DNA of 64,000 nucleotides from Lumbricus rubellus (lineage: Eukaryota > Annelida > Clitellata > Crassiclitellata > Lumbricidae): NCBI GenBank assembly GCA_945859605.1, contig OX243816.1, positions 32,679,175 to 32,743,174 on the forward strand, read 5' to 3'. Below are positions 1-64,000 of the stretch, in pieces; the stretch's first letter is position 1, and each line of letters starts with the position of its first letter. The notes beneath the pieces were generated by a model. It was not told the origin of the DNA. It searched no databases and saw nothing but the letters and a program-made list of their open reading frames with translations. Made by a program: the position numbers and the translations under genes.

Positions 1-307
1 TGTTGTCTTCCGTTTGTATAATGCAGACTATTGTCTTCATAATTTATTGTCTTCAGTTGGCTCCGTGTGCAGTATCATGAATGACTATAATTAAAATTTT
101 ATGTAGGCGCTATTCAATTTGTATGCATAATCTATTATGCATGTAAGGATGAATGCATGCATCCATGTGTGAATTTATTTCCCCATAAGAAATCATTGAT
201 GCATGTATGACATTGTCTGTACGCATGCATGTATGTAGCCTATGTATGTACTCATATATGTAAGTAGCATTGTAGCCGCCTATGTATGTATGTATATATG
301 TATGTAT
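1..307. other. AT-rich intergenic DNA with degenerate TATG repeats
   Basis: No gene is visible. From about 190 the sequence becomes rich in TATG and GCATG steps, the same simple repeat that resumes on the other side of the hAT-like element at 1273, so that element appears to have landed inside a microsatellite. Confidence 0.6.
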
Positions 308-1272
308 TAGGGCTGTTGTTCGATTAAAAATTTTAATCGAAATTAATCGCGCGATTAATTTTTTTAATCGCAATTAACTGCAAATTAATCGCAATACATT
401 TCCTTCAAATATATTAATCTTACTATTTTCTAAAGACCCATGTAGCATACAATTTTAATGACTGAATGCATTCTTTCTATTGCAAACATATTCAATAACC
501 TTTGGCACAGGCCTATTGAATTTCTGCATTTAGTTAATTGAACAGTTTTGTGTGACAGCCAGAACTGAAACACTGTTCAAATCAGTCAACTGCCCAAAAT
601 CCGTTATTTTTTCATTTGAGTCACCTTTGTTTAAAATGATAGACCTATAGGCCCAAATGTGAAAATTAAACAACCGTTTTCTGACTATCAAAATTAATTA
701 TTTATTCAGCCAATTGTATAGGAAGACCATTTTATCTACATTGGTCGGTTCAAGGGATGCTCTTATTAATTAACAAGAGTAGATCTACTATTGAACCTCA
801 TTATAGTCACAATTTTTCACAAGAGGTTGTGGCTCTTGCCAATCCTGGTCTCAGTTGTCCTCTTTAAACATTTATCATTTGAAACCTGGATTCGTTGGTC
901 TTGCCATCTCATGGAGTTCAACCAACGTAGTCTGACGGGGTGAGGAAAAGAGGAAACAACCTTAGTGGACGATGCGATGCGGCCGATGTCGACGGCTCAT
1001 CGTTAGCGTTTAACGCATGTTTTGGTTCGCATGCAGGCGATAATTGAGCAAAGTATTGCTACGATAACACACAAATTCTATTTTGAAATATTTGCCAAAG
1101 AATGTATCACCAACTTTAAGTATGAGCCTTCCGTTTAAAACGAGTTTTCTGCCTCTGATTTCATTTTAATCAGATCTAATTAACGCGTACGATTAATGCG
1201 TTAAAAATTTTAATCGCAAAATATTTTAACGCGTTAATCGCACGCGTTAACGCGATTAAATCAACAGCCCTA
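308..1272 (+). mobile_element. Non-autonomous hAT-like DNA transposon, copy 1
   Basis: The element begins TAGGGCTGTTG and ends CAACAGCCCTA. Subterminal DNA is rich in inverted TTAATCG and GCGATTAA words at both ends. A second copy lies inverted at 35561-36529. The flanking 8 bases are GTATGTAT on both sides, but they sit in a TATG microsatellite, so this duplication alone is weak evidence; the second copy gives clean support. No transposase reading frame is visible. Assignment to hAT rests on the 8-bp duplication and the (T/C)AGGG-type ends and is an inference. Confidence 0.75.
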
Positions 1273-1576
1273 GTATGTATGTATGTATTTATGTATGTAT
1301 GTATGTATGGATGTATGTACGTATCAATGCATGTATGTATGTATGTATGTATGTATGTATGTATGTATGTATGTATGTATGTATGTATGTATGTATGTAT
1401 GTACTATGTATGTATGTATGTATGTATGTATGTATGTATGTATGTATGTATGTATGTATGTATGTATGTATGTATGTATGTATGTATGTATGTATGTATG
1501 TATGTATGTATGTATGTATGTATGTATGTATGTTTGTATGTATGTATGTATGTATGTTTGTGTGTATGTATGTATG
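1273..1576. repeat. (TATG)n microsatellite
   Basis: About 300 bp of nearly pure TATG repeat with a few interruptions (for example GTACTATG near 1402). The long reading frames across it on both strands are repeat translations, not genes. Confidence 0.95.
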
Positions 1577-2344
1577 AATTGAGTACTATGACTATAGTAT
1601 GAACATTGAACAAACCTATTCAAAAATCCACATTCCCATATGGAATCAGTTTAGAGTCCATACAGATCCCATCTTGTTCTAAACAGACATTATCCCCCTC
1701 ACATTATCCCCCGGACATCATCCCGGACAAAGCCCCCCGGACATTATCCCTGGGGTTGGACATTATCCCCCCAGTCTTGCCTAAAAATGATTTTAAAAAA
1801 TATAAGAATAAGCCTATGTTAAAGGTGAAAAGGCCTATCTATGCCTTAGAAGGCTTAGAGGATTATACATCCAGTGCACACAGAATTGCTGTGAAATACA
1901 GCACTATGAACTTCAGGGCCCTCAGCCCTCTCCTTTCGTATACGGTATACCGTTGTGAACCGGGTCAGTTTACATCTGATCAGCCTCTTACCTGACTTAC
2001 CACACCTTATCCGTTCGCCTGATTTGTGGGCATGCCTTCTTCTATTAGTACTGTTCCGTTTTAAGACCGATCGATTTTCCCCTATAACAGGGTGTTGTCA
2101 ACAAACCGACCCAACATTCTGGGTCTATCGATGCAGCAAGCTTCTCTGCTGTGTTAATACAATAACTAATTAATATCCGTTTTCTATAGCGACCGTAGCT
2201 ACTCATGTTTCCTTGAATTGATCGTTAGCACAGTTCTTTCACCACGGTTTCCCGTTGAATGGTCGTTAAGCCCTTAATGTCCGATTGTAACTCATACGAG
2301 TGTCATTATTATCTGATGCAACTGTTTCGAATGCATGCAGTGAT
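1577..2344. other. Intergenic DNA with short GGACATTATCCC-type repeats
   Basis: No convincing gene. Between about 1685 and 1765 the word GGACATTATCCCC recurs several times; a related run (GGACAATTACCCC) occurs at about 23235-23300, so this is a small dispersed simple-repeat family. A 129-codon open frame here is built from this repeat and has no recognisable domain. Confidence 0.5.
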
Positions 2345-2650
2345 ATCGATCGAGTCTATGTGTTGGTGCCTGTGTGTTTGTGCCTTTCTGTGTCTCTGTA
2401 TGTATGTGTGTGCCTTTATGTGTCTCTGTATGTCTGTGTGTGCCTTTCTGTGTCTCTGTATGTCTGTGTGTGCTTGTCTGAGTATCTGTATGTCTGTGCG
2501 TGTCTGTATGTCTGTGTGTGTCTGCATATTAAAGTTTATGTGTCTGTGTGTTTATGTGTCTGTTAGTCTGTGTGTCTGTGTGTCTGTCTATCTATCGTTT
2601 TGTCTGTCTGTGCGTCTGTCTGTGTGTGCCAGTATGTACGTCTTTATGTC
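2345..2650. repeat. Degenerate TGTC/TGTG-rich tandem repeat
   Basis: Imperfect repeats of the type TGTCTCTGTATGTCTGTGTG cover about 300 bp. The cysteine- and valine-rich frames in it are repeat artefacts. Confidence 0.85.
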
Positions 2651-3054
2651 TGTCGGGTGGGCCCGACCCACATCACTTAGGCTAACCTATTCGCCAGAGA
2701 AAGATAGGCCAAAGAGACGTTCAGTTACTTTTTTACACCTTAATTAAGCAATGCTTAATCATAATTAATCAGATTTGTGTCCACGCAACTTGTATTTTCG
2801 AGCCTCTCTAAAAGTCTCAAGATTACATTAAGTTACTATTGCCTGCCTATCGATTTTGCTTTGATTTAGCTCTATTCATAGGCCTATGCGATAGTTCCCA
2901 CGACTTGGCTTTTACGGTACTGTAGAAACATAAAGATTGTCTGGACCTTTCAATCTGGTCGATGACGATAACGAAGGCAAGACTAGTCGAAGTTGAAAGG
3001 CGTGCAAACTCTGTCGAAAAATGACGATCATCAAATGATACTTTATCAAAATGT
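2651..3054. other. Intergenic DNA upstream of tRNA-Gln
   Basis: No gene or structured repeat could be supported in this stretch. Confidence 0.5.
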
Positions 3055-3126
3055 AGGTCCTACCGAGATTTGAACTCGGATCGCTGGATTCAAAGTCCAG
3101 AGTGCTAACCATTACACCATAGGACC
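3055..3126 (-). tRNA. tRNA-Gln (anticodon TTG)
   Basis: Read on the minus strand, a 72-nt cloverleaf folds with a perfect 7-bp acceptor stem (GGTCCTA with TAGGACC), discriminator T, a D arm starting TGGTGTAATGG (box A), a 5-bp anticodon stem CTGGA/TCCAG around the loop CTTTGAA, and a T arm with GTTCAAATC (box B). The anticodon TTG is at 3091-3093 on the complementary strand and decodes CAA. No intron; CCA is not encoded, as usual for eukaryotic nuclear tRNA genes. Confidence 0.95.
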
Positions 3127-3437
3127 ACATGAAATGGAATGCCAAAGAATAGACCTTGACTAGGTTAGGCGTTACTGGATTAGTAACTTCGATTTGAGGT
3201 CATGAGTCTAAATACCATTTACATAATCTGTATTTCTCGAAACCTGCAAAGATGTGTGCCACACTTTAGCCCTTTTATAGTTTGAAATGTTCTATCTGGT
3301 TAATAGACTGCCTAAATATTCGGGTCATGATTTGGTTTTATGTCATTCGCCAGGTGGCATTAGTTAGAGCTAGATTCGATGCGTCGAGTTTCCCCGTGAG
3401 TCAACATAAATGACAAGCGGAAATAAATTATCGCTGA

Positions 3438-3635
3438 GATGATGATGATGAATTGATGATGGTGGTGGTGATGATGATGATAATGAGGAGGAGGAGGAGG
3501 AGGAGGTGGAGGAGGAGGAGGAGGAGGAGGAGGAAGTGGAAGAGGAAGAGGAAGAGGAAGAGAAGGATGATGACGAGGAGGAGGAGGACGGTGACGATGG
3601 CGATGATGATGAAAGAAATGCTAAAAGCGATTTAA
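3438..3635. repeat. (GAT)n / (GAG)n trinucleotide tract
   Basis: A GATGAT-rich segment passes into GAGGAG and GAAGAG runs. A 60-codon poly-Met/Arg frame here is a repeat artefact. Confidence 0.9.
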
Positions 3636-3743
3636 CTCGATAAAATTAGGCCTAGGTCTAATTGCACTTGTACGCAGGCCTTAACACTTCATAAGGGCTA
3701 ATAGACATGCATGGCTGCATCAGGGTTAGCTCAATGAAACGCT

Positions 3744-3806
3744 CTTCGCGTCTTTTCCTTTCGAAGTTTAAATTAAATGTCAACTTCGAAAGGAAAAGAC
3801 GCGAAG
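3744..3806. repeat. Inverted repeat with perfect 25-bp arms
   Basis: CTTCGCGTCTTTTCC... at 3744-3768 is exactly complementary to 3782-3806, separated by a 13-bp AT-rich loop. It could be a foldback relic or a hairpin; no gene is attached to it. Confidence 0.85.
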
Positions 3807-4187
3807 AAATTTTGTCCTAATAAGAATTTCTATGTTCTGACCTACAAACGATTCCTTTCTGCGCAGAGGCCACAACAGTCCAGCACTGAAACTATGGGAC
3901 CTCTGTTCATGAACACAAGGGTACAAAGGCCAGTCCGCCGCCACTGCCTGCAGTTAGAGGGCCGCGGTGGGCGGTAGGGCCTAGGCTACTTAGTAGCAGA
4001 GCGGCGCGGCGAGGTCGTGATACTGGGCAACGACCTACTGGGCTACTGGGCCAGGGCCAGGGCCAGGCACACATGAGGAATGAATCAGCAAAAGTTTATG
4101 GAAGGGAAGTGTTTTTTGTTCCTTACTGAAAGAATTCAAAGACCTGCGCCGAAATTACAGGCTACGCTGTTCGTGAGTTCCTACCAA

Positions 4188-4590
4188 GGCCGTAGCAGGA
4201 TTTTATTTCGGGGGGTGTTTTCGGTGGCGGCCAGGATTTCAGTTTCGGGGAGACTGAATTTCCTGAAAAATTTCCATTTTTATCGGCCAAATTTTCTGAT
4301 GACCTTTTTTTAAATTAATTTTTAGTAATCTGATCAAAATCTTTGAAAATATTTTCAATATTTTCCATTTTCGCCGTCAAAAATTCTAATGACCTTTTTT
4401 TTAGTCGTCAACTTCTTTACTTTTTCTGATCCAAATTTAATCTATTATTTAATTTCGGGGGGTGTTTTCATGACTTTTTCATGTTTTTTGTATCACGAAC
4501 TAGAAAATGCAATAGATTTGTTTTCTGAATTTTCCATTTCGGGGGGTGTTCAAACACCCAAAACACCCCCCTGTCTACGGCCTTGGTTCC
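4188..4590. repeat. Dispersed repeat, TTTCGGGGGGTG family
   Basis: Contains repeated TTTCGGGGGGTGTT blocks and the words AATTTCTGATGACC(T)n. Related sequence appears at 5235-5350, 23370-23635 and 36690-36905, sometimes inverted. No coding capacity; probably a degraded interspersed element. Confidence 0.6.
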
Positions 4591-5234
4591 TACTACTAGG
4601 CTACTTTAGGTTTTAAGTTTAATAGGCTTAACATATTTGGACTTTGTGTAATTAGGCCTATTAATTTCCTATCACTGCTCCTGGAATTAAAGCAATAATT
4701 ATTCTGACCTAATGTAACTTACTAACTTCAAGCGTTGGCTAAAGTGGTTTGGGGGAGCAGCGTAACGCCGAATAGCCTGGAATAGGTGAGAACTTGAGAA
4801 GTGGAGTGGGGGACGCCAAAGAAGAGTTTTATTGAAGCGCACGTGTTTCAATCATTCAATGGTTCCATGCAGGTGAGCAGTGGGAACGCAGGCAAAGAAT
4901 TAATGTCGAGAGCATTTTGAAATCCGTTTTCACACCTTCCTACCCTCTTTAAAACTTGACATGTAGGCCCTAAGTAGACTTTTAAAAGGATATAGGCTAT
5001 ATATTGAGGTGTCTAAATTGAATGTAATAGGCCTAAAATAATATTGATGTGCTAAATTGAATTCCTGCATAGACGGCATACCTAGGCCTACCTTTCGCAC
5101 ATTGAAACATAGCAATTAACATAGCCTACTCTATAAGTATGGCTGGCTTTGAGTCTTAAAATCTATTTTTGATGGCTTGTTGACTTGTATAGCTTACCTA
5201 TGGATACTGATAGCCCGGCCATTCGACGTCCTAA
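4591..5234. other. Intergenic DNA
   Basis: No gene seen. Several AGGCCTA words occur, as in most non-coding DNA of this window. Confidence 0.5.
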
Positions 5235-5350
5235 GGCAGTGGCGGCCCCAGCAGGATTTCGGTTTTGGGGAGGGGCTGAAAAATTCCGTCGAAAATTTTC
5301 ATTTTCATCCGCCAAAATTTCTGACGACCTTTTTTCTTTTTTGTAGGCCT
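5235..5350. repeat. Dispersed repeat, second copy of the 4188 family
   Basis: Shares with 4188-4590 and 23454-23635 the sequence around CGCCAAAATTTCTGACGACC followed by a T run, and a preceding GGCGG..CAGGATTTCGG block. Confidence 0.6.
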
Positions 5351-6917
5351 AGTCGTTTCTTAAAATCTGTTGGTGAAACTGAAGTTCAGTAGGGCTAGAC
5401 CAGACAATAATTATTGAGATAAATGGTATCAGACATCGAGGTCACTTAGGCATTAATTTTGGCCGATGGCCCGCTTATCAGTGACTGTCGTCTTGGTCTA
5501 CAAAAAACTAGGCCTATGTAAGCGCATACAACGTGCGCAATATATTTTTCGACCAACTCACAACCTTGGACCAAACCAAGCGTTTCATGTCAGACAGCAC
5601 TTCACGATTGAGTTAACCAAGTATGCAGAAAATCGCACGCCGCGCAATGTTGAAAATACATTGAAATTGTTGGAATAGGATCTGCATTATTTTCTGCATC
5701 AGCATTAGGCCTACTATCATGGTTTAATGGCCTATTTATATTATATTATATTTATAACAGCCTATATTTAGACTGTGCTTATAGACCTAGTCATCATTGT
5801 CGTTACCAGTTCGGCAGTTCCCGACGCCAGCAATTTTGGGGCGATGGGTACGAAGGAATGACCTCAACTCAGTCAACTGTCCTCACATGTCAGTGGTCCC
5901 CTTTTATTGTCTGCCCACGTGATGCCGTGTCCTCGTTTACACAATTTTAGTGCACGGTTCAACAATTGCGATTCGGATAAGCGATTAGTTCTTACTGTAC
6001 TTCGTGTAATCAGGATGGCCAGTGTCGTCCTTTATCGTGATATGTAGTCCATGTTGTAAAGGGGCGGCAACAGAATCACGATCAAAGTCTGGAGACACGT
6101 GTTTGCTTGACCGTCTGCAGCCGGGTGATCGTGGTCACTGGTCAACGTTTGAAACTGCAAAACTACATTCAAGAACATAATTCGTAAGCGACTTTTGATC
6201 TCGCAATTCTTGCCAGGATTTAATTTGTGCAGCGTACACAGTGAGTAGGCTACTTGTGCAAATTGTACGGAGGCAGATAATTGAATATGGGCCTAAAGTC
6301 GTATAGCGCATATTATATTATATTTATTGAGGATTGCGTTACATCATTTTTAGCATATATACGGGACTTTCTGGTTGAAAGATTGCTTGTTTAAACTTGT
6401 GTTATGCCTATTGCAGTATTGTTATGTATGCAGCGATACTTCGATGTTGATGTCATTGTCTGCTCTCGGTAGAGTCGGTATACCTCCGAGACCAGGAATA
6501 GGCTACTGACGCATAATTATTGTAATGGGTATTGCAGACGGTAGCAGACCACCGAATTATGTCCAGTTTTGAAGCAGGATTCATCACCCTGAATGATATG
6601 CTGAACATCGCAAAACACTGAATTGGCAATTGCCAAACTTACAATATCACCTGACTACAGACAGCAATTTCCACCACATGACACCATCACAAGATTACAC
6701 CTCTCTCTGTTCATCCTTATTTTCCTTCTTCCTGATTGCTCTTGCTTTTCTTCAGAACTTTTTAAACACAATTTATGCTTTTGGTAAACTGCTGACATCT
6801 GCTGCTTACTACTGCATGCCTCGGTAATGGATGTATACATGAATGGGCCATTTTCTTCTGCACAATAATAATTAATTATTTTGATTTATTTTTGATCTAA
6901 AACTGTTTTAGGCTATC
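5351..6917 (+). other. Upstream region of the gulonolactone oxidase gene, possible 5' UTR exons
   Basis: No coding exon was found. Two places look like non-coding leader exons: one ending at a GTGAGT donor at 6241, and one starting after a TTGCAG acceptor near 6537. The first coding exon of the downstream gene follows an acceptor (TTTTAG) at 6911 only six bases before its ATG, so a spliced leader exon upstream is expected. Which candidate is used cannot be decided from sequence alone. Confidence 0.35.
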
Positions 6918-9900
6918 ATGCTGAAAGGCACGCCTGGCTTTCACTTTGAGAACTGGGCAAAGACGTATGGCTGTGATCCCGAACTCTACTTTGAGCCGAC
7001 CAATGAAGCGGAAGTCCGACAGGTCTCTTTCCATTTCGTAGTCCCCAAATTTCCCCCAAAATTATACAAGTTATTTTATTACATAACTTTGATGATGTTT
7101 TAATGACATGGTTACTACAACTTTTGGTTGACATAGCTCTGTGATATGTTATGCATTATATTTTGTGCTTTAAGTAGGCCTAAGTTTGATCATGTTTGTT
7201 TGAATCATGTTATTTAATCGATTCTTGTCTTAGCTTGCGACTTATGTAGCGCCATTAAAAAAGTGCCCACCAATGATAATACCTGATTCAGAATAGTCAT
7301 TCAGGTATATTGACCAGCCAGTTCATAAATTTCATGTAAGCCCATTATGACAGGATGCCTTTTCTGTTTCACTGGCTCGGCATGTTACATTGTGCTAGGC
7401 ACGTGTGTGTGTGTGTGTGTGGAAGACATGCTCACGGTCATTACATGGTACAGCCTGTTCAGTAGCGACTTTAACCCTATTGACAAAGTGGACACAGTGT
7501 CACAATGACCTGACACCCTGAAGCCTATATTGTCCTCATGTTGTTGTTTATTTTGACGACTCGTCTTAATTTAGATCTGTTGTGTTGACTCTGTATCAGA
7601 CTGTATGCGTTCTGTAAACGATATAATTTTATAAGTAAGAGTATCTGCCCAGCTTGAATGGCACAGATCTGCATATATTGTATTTCCTTTTGTTGTATTT
7701 AAGCATTTTTCTTCACAACTTTTGCACCCTAGGCGGTAATTCACATTTACACAGCTGGGCGTCAAGAGTTCTGAGTGCCCAAGGACTTCTGGATATTACA
7801 TGGGAGCCCTTTACTTTCCCAAGACAGTAACCATCCGAAGGGAGGCTTGAAGTTGAGAGTACTCACCTTCAGTTGCTGAGTCCCATGCTAGATAGCGTGC
7901 ATATGGTGCTGGTGTTAAAAATTGTATTAGATAAACATGCCAGTCACTATATTTAATTATTTCGGTAGGTGTTGAATTTGGCCAAATTGAACAAGAAGTC
8001 GGTGAAGGTGATCGGCAATCACCATTCTCCGTCAGACATTGCATGCACCAGCGACTACATGGTCTCACTAAAACATCTCAACCGAGTCTTAGAGGTAAAC
8101 AAACCGTTTATTTATGCACCATTCTATCATAGTTGAATGTGCCAAACACTATGATAAGTACTGTATTATATATTTTTTTTGTAAGAATTTATAAATCGCC
8201 TCTCTTGCAGCACACGCCAATCAAAGTGCTCCCAGTGCGAAAGACCCAGAGTGTTGTCAGTTACCCTAACCAATCCCCATTTTCATACCACAGTCAACAG
8301 AATGTGAAAAGCATAGTGTTGTGGATGAAACAACTTAAGGATCATGCATTTAGATTACAGTGTTTTTTTAATTTCACGTATAATTTCTTCGATGGATTTG
8401 GTAATATGGATATTATTTTGTTGACGATAAGGTGAATGTTGATGCGAAAACAGTGAAGGTTGAAGCTGGAATTCTATTGTCTCGACTCAACAAAGTCCTC
8501 GACGACAATGGCCTGGCGCTAAGCGTGTACGTATAAACTTATTCTTACAGATGTACTTTCGTTCGGAATATAATGCGTAAGGTAATTAACATAAGTTATG
8601 CTTCTCAATCTGATTGGTCGAAAAGTTGAGTGAATTTCAAAGGAAATGTCTTGCATTTCAGATAAACATTTCAGATAAATTTTTAATAAATTTAAAATGG
8701 TGTCTGCGTCTTACAAAGATATGTGATCTATTTTCTCTGTTTCGGTATTTTGACATTTAGCCATTGTGACATGCATGTGGAGTTTAGTTGGTCCTGCTGT
8801 CTGTTTTGATGGTAAACAAGTCCTTCAGTGACAAGAACGATTGCATACGAAACATATTGTTGATTGAGGGCGTAATAAAATGTGCGGCTACGTTGTCCAC
8901 TAAACTTGAATGTATTCTGGTCGACAGACTTGGGTCAGTTTCCGATATATCTTTGGCTGGTGCAATCTCAACTGGAACGCATGGAACAGGAAAGAACTTC
9001 CCGATTTTCAGTGGTTATGTGAGTTAAATCCTTCTTCAAAATAGATTCTTTGTCTATTCCTCCTGGTCAAAGCTATATTCAGACGATGTATTCTGCAACC
9101 TGGGTGTAATATTATTATCACCACCCCAAAGTTTTAGTAACTATAAGTGATAGAGACTCGATGTTTGTGTCTATGATACAGTTTTGGGGTCAAAATAGTA
9201 TAGGAAGCTATTTTTAATATCGTAGAACAATTTAATTACCTTCATCTTCAAGGTCGTTTGACTGCTATTGTCCACAATTTGTAAATAAAAAGATAAATTT
9301 GAAGGCATGAAGAGAAATCTCGATCCAAAAGAAGTTTGAAAGGTTGGAAATCCAAGGGTGTCATAATCAACATCGTATGACCATTGGATGAACTTATAGT
9401 TCAAATTCATTTAACCTACTTTGGTCAATGTTTGGTTTAACAGAAGCTACAAGAGTAAAGGTTTGTTTGTTTCATAGACTGCAGTATTTCTGAATGCATA
9501 AAAGTTATATGCTGCATGGCCTTGTTGTTTAACGACACTCAGGCCTACTATTATTCATGGAGTGCATTTACGGCAGAGTGGCAGATAGATACATTTATGT
9601 GTCTTTTGAGTTTATTTTAGAAATTAACATAGAAATGTTGTCTGATTTCTTTTGTCATATTTTATTTTTCTTTAAATTCTTTTATCTGTGTAATGATCTT
9701 CTGTATTTGTCTACATTATTGCCTTACAACTTCCTACTTACTTACAAACTTTACTTATATGCAACTTAGCTCTGATGCTTGCCTACCCTTAAGTATACTT
9801 CTAAGCGCTACTCTCCTAGATACCAAGGGGTTGCAAACAAACTTTATTGCCTACTGTCTTAATTAAGACAGTAGGCAATAAATAGGATTGGATGACTGCT

Positions 9901-12900
9901 TTTAGTGATTACATTTAAAAGATGCATAGTCAGAAAATGAATAGTGAAATTTTCTCTGATTTTCATTTTCCCAATCTTTCTTAGATTGTGGAGATGGAAT
10001 TGCTGACCAGCGATGGACAGCAGCGGACGTTATCGAGGGAAAAGGATGTGGACATCTTCCTTGCAGCTGCTTTATCCTTTGGATCGCTCGGCATCATAAC
10101 GAAAGTAAAACTGCAGTGTGAACCTGCCTTCCGACTGCAGGAAGTTAAATACGGAATGAAACTGCAACAGGTGCATTTCCATTAGCTACACCAAGACTAG
10201 ATTATTTAAACACCTAATTGTAATGCAGATTCTGATTTAATGCACTGTATCAAAAAGTGCTTTCAGCTTTATAAGAAGAATAGACATGTCCCTTAAGAGG
10301 CTGCTACAGGCATGAACTGTTGGTGGCGATTTATTATGTAACCCCTCGTGTGTGATGGTGGGTGGACATTTATCAATCCTTTCCATGGATTGGCCAACAC
10401 TGTTATTATTCCAGCCTAGTTCATTGTGGATATGATGGGAGAAGAAATTTTGACAACTTATTTCTGTCGTGAGTTTTTACTTTCCTGATTTCCCAGTAGA
10501 CAACATGCTAATCGCTTTGCTATTCATATTCACTTGCCTTTGGAATCTGTCCTTTTAATAGCATTTCGAAATTACCACATTTACCAGTGGCACGTGATCA
10601 CCATTGTGCCTTACTGTGTTTTGAAAAAAAATGCACATATGTTAGATTTTGAAGGAACAACTTTAAATTGACCTTTCTTCCAGATGCTGGAAAACCTAGA
10701 AGTTCATCGTTCGTCGTCCGATCATTTCCGTGCGATGTGGTATCCACACACCGATGATTGCCTCGTCTTCCATCTCTCCAGGACCACAAAGGTCAGTTTC
10801 AGTCCATCATCCGATATACAAGAAACGGAGGCCAAAAATATCGATGTGGTGATTTGATTAATTAATCGTTCTTTCGCCTATATAACCCATTGTGTAGCGG
10901 AATTGATCCAAAATGATTAAGTCAATATGGCACGATTTTACTTTGTACATGTAAACGAGCTAATATCAGTTGATATAATTAATTTCTGCTCAGACAGATG
11001 GTGACTTCAACATGGGCTTGATGTTCGCAGTTTCTTGTTTTCTTTTTTCTTTACTGGTGTGCAGATTTGTCGTTTTTTTAAAATTCTGTTGCAGCCAGTG
11101 TCGAGGAAATCAAGCTGGTTTTGGGACTACTTCGTTGGCTATGTTTTACTCCAGTTTCTTTATTGGGTCAGGTATGAAAACTATGTCGATCTGATATACT
11201 TTGTAAGAATGTATGTAGAGAAGGTAAGTGAAATACACCGTGATTCAAAAAAGTAAGCCAAATTGTTTTTCATATATCTCTAATCCCTGATAACATATCA
11301 CGCTAATATTTTCCAAATATGTAGAGAATGGACAACAAGCTAATACAAAGACAGAGACAGAAGACAAAGACAGAAACAGAATTCAGAGACGGAAGATGCA
11401 GGATAAAAACAGAAGACGACGACAGAAGAGGAACTCCTAGGAAGACAAAGACAGTGAACAGTCGACCCTGTCCAATCTTTAACTTTAATTTCAGCTTTGT
11501 TCTCGTTGCTTTTAGCTTATCTTATCTTATCTTATCTTATCTGACCATTTACAAATGCTTTTAGCTCTTTCATTCCGAGCATCGTTCCTGGAATCAACCG
11601 GATGTACTACAAATACGTTCACAGCTCACGCACGGAAGCAGTTGACCAAAGCCATCGCCTCTTCAACTTTGATTGTCTCTTCCAACAATATGTCATGGAG
11701 TTCGCAATACCATTGTAAGTTCACGTCTACCAGAGTTGTTCTAGCATGGTAACGTATTACAGTGTGTGTGTGTGTTGTGTAGTGTACATGGTCCCAACCA
11801 TATATTACGTAGTTACGTACACGAAGATCCTATTTTCTACCCTGCTCCCTCTGTTGCAACGCGTATATTTTGGTGACTTCCCTACATATGCAATAAATGG
11901 ACAACCCCTTAAGAAGCTAAGAAGTTACATGATATAAATATGTTAAGGTAATAGTATGTAGCATGCATCCTGTACTGTAGAAATTCCAGTATTTTATTGT
12001 TTTTGATATTTGTTTTCTTTGGTTTGCAGAGAGCAAACATCTCTTGTTCTCTACAAGTTGAAAGCTTGGATTGACAACAATTTCTATGCGCACTTGCCCG
12101 TTGAAATACGTTTCGTGAAGGGCGACGATTTCTATCTCAGTCCTTCGTACAACATGGAAACCTGCTATGTCAACATCATCATGTACAGGTAGTAACAAAT
12201 TAATTTATTATAGACTTATAAATAATTTTATGAACTCTAATTGTGCTGTGTTTTAAGAACTGGATAAATACAAGATCCTCTGGTTGATGGCAATTTAGCT
12301 CTTCAGGTTTGGACAATATTGCTTGGTGAGAGCTTAGAACTCTAACTTTGGTTGATTTTATTCATGTATGTACAATTGTACAATGTACATGGCTGAGTTT
12401 CTAGTTCTGTGTGGATGAATGACTTTGGTTATCATCGTTTTTCTGAGGCACTTTCAATTCAATTCACTAATTAAGCAAGTATAAGAAAGAAACAGTAACC
12501 TTTGAAAAAATATACCCAATAACCAAAAAATAATCAAGTACAAGAATACATACGGCAGTTTTATATGGGAACAAAGGGGACATCTGAAAGGACGGGTCCC
12601 ACTTGCCATAACGTTCACTGTAGAGGGATTCCATATACACAGAAACATGTGTAATAGTGTATATTATATTAAACAAGCAGACCATTGCAAGCATTTCACC
12701 AAACAGTCTGTGAAACAGAGATAAACAACTGAAAGAATGATGGAAATATACATGTAGAAACATTTATATGCTGTACTAAAGACCAGTTGATTTATACAAA
12801 CATGCCAACCATGCGTACTTTCACCAGACAGTCTGTGAAACAGAGATAGAGAAGAAATGTAATCCAATAACAAACCCATTGTATCAAATGCATATTGTCT

Positions 12901-13773
12901 TGTGTGAGTAAACAATGTATTGCACAGAACTCTGTTAGTTCAAGGCATTGGGCTTTGACCGAGTCCTGTAGATAGGGAACATGTTAAAGAGACTTTGGAA
13001 TTTTGAGTGAAGTGCTTGTTGTTCTGTTTGCAGACCATACAACAAGAAGATAGCATTTGAGAAGTACTGGGAGGCCTACCAGGATATCATGTTGAAGGCT
13101 GGTGGACGACCACACTGGGCAAAGGTTTAACCACATCTTTTATCCTTCGTGCATCTTTATTCATTTTCTTGTAATTGGAAAAGTTCTGTATGTTTTAAAC
13201 TGTATCGCTGCAGCTAGAGTTGATAAAGTTGAGAAGGTAGAATACAGTGTCATGAATTTCATTGTAACCTGTTCTAGAGGGTGACAAAGGACCATATCAA
13301 AATTAAGTTAGTACTGGATTCATTCAGTAATTTGTGTTTTTTATGATTGCACATTCGTCATTTTGTAACTGCATAAAAAAATTAAAATTCCGATTGCCTC
13401 GTGAATCAGTTCAAATCGCTTGTTTGTTTATAAGTCTGGAGTGGATCGATGCCTGATTTTGTACTTTGGCACTTTGCTGCTGAGGTTTTATTTTGTGCAA
13501 ACACCTAAGTGTGTATTACAAATAGCTCTGAATTTTATTTTAAAATCAGACTGAGTACAAATTTTTGCAATGATTTTTGGCTTTATGTTTGTTTTCTAGG
13601 ATCACACCATCACCACTGATGAGTTGCGCAAAGCCTATCCATGTTGGGACAAGTTTATGGAAATTCGTCAACAACTTGATCCAGATGGTGTATTCCTGAA
13701 CGACAATCTGAGAAAAGTCTTTGGAATCAGCAGTTCCCAACATAAGTCCAACGGCGCCGCAAAAGAACACTAA
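6918..13773 (+). CDS. GULO: L-gulonolactone oxidase (11 coding exons, 453 aa)
   Basis: Catalyses the last step of vitamin C synthesis: L-gulono-1,4-lactone plus O2 to ascorbate, with covalently bound FAD, in the ER/microsomal membrane. Exons: 6918-7022, 7969-8094, 8432-8526, 8928-9018, 9985-10170, 10684-10791, 11095-11171, 11565-11714, 12030-12188, 13034-13124, 13600-13773. All junctions are GT-AG and phases match. Exon 1 has the FxNWAKTYG opening of the family; HSPSD in exon 2 places the flavin-linking histidine at residue 54, as in rat GULO; SGTHGTG-type sequence (here STGTHGTGKNF) is in exon 4; SSWFWDY is in exon 7; the C-terminal GGRPHWAK motif ends exon 10 (HWAK about 393-396). Length matches the 440-aa mammalian enzyme. 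No stop or frameshift was seen, so the gene looks functional. Start chosen at 6918 by alignment to the family N-terminus. Confidence 0.93.
9844..9881. repeat. Perfect 38-bp palindrome in a GULO intron
   Basis: TTATTGCCTACTGTCTTAA is followed directly by its exact reverse complement, with no loop. It lies in intron 4 of the gulonolactone oxidase gene. Confidence 0.9.
11235..11335. repeat. Dispersed repeat, ACACCGTGATTCAAAAAA family, copy 1
   Basis: Begins ACACCGTGATTCAAAAAAGT and runs through CATATATCTCTAAT to TAGAGAATGGAC. Further copies are at 61631-61755 and 63593-63705, with a diverged partial copy near 63806. It lies in a GULO intron just after exon 7. Confidence 0.8.
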
Positions 13774-15083
13774 CTGGAAATTGAAATCAGCACAAATCTA
13801 TATTATTTCTTATCACGACTATAATTGTTGATTTTTTAAGGCTTTTATTAACATTAGTGTTGTTAATGAAGAATTTATATAGCACTTGAATCATGTATGT
13901 GTTCCATTTGACATGCATTTTGCAGCTTTACATTTCACCTGAATAATGTGAATATCCTTGTAACCATGTCTTCAAGTTCAAGAGCTGTGTCCAAGCCAGC
14001 TTTGATTTTCGTTGTACTGTACTAATATCTTATTTATATTTTAGAAGTAAACGAAATTTTGAATCCATGCCTAGAATTTGTAAAACAATGTTGTAAGGAT
14101 GCTTTTGTGTATTGTGCCAACATTTTCAACTGTTACATGTGTTTTAAAGTGACAATGTGACATTTTTTTTTCTGGTAAGTTCTTTAATTAATAAAGTGAT
14201 TGCACCGTCAAATCGAGTTCTGTTCTCTGTTTGAAGTCCGTCATGAGCCTTGCAAGGCAAGTCTGCATGTTGTTGACAGTTGGTTGCTCCAGGATTTGAT
14301 GTGGCTGTAAGATAAAAGTAAGTGTTGTGGGATATGAAACCCAATGTTTCTAGTGTGAGATTGGTATGTGTAGCCCCTTGATGGTGTTGGAGGAAGTGGC
14401 TCTTTAAAGATTTCTATGCATAACATAACGGAGACAGAAAACCCAACAAATGAATTCTATCGTGTTGTCAATCTAAAATAATAATAATAGTTTTTTTCTT
14501 GAATGAAGCGGCTGCAAAAATAATTACTAACAGAACAGACCGCATGCAATGCACACTTCTTTGAGTATTCCATTCCCGTACAGTGAGTCTGCTACAGGTC
14601 CAGACGAATCGTTTATTTGCGGCACTTTTACGAATTTCACATAAAATGTATAGCCTAAACTAACCACGCCTTTGCCTAACTTTGCCTCGTTTAACATCAA
14701 GCTCCTGCAGATACGAGATAACAAGGCCAGCAGTAGACCTACTGTGCCTGCAGGAACTTAAGTAGCCTATAGGCCCTATATGCTTTATTCAACCGACTGC
14801 AAACGCAGTCATCTCATTTCTGCCTCAAGTGGCTGTCCAGAGTTTTACTTTGCTATTCTGACTGTTGAACGGGACCTGAACTTAATTATGCGCGCTCGTA
14901 AACGAGGTGGTCCTTCTTGTAAGTAACTGTTGTAAAACTGTCATTACTAAACGCGAGGTTTTGAATTATTGCGCTCCATAAACTATTCTAAAAAATATTA
15001 GTCACGACGGCTACACGCGGAGGCGGCCATTTTAATTTCGAAATAATTCCTATGAGATGTGGTTTCTTAGTTTGCAGAGGATT
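13774..15083. other. GULO 3' UTR and intergenic space to the ETAA1-like gene
   Basis: A polyadenylation hexamer AATAAA at 14190-14195 lies about 420 bases after the GULO stop and is a likely 3' end. Beyond it no coding exon was supported. An ATG at 14888 followed by a GTAAGT donor was considered as a first exon for the next gene but would create a stop on splicing. Confidence 0.5.
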
Positions 15084-18000
15084 ATGTCAGATAAACACAA
15101 GAGATTAACTTCTGCGAAGAGTTTTGTACATGGGTAAATTTCTACATGAATACCTTAAATATGCACTTCACTGGAGTAACTGTCATGCCAAGGTGTGTCC
15201 TACCCCGATAGCCCTGCAACCCAGTTACTCATCCTATTTATTATGCCGACAAGTTCCTCTTGCTCTAATCATAACTTGATGAATGCAGTGTAACCGAACT
15301 GTTTAATACGTAAGGTTTTTGGAACCTTGAGAAAAAACCGCTGTTTTACTCGAATAGCTAACTGTTCATTTGGTGCGCCAACTGTACAGACAGATGTCAG
15401 AAACATTTATTTTTTAATAGGGTTACACTTGTCAGTTTTCTACTGTGCAAGCTAAGCAGAGACTTTTCAATAAGGCTATTCTGAAATTGTGTACAGAGTT
15501 TTTGGCATTTGATATTTACGAGACCAAGAAAGCAAGAACCTTGATATGCAGAAAGTCAGAGCATAATATCGAAGCATTGCCTTTGTTGTGAATAATAAAA
15601 GTTGTAACCTTTTTCAGCTTTTTGTATTCACTTTTAAAGTGAACCTTGCATAAGATAAATATGGTGAGGAAATCAAAATCAAATACGTTTAGTGGCATTT
15701 TCAATAGTATCTCAGGTTATTTTTCTTGTCATTTACTGAGGTTAAATATTGCATTTCGTGTCTTAAAGAGGTGTATACGTGAGGTGGTCCGATCATTCAT
15801 TAATAAACATCGTATTCTAGGAAAAATGCGACAGGAAGGTCTTCCAAGAGGTCTCCATCTGACAAGACAATCGTTGCCATGCCAACCACTTCCTGTTGTA
15901 AAGACCTGCTGCCATCGCAGGACGCTAACACGATTGAAGTCAACTGGGAAAGTCCGAAGATTTCCCAAGGTGCTAATCTAATCTGAATTAGATAATCTAA
16001 GCACTTCTGTTGTATTAAAATTCTGGAGCATTTATTGCTCTAATTTAATGTAATGCAAGTTGATAGTTTATTTAAAATTTAGTTACTTTCCTCTACTTTA
16101 TCTGCTTGGCCAATGCATCTAAATTACAATTGGATATATTTTTACAGAGATATATTGGTTAAGGGCAAAATTTGGCTGACTGTCTTTGAAAGCCATACTT
16201 TTTGGATTCAATTAAATTATGTTATTTACATGGTTAAGAAACTAGACAGGGAGCACTCTTAATGAGTGGTTTTACAGGAATTATTTCCGTTCTTTGTGTT
16301 GTTTTAGGACGGCTGTCGAGAGTGAAGTCAACGGCTGATTTGTTGCCGAATTTATCGCCAACAGACGACGACGAGGTAGAGCAGGATTCAGTTCTTCATT
16401 AAATTATTTCTTGTGGCACATGATGCCCAGCAAAAAAATGAGTAGCTCAGTTGAGCTGGGAGTTATAAGTGCTCTAGTTTGTCGGATTTTGATCCCTCCG
16501 GCCGAGCTAATGGGTGGTGACAGACTACAATTTCATTTTGTCATTTAATTTTAATTTTTTTTTATTAATCTTCGTGTAACCTGTACCTCGTTGCATTGTG
16601 ACATCGTGATTAATCAATAAACGAAAATCATCTTTTGATGCTCACTTCCAGCAGCAAATTTTTTACCGTATCGTTGCTTTTGTCTGGCGGCCGTTGCTGG
16701 AACTTGCCCCAGCCTATCTTCTTGACCTCTGCTACCGTAATTTAAGTGCCCTTAGTTGTCAGTGTCTCTGCTCACTGCATGTGGCATGATCACCATTGTT
16801 TTAAGCAGAAACAGTGGTTGCTGCGCTCGACGATTGACTCTTTGGCGCTGTGCTTGTTTCCCATTTCCACTGACTCTTTTAATGCTTGTCTCAAAACTGT
16901 CCTTTATCGGCCATACTGATTCAGGAGCGCTCCTGAGTGGTAGCCACCCTTGAAGGGATGCTATATAAATCGTCATAATGAATGCAGTATTCAGGAATTT
17001 GCTGTTTAATATAGTATATTAACTCTGCTGTAGAATTAATTAAATTAGCATGACTTAGATTAGAAGGAGAGATATTCAGTGGATGATGTCATTTTATTGT
17101 GTTAATTTTTAGCTCACTCCTCCGTCATGCTCCCCGCTGATTCAGATCCGATACAGGAGCCCCTTAAATTCCCAGTTGATGTCTACCCCTGTGAGACACC
17201 ATGGGTAAGGGTTTGTGCATTGTATTTCTTTTCCCTTGTGCATCAGTTCTTTGATTTTTTTTCTCCGTTTGCTATTTTCATGTTTGGCTCACTTTAAAAG
17301 GCAGTTTGTACCACCAATATTGTCGTGCAACTCTCCTGAAGGATGTTTAAGGTAAATGTTAATGTGTTTTTGTGGATTATATGGTATCTGTAGATTTTTA
17401 TAGTGTCGCTCGCAGAATGACTATTCCTAGGTGCTCTCAGCATGGAAACTCCAGATGAAAAGATGCCTTTAAAGAGTGAAAGAAAGACTGATAAAGAAAA
17501 TTGTGTCATTAATGTTTGATCCTTAGTCTTTACCATGGTGGTGGTGGTAAAGGCAGAGGTGGAGCGCGATTGGAAGAAGTGGTAGCAGGTCAGAATAGAT
17601 GTGTGCTCTCGTGAAGATGGGGAACTCACATGGTATCAGTCTAATACATTGACCTAAGGTGACCACACTTGATGGTTGCAATCAACTGCAGCGAGTCAAG
17701 TAGAATTGAGCTGGTCTAGTACCGGTGCTTAGCCGAGTCATGAGTCTCAGATGCAAACAAAGTTTTTACAGAACTCGTTGGTCAACTTGTTTTGCCACAT
17801 TTTTTTAATTCCAGTGCACTGTGTAGGTGTAGATTTCATTCCTACTTAAATTGAATTCTGTGATCATGTTTTCTTCCGTTTATCTTAACCACATCCACAA
17901 GTGGTAGCTCTAACTCAATTTTCTTGCAGTTCTATTCAAGATAGAAGTTCAAAGCCACTTTGCCTCTTTGTTTTGATTGTGTTCAGCGGCAGAGCGAAGA

Positions 18001-21000
18001 ACGGTCAGAGAAGAATGAATTCGGCGCCAAGCAGAGATGATGGCATGCAACATGTCATCAATGCAATTTCCTCTTGCCACAACATCGACCTTACCAACGA
18101 AGCACACGCAGCATCTGGAACCGAGTACGTTATTTAACGTTCCTACACTTTGAGAAGCATGTTATTTTCAGTTTTGCGCAGTGCTAAAAGTGTATGAAAA
18201 GAAGTGCCTGGACGCCCCTTACCTTTCCAAAAGAAGTGCCAGGACGTCCCTTACATTTTCAGGTGTGCTGGCCAAATAAGTGGCAGGACGGCATAGAGAT
18301 TTTAGAATAAGTGCCAGGACGCCGTCCATGACCGTCCTGCCACACTTTAAGCCCTGGTTTTGTGCCATCGCTTAAATTTAACATCGGAGCCACAACTTGA
18401 ATTATCAGTGTTCGATTTGTTTACTGATGCAGTTGTCAGACATTTGGTTGAAATTGATTGCAATTGTCATTCATGATCTGATCTGATGCCATTATTAAAT
18501 TCACATTTTGTTAACAATTTCAGTCCAGTGAGAATTGACCTCGTCATCAACGAGTCAACCGAGATTCAGAACGGAATAACAGTTGGCCACGTTGCTGCCG
18601 TGTTGTCCTCATCCTTAGAATCTCGAAGCCAACATTCTGTCAACTCGTTGTCAACCGCCAACCACATCACGAAGAGAGACGTCGTTGCAGTGATCGCCCA
18701 ACTCGATTCATCAACGGCTGAAAATGATTACTGGACGGACGACGAATTCTTCGTGAGCGAAGCCATTCTCGAGGCAACTCAGGCTTCAACAAACGTTTGC
18801 CCGGAAATTCCGCTCCCTGCGAATTCCCGTTCAACTAGTCCCCAGTGCGTGAAGCGCAAAAGCAGACTGTCCAGCACACCCGAGCTTGGCGTTAAGAAAT
18901 CGGGAAGATACACGTTTGCGCTGGAAGACGGTAAAACATCAAGGACATCAAATCGATCGGAAGAACCGTCTGTTTCGTTATACAAGCCGTTATTTCCGCC
19001 TCCACCAATTAATCGATGTGTTGTGGAAAAATCACATTCCATGGAAAACAAAGAATTGTTATGCGACACAAGTTTAACGGATGAACTTTTGGCAACCATT
19101 GCGGAGCCTGATTTCTTCTTAGACACGCAGGTCAACGAGCAGACAACAGTTGGCGTGGGTTGCCGTTCGCTTGGCAACGAATCTGAAATTGTTGGTGCAA
19201 CTGAGTCGAGGAAAGGTGAAAGTACTTGCAAAGTTTCTGGTATGTTTCCAGTACATCTACTTCTCATATTTATTTTAAACCCAATCTGGCAATGATCCAA
19301 TTATCGGTGAGAATTTAATAATATTGGAATTCGGAAAATTTGCTGTTTTTCGTTTAAATTATTAGTGTGATACATACTGCTATTTAGTGTTTGATGGTGA
19401 GTTAGCAAAGGTAAGGAAAGAATGCCAGTACTTTTGATTACTACTGCTTGTTTAGTCTCGGCTATTTTGGATTTTAAAATATTGTTGTCTGCATATATGC
19501 AGACAGCATTCTTTCCATAGAAAATACAGAGAAACCTGATCATTAGATGTGATTGTTAAACAAGCATCATAAATGCACTATCAATATCATTAGTCTGTTA
19601 TGTTGAATAAAATAAAATAAATAAAACATGTTAATTGAAGTTTAACAATGGTTTGCACAAGTGCCATCCATTACTGTTTGCATTTCTCTACTACTGTTAG
19701 ATCATATGATTTGGTTTAGTACAGTGAATTCACCCTCTGCATTGAAAAATTAGAGTGACCACCATAGCAGGACATTTAATCTTTTTGGATGTACATCCAT
19801 TCATGTTGCTGCCTGTGAGGCTGTGACAGACTGGAACTGTACTGTCTGTTGTTTACTTGTGATCAGTAACGGACTTGAATCTGAAAATCTATTTGTAACT
19901 CATCTGGACAACAACTTGGAAAAGAGTAGCAGTTGATTTTTTAAGGGCAATGTTTTTGTATCGAAGACGATTAGTCATTTCGCTTGTTGACTTCAACGAC
20001 AGGATAACTTTTGAGTTTGCTTTCTTTAGGAGTCAAAGATGAATGTGACATATCGGAGATGTTTGGAGATGATCTCGGCGATGATAGTCTCACGGAGCAA
20101 CAATTGATGGCGGTGTTAGACACGGTTGAATGTAAGTATCGTTCCTATAAATTTATTCAAGCAGTTCATTATGTATGACATCTCTTCAAGGGACTACCCT
20201 GAGAGGTGCTCCCAACCTCAGCATTGCGAAATAAAACTGAACATTAAATTGAGAGAGGAATACATGAGAAGGAGTTCTGGAAAATTTGAGTTTTGATTTT
20301 TCGGCGAAAACCTAAAATATTTATGGTGCCAGGATGAGTCGAATCTTGATTGCAGCTCTTGATTTTTTATTTTAATTTTAATTTAATCAATTAAATGGTT
20401 CATTTGATTTTTTAGTCTTAACCAGATTTTGTCTATTCAGAATTTCAGATACAGATTGAATTCACTTGACAGAACTTTTTCTGTAACCAAAATTAATGAT
20501 AACAATCACATTTTTTACTCTTGCAGCACAAGTTCCTCAGTCGACCGAACCTAAAGTTCATTCACTCTCAGTTACTGTCGACACAACATTGTCGAGATAC
20601 TCCAAAGGATCTTCCACATCTGCAAATCCTAATACATGCCAACGTTCTGTAACTGCTGCGAAGACTACAAGCTTTGGACGTGTTGCAAGTTTCAACATGT
20701 CTTCAACCAAGCAAGCGAGTAATCTTCATGTTCCTCTTTGTGACAGCAAAAACACTCGAAATAAGATCTCAGCCCCAAATGGAAATTCTTCCAAGTCCTT
20801 TCAAACAAAAGTGGATTCATCATCTAGTAAGACTGGTGCGCTAGGCTCTGTTACAACTGGAAATGTGTTCACAAATTCACGCAATACGACATCATCGGTT
20901 CCGTCTTTCGGACGATCAGGCGAGATTAAAGAACGCTCTTTCACCGCTGTCACGCGCTTGAACGTGAAGTCGCTCAGCAGTGACTCCATCATGGTGCCGT

Positions 21001-21152
21001 CGTGTGAAACGAATCGTAACACGTTCGGAACGAGTTCCCAGAATCAGGCGACAGGTGGACAGCGTCAGAACTTATGTTCGGCGAAAGAAATCGAGCAGAA
21101 GAAACAAGAGGCTTTGCGAAGACGAGAATTGAAACTGAAGGGAAAACAGTGA
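15084..21152 (+). CDS. ETAA1-like RPA-binding, ATR-activating protein (8 exons, 646 aa)
   Basis: ETAA1 is recruited to RPA-coated single-stranded DNA at stalled forks and activates the ATR-ATRIP kinase. Exons: 15084-15133, 15821-15969, 16308-16375, 17113-17204, 17987-18124, 18524-19239, 20030-20131, 20527-21152; phases agree throughout. Evidence for the call: the C-terminus carries a basic helix SAKEIEQKKQEALRRRELK (about 624-642), the RPA32C-binding motif type shared by ETAA1, SMARCAL1, TIPIN and XPA; the N-terminal part has an IEVNWESP block like the WD-x-SP block of ETAA1; two acidic aromatic patches (around 235-246 with YWTDDEFF, and 405-438 with EMFGDDLGDDS) suit an ATR-activating segment. 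The remainder is serine/threonine-rich and probably disordered. Human ETAA1 is longer (about 926 aa). The family call is moderate; the exon structure is firmer. The first donor-acceptor pair uses a weak GTGCTA donor at 15970. Confidence 0.62.
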
Positions 21153-22926
21153 TCTGAAAGTACGTGTCTGTAGAATGTAACGGTTTTGTAAATGTCTTCT
21201 AATCTTGTAAATATATGTAATTGTTGAACCATTAGTATGGGTTGGACCATTGACCAGGAGCTTCAGGCAGGAACACAATACTCTTCAGTTCATAACCGAT
21301 TGCACTGTAGCAGAATAAAATGTGTACTGACCCATAATATTGGGTTGGAGAACAGAGGTGGAAAGGACTTGGTTTGTAGCCATGGTCTATGTGACTAGCA
21401 TGTCAAGACACTGTTGACTGCACAGTACAGTGTGGCCTGTTGATGCTAGATTAGTTGCATATATGACTCGTGAAACTAAGAAAGGTGACTACTACAATTT
21501 AAGCCTTAACTAGTGTGCTTACAAACTTTGACGAGTAATTTGCGATTAGAAACAACATGTTGCTCGAGTGTGTTTGTGTATTATCATGAGGCGCTTGCAA
21601 AGCTTATTAAGAGCCAGCCAATAGTTTCTGGCCACCAATTGCCAAGTGTGTGGATTTGTGATAGAAATATTCTTGAGTGATTGCAATTGTTTGCACTTGT
21701 GTACCCAGTTGAGAATTAGCATGTAAGCAGTGCTGTATTTTTTGAAGTTGTATATTGAATTGGAGTTTTTGATACGCAGTGTATCGTGTGGAAATTGGAA
21801 ATTCTTTTTTGAGCAGTGCACCAGATGTTGTCCAATTGACAACAAAAGACCGTTTTGTGGCACTGATTGTGCAAATTTTTTTTAGGAGGGGCATCTTTTG
21901 GAAATTGTCTTTCATGTGATATTACACTTATTTTTTAAGCCAAGATTATATAGGAGACTCCATATAATTTTCTGTTAGAATGTTTAGTTTAAATAGCATG
22001 CTCTTCAAACACTAGGATTGGGTTTGATGACATGTAATATGTAATGAATGGATACCACAATGCATGTGTGTCTGACTTGCAAATAATAGATCAATTACAA
22101 TTGCATTAGATTTAATGATTCAACACAATTGCCATACATGTGTTTATGAATAATGCTTCGTTTGCTTCTGTAGAATTGCTGCAGAATATACCGACTTAGT
22201 ATTCAAAGAAATGCTATTGTTTCTATGACATTCATCTTTTAGTTTCCATCATGGGTATTTTCTCTAAGTTTAAGTCTATCATTGTTGGTTTGACTTTTGT
22301 TTTGACTGGCAAAGTCACATATAGCTATGTTCTTATCAGTTTTTGTTTCTGAAGCCATTTATTTTTTTCCAAGATTGAAATAAAAGGTGCTACGCTGCTA
22401 ACCCGAGTGTTGCCTGGGTTGTTCTGTTTCTCATCAGGGTACAGTGTTTAAAACCCGATGGGATGAATTTTCATTCAGAATAGCTCACTTGCAAGGAACA
22501 AAATGTCTCTCGATTTTAGCTATGAATAACAAAGAAAAACAAATGACAAAGCAATACTGGAATGAAACAAACTGTATGTTTCAATGTATAATTCGTTTAT
22601 TTCATGTTTTAGTAAATCCCCCCATTCCCACTACAATGCCTTGAGTAATTTAATTTTCTTCTGATGAGCTGCAAAGTGGATCTAATCCATTCGTTTTCTT
22701 TATATTTCCAAATCACTACTTTTCAGCAGCTATTAAAGTGCATGGCTTCATCTTATTCACGAACATCACAATAATTTATCAAAACGGTTGTCAAGACAAT
22801 AATTATAATTATCAGGTGAAGGTTCAAGTTCGGTTGCCATATCAACACAGATGAGCTGGTAAGGCGGATTCCGCAGCGACTAGTTATATAATTATGTCAT
22901 TTAGTGATTATTATATAATCGTCGTT
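21153..22926. other. Convergent 3' ends of the ETAA1-like (+) and CPT1-like (-) genes
   Basis: No further coding exon. Candidate polyadenylation signals for the plus-strand gene are AATAAA at 21314-21319 and at 22379-22384; for the minus-strand gene TTTATT at 22596-22601 reads AATAAA. If the distal plus-strand site is used the two transcripts end about 200 bp apart. Confidence 0.45.
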
Positions 22927-25497
22927 TTAGCTGTTGCTGTGTAGCAGCTTTATGTCTTCCATCGCTCGGTCGATCTCGTTTCCCAGCTTCACTGAATCCG
23001 TTTCTTTGCAGCTACGCCAGCTGGCGATTGATATGTTAACTACAAAAACAAAATCATTGATTCAGTATTTCTGCAGCTTTGCCATATGGCGATTGATGCA
23101 TTGACTAAATTTAGAATTTGTAGGATTTCAAAACCGTCGGTTAATTTGCGGTTTAACGGCGCTGTGCCATAACGAGGTTGATTAAGGTTGCCCTCCTCCT
23201 TTTCCAAGCTTTTGAATGGCACTTAAGCCCGGTTCTAGGACAATTACCCCCGTGCCAATTACCCCCTCGGACAATAACCCCCCCCATGACAATTACCCCA
23301 GCTTAGAGACAACTGAGTGTTACAGAAAATGATGATTAGTGTTACAGTAGCGGCGCTACGGGGGTTAAGGGTTAAACTCCCGCCCCCCAAAAAGACCATC
23401 CGTTTTTTATGTAAAAATAAAACATTTGGACGATTAGCCCCAAAGAATGAAAATTACTGCAAGATTTCGACCGGATGACTAAAAAAAAGGTCGTAAGAAA
23501 TTTTGGGGACGAAAATGGAAATTTCTACAAGATTTCGACCGGATGACTAAAAAAAAGGTCGTCAGAAATTTTGGCGATAAAATTTTAAATTTCATCCGCG
23601 AGTTCAGCCTCCAAAACTGAAATCTTGGCACCGCCACTGTAGTGTTAATGAGTTTATGTAGCCTAAAACTAAGTCTAACAGTCAGTGTTAAACTTTTTTC
23701 TTGAACTGTTAACACGTAGATGTTTTCTTGAAGTTTCAAAAGTAGGCTAAGCTTAGAACCGATTTTAGATTTGACTTTAATTAATAAATTAATATGTTTT
23801 CTTGAACGTTTAACACTAACTGATAGACTTAGTTTTAGGTTAAATAAACTCATTAACACTAATCATCATCAAACCTTGATGTAGCAACCCCTGTGATTTA
23901 AGCCAGTGATTGGATGAACTGCCCCTGACGACATTGTCATATTGAGCCCATTATAGGGTGTCATATTGGACGTCATTATGACGTCCAATATGACACCCTA
24001 TAATGGGCTCAATATGCCAATGTTGTCAGGGGCAGTTCATCCAAGCACTGGCTTAAAAGTTTTACCGTATTATGGTAAAGATCTCTAGATTCATGTGGTT
24101 TGCACCCAACAGCCCACATCTTTTTCATATGACAAAACCATATGGGCGTCATATACAATTCATATTCCATCCATATGTCAAAAGGATATCTAAACTATAA
24201 TATTATGTGCACGTGCTATATTGTTCCTATTATGTAACCGACTTATGCATGCAGTGTATACTTACGATGTTGGTCACCGTAGATGATGTAACTGATTCCG
24301 TATCCGTCGTGGCAGCTGGGACCAAATCCCCCGTTGCAGTAATCGAAGATGACGTTGTGAGGTCCCATCACTTCGTACACTCGATTCGGCGTCTGAGATG
24401 TCGACAGCTTGAACGATTTCGTCCATGCCTGTAGAATATGACGTATCAACAGATGACGTTTTAGGTGAAAAGACTCAAAAACGATTGCTATTGGTCAACT
24501 TTATGGTTGACATGGTCAAAAGATGGAAGGTCAACAGATGATGTAGGGCAACAAGACACGATCCACCAGATGACGTCATGAGTCAGGAGATGACATAGGT
24601 CAGCAGACGACATGGGTAAGCAGATGACATTGGTCAACAGATGACAATCATAGGACAACATATATGACTTGGGTCAACAGATGACATAGAACACAAGAGA
24701 TGACATGAGTAAACAGATTATGTCACTGATCAACAGATGTCACAGGCCATCAGGACCTGGTGGTATAATTATGTCAATAGATGACCTCACAGGTCATCAG
24801 ATGCCACGCTTCAGACTGTAATTAGCCTATAATAATATACATATTACATAATTATATGCCTATATATAAATATGCCTATATAATATATATATATATATAT
24901 TATAGCCTACCTCATCCCTGAATATCTTCGGCAAGTCCATGCCGAGTTCCCTGGATGCGCAGAGCAAGCCGAGCAGATGTCGATCGCACCCTTCCCCGAC
25001 GGTTGCATCAACGCGGAACTGCGTCTGATGTTTGATCGCCTTCCTAAGCAATGTCTTCTTCTCCTCTGCACTCGCCTCTGGGTTGTCCATGCTCTTCACC
25101 CAATCGCTTGACCACGACGACCCAGGGTGGACCGTTTCCGTCCGCCCCATGACGTACAACCTGTAGAATGATCCACCCATCGATATAATTATACAGAAGG
25201 CAGACGCGTAGCAGGGGGGGGCAAGAGGTATACAGTATAGGCCTACATTGTACGTGTCCCTGGGCGCCGACAAATGGGGTGCAAAAATGAGGGTTAAACT
25301 TAATAATTATGCGCTTTATTCTTAACTAAGTTTATCCCGTATAAATTTATAAGATTTAATTATGGTGCCATAAAAACATATACATGTAATTAGGCCTAGG
25401 CCCTATATAAAAAATTTAGACGTAGGCCTATACACGTAGACCCTACATAAGATCCCTCACTCTCGCAGGGAATTCATTGCTACAACTGCTGTTTAAA

Positions 25498-25560
<63 letters not shown>

Positions 25561-28500
25561 ACTGGTGGCATTTATGTAGCTGCTTGCTTTACTCCCGGCC
25601 ATGTGTTTCAAATTTGTAGGCCTAATTGAAAATATTTCCGCGTTGGTCACTCACCGACTGCTGGCCGGCTCGTAAGTCTTTGGCGTTTCCTTGTGCATTC
25701 GACTGTAGGCCAAGAGTAGCGCCATCTTCAGAAACATAATATTACTGCAATATTAGCACAAGGCATCAAACGCCACATCTATCACATCTCAGTAACTATC
25801 CAACCCAAAAAAGCATAGCCTATAGCCATGTGTAGATGTATAGGTCAGTGGTCAGTGTTCAGTGTTTAATCTAAGCATCTCTGCATGGGGGAAAGTTCTT
25901 GGCAAATTTGAAGAGAAATACAAAAAAGGTAATGCGATATAGAAGTATAGAATTTTAGTAGGCCTTTGTCTCTCCCTTTGACATGTTAAGGGATAGGCCT
26001 GCCTTAACTTAAGAGCACTATCATCGTGCCTGGTCTTGTAAATTATGTGCCCACCTGAATATAACCGTCAGGACTTAGTCGACATTTCTTCATGTAACCT
26101 TTTCCATATTTGCAGACGAGAACGTGCAGGTCAATATCACTCGACTACAACGCAAGACATTCATCCTCAATTATTAAGTATTTGTTTCGGTTCAAGAGCT
26201 AAGAGATCGCTTTAATGAGTCGCCTCACAATCAGAAACATGAGAGTAAATCACTAACACTGTCACTACCACAACCACCACTACCGCCGCCGCCACCACCA
26301 CCACCAACACGTCCACCACCACCAACATTAACAGCAGCAACAACACTACAGCTGTACAAATTATTGTCTATTGATGCAGAAACAACAGTAATTCTTTTCA
26401 TTGTTGTTTTTTAATTAATAATCGGTTGTAATGATTTCAGAACATCTCTTGGCATAAAAAATATTCTAGCTTATTTAACACTGCTTGCAACAAGAAATAT
26501 GATTTGCTAAAGTAAGAATATTCTTTAGTTGACTGCCACCGTCTATCAGCACGCAAATAGCCTAGCAGCCTGCATAAGAGATAAACAGCATAAAAATTAT
26601 GCAATGTCAGATAAAATTCTAATTATAAACATTCTCAAACTTGCAGCACAATTCCACAATTTTTACATGGTAGGGTATTGTTGCGACTTACAATATCCTG
26701 GATGGTTTTAACGGCGTCTGCGATCGCGTTTTCCATTCCATCCAAATTCCAGACCAACCTAGAGAGCATTGTGTAAAAAAGTATTTGCATATTATCTGAA
26801 TAATACTCTATTATACTCTTATTATAATTGTCACACATACATATCTTATTATAATACTCTGTTACTCTACTCTATTGCAAATATTGACTTGCAATTTAGC
26901 ATTAAAATGGCGACGCTCATAGATTCAGCGGCGCTACAAACCCATGTTTGTGCTGTAACAGACATATAAGAATGATAGTCTTCTCAGGTGTTTGCGAAAC
27001 AGAGGGAAAAGGGAGGCTGCGAAGCTCAAGTCGAATTCCTGCGGAAGTCGGTTCGAGCTATCGAGGGATCATGCAAACACAAGCAAAGCTCCAGGATTGG
27101 GCAGTAGCACCGTGCACGCTTAACCAGAAGGCCATTGGTGGCCGAGCAGAGAGTGGAGTGACCAGGAATGACCGAGGAGGGCATCAGCGAGTGCGGATCA
27201 CGGTCAGCGCCTGGGTTGGCCGCGACTCCTGTCGTGGTTAAATGTTATTTTTACAGTGGCTGCTCTTATAAGAGTTGTAGAATGCAGACTATTCCTGGAC
27301 AGCTCAGATATAGGATATTATAGTATGGACCGTAACAGTAAGCTAAGAGAATTCCCGCAAAAGATGCATTGGCTATGCGCAAGACAGTAGAAGCTTCGTT
27401 TGGATAATTAAAAATCCGTTAGGCCTATATGTTATCTCATGCCATAGGCTACCTGATTTTATATCGATGTGGCAGCCCAGGGTATGTTATGCTACAATCC
27501 TTTCATTGAGTCTCAACTCTCAACTCTACACTAAAGCTAACATCGCTTATTTTGTTGTTGTCTCGACTTACCTCTGTGGTGTAGGCAACGACCTTGGTGG
27601 TCTCTCAGGATCTCGAACTACGTCACCATTTACGTAGCGCTCGTAAAGCATGAGATATTCATTCAACGACAGGAAAATCTGGAACGTTACGCATGATATC
27701 ATGAATAATATTGTTGTCCAATCAGAGAACCGGTTTCTGCTTCAAGAAGTCATCTCGATAAAATAATTAAAACCAGTCTAGGAGGTTCGAACATTTCAGC
27801 TATCCTGTGAAGCCCCTCCAATGCGCATTATTAGTTGTCCTGATATATAGCCTAAGCTTAAAATTGTTTTTTTGGGCGCGCTGGAGTCGGGAGCGCCTTT
27901 GAGTAGTTTTTAACTGGAAGGAACGATATGTAAATGTCGAGTGAATGAATGAACGAATAGCCTACATGCGTACACATAATTGTCACACATACATACATTA
28001 TGATACATAGGCCTATGCATAAACATTCGACACTGATAATTGCATTAGTCCATTAATGGTGTGACTGGTTTCATCACCTTTACTAGTCTTGTAATCCAAC
28101 CTATTTTATCTTTCATCGGAAACGCAACTTGTGACTTACATGTATCTTACTCAGAGGCGTAGCGACCGCCCTCCGTACCCTCCGACCGAAGGGGGCCCCC
28201 GAAAGGAAGGGGCCCCTAAAGTCACCAAAAAATGAATGGTATAACGGTGATTGTCATTTTATTGAAGTCATTGCTCAATCCATGTGGGATTTATTGACAA
28301 AACCGTGATGTAAATACGGAATTATTCGTTGCAGGCCTATACATATGATATGAACCCTGTTTGCATAAAATAAATGCCGTGTTTCGGTGTCTTCATTGTA
28401 AGGAGCTACGCCGCCCTAGACTTAGGCCTATGTTCGGAGGGGGCCACGTTCTTTGTTGCTACGGCCCTTCTTACTGACTATTTTGTGATCGCCCTAGATG

Positions 28501-31500
28501 AAGTAATCTTCCGATTCATTTAACTTATTCAAAATTCGCTTTTTAAACCTATTAACAGACAGTCTTTTGAACCGTATGTAGACTCTAATATCTATTTTTA
28601 AAATTTAAAATTTATTAATTAAATTTTTTTAAAAACTAGTTCATGTCTTTTACTGTCGACGGGTGATCCTATATAAACAGACGAATAAAAATGTTAATAG
28701 TAAAAAAACTATCGATGAATAATGACAGAGCCGAAATTGCACATAAACACTAAACTTTATGAGTCATACACTTTATATTCCTGATTTTTTCCCCACAGTG
28801 TTACACTAACCATGGCGTCCAAGACACTGTGCTCGATGTTGGACCCGCAGTAGGCATTGGCAAAGGTGATAGAGGTGAAGCCCTTGTCAAACCACCTGTA
28901 AGAATAAGTAGACATACATGTATCAGCTCGATCCTGAGGTGCTTAGTTCACGGATCCCATAATTTTAATTAATTTTGGAATTAATGAATCAATAAATTAC
29001 TGAATTAATGAAATAATGAATTATGGAATATATGAACTAATGAATTAATAAATTACGGAATTAAGGAATATAGGAATAAATGAATTAGTGGATCAATGAA
29101 TTGGTGAATTGATGAATTAATGAATTGATGAATTACTGAATTATTGAATCAATGAATGAATCAGTGAGGCAATGAAACAATGGTTTGATGAATTAAGGGG
29201 TTAAAGAATCAATCAACCAATGAATCAATGAATCAATGAATTAATGACTAATTCGCTCACAAACTCATTGATTAATAAATGAAACAAAACAATTAATTCT
29301 GACTGAGAAGGAATCTAATATATATATATATATATATATGTTACAGTCAATGTGTACAATCAGTCATTGTATACAATGACTAACATTTTCAGCCAGTTGA
29401 CACAATGACTGATTCGGTCAGGCATTGTATACAATGACTAAAAAAACCAGCGATTTTACACAATGACTGAAAATTTATGGTCCTTATTGTACACTTTGAC
29501 TGATTCAAGTTAGGAGGTGTGTTGATAATTATTGTAGTGTCTGCGACGGCGAGTGGGGCTAGGCGGAATAATAATAGGAACTTGAGTCGGTGTGAGGAGG
29601 TGTGTTGATAATTATTGTAGTGTCTGCGACGGCGGGTGGGGCTAGGCGGAATAATAATAGGAACTTGAGTCGGTGTGAGGAGGTGTGTTGATAATTATTG
29701 TAGTGTCGGCGGAAGATGTCGACGAGTTGGTAAGCGACCTCCGCAGCTCGTTTTGAAGATAGAGGGCGGAGGACGCAAAACTTGGTAAGATGGTCCTGAT
29801 AAACCATTATCCATTTGTGATTCCCATTCGGCATCGATTGCATGTCAATTAGGTCCACTTGTCCACGGGAGCCATAGTCGTTACTCAGGATTGGTCTAAC
29901 AACGACTCCTTTGACTGCTGGACGTTTACGTTTCTTTGCGCACTCTATACAAAGTGACTTGTACATTTCGATGACTTCACGTGTAGGCCTAATGTTAGCG
30001 TATTTAACGGACAAAACTTTCATCATCTTGTCTCTTCCACCGTGTCCTGTAGAAACGTGAACGCGCTTGATAATGTCATAAATGTCATCGTTGTGAGCGA
30101 AATAAACGACATCGTCCCCTTCGTCCTTTTTCTTTCTGATTAGCTTTTCGACATCACCGCAAATCAGAATCTGGTACCGTTTCAGTAGATAATACTGCCT
30201 CCAAGTCTTTGAGGTCCCTGTTTCTTTTTCTGCTTCTTTCACTTCGTCAACTAAAGTGAAATACTCATCTTTAGGAATCAAGACAGATTTCTTATCGCCG
30301 GTGTGCAGATGTACTAACCTCTCCTTGAATTGAATTCCTATTATTATTCCGCCTAGCCCCACCCGCCGTCGCAGACACAACAATAATTATCAACACACCT
30401 CCTCACACCGACTCAAGTTCCTATTATTATTCCGCCTAGCCCCACTCGCCGTCGCAGACACTACAATAATTATCAACACACCTCCTAACTTGAATCAGTC
30501 AAAGTGTACAATAAGGACCATAAATTTTCAGTCATTGTGTAAAATCGCTGGTTTTTTTAGTCATTGTATACAATGCCTGACCGAATCAGTCATTGTGTCA
30601 ACTGGCTGAAAATGTTAGTCATTGTATACAATGACTGATTGTACACATTGACTGTAACATATATATATATATATATATATACCGGGTGGCGCATAAAAAA
30701 CGTCCCCAAACTTTGTTAATCTGGCAAAGATCTAATTTCAGAGATATCAAATATTAATTTACACCAAAATGTTAAGCAATCATTTCTGTGCACACATGTC
30801 AAATTTCAAGAGAGTATGTTTATTATATCACACTCTGCGGCAAGGTTATAACGTCGTACCTGTTAAAATATTTTGCACAAAACTACGTCATTTATTTTGC
30901 CGCGAACGAAAGTCTTCAATTGCGCCAGTAAGACTTTATCATGAGACTAGTCGTTTCTTTAAACAAATTTAATGGCATCTGCTGGAGTTTCGATGCACGG
31001 TAAAACACACATCATCGTCATTGATCCTCGGAAAACCAAAGTCAATGGAGAGTAGGCCTATTACATTGGCTTGTTACGCGATAAGCTCATTCCCGAACGT
31101 CGTATAGGCCTAGTACGTAGACTCAATCCTGATGACAATTAGGCCTACATCTTTCAACAAGACAGTGCTCCTTCACATCGTTGCAGATTGGATCAGCAAT
31201 TTCTTCAAGCAAACATCCCTGATTTTATCCACAGTGATGCCTGGCCTCCAAACTCTCCCGATCTAAATCCTATGGTCTACTTATGCATGGAGCGCCCCAA
31301 AGGAGATTGTGTAATGTGTATGCTGGTTGCAGAAAATTGTTTCTAAAATTAATGCTGACGAACTTAAGCAGGTCGTTGAAGTAAAAAATTAATGGTCTCT
31401 ATTAGACGACACACAAATAGGCCTACAGAAGTCAACAGGACAGTGGAAATAGCGTTTAAGGGTCGTTACAAGAGAAAGCGGAGGATCAATCAAACATTTT

Positions 31501-34500
31501 CTAGCGTAAAACATCATCATTAAACAACTGTGCAAAATTTTGGCCATGGGTCATACAGTTCTAACAACAATTTCTCTCAAACGGTTGAGTATTTTTAGCT
31601 AAAATTTGGCTGTGTTGTACAAATATGAATTATGATTAGTTTGATATACTATGATTTAGTTTATCTTTAAAATTGTTTAATTGCCAGCCTGCCAGGTTAA
31701 CAACGTTTGGGAACGTTTTTAATGACGTAGGTTTGTGCAAAATATTTTAACAGGTACGACGTTATAACCTTGCCGCAGAGTGTGATATAATAAACGTACT
31801 CTCTTGAAATTTGACATGTGTGCACAGAAATGATTGCTTAACATTTTGGTGTAAATTAATATTTGATATCTCTTAAATTAGATCTTTGCCCGATTAACAA
31901 AGTTTGGGGACGTTTTTTATGCGCCACCCGGTATATTAAAACACACAAAGTAGAACTGACCGGTCATTGCCATTTCCCGTCATAAGAATCCGAACCATAT
32001 CATCTGCATCCTGTAAAATAAACAATGGTTATGTAATGAGGACATTATTCTATATTATAGCACCTCTACAGTGGCACAGTCAACAGTTTACAAGGGAAAT
32101 GGCTAGTGAGTCAGCAATTAATTATCTTTCCAGATTTAACTTAAAGGCCGTTTTTGTGTAAGTACATGTATGGCCTGTATAGGTAGAAAAATTAGCCTTT
32201 TGAGTGCCTTTTCAGTTTCTCACTTTTGCATGCATGGCAAGATGGCAACCAAGTGAAAACATTTGCCACAGACTATCTCTTAGAAACGTGAGAAATTCGC
32301 ACACAGAAACACCGTTCACATTTTTAATTAGACACTTCCGTCGCTCTGATCTTTCAGAGTAATTTCGAATCTTTGAATTATTGTTAACCTCACAGCAACC
32401 AAAGGGCAAAATAGTGTCAGCCTCGAAATAGCTGCATACATCTCAGTCTAAGTTTGGCCCCCAAATTCGTATGGGAACAAAGCCGATTACACTTCCAGGG
32501 TTCAATGAACTTCAATCTTTAAACACAATCCATCTTAGTTACAAGAGCAGCAGCTGTTGAATTTGACTTTAAAATGAGCAGATTGAAATGAATATGTTTT
32601 GAAGGAGAAGTAGAAGAAGAAGAAGGTGATGATGATTGATTATGATGATGATGATGATGACGATAACGATGACGATGATGATGACAATGATTAAATCTTT
32701 TCCTCGTTATTCTTCTCCGTTCATATGCCTTTCCATCTTCTCCTCGTCATCTTCCATGCACCTCTTACTCTAATTCCTCCTATTCCTCCTTTTCCTTCCT
32801 CCTTTTCTTCTTCTGCAGTTTCTCCCCTCTTTGCATGTTCCTCTACCTCCTGTGCCCAACCAGCTTTTTCAAACTTTCCATTTATTCATCAGTTCCTTGT
32901 CTTCCATCTCCTCCTTCTCCTCCTTCGCCTCCACCTCTTCCTCCTCGGTGCATGTTTCTCTTTATCCCCGTTTCATCTTCCTCTATTTACATTCCCCTAA
33001 CCTCTCTATTCCTCTTCCTCGTATTCTGTTTCCATCTTCTTCTTCTTCCACCTACCCAACTCATCCTATTCCTCAACCGTTCTTTTCAAATTTCTTTATT
33101 ACGATTCGTCTTACAAATTCTTTCACTTACTGCTACTGCTTCCCTCCAATTCATCCTATTCATTTCTTCCCCTCCTCATCGTCCTCGACTCCTTGTTCAA
33201 TTCCTTTCATCGTCCTTGTCCTTTCATCGTCCTTGTCCTATTCCTTTCATCGTCCTTGTCCTATTCCTTTCATCGTCCTTGTCCTATTCCTTTCATCGTC
33301 CTTGTCCTATTCCTTTCATCGTCCTTGTCCTATTCCTTTCATCGTCCTTGTCCTATTCCTTTCATTGTCCTTGTCCTATTCCTTTCATTGTCCTTGTCCT
33401 ATTTCGTTCATCGTCCTTGTCCTATTCCTTTTTCATCGTCCTTGTCCTATTCCTTTTTCATCGTCCTTGTCCTATTCCTTTCATCGTCCTTGTCCTAACT
33501 TCTATTCCTTTCATCGTCCTTGTCCTGTTCCTTTCATCGTCCTTGTCCTATTCCTTTCATCGTCCTTGTCCTATTCTTTTCATCGTCCTTGTCCTGTTCC
33601 TTTCATCGTCCTTGTCCTATTTCTTTCATCGTCCTTGTCCTATTCCTTTCATCGTCCTTGTCCTATTTCTTTTTCATCGTCCTTGTCCTATTCCTTTCAT
33701 CGTCCTTGTCCTAACTTCTATTCCTTTCATCGTCCTTGTCCTGTTCCTTTCATCGTCCTTGTCCTATTCCTTTCATCGTCCTTGTCCTATTCTTTTCATC
33801 GTCCTTGTCCTGTTCCTTTCATCGTCCTTGTCCTATTTCTTTCATCGTCCTTGTCCTATTCCTTTCATCGTCCTTGTCCTATTTCTTTTTCATCGTCCTT
33901 GTCCTATTCCTTTTTCATCGTCCTTGTCCTATTTCTTTCATCGTCCTTGTCCTATTCCTTTCATTGTCCTTGTCCTATTCCTTTCATTGTCCTTGTCCTG
34001 TTTCTTTCATCGTCCTTGTCCTATTCCTTTCATCGTCCTTGTCCTATTCCTTTCATCGTCCTTGTCCTATGCCTTTCATCGTCCTTGTCCTATTCCTTTC
34101 ATCGTCCTTGTCCTATTCCTTTCATCGTCCTTGTCCTATTCCTTTAATCGTCCTTGTCCTATACCTTTCATCGTCCTTGTCCTATTCCTTTAATCGTCCT
34201 TGTCCTATTCCTTTCATCGTCCTTGTCCTATGCCTTTTATCGTCCTTGTCCTATTCCTTTTATCGTCCTAGTCCTTTTCCTTTCTCACCTTCGGCACTCG
34301 GTCGTCAAGCACCGCTACGAACATTGACTTCTCTATTGCATCCAGCGTCTCCTTGTTCTTCTCCGCCAGTTCTAAACGTTGCTATAAATTGAACAGGAAC
34401 ACATAATGTAGGCCTACATGTAGGTCAACATAATTATTCAGTTAATGGTTCTGATTGCGACAGTCAGGCTGCTGTTATAGTTTTAATAATTGCACTAATC

Positions 34501-37500
34501 ATTGGCCGACGTATAGGTCCAATGCTATAGAGGCCCACAATCTTGTGAATTTAAAAAAATAACGGAATGACAGAACTGCAAATCTATCTCTTGTTCATTC
34601 ATACATTCATTCACTTCAAGAATTTATATAGCGCCCCTTCAAGAAGCCCACTCAGAGGCGTTCCCAGTCTAACCAAGGTGATATAAAGAAAAGTAAAAGG
34701 AGTCTGTAAAAACACAAATGAGTCAACCATATGTAAGAGGCGCATCTCCAACGAGAGGCTATTCGTCCAGACAGATGGACCTGCAACTAACTATGTAGGC
34801 CTTACCTAACTGCAAGGAGTTCATTCCTCGCAAACTCAGATAAACATTTTATGATTAGGCTACGTTAGAATCGTGCAATCTGTAGCTTTCCAAGTAGATT
34901 ACCGTATACCTGCGCTACAAGCCTACAAAAGGAAGCATGTCTGTTGTCTAATTGTCTATACTGCATCGGCTAACGTAGTAGCGTAGACAAGGGGAGGCTT
35001 AGGGGTTTAAAAAACCAATGGCTTAGCCTTAAGAAAAAGTTTTTAAAAAGGTTATTTGTCCTCTTAAATAAGAAAGAACAAAACAATTGTTTGTATAGTA
35101 ACAATTGTTTTTCTTACTTTATTCCCTTTGCTGCTTTATTCCCGTTTTATTTATTGTACTACTGTTGGGTTGGTGTCAGGAAGGGCATCCGACCAGGTCA
35201 TAACCCCCCCCCCTCCATCATAAATGCCTGGCTACTCCACCGACACGCCCTAACCGGCGTAACCGCACTTGCTCATCTCACTGTACAGTGTATATGATTG
35301 ACCATTACTTTGAAGAATATATGGCTAAATTTTAGAAGAATATGTTCTAAAGTCCCAGCTACACGACTGAATTAGGCCTACTGCAGCCTACCTTGGCCCA
35401 AACTGATCGATTTTGTCCAGTTAAGGCAGCCACTGGCAAATCTTGCGTCAACGCTGAAACAAACAAATTCCGCCGTTAGTTTGTGCTACACGTAAAATCA
35501 ATCACACTTATTCAAATAGAAGAAAAGACATTACTTTAATTCGACTGTAAAGGTTTTAATTAGGGCTGTTGATTTAATCGCGTTAACGCGTGCGATTAAC
35601 GCGTTAAAAAATTTGCGATTAAAAATTTTAACGCATTAATCGTACGCGTTAATTGGATTTGATTAAAATGGAATCAGTGGAAAAGCTCGTTTTAAATTAA
35701 AGGCTCATACTTAAAACTAGTGATATATTCGTTGGCAAAATTCCCCCAAAATTGAGTGTTATCGTAGCAGTTCTTTGCTCAATTAGGCCTATCGCCTGCA
35801 TGCGAATCGAAACATGCGTTAAACGCTAACGATGAGCCGTTGACATCGGCCGCATCGCATCGTCCACTAAGGTTGTTCCCGTCAGACTACGTTGGTTGAA
35901 CTCCATGAGATGGCAAGAACAATGGATCCAGGTTTCAAATGCTAAATATTTACAGAAAGGACAACTGGGATGAGGTTGGGCAAGAACCGCAACCTCGAGT
36001 GAAAAATTGTGGCTAAATACTGAGGTTCAATATAGGCCTAGTAGACCTATTGTTGTTGATTAATAAGAGCTAGCATCCCTTGAACCGACCAAAGTAAATA
36101 AACTGGTCTGCCTATACAATTGGCTGAAGAAATAATTAATTTTGATAGTCAGAAAACGGTTGTCTAATTTCATTTAGGCTAGGACTATATCATTTTAAGT
36201 AAAGGTGGCTCAAATGGGGAAAAATAAATAACGGATTTTGAGTTGCTGACTGATTTGAATAGTGTTTCAATTCTGTCTGTCATACAAAACTGTTCAATAA
36301 ACTAAATGCAGAAATTCAATAGGCCTAATTAGCCATAGGTTATTGAATATATTTGCAAAAGAAAGAATGCATTCAGTCATTAAAATTATATGCTTCAGGG
36401 TCCTTAGAAAATAGTAAGATTAATATATTTGACGGAAATGTATTGCGATTAATTTGCCGTTAATTGCGATTAAAAAAATTAATCGCGCGATTAATTTCGA
36501 TTAAAATTTTTAATCGAACAACAGCCCTAGTTTTAATAATATCATTCCGTATTAAAATATGATCGAAAATCGCAGCAAATTCACGAACTGGAAATCTGCA
36601 CGTCGCCAATTAATTATTCGGGATTTATTTTTGTTTCCGGCAGAAGTAGAATCTGAACACCTCCACCACAGGCGTACGAGGCAGGTCCAGAGGGAGCAAA
36701 TGCCGCCCCCCAAATTTCGGGAAAGTCTGTTTTTCGGGCAGGCAGACCCGGGAAAATATAGGTGGAAACTAAAAATAGTATCTTTCAAGAGATTTCAACC
36801 CGATGACTAAAAACAAAAAAGTCGTCAACAATAGTATTTCCCACCACGAGATTGATTTTTCGGGCAGAAGAAAACCTTTGACCCCCCACCGCTGAAATCT
36901 CCCGTACGCCTATGCCCCTCACTACCGAAATTTTCCATAACCTATAGCCTATGGTCTATTGCCGTCTATATGCCTACAGCACGTGCTTACCGCTCGACCA
37001 ACGTTGAGTTTTCTTTTGAACCGTTGCAAATACCAGTAGTGTAGGCATAGGCATAATTAGGCCCTATGTGAATAAAACTTACTGTCAGCTTCGTCGCAGA
37101 TTCGTTTCAGTTGTATTTTCAGTTCTTCCGCAGTCAATGGAAGAGCGTTTCCTTCTTTGTCCTTACCGTCCACGTCCAATCGAAAGTACAACCCGTTTCT
37201 GTCATGGAAAAATCGCAGATTTAGTTTTCAAGTACCGTAGGGGTCTAATTATTGTCTGCATCCTAGTTTGTTGAGCATTCGTTCGTTGATTCGTTAAGTA
37301 GGCCTAGGCCTATTCATTCGCCGTTGTTTCAAAAGACCGTTCGGCCGCACTTCGGCGTCTTTTTTTAAATTAGCGCCTAATATTGGACATAAAATACTCT
37401 TGTTATTGTAATGCACAGCACTTCCAAATTACTTTGTAGTAGGCCTAACCGGGGCATCTTAAGCTCAGATTAGGTAGCCAAATTGGGTTAGTGGTTTTGA

Positions 37501-40500
37501 GGTGGGCGTTGATTCGGAATTCATAGAAATGTGGGGCATGCTTAACCTCGATTTCAGGTGTTTACAAAGAAAAACAAGAGAACAAAGCCGTATTTCACGC
37601 GGGGATTTCAGTTGACGATTTACTTTGGTTCAACAACTTCTTCGTAGTTTTTCAAGTTCCTTTGAAGTTTATTTGGCGCTTTTGTTAGTTCAGATAGTAG
37701 GCCTATACACTTTCAAAAGTTCGACCGTAGTGACTTTATACTTAGGCGTAGGTCTATAAATAATAGTTTACAATACTGGGCCATCTATAGCATAGCCTAC
37801 TATGATAGTAGAGGCCCAATAAGGCGGCTGACTCATTTGACCAGTACAGCCTTGACCTTCGCCCATTTGACCAGTACAGCCTTGACCTTCGCCCATTTGA
37901 CCAGTACAGCCTTGACCTTCGCCCATTTGACCAATACAGCCTTAAAAATTGAGTGCCTGCACAGTTTGACCAATACTAGCCTTACTTTTTCAAATTCGAT
38001 GTCTGTCGTAAAAAAGTTAAAAAGTAAAAAAAAAGTTTAAAAAGTAAAAAAAGTAAAAAAAAAGTAAAAAAAGTTAAAAAAAAAGTAAAAAAAAAGTAAA
38101 AAAAGTAAAAAAAAAGTAAAAAAATTTTCTCCGGCGTATACAAAATGGACTACTCGAAAAAAGTTACTGAATTACGAAAAATCGCCGAGCCGAGCGGCCG
38201 GGATGGATATTTTACAAGACGGTGGAAAGCGGCGTTCATTGCTAAAATTGACACCCACATCCGCGAATGCTGCGACGATGAATGCCCATGCAAGAATCCA
38301 CGGCCGGATCGCCAACAAGGGCCGGGCACGATTACCGTCGTTCGTCGCCGGCGCAATGGCAACTCACCCCCCGTGTGATGTTAGTTTGATTGACAACGAG
38401 ATCATCGTCGTTAATTGTCAATGCAATGGCAACTCATCCCTGTGTGACGCAAGGGTGTGAGTGGACTACGACGTAGATACGGGATTACAATATCGCAAAC
38501 GATTTTACACCGTTGGTTTATAATCGTCTTTGGATCAATCGAATTATTGCAGCTATAGTAGAGGTTCAGTTTTTAGGAACACCGCGTAAAAAAGTGTGAC
38601 ATGCTACAAATTTAATTCGTTGGAACGTTTTTGATTCGACTTCTCGTGATGGAAATTTCCCGCAGTATTGACGATGCGCTATTAGGCCGACAGTCTTTTC
38701 ATTCACTTTCGTTATCGATATCAAACACGACATAGGCTATTTTTCATAGTCGTCTCTTCATCATCGTAGTCATCATCATCATCATCATCAACCCGATTTG
38801 TCGTCGTCATCTTCAACATCATCACCGCCACCACCACCACCACCACCATCGTCATCATCATCATAGTCGTCATCATCATCAACATCATCATCATCATAGT
38901 CGTCTCTTCATCATCGTAGTCATCATCATCATCATCATCAACCCGATTTGTCGTCGTCATCTCTTCATCATCGTCGCCACCACCACCACCATCATCATCA
39001 ACAACATCATCGTCGTTCTCGTTGGTAGGAGAGAGAGACGGTCAAGCTCTGTACAAAATTTCGCAGATCGGTATTCAGTAGAAAATGTTTCGTGTCACGC
39101 CTCAGTCGAATAGATTTCAAAAACGTCCCTGTCACGTTTTATCGAAAAGTGTGACGGGTCCCTCGGTCACACTGTATCTAGTTATAGTCTGACGTCATAG
39201 GACCGCCCTCCCGCCATAGCCACTCACAGTCAAGTGATAGAACGCAATAATGGTGGGATTTACCAGTTTCGATATTAATTATCACAAGTAGTAGGGAATG
39301 TTGGCGTCTGGCGTATTTTGTCAAAATCGTTTCACAATGTTACCAAGTCTTCATTTTCGATCCACGAGTTGAACGAGTCTGGGTAGCCCAACCACTTCAC
39401 GAGACATTTCTTCCCGCGTTTCCTAATCACTTTTTCGATTCGAAATATTTCTTGAGTCGTCTTCTGTAGCTCCTGTTCATAGAATGAGCCTTGTATTTCC
39501 TCAGAATTAGAATCAGTAATCTTGTAAGTTGGTGGATCTGTATATTGAACCTGAGATACTACAAAAACCTCCTCCGTCCATCTAGGTATATATCCTTTGT
39601 CAAAAATGTTCTTCTTCCTAGTTATTCTGACTCGATCGCCGATTGAAAACTTTGGTGTAATAGGCTCTGAAATCTCGTCGCCGTATAAATTCATAAATAC
39701 AGTCTTTTCGTTCACCTTCATACTAGCCTTCGCGGGGGTCATTTTAATTGAAGAATGTCTCGTGTCATTATAATTACTAACCATTTCGTCTAATACATCG
39801 ATATATCTTCTAGTTGAATTAGCCGTAAAGTACTTGAACATTTTATCTTTCATCGAACGCACCCATCTTTCTACGATACAACTTTTGCCCTCGTTCTCGG
39901 TAGAATACAGCTCGACTAAATTCTTTACGTTTTTGTTATAAAATTCTTTCCCTTTGTCGCACCAAACTTTGACCGGCTGTCGACCGCCCCCGAGTATCTT
40001 CACGAACCCATCGGCTGTAGACTTCCCACTCTTGTCATGTAATGGAACGATCCATCCATACTTGGAAAACACAATGTCATCTATGACGGTCAATAGAAAT
40101 TTCACACCATCATTATCTCTAGCGAAGGCTTGCATGTCGATTAGGTCAGCCGCCCAAATCTGGTCAATCCCGCCAACACGGACACGCCTCGTCCTAAAAT
40201 TTCTCACTACTGGTTTGTGTAATTCATTTGCTAATTGATTACTCCATTTCAGGTCCTGCTGTAATTTTAGGCTTTTTTTAAACCTAGCCCGAGACTCGTT
40301 TTAGCGGACAAAATAGGTTTGACTATCGCCCTCTCTACGCGTTCCCGCAAGCTTGGATTAGGTATATTATTCAACTGGTTTATCATTGCTCTATCAGCGA
40401 CATTCCTAGAAGCCGTATCAGTGTGTTGATTGTATGCCAGGTCGTGAATATACGCCGCACTATCTACCCTGTTTATAGGTTTGCTCCAATCTTTGGGGGT

Positions 40501-43500
40501 TTCGTTGGGATTCAGACGCAAATCTAGTCTAGTACCGGGACCAGTAAACTGATGGCCTGGCAAATGTACCTCACCAGCAAACTTGGCCCAAGGTAGTTTA
40601 ATGTTGCTAGTGGCAGCGTTCAGTGAACTAACTAGATCCCCACCTTGCGCAACAGCGGGCGCCTTCACGAATTGAGTTTTTGTTTTCCCGCATACGACGC
40701 AAACACCTCTGAGCATCGATCTCCCATTATTAGCCACGGCGTTCTGCACATCTCTCGTCTGGGTCTGTTGTTTACATTTTACGCAATACATTTCGTTTTT
40801 TAATAATATATATTTTTAAAAATGGAGATTAGAGATATGAGTTGGGGCACAGCGCTCTCGAAAAGATTCAATAATCCGTTGTTACCAAAAAGCATACGTG
40901 GTTTGATAGTTGGGAAATCGGCGTGTGGAAAAACAACGCTTCTTCTCAATCTTTTACTCAGGCCAGACTGGTTGGATTATAATAACTTGCAGGTATTCGG
41001 TACTTCTCTGTTTCAACCGGAATATCGTATTATCAAAAAAGCATATGAAGAAAAATTACCGAAAGCAGCGATCGTTCGGTTGTTCGAGCACCGAGATGAA
41101 ATCGTGGGCCTAAATGCGTCACCAGACCTTGTTATGGAGGAAATGGCAAAAAACTCAGAGGCTAAATCCGATATAATTGCCAAGTTCTTTGAGAGCGCCG
41201 ATGATGTACCAGACCCGAGAGATTTGAGCGCCGAAAAGAAGAACCTGATGATTTTTGATGATCTTCAATTGGAAAAACAAAACAAATGTGAAACGTATTA
41301 CAATCGGGGGAGGCATAGTAATGTAGATTGTTTTTACCTCGCCCAGAATTATTTCAAATTACCACGCCAAACAATCAGAGAAAATGCGAACTTTATTTGC
41401 CTGTTCAAACAAGACCTGAAAAATTGTAATCATATTTACAACGATCACGTGAGTACAGACATGTCGAAAGATGAATTTAGAAAACTATGCAAAACAGTAT
41501 GGGAACAACCTCATAGATTCGTGGTTTTAGACCTGACTAGCGACAAGTACAATGGTAAATACCGATGCGGACTCGACGAATTTTATATAATCGAGGATCC
41601 GCCATTGTAAAATTGTATTGTATAGTAAAAATGGAATCATCGCTTCTCAAACAGATATCGGAAAACACGGAAAAGACGGCCTGCAACACGGAACCAAAAA
41701 CATCATTTTCCATTTTTCTAAGCGAAAAGAGCACGCGAATCAGAACGAAGTTTAATCCACTACTCGAACTGGAGAAGAATAAGAAATATGAAATGGCCTT
41801 AGTTGCCCTCGAGACGTACTATTCTTTTCCTAATATCGACGCGACAAACAACGGCTTCAGGTATTCGCCGAATTCCAGCACAGATTGGGTAAACATTGCA
41901 GTTCCAGAGGGTTGCTATGAAATAACGGATATCAACGAATATATACAGAGAGTCATGAAGGGGAATGGGCATTTCGATGGAGTAAATGGAAATTACTGTA
42001 TCTCAATAGCGCCAAACACCAATACTCTGAGGTCTGTGGTGAATATAGAAGCAGATTATATGGTTGACTTTACGCCAAAGAATTCGATAGGAAAGGTTCT
42101 AGGTTTCAACAGATGGATCTATTCGGGCGGATACAACGAATCGGAGGACTTGGTAAATATAATGAGTGTAAGCAGCCTGAGAGTGACCAGCGACATTATC
42201 GGGTCTTCGTACACTAACGGAACATCGGAAAACGTGATATATTCTTTTTTCCCAAACGTAGGCCCCGGTTACAAGATTATCGAAGTGCCGCATAATTTGA
42301 TATATCTCCCGATTTTGCTGTCTACAATTTCAACGATGGAAACGAGGCTCACAGACCAACACGGGAACCTACTAAATCTTCGGGGTGAGGAATTAGCGAT
42401 TCGATATCACATCAGGGAAGTTTGAAAGTTTTTGTAATTTATTAATAAAATGAGTCGTTACATGGGCGTAAAAGTTAATATTTCAGAAGCGCAACAAGAC
42501 AAAATTAAAAGATCACTTCAAGCGGGAACCGGCGTGAGTATCAAACTATCGCATGATGATTTGAATGGTGAACACGTTTTGGCTCTCACCCAGGCGCAAA
42601 TCAATAAAATGGCGGCTGCCTACCAAAAAGGAACTGGCATGATTATTAAAATGAGTAAAACGCAATTGGAGAACAACAAGAAAGTCGAAGGTGGATTCAT
42701 AGGCGCTATACTTCCGTTTCTAGCGACAGCGGGACGGTTCCTTCTTGGTAGCGTACTGCCTAGTTTAGCACAGGGCGCATTAGGTGGGTTAGGTGCTGCG
42801 GCTGGATCGAAACTTGTCGATAAAATCAGCGGTTCGGGCGTAATGTATGTCAAGAAAGGTGACATAGCGTGCAAAATAAGAGCGGCCGGATCCGGTTTGT
42901 ACTTGTCTCCGTGGCAAAAAGGCGCATCGATAATGGGAACCGGGCTTTACATGAAAACAGGGTCGGGCTATGTGAGTGGCGAAGGACTTTTGCTCGGTCC
43001 CAACTCGCCGTTTCGAAACATTCCGATTCTCGGCATGATATTATAAATTATCATATGTAAAATGTCGAGACCAATACACAAATTTGGAACTAAACCAACT
43101 AGACCGGTAGAGGTTAGAACGCAGCCCGTTTCAGTCTTTTGGAAGATTACGAGCGGTGTTACTCGCACTCCAGTAAGACAACTAGGAGGTCTGCGATGGG
43201 AGATTTTTGCGCAAAATGATATCACGATACAACCAAAGACAGCAAATACGCTAAGGCTTGGGCTCGGTGTAGAAATGGCGGCGGGTCTTTGCCTCGTTTC
43301 CCTCAGACAGGCTATCAAAGAACGACGATGCAGTCTACTAGACGGGGTGATTTCAGAAGATGTGATTGATGATATCATAGTTTCCATTCAAAACAACTCC
43401 GATTCGGCGGTAACGATAAACGAAGGAGATTCGCTATGCTGTGTAAACTATCAACGGTAAAAAAATATATATTGCTAATAAATAAAAGAATGGAATACGA

Positions 43501-46500
43501 AGGCATCAAACTCTATCCAAACCTAACAAATATAACACCCTCCGCGCCGGAAGGTGAAATACAAATAGCCGCGGGGTCTGCACAAACGTATCGACTTCAG
43601 AAGATTAGCGAAATCAAAAAGGAGATCGAGCAAGAACGCGACAAAAGAGCAGCGTTGAGTAAAAAGTACCATAGAAGTGTGAGCGTAATCGGCGTAGTAG
43701 ACAACGTCCTCATGGCGGTCACGATGGGGCTCGGAATTTCGGGAATCGGCGTACTAGCCACCATAATTGCAACCCCCATCGCTATTGCTATGGAAGGGAC
43801 AGCGCTAGGTGCGGGGCTATTGAGTATAATTGGCAGCCGAATCTGTAAAAAGCTCGCCCTGAAGGCGGAGAAACACGAAAAGATCAAAACGCTAGCTGAC
43901 GCGAAGCTCAACACGATCAGCGACCATATTTCAAAAGCACTCGTGGATGATCACATTTCAGATGAGGAATATTCTCTGATTCTAAGCGAGATTGAAAAAT
44001 TCAATGGCATGAAAGAAGAAATTAAAAGTAAGTCGAAAGTTGCGGCAGCCGCGATGGACGAGGAAACGAAACAATCTCTCATCGACCGAGGAAGAGAAGA
44101 AGTCAGGCAGTCCTTTCAAAGCATGTTTGAGAAAAATACCGAATCTGTGAGAAAGACGACTAACGTGAACATGTATGAAATCATGTAGACTTGTAGAGTT
44201 TTGTAGACCTATGTAGACCTATGTCGCTATGTCTGAAAATACGTCTAACTTGTGTTTTTACACATGTCGAAAAACATGTCGAAAAACACGTCTAGAAACA
44301 CGCCGGAAAACATGTCGAAAAACATTAAATTTTTTATTAAAAATGTCGTTTCTAAAGATAGATGACCCGGCGAAAAGAAATTTCATAGTCGAAGAGTTTC
44401 TGAAGTCCAAGAAGAATATTCAACAAAACTTTTTATCGGAGAGATTGGGGGATTCGGGGCTGCAACAAGAATTAACCAAGCTGTACAAGCCTATCGTCGA
44501 TTCGCAATCCGCAATTTCCAAAGAGCAAAATGTCTTACTATCCGCCATCAAAGAAAACTCGGTAGCTACTACAAACGCGCTACAAACGCTACCCGCTTCG
44601 TTGAAGGTTCAATTTCCTCAGTATCCCTCGATAGAAGCGTATAGCGACGATCCGACTGAGGATATTAGAACTTTAGAATTAGGTGATGTAGCCACCAAGT
44701 ACCTTCATCAATACGCCTCCGATAGAAAAATCGTAGACACGACGTTCGGAATACGATCAAAAAATGGACAATTCTACATCGGCGACGCTCCGATTTTTAT
44801 TCAAGGTGACGATGTGACGGTTGGAAATAAGACGTATGGCGGAACACCGGGGCTTTGGGAGTTGTTGACGATGAAACAGCCGAACGCCTCGATATACGAT
44901 AATAATGATAGAGACGATTACGCCGAGATTCTACTCGCGTCGGATGCTATCAGACAGCCAAAAAATCCCAACAAACCGAAAGCATCTTCGAGCGTCAAAT
45001 ATAGAGAAATTATCAAGCCGATATGGGAAAAGAGGACTCGTAATGCGGTGGGTAAAGGCGTGGGCGATGTAATTGTTATTTCCGAAGATCCAAACGTGTT
45101 AGCGAAACAGCTAGAACTACGATTTCAAAGCTTCAAAGCAGGTAATACCGGCGTGAGAAACGAGATCGTGGCGATGTGCGACGCGTTATTGAGGCAGGAA
45201 GTGCTGAGTAAAGATGCTTACAAAAATATAATGATGACATTGTAAAATGCAGAAAAAATGCAAGTCATTAATAGAAGGAGGTATAGAAAACAATACGTTA
45301 TCGGAGGATCGGGAATATTCGATACAATTTCGGGATTTTTCAAACGACTAGTAACGTCGAACGCCGCCAAACAATTAGCAACGACCGCTCTCAGCGCGAG
45401 TAAAGACGTGGCGAAAGAAATTGGGAAAAAGGCCATCGATGTTGGGAAAACAACCGCAATCGACGCCGGCAAACGATTAGTGGACAAAGCAGTAGCCAAA
45501 CTGTTTACTCCTGCCCCTACTCCTACTCCCACCTCCAAGAAAATTACGCCAGAAACTATACAAATTTTAGAGCGGCTGAGCGGCGTCGGGTCGAGCCCAA
45601 ATATCTCGAATATCCCGAATATTAATAATCTGATGATGGGGGATGGTCTGAAGAAGAACGGCGCCATGTCGATACAAGATTTAGTACGCTCGCTAAACGG
45701 CGCCGGAATGAAGGTCGCGTAAAAAATATATTATCGCGTAGTAAAAAGTAGTAAAAATGCAATCATCTGATATTCTGAGATTTACCGAACAACCATTGAG
45801 CGATGAAAGCGTCGAACGTTACGAATGGTACGAGTATGAGCCGATATCGGGGGCGTATATGAACGATAGGTATCTACGACTACCTAGTACAAAAACTCGA
45901 CCTGCAATCCGGCTCCGCCCCTGAGAAGAAGGCGACCGGCTGTTGGCTTGTTTCCGGATATGACAGAATATACCCTCATACCGAGCTTATCGTTGGCGTT
46001 GAAAAATATGGCGACGGTTGGTAATACGAGCGATATTCTGCTGCCAACCGTTGATCCACCAGCCATGCATTCAAAAAGTTCGTTACTTTGTATCTCGTCT
46101 TTGACATACGAGATTCTGATTATTTTTTCGCCCGGACTGTCATTTCCTATCAAGAAATTCGCGAATCCGCCAAGTCGATATACGCCCGTACGAGGAATAG
46201 TTATTAAGCCCAAGGACGTCGTATACGCCGAATCCGTATTGATGGCAACGACCGTTAGTTGATGGTGCATTAGATATACGCCTCCGAATGCTCCACCATG
46301 CGTTGCATATGTGCCCGAGAATGCGCCACCACTTACGATTGTGGTTGCTCCCCCTCCACCCTCCTTCAACACACAAATAGCCGGTCCGGTTGTAGGCCGC
46401 CAATTCGGGGACAATGCTGGTGCCGCTGTTATAGCTCCAGCCGTTCCTTCGAACCTATATGTAATACCGCTCGTCGTATTTCTCACTAGATTGCCCGGGG

Positions 46501-49500
46501 ATACCCTCATACCCGAAACGTAATCTCTAGGGGCGATATCCGCTGTTTTATCAACGACTAGGGCAGTAGCCTGGGCTGAACTAATAGCGTCACCCCCGTT
46601 ACCTGTAAAAGGGTAATCAGTCGGTAACCCTACGAGATGATGGCCATTCATATTTAGATTCCCAGTCGCCGGATTTGCTCCATCTACCCTTAGAAAAGTA
46701 CTGTTTACTTGGGACAGCGTAACGCCCCCTGCAATTATTCTTTGCGTAGATCCTGAATCCGTATGGCCAAATTTATCAACAGGCATTTTGAAAATAATAA
46801 TTTTTATTATTTAGGGTCGTAAGAATGCCGCCGAAAAGTCACGACACAAAATGTACGTAGCGATGGATGAAAAAGCGTGTATGCTGAGGTAATCGAACTC
46901 GTCTAGAAAAACTATGTTACTTCCGATTGAATGGTTGCACGAACCTTCCATGCTCACTCCGCCCGCAATTTGCATGTACGACACCCCATTTTTATACAGG
47001 TGGACGGTGCCATACGTGGTATTACTATTGTTACAAAATTCTATGTACGCCGAAACGATATAGTACCCGGCTTTACTGGGGAAGAAAGAAGTCGTTCCGA
47101 TACCCTGTTCAATACCGTGTTTTGCGGTACCGCATCTGATTACGTCAAAAGTAACTGCAGTGTGAGATCTAGCGAGTATAACCTGTTGAGTTGAACTGTA
47201 AGCGCTAACCGCAGGCCCTACTACCGTCGCCACTTTCGAAGTAAGTTGTTCATCGACGTATTTCTTATTCGTCAAATGATTATTGTCGGTCGGAACGTCG
47301 TCGTGATTCCGCAGTAAATCTATTACTTGCCCCCGACTCACGGCCTCATCTATCCCCGCTTCCGGAGTATTCGCTGTATTCGTTGTAGGCAGACCTCTAA
47401 TAGTATGGCCACTCATATTTAGATCTCCAGTCGCGGGGTTTGCTCCATCCAGCCTTAGAAAAGTACTGTTTACTTGACTTTCAGTAACTCCGCCAGCAAT
47501 TACTCTTTGAGTAGATCCTGAATCTGTATGTCCAAATTTATCGACAGGCATTTTTTACATCTGAATATAATTTTCAATGCAGGCTGTTTATAACTTCTTG
47601 AAAACTCACCCCATCTTTGCATGTTTTTTTCAGGACGTGCAGGCATAGATGACCGCAAAACACTTCGTTGTCGGGCTGTACGCGTTCGCTATTGTAGTAC
47701 ACGGGACTCTGTAAATACTTTACCAGTTCTGTAGGAGGGGACAGGCCATAGCTGTCGAAATATATTTTATCCTCACCGTTCTTTGAAAAAGCGACCCAGT
47801 GCGAGCCGGTTCCATTAGAATCGTCTAGATTTAGAATGCCACACTCGTTCCGGTTAGGTTTCTTTGGGAGCTCGTCTCTGAGAAATACTCCCCGGAAATT
47901 AGGGATATTGAGCTTTTTCGCGGCATCTAGTAGTTCAAAATTTGTCAACGGATGATTCGGGAGAATAACGCCTTCGACATTTATATTTTTCACAGTTGTA
48001 TAGCTCATTTTAATATTTCATCTAGATGTTTCACAAACTAATGAGCTTTCGAGCTTCTACGCAGGCGAGATAATATTTATGTCTGCAATTTTTGCATTCA
48101 TTCGCCTTTCCATCTTTTTGAAATCGATTGTTGACGTATTCCGATATGTTCTGATTTACCTTACACCGGCTGCAAACTTTTGTGTCTTTTGTCTCCCTAA
48201 TTTCCTGTCTTGCGTATTTGTGTGCAAGCTCTTTCACTTTGGCATTTTTACAAATTTTACAGCTGGGGTAATACCCGCTCTTCTGTGAGTTATCTTTGTG
48301 AAATTCGTCCAAGCTTTTTTCTATTTTGCATTTAGAACACACTTTTTTTGCCGCATCCATTTTATATTAGTGTAAATTATTCTTTATTTTGTTTAGTTTT
48401 CAGCGTGTAGTGCCCATAGGCTAGGGTGTGGATCCCGTCGTCCATTATTACTCTTTTGTCGTCGTTTGCTGAGAGAGCTATTTTATTTACTTCTTCGGTG
48501 TAAATTTCATGGCGATAGGATCGAATGACGTTCATCGCTCTCGACTGTTGTCTTTTCGTAAACACGCAGTCTTTGTAATCTGCGTGAGTGATTGATTTCT
48601 TGACGACGTTCTTTTTCACTCCTTTACATTTCTTGTAGTCTTCACCCGCCATTTTGTAAGAGTACAACTTGGATCGCAGACCGACAAATTCTTCAATCTG
48701 TTTTCCCGCGGCCTCGTCTTTGAACATACCAACCACTTTTTTATTAGCGCCAGATTCTATACCCGACGGATGATCGCTCGGATAGTCTGAAGTATACTTT
48801 GGACGTCGGGGGAAATATCTTTGTAGAAGTCTACCGTTTTAATTTCATACGCCAAAGAATCGGTATCGGTGAATAATAGCTTGGCCCTATCTCCGTACTT
48901 GGCCTTGATGTAATTATAATGAAACTCATACATGAGCGTCTTACTAACGTCCAATATACACATTCCTAGATATATCGGCTTGTTGTAAAACAACTTGGTC
49001 TTTTTCATGTGAACGGCGATGAGGTTTTCGTCGAAAATCGTTCGTCTGTCGTAATTGGTTTTCGCGGCTAGCTTGATGGCTTCCTTCTCACCACTCACCA
49101 ATCGTATGTCAACACGATTCTCGATAGCTTCCATTGTTTTACCGAAAACGCTATTATTCATCAGCTTGAAAAAGTCTTTCTCAAAATCGTTCGCAGCTTT
49201 CGTTCTCAGGTTGGTATTCAGATCGATATACTTTTTCAGCCAGGCACTTTCCACGAATTTTATTCCTCGATGTATTTTTACGATTTTCAATCCGAGACTT
49301 TCATACAATTTTAAATTTTCGTAATGAACGACGTACTTCTTTTTATCGTTCAAGTTTGGAATGAGTTTCGCTACATTCGATCCCGCGGGTTTTACACTCT
49401 CTGGAGCTAGAGGATAATCATTATGCAGGTCGTGCAATTCCTTTGGATATTCTAAGTCGACTTCTAACACACATCCCACTCCATCTCGTTCAGTAATGTT

Positions 49501-52500
49501 TCTCCAATCAGTCAATTCGCCATCATTCATCCATTCGAACCCGTGAGTTGGTAACGGTTTGCTCATCGCCCATCCGTACAAGTTGTTCGCGTCCAAGTAT
49601 GGAATGAATACTGATTGCTGGGTGGGATTGAAAGCTTCTCCCATGTACTCGTTGTTCGCTTTCGCGTATCGATGTGAAATCGTGCTGACGCCTCCTCGTA
49701 TTCCCTGCTTGATCATCAGCAACATATCGTAGTCACTCAACAACTCCAACTCTACACCAGTCGTCTTCAACGCCGCATCCCATGCAAGTCCTGGGCTAGT
49801 GTAGTACCACGCAGGATCTAGGTTGTAGTGCTTCATACAGACGTCTCTGAAGTTTTCGAACACATCCGCTAATAATAGAACATCCGATAAATTGTACAAG
49901 TCATGATATTGTCGTAATGTTTTGCATTCAAATTTGTCCCATACCGTTTTCGCGTGCGCGTAATCTTTTTCGCTGATACCCGAATCGGTTAGTTTTGAAT
50001 AGAAGGCATGCTTCGATGGTAATTCGGTTTCGTTTAATCTTTCAACACCGTCGACGTAATCATATGGGTAAACGCCTTTTCTGAGTAAAAGATCCAGCTT
50101 CTCACCTTCAAAAAATTTCCCTAAATTCTTGCACTGGTCTTTCTGAAGATTTTTCGATAACGCGTCGAGGCTCGAGGGCATGAATCTTAAACTATCGATG
50201 AAACGTAATTCGCGCTTGACTTCTCTCTCTTTTCCATCTGCGTCTACAAATTTATCGACGACGACCTCTCTGCTGAATGAGATATACTTTTCTTCATTGC
50301 AGGGAATGCATTTGATTTTCTCGCCGTGTTCGCCCCGTAATTTCTTGATAAATAAATGGCTGTCATAACCTTTCAAATTGTGAAATATGACAGGGAAGAA
50401 CTTGGGGACTTTGTATTTCAGATTACAAAGGTTGTGAGCGGCACCTCTAAATTTTCCAGTCAAATGACAGTGATCTCGTACTCGTTTTTCATCGTCTATA
50501 AATTCCCCCCCGCATATATGGCAAACAGTAGCCGACTCGAAAAGCTCCTGCTCTTTCTTTCCGAATATCATTTTCTTTGGGAATTTGAACTGGTTATATA
50601 TTCGTTTCACATTTTCTTCAAGACTGTCTATGAATTTCTGAGCGACATCATCGTCTTCGTTTTCAGCTGTAAACCTCACAGGCTCTTGAGAATAAACATC
50701 ATCGTCGAAGCATTTCAAATGATAACAAAACGAACTGGGCGTATGTTTTTGAAACTTGTTGGTGTAAGACGTGCTAGGAACGGGTTGGCATGTACCGATA
50801 GGTTTGATGAACGACTCAAAATCGGCAAAGTACACAAACGGTACGCGCATCTTTCTATAGTGATGTGTAAAACTTAGCATAGTCCCAGGTTCCGGAAGTT
50901 CTATTCGTTGGGCGTCCTGCTGCGAACAGTACTCAGTATGTTTGCGAAGCGATTCTACCTTTCTAAAACCGATTAAACATCTTCTGCAATAGTGCATTGA
51001 ATTATGGGATTTTTCTGTTCGTAGTGCTAGCAATCTGTTAAAATTCTTGATCCAGCAATAATGCTTCTTTTCCCCATCAGAAATGAGTAATAGATCTACA
51101 CACCTATCATTCTCATGCTTTGATATATATAGTGGGAATACATTCGCTTCTTTCTCGTAACCAAAAACATTAACACTAATATTATTATTTCGCTCAAACT
51201 TACTCATCACATTAGCATCCGCTGCTACGGGGAATTCGATACCAGACCAATTGAGTTCCTCAGACTGTCTAATTAATTCTTTCTGTATTTTTGTCGACTG
51301 GGTTTACAGCTCTCGTTACGCACCACTTGAAGCATTCATCGTCTTCGTTCTTCATATTAATAATAGCCTTTTTATTCGCCAAATAATCAGGAAGTGGAAT
51401 ATAAGAACTTCCTTTCAATGGTTTATATACCACTGTATCGATATCCAACTTCAAAACGGTTTTGAATCTCCAATTACTCCCCCGCATTTGAAAACTGGCC
51501 ATGCTCTCCTTAATTTTATCCGCTGCGTTGGCATATATTTCCCTCACATCGGTTGCTTCTAAAATAATATCACTCTTTGATTTGAAATTAGGCTCGGCTG
51601 TTACTACTTCGCCGGTTTTCATATCTACTTTCTCCATTACGCACATGAGGTCGAATTGAACTTTTACCCCGCGATTTTTCCCTAGCAGCCTAACTACCTG
51701 CGGTCTTACTGCCTTGAGAAAAGTTGCAACATCGATCCCGTTGTCGCCATCGATCGTGTATCTTTTTGTAAACCCTCTGATAGCCGTCGCAGTCTCTCGA
51801 AGTTTGAACCTATGAATGGGCGGTTTTATCTGCGGAGGTAACTCACTAATCTCGCGAGTCAGCCAATCCGAAAAAACTATTTTATTTTTCCCCGTGTTCA
51901 AAAATTTCCAAGTATTAGACAAGAATGCCGTAAGTTCCGCTTTTGCTAATCTCGAGTATCCTCTTTGTCCTCTCTTTTTTGCAATTTCTCGCATTTCTCG
52001 TACAGTGGCGGGGGTTTGCGCTGGTGCTTTGGTGACCTGGGCCACACGAGCGCCTAGTCGATCTCCCTGCGATATGAACGCTATGAGTTCCGCTTTTCGC
52101 AAACTCGAGTATCCTCTTTGTCCTCTCTGTTTTGGAATTTGTCGTAATTCTTTCAGATTATACGATGAGTAGTCCATTTTATATTGGGATATCTTGTCTT
52201 TAGGCCGAGTTGGATATTCCATTTTTTCAGTCATTTTATATACGCCAGAGAAAAATTTTTTTTTACTTTTTTTACTTTTTTTACTTTTTTACTTTTTTAC
52301 GACAGACATCGAATTTGAAAAAGTAAGGCTAGTATTGGTCAAACTGTGCAGGCACTCAATTTTTAAGGCTGTATTGGTCAAATGGGCGAAGGTCAAGGCT
52401 GTACTGGTCAAATGGGCGAAGGTCAAGGCTGTACTGGTCAAATGGGCGAAGGTCAAGGCTGTACTGGTCAAATGAGTCAGCCGCCTTATTGGGCCTCTAC

Positions 52501-55500
52501 TTATGATCATTCGCAGCAGTTTGACTTTTTCTTTCAAAGCATGCATACTTAGGCCATACTTATTTCAAACGGTGGTTTGTCTCGACGTTGCATGGCAGAC
52601 CAAAATATTCTCTTTGGCCCCTTCCTCAAAGTTTTGACTTTCCTTCCTTCTTTTTGTGTCGATACCGACAATTGAAATTTTCGTTTGCGTCTGTGTGACT
52701 CAGATAAAACACTCCGGCGTCTACGTTTCTTAATCCGAGTTGAAAGTGATGGTAGACCTATAGGCCTATATGGAGTAAGCCTAAACATCAACAGGTTAGG
52801 TTAGCTGCCAACCTACTGAAAGATAGACTATTTACCGTACGATTACGACTGAAAAATAAGTAGGCCCACCGTATGACTACGATGTGTCGATGATTCGGGT
52901 ATTTCATTGGAGAGTCGACATGCTCTCCAGGAACACGAGTCATGTTGAAGATGAAACTGCAGCATCAGCACAACATTCAAAGCTTCAATTAAGTGACAAT
53001 TACTTTGCACATTTTTATATCTATCTTTCTATCTGAGGAATTTGTATAGCGCCCCTTTAAAACAGTTATTCAGAGGCGCTCCCTACCCCGACACGGCCAA
53101 AGAGGAAAGCCTTGAACAGCTTATAAAAAGAATTAGACAGTCCTGCCTAAGCCTATACCCAGGGCTGAAAGTGAGCCGGGTCGGTCCGGGTCTGAGACCC
53201 GGCATCGATTTTCGAGACCTGCTGTTGCCGGGTCTCAGCCGGGTCGTAAAACAGGCAGTCATGTGCCAAAAGTAGGTAAAAACGGTGGAATTTTCGGTAA
53301 TTTCGGGCAAATGACTATAGGAAAAACGTCGTCAGAAACATTTATGGGCCAAAGGCGTGCTCGTTCGCCAAGGTGAGACCCGGCAACTTTTCCAAACCAC
53401 TTTCAGCCCTGCCTATACCGCAGGTAAAATGTGAGGTTATCGGTATTCTAAGCGAGGGACTCACATTATTGAGAAAGCATTATTCTGTCTGATTGCAGTG
53501 CGTGCATGTGGCTGTAATTATGCTAATAGGCCGTGTATACGTATACGATTTATTGCAGTTGTAGTTGCCAAGAATTTACGAGCTGTCGTCGACCGTGTAG
53601 CCTTTCTTTCTAGTGAAATGCCTGTTTTAGTATTGTCTGGTTCACCTGCACCTATTATCGTTCATTTCAAATATTTCGAAATGATTAACACACGTTTCAT
53701 ATTAATAATGTAAATATCGCAACCGATGTACATGTATGCATAATTCAAAATGCTTATGGCATTGTGTGTAGGCCTACTACATCCGTAGAATGGGATGCAC
53801 ATGTAGCCTGTGTAAGTATAGCTTACTTAAGTAAAATACGCATATGTTTGCGTGATTGTTAGATTATGCATACATATATGTGCGATACAAATGTATATAG
53901 GTCTACTTATATGTGTGTATGCTCGTATGTATGTGTATGTATGCATACATATAATTATACCTACATGTACTGTGATGTACATATAGTATCATATACACAT
54001 AATGCATTAAAATTTTCAGAGAATTCATATAGCGCCTTCACATACTTGTGACCATGCATGCAGATTGGCACGAGATCTTGCATCATTATCGGTTCATACT
54101 CCATGCGAGACAGCACTCCTTCGAATCTGCACGAATCAAAATAAATACAGAATATCCATTACAAGTTATTATAGGACAGTACAGTAATTATGGCTTCTCT
54201 TCTTCATATTTTTAACAGTCAACTGTCGGATAATAGGATTGCACGTACCGTAAATAGAGCGTAGGCCTGTATGGATAAACATGCAGGGCCATGGACCAAA
54301 ATAGTAATCCCTACGGATTTTTGCCATTATCTTTTTGCCAATATCTTGGCTAAAATGTGGATTTTCAAATCAAATTTCACTGGCTTAAGGGTAATTCATA
54401 TCTACGTACAATAGCCAAAATTTTACCAAGAAATTCCAAGTAGAACAAAAGTTATATCACTTTTATTGAGCCCATCCACTGTTTTTGACGATCCCAAAAC
54501 GTAACGCAACATAAAGTTTAAAAAAAACGATTTTATTAAGTCACATCTCAAATTACCTTTAAAGTTTAAACTCGTGAAAGGTGATTTGAAGATTCTTATT
54601 TTTGGCCAAGATATTGGCGAAAAACCGTACTAGGGGTTACTTTTTTGGCCAACCCTGTATAACCGACTTCGAACTTGGTAATCCACCGTTTTTATGGCTC
54701 TACCAAAACAGGCAAACTGAGCGTGATTTTTTTTTTGGGGGGGGGGGGAAGGGTAAATCCATAAAGTTTTCTAACGACAAGAACTGCATCATATATAGTA
54801 TATATCTATATATTAGATAACATAAATATGTATGTTGTATTATAATATACTGACTGCGCGTATACGGATATAACTGTGGCCGCTCTTGCCAGCTGATCAG
54901 TTATCGTGTTCTCCGCCAGAACGCTGGTCGTGTAGTAGTTGCTATTGCCTGTCAAATAATAACAGATCATTCAACAATTCAGCGTTATAAGCAATGCGTA
55001 ACTACATACATACATACATGCATGCATGCATGCATGTTTTACATACATACATACATACATGCATACATGCATACATGCATACATGCATACATGCATACAT
55101 GCATACATGCATACATGCATACATGCATACATGCATACATACATACATACATACATACATACATACATACATACATACATACATACATACATACATACAT
55201 ACATACATACATACATACAATACATACATACATACATACATACATACATACATAATTACATAATTACATACATAATTGCATACAACATGTACATTCATAA
55301 ATGCATGCCGATATGCACGCATACAAGCATGCATACATAAGTTCTTAGATGCATGAATACCTACATGCATATTGGCTTTTGATACTTACAGATAAGAGGT
55401 TCTCTGTAAGATAGATAAGCGGCGAACAGCCAGTAGTCGTACAGCCAGTTCTCTGTCTTCTCAAACCTAGAGGGAGAGACCAACATAATTATATTATATT

Positions 55501-57170
55501 ATTAAATAGCAATGTCCTATATAGGCCTAAAGATTACGGTTTTTTAACACGCTTAATATTATTGTTCTTGCCAGGATAAGCTGCGTGGCAATCAATCAGT
55601 AATACATTTGTATACACCATAGTTGTAAAAAACGTTTTTTCCGTTTTTTATTCTCTCCCAAAAAACGTCGTTTTTTTCGTTTTTTATTTTTCCCATCGTT
55701 TTTTATCGTTTTTTATTTTTTTCTTTATCTTTATTTATACATTTACTTTCTATTATTATTTTCCTTAATTTTATTTTTTCTGATATTTCTTATGTTTTCC
55801 GCCAACTCTCAAGGATCCAGCTAACTAAAGTCATTATTTAATCGTTTAACATCGTCATTTAAGAGATAGCCTACGTGTAATAGTTTCCTAATCAAGATTT
55901 TCATGGTTAAAATGCGGTTTTAGATGTAGCAAAGTCAAATTATTTTCCGTTTCCGTTTTTTATCGTTTTTTTGTCGTTTTTTATTATTTTGAAAAAAACG
56001 TCGTTTTTTACCGTTTTTTATTTCGTTTTCATCGTTTTTTACATCTATGGTATACACTATAGGCTATGCAAAATACATGCATGTAGGCCTACGACTGGCT
56101 TCTTTAGATTTAATAAATTAGTTAAGGCTTATAGGAAAAAGATTTCACAACTTGAGCGCCCGCGCTCTTGTCCCTCATGGAAATTTGAAGCGTATTTTTC
56201 AACAACAGCTATTTTGGTTTTTAACTAATAATTGTTTCTTCGCAATAGAGCGCTATAGGGCCTAATGATATCAATATTTATTATACGCAGAGTGAAATTC
56301 AGATAAATGCAGTTATAAATCCCCACGGAAATTTAGACCACATGAGTAGAACCTGCTTGCTCTTTATGTCATGCTTTGCACCGTTTCAAACTCTTGCTAA
56401 AAGTTTTACCAGGACCATTGTGTTTACCTTCTCCTGCAAAATATCTACGGTGCCAGTTTCTCGCAAATAGTCGATCGTTGGTGCTAAAAAATGGACTTAA
56501 AAGCTCTCAAGACAATCTGTCATCACGGTTAAAAGATATGGACCGATCTCGACATATATTCTGATAAATGGGACAAGGAGTGGGTGGGAGGGAGACAAGA
56601 ACTTTCTGACAGAATTCTGCCATGGCTTTCAGAAATTTGGGCCGTGAGGCAATGACCAGAAAAATTACGGGATCCAGGCAGAACTGCAGTCAGTAGACCC
56701 TACACCAACTCAAGGCTTTACGAGAACATTTTTATTTGCCTCCCCCCCTTGTCGGCAGCCCTGAAACAGGGTAAGATAAGATAAGATAAGAATATTCTTT
56801 AATATACCAATTGCTGTCCGCATTTTGGTGTACAGACATGGTATAGGCCTAATAAACAAACGTGCACGCATACTTTTCGTTAAGGAAGGACTGGAGTTTT
56901 GGTCCTTCATTGCTTCGAAACTCTTCCACAGCTTCCTTGGTGAGCTGGAATTGCGATTCGCTAACGAACACTTTGCTCACTTCAAGCCACCTGGAAAGAT
57001 AACAAATGACGATGCTTCACAAGACGCAGTTTATGTGACCTTTCTACGCAATAATTTTAGGTAGGCCTACAGGTATCTTTCGTTAATCAATACATAAATC
57101 AGTCAAAAAGAATTAGAAAAAGCAATTGCTCAAATGACTCACGTTCGAATCATAAAGCCAAATGACGAAA

Positions 57171-57219
<49 letters not shown>

Positions 57220-57223
57220 CGAC

Positions 57224-57262
<39 letters not shown>

Positions 57263-60200
57263 AAATCCGATGATGATGATGATGATGATGATGAATCCGC
57301 GATGATGATGATGATGAATCCGATGATGATGATGATGACGACAACGACGACGACGACGATGATGATGATGATGATAATGCTGAATCCGATGACGATGATG
57401 ATGACGACAACGACGACGACGACGATGGCGATGATGATGATTCCGATGACGATGATCGTGGTGGTATTGGTGGTGCCCGTGGTGGTGGTGGTGGTGACGG
57501 TGGTGGTGGTTCTAACAACAACGATGATGATTATGACGCGTATATGATGATATGTCAAAGTGTTCATTATTATCGGGATGCTGCAGATGATGACGATGAC
57601 TATAATGTCCGCTATGATGATGACATTCTATTGATTGTATTCTCTATTCATTTACCTGTTGAGTGTTCGATCGAGCTGCGGCACAGGAAGTTTCGGAAGA
57701 CACTTTTGAAATTCTAAAGTCGGGAACGGTCCACGACCTGTGACGACTTTCAGAAGAATAGCCCAGATCTAGACTCACACACACACGCAGACAAACAGTA
57801 CAGAGTCAGTTTGTTTGTATGTGCACTTGTTATAGCGCCCCTTCAAGCTCTCTACTCAGAGGCGCTCCCGAATGCAGAGCGGACACTGCATCGGAGTTTC
57901 ACGCCGAAGCGCTGAGCAATTGTGAGTGAAGGACTTGCCCAAGGTCCTTACGCGGCAAGGTGGATTCAAACCTCGAACCTTCCGGCTCCAAGGCAACGAC
58001 GCCACCACTACACCACCGCGCCCCGGTTGTGTGCAGCAAGGGCAAGACGAAACAAGGCAATAAAGGAGAAAAAAATTCAAGACAATGTATCACATTACAT
58101 TACATTACATTACATTGCATTACATTACATTACAAGACAAGGCAGTACGTCAAAGCAAGTCAAGGCAGAGCAGGACATGGCTAAGGTAAGGCAAAATAAC
58201 ACAAGGAGGGCAAGGCAAGACGAATAAGGATACGGCCAGGAAAGGTGCGAGATCAAGCAGTGCAATGCTATAGCTAAGGTTGTGTAAGACAATAATATAC
58301 AAGTGATGGTTATGCAAGATGAGGTATACGGTTATTTTGTTTGTCATAACTCTCCTCAGAATTGAGGCCTTGGGGCAGGGAGCTGTAGAGAGGCTACAAT
58401 GAAACTGCATCCAATTATTGTTTGACTGACAGGCAGTGACAGCAAGTGCACTGCATATAGCATAGGATACCCAATAAGAAAACCACGAGAGCCACAAAAG
58501 TCATAATGTAGCATTAATTGTAGCAGCATAGCATTCGCATACCACAGATTAACAATTAATCAAAAGTGCTTAAAAGAGAATAGAAGTTGTCATTGTGTAG
58601 GCCTATTCAACAAGGTTGTTGATCTTGAAGACCACCCGAATTGAAGAATACAAAGTTACAGCAACGAGTGGACACATGCATAGGTCTATAGGCTACAACC
58701 AGCGAGCCAAACAGTGATCACAGATCTTGCTGACGGAGAAGATAAGAACGATCTCTGATAATAATTAATGATTGCGAACATAACAATAATAATATTTGTT
58801 TGATATGCATATTATTAAGTCGGTTCATTTAAAATTGAGCGAGGCAAAGTCACAGAAGGTCGCTGTAGAAAAAAACCGTTAACATGTAGATTTCCATCGA
58901 AGCCTCTTAACGTTGATAACGATGACATCATAATTATAATTTACGAAGGACGAGTGATAATCATTGTCGTAGGTCATAGGTGATAGCCTATCACCTATGA
59001 CCTACGACAATGATTATCACTGATAGGTCGCTTCATATCTTCTCCTTCTGCAAGGTCAGGTTGCCTAAGTAACTCAGTAAGATAAGTGTAAATTCCTCAA
59101 ACAATTGCAATTCTTCTGGCAGATAGGCTAAACGCAAGGCCTGTGCCGGACAAACAAGAAAGTGATGTTGTATGGATGGTGATAGAACGCCAGGTTGCCT
59201 AAGACTTCCTACGTAACTTATAGTAAGAAAGTCTTCAAACTTTCAAGAGGAAAGGTGAGTCGAGATTACGAGATGTAAGGTTGTGTGGAATGAGTTTAGT
59301 GGAAAGTTTCGCAGACGACAAGACAAAATGCAAAATGTAAAGGAAGGAAAGGCAAAGAAAGGTTTTTTAACGTGCAGTTGTACACAAAATGTGCAGTTGT
59401 AGAAGCACTTCTGTAGAGTTAAAACTAGCAAAAAGGTCGTTCACCGCCATTGTTCTCCGATTGGAAGTAATTTACCATGGATGATGACATGATGGTAAAG
59501 GAAAGAAGGAGTTGTGCAGTTCTAAAAATTCCTTTAAAACAGCCCTGAAGCATATAAGTTGTGGAAAGATAAAGTAAAAGAAGAATAAGGTATACTGTAG
59601 GAGTACCATCAGAGGCATCAGTCTGGATTTCAGTCTCAGCATGGTTAGCTTAGATAGTTTCAGTTGGATGTTTTCAGGATAGGGTAGGGGAGACCGGGGT
59701 TATATGTTACAATTTTCACTTTTTTGTAAATTGGCTGTTCCTTAGCACCTCAGTTTTCCTAAGACCAAGGGGGTTTAATACTTCAATATGTCACACAGAA
59801 ATTGGTCACAGTAGATTGTGCTAATAGTTAATGATTTGTGTGCAATATTGGTTTTAGGCAGACCACTTGAATGTAACAAATAACCCCGATAGCGGGGTTA
59901 CATGTTACCTTCCCCGGGGTTGCATGTTACACGTGTAGAATTGACATTTTTACAGTAAATGTAAAGTGATTATTAAACAGGAACATCACTAATAACATAA
60001 AAGATTATTCTAACTGATTAGGCCTATGCAAAGTCGGAAGTTCTTCAGCAGTTGATGAAAAAAACGACGAAACAAAAACTAAACTACTAGTTAAATAAAA
60101 AATCAGCTACATCGATTTACTTAAGCTTAGGCCTAGTCAGAGTTATACTAGTTGTGTCACATATAATAATCGTTTCCATCAGTGCAATTGCATTATGTAT

Positions 60201-60265
60201 GTATGTATGTATGTATGTATGTATGTATGTATGTATGTATGTATGTATGTATGTATGTATGTATG

Positions 60266-60296
<31 letters not shown>

Positions 60297-61986
60297 CTAT
60301 GTATGTATGCATGCATGCATGCATGCATGCATGTATGTATGTATGTATGTATGTATGTATGTACGTGTGTACGTATGTACGTATGTATGTATGTATGTAT
60401 GTATGTATGTATGTATGTATGTATGTATGTATGTATGTATGTATGTATGTATGTATGTATGTATGTATGTGTGTATGTATGTATGTATGTATGTATGTAT
60501 GTATGTATGTATGTATATTATGTATGTATGCAAATTTGCATATATCTATGTATGTATGTATGTATGTATGTATGCATGCATGCATGCATGATTGTATGTA
60601 TGCTTGCATGCATATTTGTATATATGCACATATGTATGTAGGTAGGTATGTAATTATATATCTGCATAATCGTGTATCTGTGTAATTATGTATATATGTA
60701 GGCCTACTGTGTCCATGTATGTACGCAAACGTGTATATGTAATTATGTTTAATGTAGGAATGCATGCATGTGTGATATCTATTTGTAATAATGCACATAG
60801 ATAGCACACATAACATATAGCCTATGGGCTATAGGCTGTTACACATGTAACATATAGCCCCTTGGCACATGTAACATATAGCCCCGAGGGACATCTTTGG
60901 AAACAAAAAGATTTTACATATACAACAGTCAAGCTACATCGCTAGTAATGTTCTGTTTATAAACACATATCATCATGCCACCAACACGCCGAATGTGACA
61001 ACCGAAGTAGTCAAACTGGCCGCAGAAATTACAAAAGTGCGCAATTACCTTTGAAAAAAATATCAGGTCAAAAACCGTTTTTTTACCATAAATTGGTCAC
61101 GCTGCCAAATAAATCAACAGCTCCGCCACTATACCTGCAGGCTAACTGTGCGCATGCACTAGAACATAGATATACGCTACAAATAAGTAAACAACATATA
61201 TACAATCGTTGTAACATATAACCCCTGTAACATACAGCCCCGGTCTCCCCTATAGGCCTAGCTACCCATGCGGTTGGGCCGGGTTGGCCATAAACTGAGC
61301 ATGTCTGAAAGACGTATAGGCTACTTGATGTATCCATAGTAACTGTTTAACAACGGTTCATGACAACAAAGGCCGTCGACAGAAATTGTTTGGCATGGTA
61401 TATTATAAGTCTTACAAATTCAAGGTGTCGTAAGGGAGGTCAAAGTTGGAGCTTTTAATTTGTAATCGCACAATAAATGTATGTATAGCCAATGACCTAT
61501 TAGGCTATAGGCCTAAGTTTTACAGCCAGAAGTAGGCCTAGCCTAAGTAGTTATTCCGTCGCTACAGAAATCGTGAACAAGTACATTAATCTTAGCATTT
61601 TCATATGCAGCGGGAATTTTATACATAGATACACCGTGATTCAAAAAAGTAAGCCAAACTGTTTTTCATATAGGCCTAATTATCTCTAATGCCTGACAAC
61701 ATTAGGCCTATTACGCTAAAAAAATTCCAAATATTTATAGAGAATTGGACCAAGAATATGATTCTAAAATTTCATAAATAAATGCCATATGCTCACGCAG
61801 ACAAGCGGCGGATCCGTAGGCCTATATAATATATAATTTTCATATGCATCAGTCTGGATTTCAGTAAATCCAGTCTCAAAACTCACCTATTCAAACAATC
61901 GTTTATTTATTGACAGTAACATGTTATCCCGTGTACAGCGCCCTTTCCTTCGGCCTCGGCCGAGCTACGGCGCTATATAAATCGTC

Positions 61987-62052
<66 letters not shown>

Positions 62053-62140
62053 GTAGCCTATATAATATAATATTATATTAGCAGCAAATTGAAGTGTAAA
62101 TATAGCTATATGTGACCTCTAATTGAGTTGAAACTTGACC

Positions 62141-62205
<65 letters not shown>

Positions 62206-63060
62206 TTTCACTATCTGTCTCTTTCTCTGCCTGTCTCCGCGAATAACAGACCAATGGCCCTGTAGCCAATCGACTACCATTCTGTAGTTCTATAGTCCTG
62301 CAGTAGAGTGACAGACGATTTTGTCCTAGAAAGTTGCATAATTAGCAGCATTTGAAGGTTTGGCCTACATCTGTTCAAACCATCAATATACGTCGATGGT
62401 TCAAACCAGTCTATTTAATTATTGAAAAAGCCTATAATAATAATGTGTAATTACCGTTTATCAACTGATGTCCACGACTGTCTGTCAGTCAATCCATGCA
62501 AATAGACGCGATGACAAACATAACCAAACATACCCGTAATAAATTATAGTCAATAACCAAAGATTAAAAGGGCCGTGATTCGTGAAAAAAGCAATTAGAT
62601 CTCTAAGCTTATGTATAAATGTCAGCACATTATATGCAGTAGTAGCAGCGGCAATCACCACCACCACCTGCCGAGAGTCATTTAACGCCGTAGGCTAAAT
62701 AATTACGTGTAGGCCTACCTTTGTTTTCCACGTCGGTCTTTGTACCCATTCTTGATACTTCAGCAACCGTTTGATGATCCAGAACCTCAGCCAGATGACG
62801 TATTTCCTCCCGAGGTACCCTGCCGCAAACCCGCTCAGGACCAGATATACACGTCCCGGAACCACACTCAGTGGTACCCGTACCTTTGCCGGTACAAGGG
62901 CACGGCTTCGCGCCAACCAATCGGGGACGCGACCCGCTGCCTCGCTGAGCAACCAAGAAGGTACAAGGAGCATCCCAGAAGCGACTATGCCCCCGGTCGC
63001 CAAAGGACCGGATATGGATGGCATGCGGCTGCTGGGAGAGGAGGATCTTGCACGGGACAT
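22927..63060 (-). CDS. Carnitine O-palmitoyltransferase 1-like (19 exons, 725 aa)
   Basis: CPT1 transfers long-chain acyl groups from CoA to carnitine at the outer mitochondrial membrane, the entry step of fatty-acid beta-oxidation. Exons in transcript order: 63060-62719, 57768-57656, 56990-56874, 55466-55390, 54948-54855, 54126-54046, 52956-52870, 37198-37083, 35453-35392, 34381-34289, 32010-31961, 28895-28811, 27678-27572, 26758-26692, 26144-26055, 25725-25655, 25160-24911, 24428-24266, 23039-22927. All junctions are GT-AG and in phase. Exon 1 holds two hydrophobic segments (about 24-41 and 68-87), as in CPT1 but not CPT2 or CrAT. Further landmarks: LPKLPVP (exon 2), NSNYY (exon 5), FNMTRVPGE (exon 7), catalytic His about 433 in NIEHS (exon 12), GRTETV (exon 17), LSTSQTP and DGYGISY (exon 18), SWRSCKETDS (exon 19). 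Vertebrate CPT1 is about 773 aa; the shorter regulatory N-terminus is the main difference. Introns carry the Polinton and other elements. Which CPT1 paralogue it is cannot be said. Confidence 0.9.
23225..23310. repeat. GGACAATTACCCC-type short repeat
   Basis: Four imperfect copies of GACAATTACCCCC lie in a row; related to the run at 1685-1765. In CPT1-like intron 18. Confidence 0.55.
23370..23635 (-). repeat. Dispersed repeat, inverted copy of the 4188/5235 family
   Basis: Two tandem segments share AAAAAAAGGTCGTCAGAAAT and CAAGATTTCGACCGGATGAC, the reverse complement of the family at 5235-5350. Confidence 0.65.
23898..24056. repeat. Near-perfect 159-bp foldback (MITE-like)
   Basis: TTAAGCCAGTG...GGGGCAGTTCATCC arms of almost 80 bp each pair with only a few mismatches around the centre GGACGTCATTATGACGTCC. 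It lies in intron 18 of the CPT1-like gene. The flanking duplication was not resolved. Confidence 0.85.
24430..24810. repeat. Degenerate GTCAACAGATGACAT tandem repeat
   Basis: About 15 imperfect units built on CAACAGATGAC or CATCAGATG spaced 15-25 bp apart. In CPT1-like intron 17, starting directly upstream of the exon 18 acceptor. Confidence 0.75.
25497..25558. repeat. (TTA)n microsatellite
   Basis: About 20 uninterrupted ATT units in CPT1-like intron 16. Confidence 0.95.
28960..29285. repeat. Degenerate GAATTAATGAAT tandem repeat
   Basis: Runs of GAATTAATGAATCAATGAAT-type units over about 320 bp in CPT1-like intron 11, just left of the Ginger-like element. Confidence 0.8.
29339..30659 (-). 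mobile_element. Ginger-like DNA transposon, internally deleted (1,321 bp)
   Basis: Begins TGTTACAGTCAATGTG and ends with the exact reverse complement, in keeping with the TGTNR termini described for Ginger elements. The inverted termini are long (over 200 bp) and contain an 83-bp subterminal unit in direct tandem (phase marks at 29521, 29604 and 29687 on the left; inverted copies at the right). The element sits in a (TA)n tract, so its target duplication cannot be read. It encodes only a truncated integrase-like protein and must depend on a full copy elsewhere. Confidence 0.75.
29559..30383 (-). pseudogene. Truncated Ginger/KRBA2-type integrase
   Basis: The conserved part is about 29715-30330. 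It has an N-terminal region, a zinc-binding HHCC-like segment with C-x2-C (residues near SLCIECAKK) and the first catalytic aspartate in QVDLIDMQ. The frame then runs into the 83-bp terminal repeat after IFRR, so the second Asp and the Glu of the DDE triad are absent. The outer ends of the frame are translated terminal repeat. A TAGGCCTA at 29984-29991 adds two codons (Arg-Pro) to a normally shorter block. Not expected to be catalytic. Confidence 0.7.
30682..31931 (+). mobile_element. mariner/Tc1-like element with long inverted repeats (1,250 bp)
   Basis: CCGGGTGGCGCATAAAAAAC at the left is mirrored at the right; the two inverted repeats are about 210 bp each (30682-30893 and about 31721-31931) and very similar. 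Both ends abut TA, the target duplication of this superfamily. The left end joins the (TA)n tract left of it, only 22 bp from the Ginger-like element. The right end stops 29 bp from the splice donor of CPT1-like exon 11. Confidence 0.88.
30973..31500 (+). pseudogene. Decayed mariner/Tc1 transposase, C-terminal half
   Basis: Fragments in frame read FQQDSAPSHR (second catalytic Asp region) and NSPDLNPM (third acidic region), typical of the mariner/Tc1 superfamily. The N-terminal DNA-binding half and the first Asp are missing. The frame is interrupted by four TAGGCCTA words (31053, 31105, 31140, 31418); omitting GGCCTA at each leaves family-like protein reading, so these are later insertions. 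Other substitutions also break the frame. Confidence 0.8.
32580..33200. repeat. Low-complexity GAT tract and pyrimidine-rich tract
   Basis: AGAAGAAGAAGG and GATGATGATG runs are followed by about 480 bp rich in CTTCCTCC and TTCTTC. In CPT1-like intron 10. No gene. Confidence 0.7.
33201..34277. repeat. 23-bp minisatellite (CCTTTCATCGTCCTTGTCCT type), about 46 units
   Basis: Unit CCTATTCCTTTCATCGTCCT plus TGT, 23 bp, repeated over 1.08 kb with single-base variants and a few spacer changes. A block of about 216 bp is duplicated in tandem (the AACTTCTATTCC spacer occurs at about 33498 and 33714), giving a higher-order repeat. Because 23 is not a multiple of three, all three plus frames stay open and cycle through the same peptide set; the long open frames here are artefacts. 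The array ends 11 bp from the exon 10 splice donor of the CPT1-like gene. Confidence 0.95.
34613..34700 (-). repeat. SINE 3'-end fragment (TATAGCGCCCCTTCAA family)
   Basis: TTTATATAGCGCCCCTTCAA followed by CACTCAGAGGCG matches the ends of the repeats at 53040 and 57831. Confidence 0.6.
35561..36529 (-). mobile_element. Non-autonomous hAT-like DNA transposon, copy 2 (inverted)
   Basis: Begins TAGGGCTGTTG, ends CAACAGCCCTA, and is flanked by a perfect 8-bp duplication GTTTTAAT (35553-35560 and 36530-36537). It is inverted relative to copy 1 at 308-1272 and of almost the same length (969 against 965 bp). It lies in intron 8 of the CPT1-like gene. Comparison with copy 1 shows a clean extra GGCCTA at 35784-35791. 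No coding capacity. Confidence 0.88.
36690..36905. repeat. Dispersed repeat of the 4188 family, diverged
   Basis: Contains AAATTTCGGGAAAG and GATTTCAACCCGATGAC with AAAAAAGTCGTC, related to the copies at 5235 and 23454. Confidence 0.5.
37801..37806. repeat. Target-site duplication of the Polinton, left (TATGAT)
   Basis: TATGAT directly precedes the left terminus AGTAGAGGCCC and is repeated exactly at 52502-52507 after the right terminus. Six bases is the duplication length typical of Polinton/Maverick integration. Confidence 0.95.
37807..38018 (+). repeat. Polinton left terminal inverted repeat
   Basis: About 212 bp matching the right terminus in reverse complement. It contains three direct copies of a 30-bp unit (GACCAGTACAGCCTTGACC core) plus a diverged fourth, then a GATGTCTGTCG block. 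Inside it an A/T-rich GTAAAAAA run extends to about 38125, and the similarity reappears at the CGGCGTATAC block just before the first small ORF. Confidence 0.92.
38145..38378 (+). CDS. Small SAP/Rho-N-like ORF inside the Polinton left end (77 aa)
   Basis: The first 35 residues (MDYSKKVTELRKIAEPSGR onward) resemble the MDYS..LKELR..RGQRGYSS block that opens the polymerase reading frame at the opposite end of the element. The block looks like a SAP- or Rho-N-type helix-extended-loop-helix nucleic-acid-binding motif. The remainder is cysteine- and arginine-rich. It probably arose when terminal inverted-repeat DNA including the start of the polymerase frame was copied to this end; it may be a relic rather than a functional gene. 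Confidence 0.45.
   Translation: MDYSKKVTELRKIAEPSGRDGYFTRRWKAAFIAKIDTHIRECCDDECPCKNPRPDRQQGPGTITVVRRRRNGNSPPV
38379..39331. other. Non-coding left arm of the Polinton with CAT/CAC repeats
   Basis: No gene seen. Between 38749 and 39010 there are (CAT)n and (CAC)n runs, with a block TCGTCTCTTCATCATCGTAG duplicated 150 bp apart (about 38749 and 38899). Confidence 0.6.
39332..40207 (-). CDS. Polinton integrase with C-terminal chromodomain (about 291 aa)
   Basis: Retroviral-type DDE integrase that inserts the element into host DNA. Catalytic residues: D21 (WAADLIDMQ), D84 (VWCDKGKEF), E113 (IVERW). The C-terminus from about 253 (IFRIEKVIRKRG...KWLGYPDSFNSW) is a chromodomain, as in Polinton and chromovirus integrases. 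The frame stays open upstream of the GTG at 40207 but has no ATG: family-like residues (NELHKP) precede it and it overlaps the end of the PLA2-like gene. The true start is therefore either lost by a small indel near 40240 or supplied by frameshifting from the upstream ORF. A two-residue insertion (VIDDIVFSKYGW against the usual VIDVFSKYGW) is also visible. Confidence 0.92.
   Translation of the reverse strand: MRNFRTRRVRVGGIDQIWAADLIDMQAFARDNDGVKFLLTVIDDIVFSKYGWIVPLHDKSGKSTADGFVKILGGGRQPVKVWCDKGKEFYNKNVKNLVELYSTENEGKSCIVERWVRSMKDKMFKYFTANSTRRYIDVLDEMVSNYNDTRHSSIKMTPAKASMKVNEKTVFMNLYGDEISEPITPKFSIGDRVRITRKKNIFDKGYIPRWTEEVFVVSQVQYTDPPTYKITDSNSEEIQGSFYEQELQKTTQEIFRIEKVIRKRGKKCLVKWLGYPDSFNSWIENEDLVTL
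40267..40791 (-). CDS. Zinc finger plus parvovirus-type PLA2-like domain protein (174 aa)
   Basis: N-terminal four-cysteine zinc site (C3, C6, C31, C34). The middle has the phospholipase A2 signature of parvoviral VP1 proteins: calcium-loop GPGT at 84-87 and catalytic-type HDLAY with H116-D117. In parvoviruses this domain opens endosomal membranes during entry; in a Polinton it may be a virion component, by inference. Its 3' end (LGLGLKKA) overlaps the open frame of the integrase. It is divergent from the ATPase gene, and the 30-bp AT-rich gap between them probably holds both promoters. Confidence 0.8.
   Translation of the reverse strand: MYCVKCKQQTQTRDVQNAVANNGRSMLRGVCVVCGKTKTQFVKAPAVAQGGDLVSSLNAATSNIKLPWAKFAGEVHLPGHQFTGPGTRLDLRLNPNETPKDWSKPINRVDSAAYIHDLAYNQHTDTASRNVADRAMINQLNNIPNPSLRERVERAIVKPILSAKTSLGLGLKKA
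40822..41610 (+). CDS. A32/FtsK-HerA-type genome-packaging ATPase (262 aa)
   Basis: Powers DNA packaging into the capsid in Polintons and related double-jelly-roll viruses. Walker A GKSACGKT at 31-38, Walker B LMIFDD with D146 and D147, then a conserved region with NCFYLAQNYF-like sequence (here DCFYLAQNYFKLPRQ) and an arginine following it. Length is normal for Polinton ATPases. First gene of the plus-strand block; the next gene starts 20 bp after its stop. Confidence 0.93.
   Translation: MEIRDMSWGTALSKRFNNPLLPKSIRGLIVGKSACGKTTLLLNLLLRPDWLDYNNLQVFGTSLFQPEYRIIKKAYEEKLPKAAIVRLFEHRDEIVGLNASPDLVMEEMAKNSEAKSDIIAKFFESADDVPDPRDLSAEKKNLMIFDDLQLEKQNKCETYYNRGRHSNVDCFYLAQNYFKLPRQTIRENANFICLFKQDLKNCNHIYNDHVSTDMSKDEFRKLCKTVWEQPHRFVVLDLTSDKYNGKYRCGLDEFYIIEDPPL
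41631..42425 (+). CDS. Penton-like minor capsid protein (264 aa)
   Basis: Matches the Polinton minor capsid (single jelly-roll, penton) type by position after the ATPase and by the N-terminal blocks FxPLLELEKNKKYEMALVALETY and CYEITDINEYIQ and the end LNLRGEELAIRYHIRE. Rich in predicted beta structure, with no membrane segment. The ATG at 41631 is chosen over upstream in-frame starts because it follows the AGTAAAAATG context seen before the other genes of the element. Role inferred from family resemblance, not from a full structural match. Confidence 0.75.
   Translation: MESSLLKQISENTEKTACNTEPKTSFSIFLSEKSTRIRTKFNPLLELEKNKKYEMALVALETYYSFPNIDATNNGFRYSPNSSTDWVNIAVPEGCYEITDINEYIQRVMKGNGHFDGVNGNYCISIAPNTNTLRSVVNIEADYMVDFTPKNSIGKVLGFNRWIYSGGYNESEDLVNIMSVSSLRVTSDIIGSSYTNGTSENVIYSFFPNVGPGYKIIEVPHNLIYLPILLSTISTMETRLTDQHGNLLNLRGEELAIRYHIREV
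42450..43046 (+). CDS. Polinton virion protein with hydrophobic segment (198 aa)
   Basis: N-terminal half has two related blocks (GTGVSIKLSHDDLNG and GTGMIIKMSKTQL). A hydrophobic, glycine-rich helix follows at about 82-125 (FIGAILPFLATAGRFLLGS). The C-terminus is glycine-rich and ends NSPFRNIPILGMIL. Position and composition resemble the small membrane-active or pVI/pX-like virion proteins of adenovirus-like elements, but I cannot name a family with certainty. Confidence 0.65.
   Translation: MSRYMGVKVNISEAQQDKIKRSLQAGTGVSIKLSHDDLNGEHVLALTQAQINKMAAAYQKGTGMIIKMSKTQLENNKKVEGGFIGAILPFLATAGRFLLGSVLPSLAQGALGGLGAAAGSKLVDKISGSGVMYVKKGDIACKIRAAGSGLYLSPWQKGASIMGTGLYMKTGSGYVSGEGLLLGPNSPFRNIPILGMIL
43062..43460 (+). 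CDS. dUTPase-fold protein, probably non-catalytic (132 aa)
   Basis: The segment from about 50 to 132 follows the trimeric dUTPase pattern: an NDITIQPKTANTLRLGLGVE beta block, a GLCLVSLRQ strand, DGVISEDVIDDI in place of the G-x-IDxDYRG motif, IQNNSDSAVTINEGD and a final strand. The key catalytic motifs are changed: no RSGLA serine motif and no tyrosine in the DYRG-like loop. It could therefore be a structural protein using the same fold. It sits among virion genes, and its stop is 27 bp before the next start. Confidence 0.6.
   Translation: MSRPIHKFGTKPTRPVEVRTQPVSVFWKITSGVTRTPVRQLGGLRWEIFAQNDITIQPKTANTLRLGLGVEMAAGLCLVSLRQAIKERRCSLLDGVISEDVIDDIIVSIQNNSDSAVTINEGDSLCCVNYQR
43490..44188 (+). CDS. 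Coiled-coil membrane protein of the Polinton (232 aa)
   Basis: Residues 34-60 form a charged coiled coil; 64-100 and 103-115 are hydrophobic and likely cross a membrane; the C-terminal half (about 120-225) is again charged and helical with a DDHISDEEYSLILSEIEKF block. The start at 43490 follows an AAATAAAAGA context. Function unknown; it may be an inner-membrane or virion-assembly protein. Confidence 0.65.
   Translation: MEYEGIKLYPNLTNITPSAPEGEIQIAAGSAQTYRLQKISEIKKEIEQERDKRAALSKKYHRSVSVIGVVDNVLMAVTMGLGISGIGVLATIIATPIAIAMEGTALGAGLLSIIGSRICKKLALKAEKHEKIKTLADAKLNTISDHISKALVDDHISDEEYSLILSEIEKFNGMKEEIKSKSKVAAAAMDEETKQSLIDRGREEVRQSFQSMFEKNTESVRKTTNVNMYEIM
44343..45245 (+). CDS. Conserved Polinton protein of unknown function (300 aa)
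   Basis: Begins MSFLKIDDPAKRNFIVEEFL. Contains a helical N-terminal region, then a globular middle with the block GGTPGLWELLTMKQP, which I recall from other metazoan Polintons, and a basic helical C-terminus. No enzyme motif seen. The start at 44343 is chosen because it follows ATTAAAAATG; the frame is open further upstream through a short AAACATGTCG-type repeat (44255-44335) that looks non-coding. Confidence 0.65.
   Translation: MSFLKIDDPAKRNFIVEEFLKSKKNIQQNFLSERLGDSGLQQELTKLYKPIVDSQSAISKEQNVLLSAIKENSVATTNALQTLPASLKVQFPQYPSIEAYSDDPTEDIRTLELGDVATKYLHQYASDRKIVDTTFGIRSKNGQFYIGDAPIFIQGDDVTVGNKTYGGTPGLWELLTMKQPNASIYDNNDRDDYAEILLASDAIRQPKNPNKPKASSSVKYREIIKPIWEKRTRNAVGKGVGDVIVISEDPNVLAKQLELRFQSFKAGNTGVRNEIVAMCDALLRQEVLSKDAYKNIMMTL
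45258..45722 (+). CDS. Basic Polinton core-like protein (154 aa)
   Basis: Arg-rich start (MQVINRRRYRKQY), a glycine and hydrophobic segment (GGSGIFDTISGFFKRL), an Ala/Lys-rich amphipathic helix (about 35-80), then a Pro/Thr linker TPAPTPTPTS and a C-terminal block ending in MSIQDLVRSLNGAGM. Composition resembles core or pVI-like proteins of adenovirus-like particles. Its position directly before the major capsid start is consistent with a virion component. Confidence 0.6.
   Translation: MQVINRRRYRKQYVIGGSGIFDTISGFFKRLVTSNAAKQLATTALSASKDVAKEIGKKAIDVGKTTAIDAGKRLVDKAVAKLFTPAPTPTPTSKKITPETIQILERLSGVGSSPNISNIPNINNLMMGDGLKKNGAMSIQDLVRSLNGAGMKVA
45757..45924 (+). pseudogene. Truncated major capsid protein gene, N-terminal remnant
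   Basis: The first about 35 codons (MQSSDILRFTEQPLSDESVE to YEPISGAYMN) match the start I know for one type of Polinton double-jelly-roll major capsid protein. The family resemblance then ends; the frame runs on for about 20 unrelated codons to a stop at 45922 and overlaps the 3' end of the fibre-like gene. A complete gene would be several hundred codons. A deletion with its junction about 45865-45884 is the simplest explanation. Confidence 0.65.
45884..46786 (-). CDS. Fibre-like protein with C1q/TNF-like head, paralogue A (300 aa)
   Basis: The N-terminal about 55 residues (MPVDKFGHTDSGSTQR then AGGVT..QVNSTFLR.DGANPATG.LNM.GH) are nearly identical to those of the adjacent gene and resemble tail-fibre shaft repeats. 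The C-terminal about 140 residues are beta-rich (TGVYRLGGFANFLIG, KLGMRVYSV) with a C1q/TNF-like jelly-roll look. The likely role is receptor attachment, with the shared N-terminus docking to the capsid, by analogy with adenovirus fibre. Confidence 0.75.
   Translation of the reverse strand: MPVDKFGHTDSGSTQRIIAGGVTLSQVNSTFLRVDGANPATGNLNMNGHHLVGLPTDYPFTGNGGDAISSAQATALVVDKTADIAPRDYVSGMRVSPGNLVRNTTSGITYRFEGTAGAITAAPALSPNWRPTTGPAICVLKEGGGGATTIVSGGAFSGTYATHGGAFGGVYLMHHQLTVVAINTDSAYTTSLGLITIPRTGVYRLGGFANFLIGNDSPGEKIIRISYVKDEIQSNELFECMAGGSTVGSRISLVLPTVAIFFNANDKLGMRVYSVISGNKPTAGRLLLRGGAGLQVEFLY
46811..47551 (-). CDS. Fibre-like protein with C1q/TNF-like head, paralogue B (246 aa)
   Basis: Same N-terminal module as the neighbouring 300-aa gene, followed by a different shaft (IDEAVSRGQVIDLL, then LTNKKYVDEQLTSKV) and a C-terminal beta-rich head (KAGYYIVSAYIEFCNNSN, VHLYKNGVSYMQI, FLDEFDYLSIHAF) typical of the C1q/TNF fold. 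The two genes lie head to tail 24 bp apart. They look like a tandem duplication in which only the head diverged or was exchanged. Confidence 0.78.
   Translation of the reverse strand: MPVDKFGHTDSGSTQRVIAGGVTESQVNSTFLRLDGANPATGDLNMSGHTIRGLPTTNTANTPEAGIDEAVSRGQVIDLLRNHDDVPTDNNHLTNKKYVDEQLTSKVATVVGPAVSAYSSTQQVILARSHTAVTFDVIRCGTAKHGIEQGIGTTSFFPSKAGYYIVSAYIEFCNNSNTTYGTVHLYKNGVSYMQIAGGVSMEGSCNHSIGSNIVFLDEFDYLSIHAFSSIATYILCRDFSAAFLRP
47574..48008 (-). CDS. Adenovirus-type maturation cysteine protease (144 aa)
   Basis: Ulp1/adenain-family protease that processes virion proteins. Catalytic residues are visible: H70 in GSHWVAF, D85 in YFDSYG, Q111 in RVQPDNE and C118 in FCGHLC. The shape agrees with Polinton PRO proteins although it is shorter than adenain (about 204 aa). 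It starts at an ATTAAAATG context. Cleavage targets would be the capsid and core genes on the other strand. Confidence 0.9.
   Translation of the reverse strand: MSYTTVKNINVEGVILPNHPLTNFELLDAAKKLNIPNFRGVFLRDELPKKPNRNECGILNLDDSNGTGSHWVAFSKNGEDKIYFDSYGLSPPTELVKYLQSPVYYNSERVQPDNEVFCGHLCLHVLKKTCKDGVSFQEVINSLH
48031..48360 (-). CDS. Tandem zinc-ribbon protein, endonuclease VII-like (109 aa)
   Basis: Two repeats, each with paired CxxC knuckles: C8/C11 with C34/C37 and C63/C66 with C89/C92. The spacing and the KxxDEFHKDNSQKSGYYPSC pattern are those of treble-clef/HNH-type recombination endonuclease VII-like proteins. Whether it cuts DNA is unclear because no complete HNH catalytic set is visible. 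Start at an AATATAAAATG context. It lies between the protease and the polymerase 3' end. Confidence 0.65.
   Translation of the reverse strand: MDAAKKVCSKCKIEKSLDEFHKDNSQKSGYYPSCKICKNAKVKELAHKYARQEIRETKDTKVCSRCKVNQNISEYVNNRFQKDGKANECKNCRHKYYLACVEARKLISL
48377..48736 (-). pseudogene. C-terminal piece of protein-primed DNA polymerase B
   Basis: This frame continues the polymerase after a frameshift at about 48745-48800. It carries thumb-domain sequence (FVGLRSKLYSYKM, KGVKKNVVKKSITHADYKDC) usual in Polinton PolB and the true C-terminus (IHTLAYGHYTLK). The methionine at 48736 is probably internal, not a start. Confidence 0.8.
48757..51210 (-). pseudogene. Protein-primed family B DNA polymerase, central and main part (817 aa)
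   Basis: Replicates the element by protein priming. From the ATG at 51210: zinc finger C75-C95; exonuclease Exo I D130/E132 (FADFESF), Exo II in FHNLKGYD (about 277-283), Exo III around YNLSDVLLLADVF; a treble-clef zinc module at 230-262 (CHICGG to HNLCNLKY); palm motif A in YLDANNLYGW (about 538-547), motif B in LMNNSVFGKT (about 683-692), motif C TDTDS (about 781-785). All catalytic residues are intact. The frame is cut off from its N-terminal part by a one-base shift near 51270 and from its C-terminal part near 48770. Unless these are sequencing errors or read through, the protein is not made whole. Confidence 0.9.
51269..52234 (-). pseudogene. N-terminal part of Polinton DNA polymerase B with SAP-like repeats (321 aa)
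   Basis: Two SAP/Rho-N-like motifs (about 23-52, LKELRQIPKQRGQRGYSS; and about 78-108, REMREIAKKRGQRGYSR) are followed by a region ending ECFKWCVTRAVNPVDKNTER, which in other Polintons runs directly into the polymerase. The frame stops after ERIN, while family-like sequence resumes in another frame and continues into the 51210 ORF. Two starts are possible, 52234 and 52177; both follow a TATAAAATG-like context. The N-terminal region would include the terminal-protein function, by analogy. Confidence 0.8.
52290..52501 (-). repeat. Polinton right terminal inverted repeat
   Basis: Mirror of 37807-38018, with the same three 30-bp direct units (GGTCAAGGCTGTACTGGTCA core) and a terminus ...GGGCCTCTACT. 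The GCGTATATAAAATG block at about 52232-52245, just inside the terminus, carries the start of the polymerase frame. Confidence 0.92.
52502..52507. repeat. Target-site duplication of the Polinton, right (TATGAT)
   Basis: Exact match to 37801-37806. Confidence 0.95.
53036..53110 (-). repeat. SINE 3'-end fragment (TATAGCGCCCCTTTAA family)
   Basis: GGAATTTGTATAGCGCCCCT followed by TTCAGAGGCGCTCCC matches the 3' part of the tRNA-derived SINE at 57831-58025. In CPT1-like intron 6. Confidence 0.65.
53160..53415. repeat. GGGTCTGAGACCCGG-rich short inverted repeats
   Basis: The words GGCTGAAAGTG, GGGTCTGAGACCCGGC and CCGGGTCTCAGCCGGGTC recur and pair with GAGACCCGGC and CACTTTCAGCCCTG near 53375-53412, so the block is bounded by inverted copies of GGGCTGAAAGTG. 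Likely a small foldback element. Confidence 0.55.
54284..54657. mobile_element. MITE-like foldback element (374 bp)
   Basis: The left end CAGGGCCATGGACCAAAA and the right end TTTTGGCCAACCCTG are imperfect inverted repeats of about 60 bp that also share CCAATATCTTGGC. No coding capacity. In intron 5 of the CPT1-like gene. Confidence 0.65.
55000..55375. repeat. (CATA)n / (TGCA)n microsatellite
   Basis: CATACATA and CATGCATA repeats. It ends within 15 bp of the exon 4 splice donor of the CPT1-like gene (55389). Long frames across it are artefacts. Confidence 0.95.
55609..56057. mobile_element. MITE-like element with CGTTTTTTAT internal repeats (449 bp)
   Basis: The ends GTATACACCATAGTTGTAAA and the reverse complement of TTTACATCTATGGTATAC form about 24-bp imperfect inverted repeats. 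The interior holds many CGTTTTTTAT-type units near both ends. In intron 3 of the CPT1-like gene. Confidence 0.6.
57134..57610. repeat. (GAT)n-rich trinucleotide tract
   Basis: Long GATGAT runs with GACGAC and GGTGGT variants. Poly-Asp, poly-Met and poly-Ser frames in it are artefacts. Directly downstream (in transcript order) of CPT1-like exon 2, in intron 2. Confidence 0.95.
57831..58025 (-). mobile_element. tRNA-derived SINE
   Basis: On the minus strand it starts GGGGCGCGGTGGTGTAGTGG (box A-like TGGTGTAGTGG), has GGTTCGAGGTTTGAATCC (box B-like) about 40 bp later, a body through GCAAGTCCTTCACTC, and a 3' part ending GAGCGCCTCTGAGTAGAG and GGGGCGCTATA. The 3' part recurs at 34613 and 53036. 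In CPT1-like intron 1. Confidence 0.8.
58089..58135. repeat. (ACATT)n microsatellite
   Basis: Nine or so ACATT units directly after the SINE. Confidence 0.9.
58954..59020. repeat. Perfect 67-bp hairpin
   Basis: GTGATAATCATTGTCGTAGG... forms 33-bp arms that are exactly complementary around a single central base. In CPT1-like intron 1. Could be a foldback or a hairpin RNA; no other evidence. Confidence 0.9.
59687..61250. mobile_element. TA-flanked element with GGGGAGACCGGGG inverted termini (1,564 bp)
   Basis: Left terminus GGGGAGACCGGGGTTATATG, right terminus the reverse complement of GGGGAGACCGGGGCTGTATG, about 25 bp with few mismatches, and TA directly outside both ends. Internal GGGGTTACATGTTAC and GTAACATATAGCCCC words repeat near both ends. 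About 470 bp of the interior is (TATG)n expansion. No transposase frame. Ends that begin with GG and close with CC next to TA make it a candidate for the source of TAGGCCTA footprints. Confidence 0.65.
60193..60660. repeat. (TATG)n microsatellite
   Basis: Long TATG tract with TGCA and TACG variants, lying inside the 59687-61250 element. Confidence 0.95.
61631..61755. repeat. Dispersed repeat, ACACCGTGATTCAAAAAA family, copy 2
   Basis: Matches 11235-11335 and 63593-63705 but contains two additional AGGCCTA-bearing segments, at 61671 and about 61705. Confidence 0.8.
61985..62050. repeat. (TTA)n microsatellite
   Basis: Over 20 ATT units. Confidence 0.95.
62144..62202. repeat. (CT)n microsatellite
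   Basis: About 28 CT dinucleotides, in CPT1-like intron 1. Confidence 0.95.
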
Positions 63061-64000
63061 GGCTGGTTGTATGTCCCAACTGACCGAGAACGTCGAAATA
63101 TTTACACTGACTACTTACTGACTGACTACTATTGCACTGTTAGATCGAGAATTATACTATTCGAACATATTTATAAGAGTAGGTTTGCATATGAAGCAGG
63201 TAATTATTGAGTCACCTGGCAGCCAGTCAGAAACTTCGGTTCATCATCGTCTACGCAGTTGGCCAATCACGACAGGTGGAATATCAGATGTGACAATTAC
63301 TGACCCGCCACTTAGAGAAGTCACAACAAAGTTATCAAGTCACTCTAGACCAAATCTTTATGCAATCAGGGTTACAAAATAAGTACGAAGGTCTCTTGGC
63401 TCAGATTTTAGGTCACAAGATAGGTCTCAATCTAGTTCGTCAATCAATATTATCGAACATCTTATAGGTTAATGTCATGTGCCGCTCAGAACAGATATAC
63501 AGTATTAGCAAGCCTCCATGTCTTGTCCTACATGTGGCGATAATAATAAACTTATAATTATAATGTTATGTAGTAATAATGTTACTTAATGTACACCGTG
63601 ATTCAAAAAAACTAAGCCAACCTGTTTTTCATATATCTCTAATGCATGATAACATATCACGCTAAAGTTTTAAAAATATTTAGAGAATTGGACCAAGAAT
63701 ACGATTCCAAAATTTCATGAGATAGAGTTGAACGGAGAAAAAGATATGAATCTTTCAACTTCATATGCCAAAATTTCAGTTTACAAGAAATTTTCTGTCC
63801 GATTCAATAAAAAGTAAGGCTAGTAAGCTAAACTGTTTTTCTTATATCTCCAATGCCTGATAATTAGGCTAATCATACTAAAATTTTCCAGATATTTTAG
63901 CGATATCTTGAAGGGGCTAGGAAAATAAATTAAAAAATAAAGATCATACAAAATAAAAAGAAGCAGATATCAACATAGACAGATATAAAGAAAGCAGAGG
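63061..64000. other. Upstream (5') region of the CPT1-like gene and dispersed repeats
   Basis: The frame upstream of the ATG at 63060 meets a stop (TAA) within about 70 bases, so this ATG is the likely start unless an upstream coding exon exists. No TATA box was evident. The far part (63593-63900) holds further copies of the ACACCGTGATTC repeat family. Confidence 0.45.
63593..63705. repeat. Dispersed repeat, ACACCGTGATTCAAAAAA family, copy 3
   Basis: Similar to 11235-11335 and 61631-61755. A partial diverged copy follows at 63806-63900. Confidence 0.8.

Follow-up and report, generated by a model that had tools for sequence, protein, structure and literature searches.

A palindromic 8-bp word abundant in the genome of Lumbricus rubellus reads mostly as an insertion at TA and may be a transposon footprint

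Introduction

The transposon Tc1 leaves the footprint TACATGTA, and footprints of Minos are also known. TA is likewise the boundary of the internal eliminated sequences of Paramecium, which are removed by a transposase-derived enzyme with a single TA left behind. Genome-wide over-representation of one octamer is known from the HIP1-type palindromes of cyanobacteria.

The position of the cuts has been described for several TA-targeting transposases. According to passages of the published accounts, the 5' cut is made three bases inside the element in Sleeping Beauty and mariner (PMC7827188), and is offset two bases into the element in ISY100 (PMC2170065). Three-base 3' overhangs with matching footprints are described for Sleeping Beauty in passages of two papers (PMC7827188, PMC8151067). 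The footprints of Passer, a pogo element, are 0–4 bp long and are called similar to those of Tc1/mariner in the corresponding part of PMC9976928.

Here we analysed a stretch of 64,000 nucleotides from Lumbricus rubellus (the window), through which the palindrome TAGGCCTA and its one-base-shorter forms TAGGCTA and TAGCCTA are scattered. The counts were extended to the whole assembly, and the repeats and genes that carry the words were compared with their relatives.

Results

Abundance of the words

Across the window (1..64000) there are 47 copies of TAGGCCTA, 38 copies of TAGGCTA or TAGCCTA and six 9-bp forms (TAGGCCCTA or TAGGGCCTA). Dinucleotide-preserving shuffles (100 in number) gave 0.50 TAGGCCTA on average (sd 0.78, maximum 5). 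The Markov-1 expectation was 2.4 for TAGGCTA and 2.7 for TAGCCTA, against 20 and 18 observed. For the whole assembly (787,420,884 bp in 368 contigs), reversed words of the same base composition served as controls. TAGGCCTA occurs 326,253 times versus 5,862 for its reversal, TAGGCTA 209,415 and TAGCCTA 208,255 times versus 31,991 and 32,341, and the two 7-bp words together 417,670 times versus 64,332. The excess of the 8-bp and 7-bp words over these controls amounts to about 674,000 genome-wide. These counts bear out the claim of the initial annotation that both word lengths stand far above chance, and the shuffles and Markov-1 expectation rule out chance or base composition as the source of TAGGCCTA.

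Twenty 10-kb stretches (4,006 bases N), spread over ten contigs, were also sampled; with the window they form the 264 kb referred to below. The number of TAGGCCTA per 10-kb stretch ranges from 0 to 15. Within the 200-kb sample the series TA-G(m)C(n)-TA was sharply peaked, with 85 G2C2 (1.6 expected), 56 G2C1 (8.3 expected) and 66 G1C2 (8.2 expected), while the longer forms G3C2 and G2C3 were seen 7 times and once (0.3 expected each). No excess of TAGCTA (G1C1) was present in this sample, where 33 were counted and 41 expected.

The missing TAGCTA bears on the healing of broken ends, in which telomerase or another templated enzyme would add GG to each 3'-TA end before the ends are joined. TTAGGG is the common animal telomere repeat, and TA followed by GG matches it. 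However, independent addition of G predicts about 33 extra TAGCTA per 200 kb (calculated by hand), and the lack of any excess disfavours it. End healing also offers no reason for the CATG filling described below, and we give this explanation next to no credence.

In the open-licence literature TAGGCCTA was absent as a whole word, and the matches listed within longer strings were off-topic by title. Footprints of the Tc1/mariner superfamily are known already; what appears to be new is one footprint word this abundant and recent whose source is not visible, since no such genome came up in our searches of open-licence papers. A triple-TAGGCCTA scan of bacterial genomes returned at least 41 stretches, and nothing useful was among the matches listed for TAGGCCTA pairs or triples in viral contigs. 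Among the loci inspected, L068 contains 8 words within 7 kb, but its sequence is apparently that of a viral contig.

Gains at TA in a hAT-type repeat

A non-autonomous hAT-type repeat, with TAGGGCTGTTG ends and 8-bp direct flanking repeats read by eye, has two copies in the window, one at 308..1272 on the minus strand and one at 35561..36531 on the plus strand. The family yielded 1,232 candidates, 40 of them scored. We fetched 20 copies from 37 other near full-length places, all on the plus strand, and aligned them with three others. These 23 copies differ from their consensus by 869 substitutions in 21,700 positions.

Nine 6-bp gains were found in the alignment, eight giving TAGGCCTA or TAGGTCTA and one giving TACATGTA. 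The inserted letters are TAGGCC in five gains and TACATG in one; in the other three the aligner placed them as TATAGG, AGGTCT and GCCTAC, which yield TAGGCCTA or TAGGTCTA. Copy L204 carries TAGGCCTA at a TA kept by the 22 other copies, and also TACATGTA as a private 6-bp gain. Copy L206 has TAGGCCTA at a place that reads TA in 19 other copies and TG in three. Copy L208 gained TAGCC, an exact 5-bp insert private to it, and also TAGGCC within an TAGGTCTA that was already there. In L197 the insertion sits where other copies read TATGC, and therefore its starting site was not a plain TA.

The word at 35784..35791 is an exact 6-bp insertion present in the plus-strand window copy (w35) and in L193, and decayed in L173. 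The insert is missing from the other 20 of the 23 copies, which read TA (19) or CA (one), and the minus-strand window copy is empty at this site. The window copy reads TAGGCCTA at 36033..36040, a place where TAGATCTA is found in 13 of the 23 copies and no insert in a few. The word at 36320..36327 is ancestral to the family, being intact in 17 of 23 copies and altered by point changes in six. Eight 6-bp gains of GGCC/GGTC type and one 5-bp gain give a rate of 0.010 per substitution (0.0047–0.0197), a count in which a single event may underlie both w35 and L193, and from which a 5-bp placement in L203 reading TAGGTCTA was left out.

The hAT-type scar was rejected as an origin of the TAGGCCTA gains, because the clean gains measure 6 bp and double only TA, with no 8-bp duplication. 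ISL2EU and PIF/Harbinger elements were set aside too; their target sites are given as AT or TWA in the relevant part of PMC4482050, and the clean gains double TA.

The exact 5-bp gain in L208 also speaks to the relation between the two word lengths. A single deletion in GG or CC would turn an 8-bp word into a 7-bp word, so that the shorter words could be decayed forms of the longer. Besides the private 5-bp gain, two counts from the 264 kb run against this. The 7-mers number 160 (21.6 expected) beside 132 8-mers, and all 24 one-substitution forms of the 8-mer together reach only 133 versus 62 expected. Decay is thus a very unlikely origin for the 7-bp words, which look like direct products.

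Inherited words and fresh gains in a Tc1-like family

The Tc1-like non-autonomous element at 30680..31935 (plus strand) is TA-flanked and has CCGGGTGGCGC ends and inverted repeats of about 216 bp. A search for its family gave 348 candidates, of which 40 were scored, the others being 97–99% identical to the window copy. We aligned 19 copies, 18 of them fetched from the 39 scored besides the window's (12 chosen for a length above 828 bp). Across the 19 copies the divergence from the consensus is 0.73%.

The four window words between 31053 and 31425 are present in the family consensus, and so were inherited by amplification. The word at 31053 is intact in 19 copies, that at 31105 in 16, that at 31140 in 18 and that at 31418..31425 in 18 of the 19; all four are intact in 14 copies, and one is altered in five. 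Such inheritance raises the question of whether TAGGCCTA was mostly scattered by the amplification of word-bearing repeats, with little new insertion. Copying of this kind fits the Tc1-like family, with its 40 scored matches, and the word at 36320 that is ancestral in the hAT-type family. It does not explain the exact gains that single copies have to themselves in each of the two families. Moreover, 38 of the 47 window sites lie outside the listed compartments, with flanks unrelated by eye (those at 61671 and 61703 are in a dispersed repeat). We therefore regard copying as an improbable main source.

Fresh gains were also observed in this family. One TAGGCC gain is found in L215 and another is common to L217 and L218. 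As the family lies only 0.73% from its consensus, these gains indicate that the insertion process is recent. If the 834-bp copies hold all the 6-bp gains among the 40, and if the divergence of the 19 aligned copies holds for all 40, 2 gains per 242 substitutions correspond to a rate of 0.008 (interval 0.001–0.030; two events). The word is thus inserted roughly once per 100 substitutions.

Words in integrase and transposase frames

Protein frames provided a second kind of comparison. An inverted-repeat element at 29318..30680 (363-bp arms, 98%) contains a KRBA2-like integrase frame, in which TAGGCCTA at 29984..29991 makes the protein read IRPTREV in place of ITREV. The two extra residues are absent from 119 of the 120 relatives listed (best 120 of 509 matches); the remaining one, P0070, aligns another stretch there.

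Three words lie in the transposase frame of the Tc1-like element. Those at 31053..31060 and 31140..31147 each create an in-frame stop, and at both places the nearest relatives (P0242–P0246) are shorter by exactly two residues. The word at 31105..31112 lies within a longer difference of five residues, or about 15 bp against the nearest relatives, and for this reason is not a clean case. All three inserts are carried by P0241, which is 91% identical. The exact insert size is given by the near relatives only. Of the 120 listed among 706 matches, 28 are two residues shorter than the window frame over the 31053 span and 80 one residue shorter, 2 are as long or longer, and 10 do not cover it. For the 31140 span the same 120 include 38 that are two residues shorter, 68 three shorter, 7 four or five shorter, 2 one shorter, 4 equal or longer and 1 not covered.

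Insertion, loss and re-targeting

The alignments show the 6-bp insertion at TA for several sites, and the process is recent. Wherever ancestry could be read among these repeats and genes, TAGGCCTA mostly arose in this way. In the clean 6-bp gains, the inserted bases stand between two copies of TA, and the ancestral site has a single TA. Loss from an ancestral word is ruled out as the general case by the private gains in both families, with 36320 as an ancestral word. The initial annotation had stated that removing GGCCTA restores the expected sequence wherever a comparison can be made, and had proposed scoring its presence across aligned repeat families. The statement holds for the exact 6-bp gains at 29984, 31053, 31140 and 35784, and the alignments add private 6-bp gains at TA. 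It fails as a general rule, because 36320 is ancestral, the four words at 31053–31425 are inherited, and the gains at 31105, 36033, 61671 and 61703 measure about 15, 8, 10 and 7 bp.

The last two of these words lie in a dispersed repeat at 61671..61710, and are missing from its paralogues at 11233 and 63592, with length differences of 10 and 7 bp. A TAGGCTA at 63865..63871 is a possible 5-bp gain relative to the paralogues at 11252 and 63613; without GGCTA the comparison is gapless, but the surrounding bases differ too. Paralogues were read as pairs that align across the word and are not of low complexity; in most of these pairs, divergence hid the size of the difference. The sequence TAGGCCTAGGCCTA at 37299..37312 looks like a word inserted into the TA of a second word. 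Together with the TAGGCC that L208 gained within an older word, this suggests re-targeting.

Target rule, symmetry and a second word

The bases around the words were compared with 7,567 TA sites within 600 bp of them, after removal of low-complexity flanks (132 8-mers reduced to 123, and 160 7-mers to 157). RTAY flanks were found for 55 of 123 8-mers and 79 of 157 7-mers, versus 27% of the nearby TAs (p = 4.9e-6 and 3.4e-11). YTAR was avoided (10 8-mers and 11 7-mers, versus 21% of nearby TAs). The GTAC context was enriched, with 14 8-mers versus 3.7 and 16 7-mers versus 4.7, and TTAA was depleted, with 3 versus 11.9 and 4 versus 15.2. As controls, TAGCTA showed no overall flank bias (p = 0.46), though GTAC was seen 4 times versus 1.1 (p = 0.028), and TAGGTA/TACCTA leaned the opposite way to RTAY (p = 0.034). 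Six of ten insertion sites are RTAY and none is YTAR. Both word lengths therefore show a preference around TA like that of an integrating transposase, and the common rule suggests that 8-mers and 7-mers come from one process.

The fillings of TA-N4-TA were counted in the 264 kb without low-complexity contexts, which left 118 of 132 GGCC and 153 of 160 GGC/GCC. Among palindromic fillings GGCC (118 versus 2.2 expected) was followed by CATG (52 versus 5.8; 36 outside arrays), TATA (21 versus 7.4), AGCT (16 versus 5.4), GATC (10 versus 4.6) and CCGG (7 versus 1.9). The mixed-end filling GGTG/CACC was seen 3 times versus 6.6. Some asymmetric fillings also exceeded expectation, namely GACC (28 versus 5.9), which is one change from GGCC, GGCA (18 versus 7.7) and the AT-rich ATTA (59) and ATAA (57), each versus 20.4. 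A one-base-short companion like that of GGCC is missing for CATG (CAG and CTG together 34 versus 32.8). The corresponding word TACATGTA leans to RTAY as well (31 of 63, p = 1.4e-4), and occurs 145,684 times genome-wide versus 45,699 for its reversal, an excess that lies partly in tandem arrays.

Distribution in the window

Outside the separately listed compartments of the window the density of TAGGCCTA is 1.24 per kb. A young 14.7-kb element at 37807..52501, which we take to be Polinton-like and whose 226-bp inverted repeats are 100% complementary, contains no TAGGCCTA, as expected for young DNA. No relatives of its polymerase frame were found in viral contigs.

Two gene regions hold only one TAGGCCTA, at 7175..7182 in intron 1 of GULO (exon 1 at 6918–7025). 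None is present in the 13.2 kb made up of the rest of GULO (7,969–13,773) and a second gene (15,600–23,000, bounds by eye), presumably ETAA1-like. Several words lie near a carnitine acyltransferase exon at 24.9–25.3 kb, and genes are therefore not simply free of TAGGCCTA. CpG content did not differ between 1-kb bins with and without words (p = 0.95). The protein nearest to the window GULO is 90% identical. A tree of 38 GULO proteins places the window in the lophotrochozoan group (98/94), where it joins Capitella with support 93/87 and the nemerteans with 84/71.

Search for a source element

The initial annotation had offered two origins for the word, a dedicated micro-insertion mechanism and the excision of a mariner/Tc1-type element whose ends read GG...CC. 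The TA target, the RTAY preference, the symmetry of the two leading fillings and the companion TACATGTA agree with excision and make it the best-supported mechanism, but the element itself did not appear in the places searched. Repeated words and inverted-repeat scans revealed no TA-GG...CC-TA element in the 264 kb. For the transposases, 146 matches to DDE_3 were obtained among 150 scored of 2,758 candidates, and the six open-frame loci that were fetched showed no GG...CC ends. Their inverted repeats read TA-CA at four loci and TA-CG at one, and the sixth locus is a relative of L231. If CA ends are cut two bases inside they would leave TA-CA-TG-TA, and GG ends would by the same rule leave TA-GG-CC-TA. 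The repeat copies aligned above were chosen as near full-length, so that occupied sites would not appear among them.

Counts of TACCGGTA (21,047 versus 13,343 for the reversed control) indicate at most a modest excess for a recently amplified CC-ended family. A repeat ending in TA-GGCGTACG, found in L175 (2287–3107 and 3955–4194) and in the window (36671–36910), was considered as the source and rejected, with five of its six ends reading CATAGGCG. It is hAT-like and not TA-flanked, as the L175 flanks show 8-bp duplications (by eye, one mismatch).

Discussion

We propose, with a probability of about 0.55, that TAGGCCTA, as a 6-bp insertion at TA, is mostly the scar left by excision of a Tc1/mariner-type transposon whose ends read GG...CC. 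An element would insert at TA, prefer R-TA-Y and duplicate the TA; the target rule is observed, and the element itself is inferred. Its transposase would then place its cuts precisely at each 3' end and, on the 5' side, two or three bases into the element. As published for the family, each flank would thereby keep a TA-GG or TA-GGC 3' overhang. When the flanks are rejoined, two GG overhangs that are both kept would give TAGGCCTA, and GGC overhangs would give the same word by GC/GC pairing. Full three-base pairing of GGC overhangs, with one mismatch, would produce TAGGCTA or TAGCCTA and not TAGCTA, which would account for the missing TAGCTA excess. Pairing of GGC overhangs would yield the main set of words observed, with a further step required for the 9-bp forms. 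Excision may be frequent enough to keep the element rare, with scars building up at an estimated 1% of the substitution rate. Later, amplified repeats would copy some of the scars, as observed for the Tc1-like family. Given that the source was not seen, the footprint reading must suppose excision within a few generations and few copies at any time. Our confidence is held at this level by the lack of a GG-ended element, by the modest TACCGGTA excess and by the gains of 7, 8, 10 or 15 bp.

A transposon-free micro-insertion is the tentative alternative. An enzyme would open TA with a two-base stagger, add the same two or three bases to each end and join them. The product would be GGCC, or GGC/GCC, with a doubled TA. 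Such a steady and recent process, writing GGCC (or GGC/GCC) into R-TA-Y about once per 100 substitutions, would have made some 674,000 insertions. It would explain why no source element is seen in the 264 kb or at six transposase loci, and why size and word are usually exact. The rates in two families of different age are also alike (0.010 and 0.008, with wide intervals), which a transposon need not give. Against it, the TA target, RTAY, the symmetric filling and the CATG companion all resemble Tc1/mariner scars, and sizes vary at some sites. On balance we consider micro-insertion possible but doubtful.

If the words are footprints, a transposon nearly invisible to repeat annotation would be a major and steady mutagen, and each scar would help to count and date what it did in the past. 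Otherwise the insertions are the work of a new templated process. In both cases a fixed 6-bp insertion at about 1% of the substitution rate would serve as a ready directional marker, with which repeats can be dated and populations compared. The insertion can also add stop codons to frames, as at 31053 and 31140.

Among known systems, the scars described here are closest to Tc1/mariner footprints, with which they share the TA target, the doubled TA and a few terminal bases between the TAs. They differ in being hundreds of thousands in number with one dominant word, and in that no matching element was found. The Tc1-like elements with CA ends in this genome (L230, L231, L233 and L234) have inverted repeats adjoining TA and open transposase frames of 363–374 aa; by the two-base rule they would leave TACATGTA, one of the enriched words, and not TAGGCCTA. 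The internal eliminated sequences of Paramecium are TA-bounded as here, but a single TA is left there and a doubled TA here. The HIP1-type palindromes are over-represented octamers like TAGGCCTA, whereas here insertion at TA is seen by alignment at several sites.

Distribution of the word and of microsatellites

TAGGCCTA was absent over 18 kb of the window (7183-25237), compared with a density outside the listed compartments of 1.24 per kb. This word-free stretch takes in a second gene as well as the greater part of GULO. The minus strand carries a carnitine acyltransferase exon at 24860-25306, which matches Pfam PF00755 with E 3e-21. Long GTAT/TACA microsatellites occupy window 1273-1576, 55003-55274 and 60194-60652, and the 8-mers they contain are some of the most strongly enriched in the genome sample (20 stretches of 10 kb).

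Fillings and inserts in repeats

In the alignment of 23 genome copies of a hAT-type non-autonomous repeat, column 561 (window 36033) reads TAGATCTA in 13 copies and TAGGCCTA in one. The GATC may have come from GGCC by two transitions, or it may be another filling. A short hAT-like repeat ending in CATAGGCGTACG was found at window 36671-36910 and at 2287-4194 of another genome stretch (L175), where 8-bp duplications were judged by eye.

P0241, a transposase fragment from a public contig, is 91% identical to that of the window, and the three inserts are common to both. Its inserts have Q at positions reading TAG in the window, which suggested either that TAG is read as Q or that two sites have changed.

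Transposable elements

Several Tc1-like families (L230, L231, L233, L234) have open frames of 363-374 aa, and their inverted repeats read TA-CA. These families look recently active, because many of the matches listed in the genome-wide transposase search share one score and have a 366-aa open frame.

The window element at 37807-52501 has 226-bp inverted repeats that are complementary throughout. One of its frames is of the Pox_A32 ATPase type, and another, of 848 aa, matches endonuclease VII. We take it to be a Polinton/Maverick-like element.
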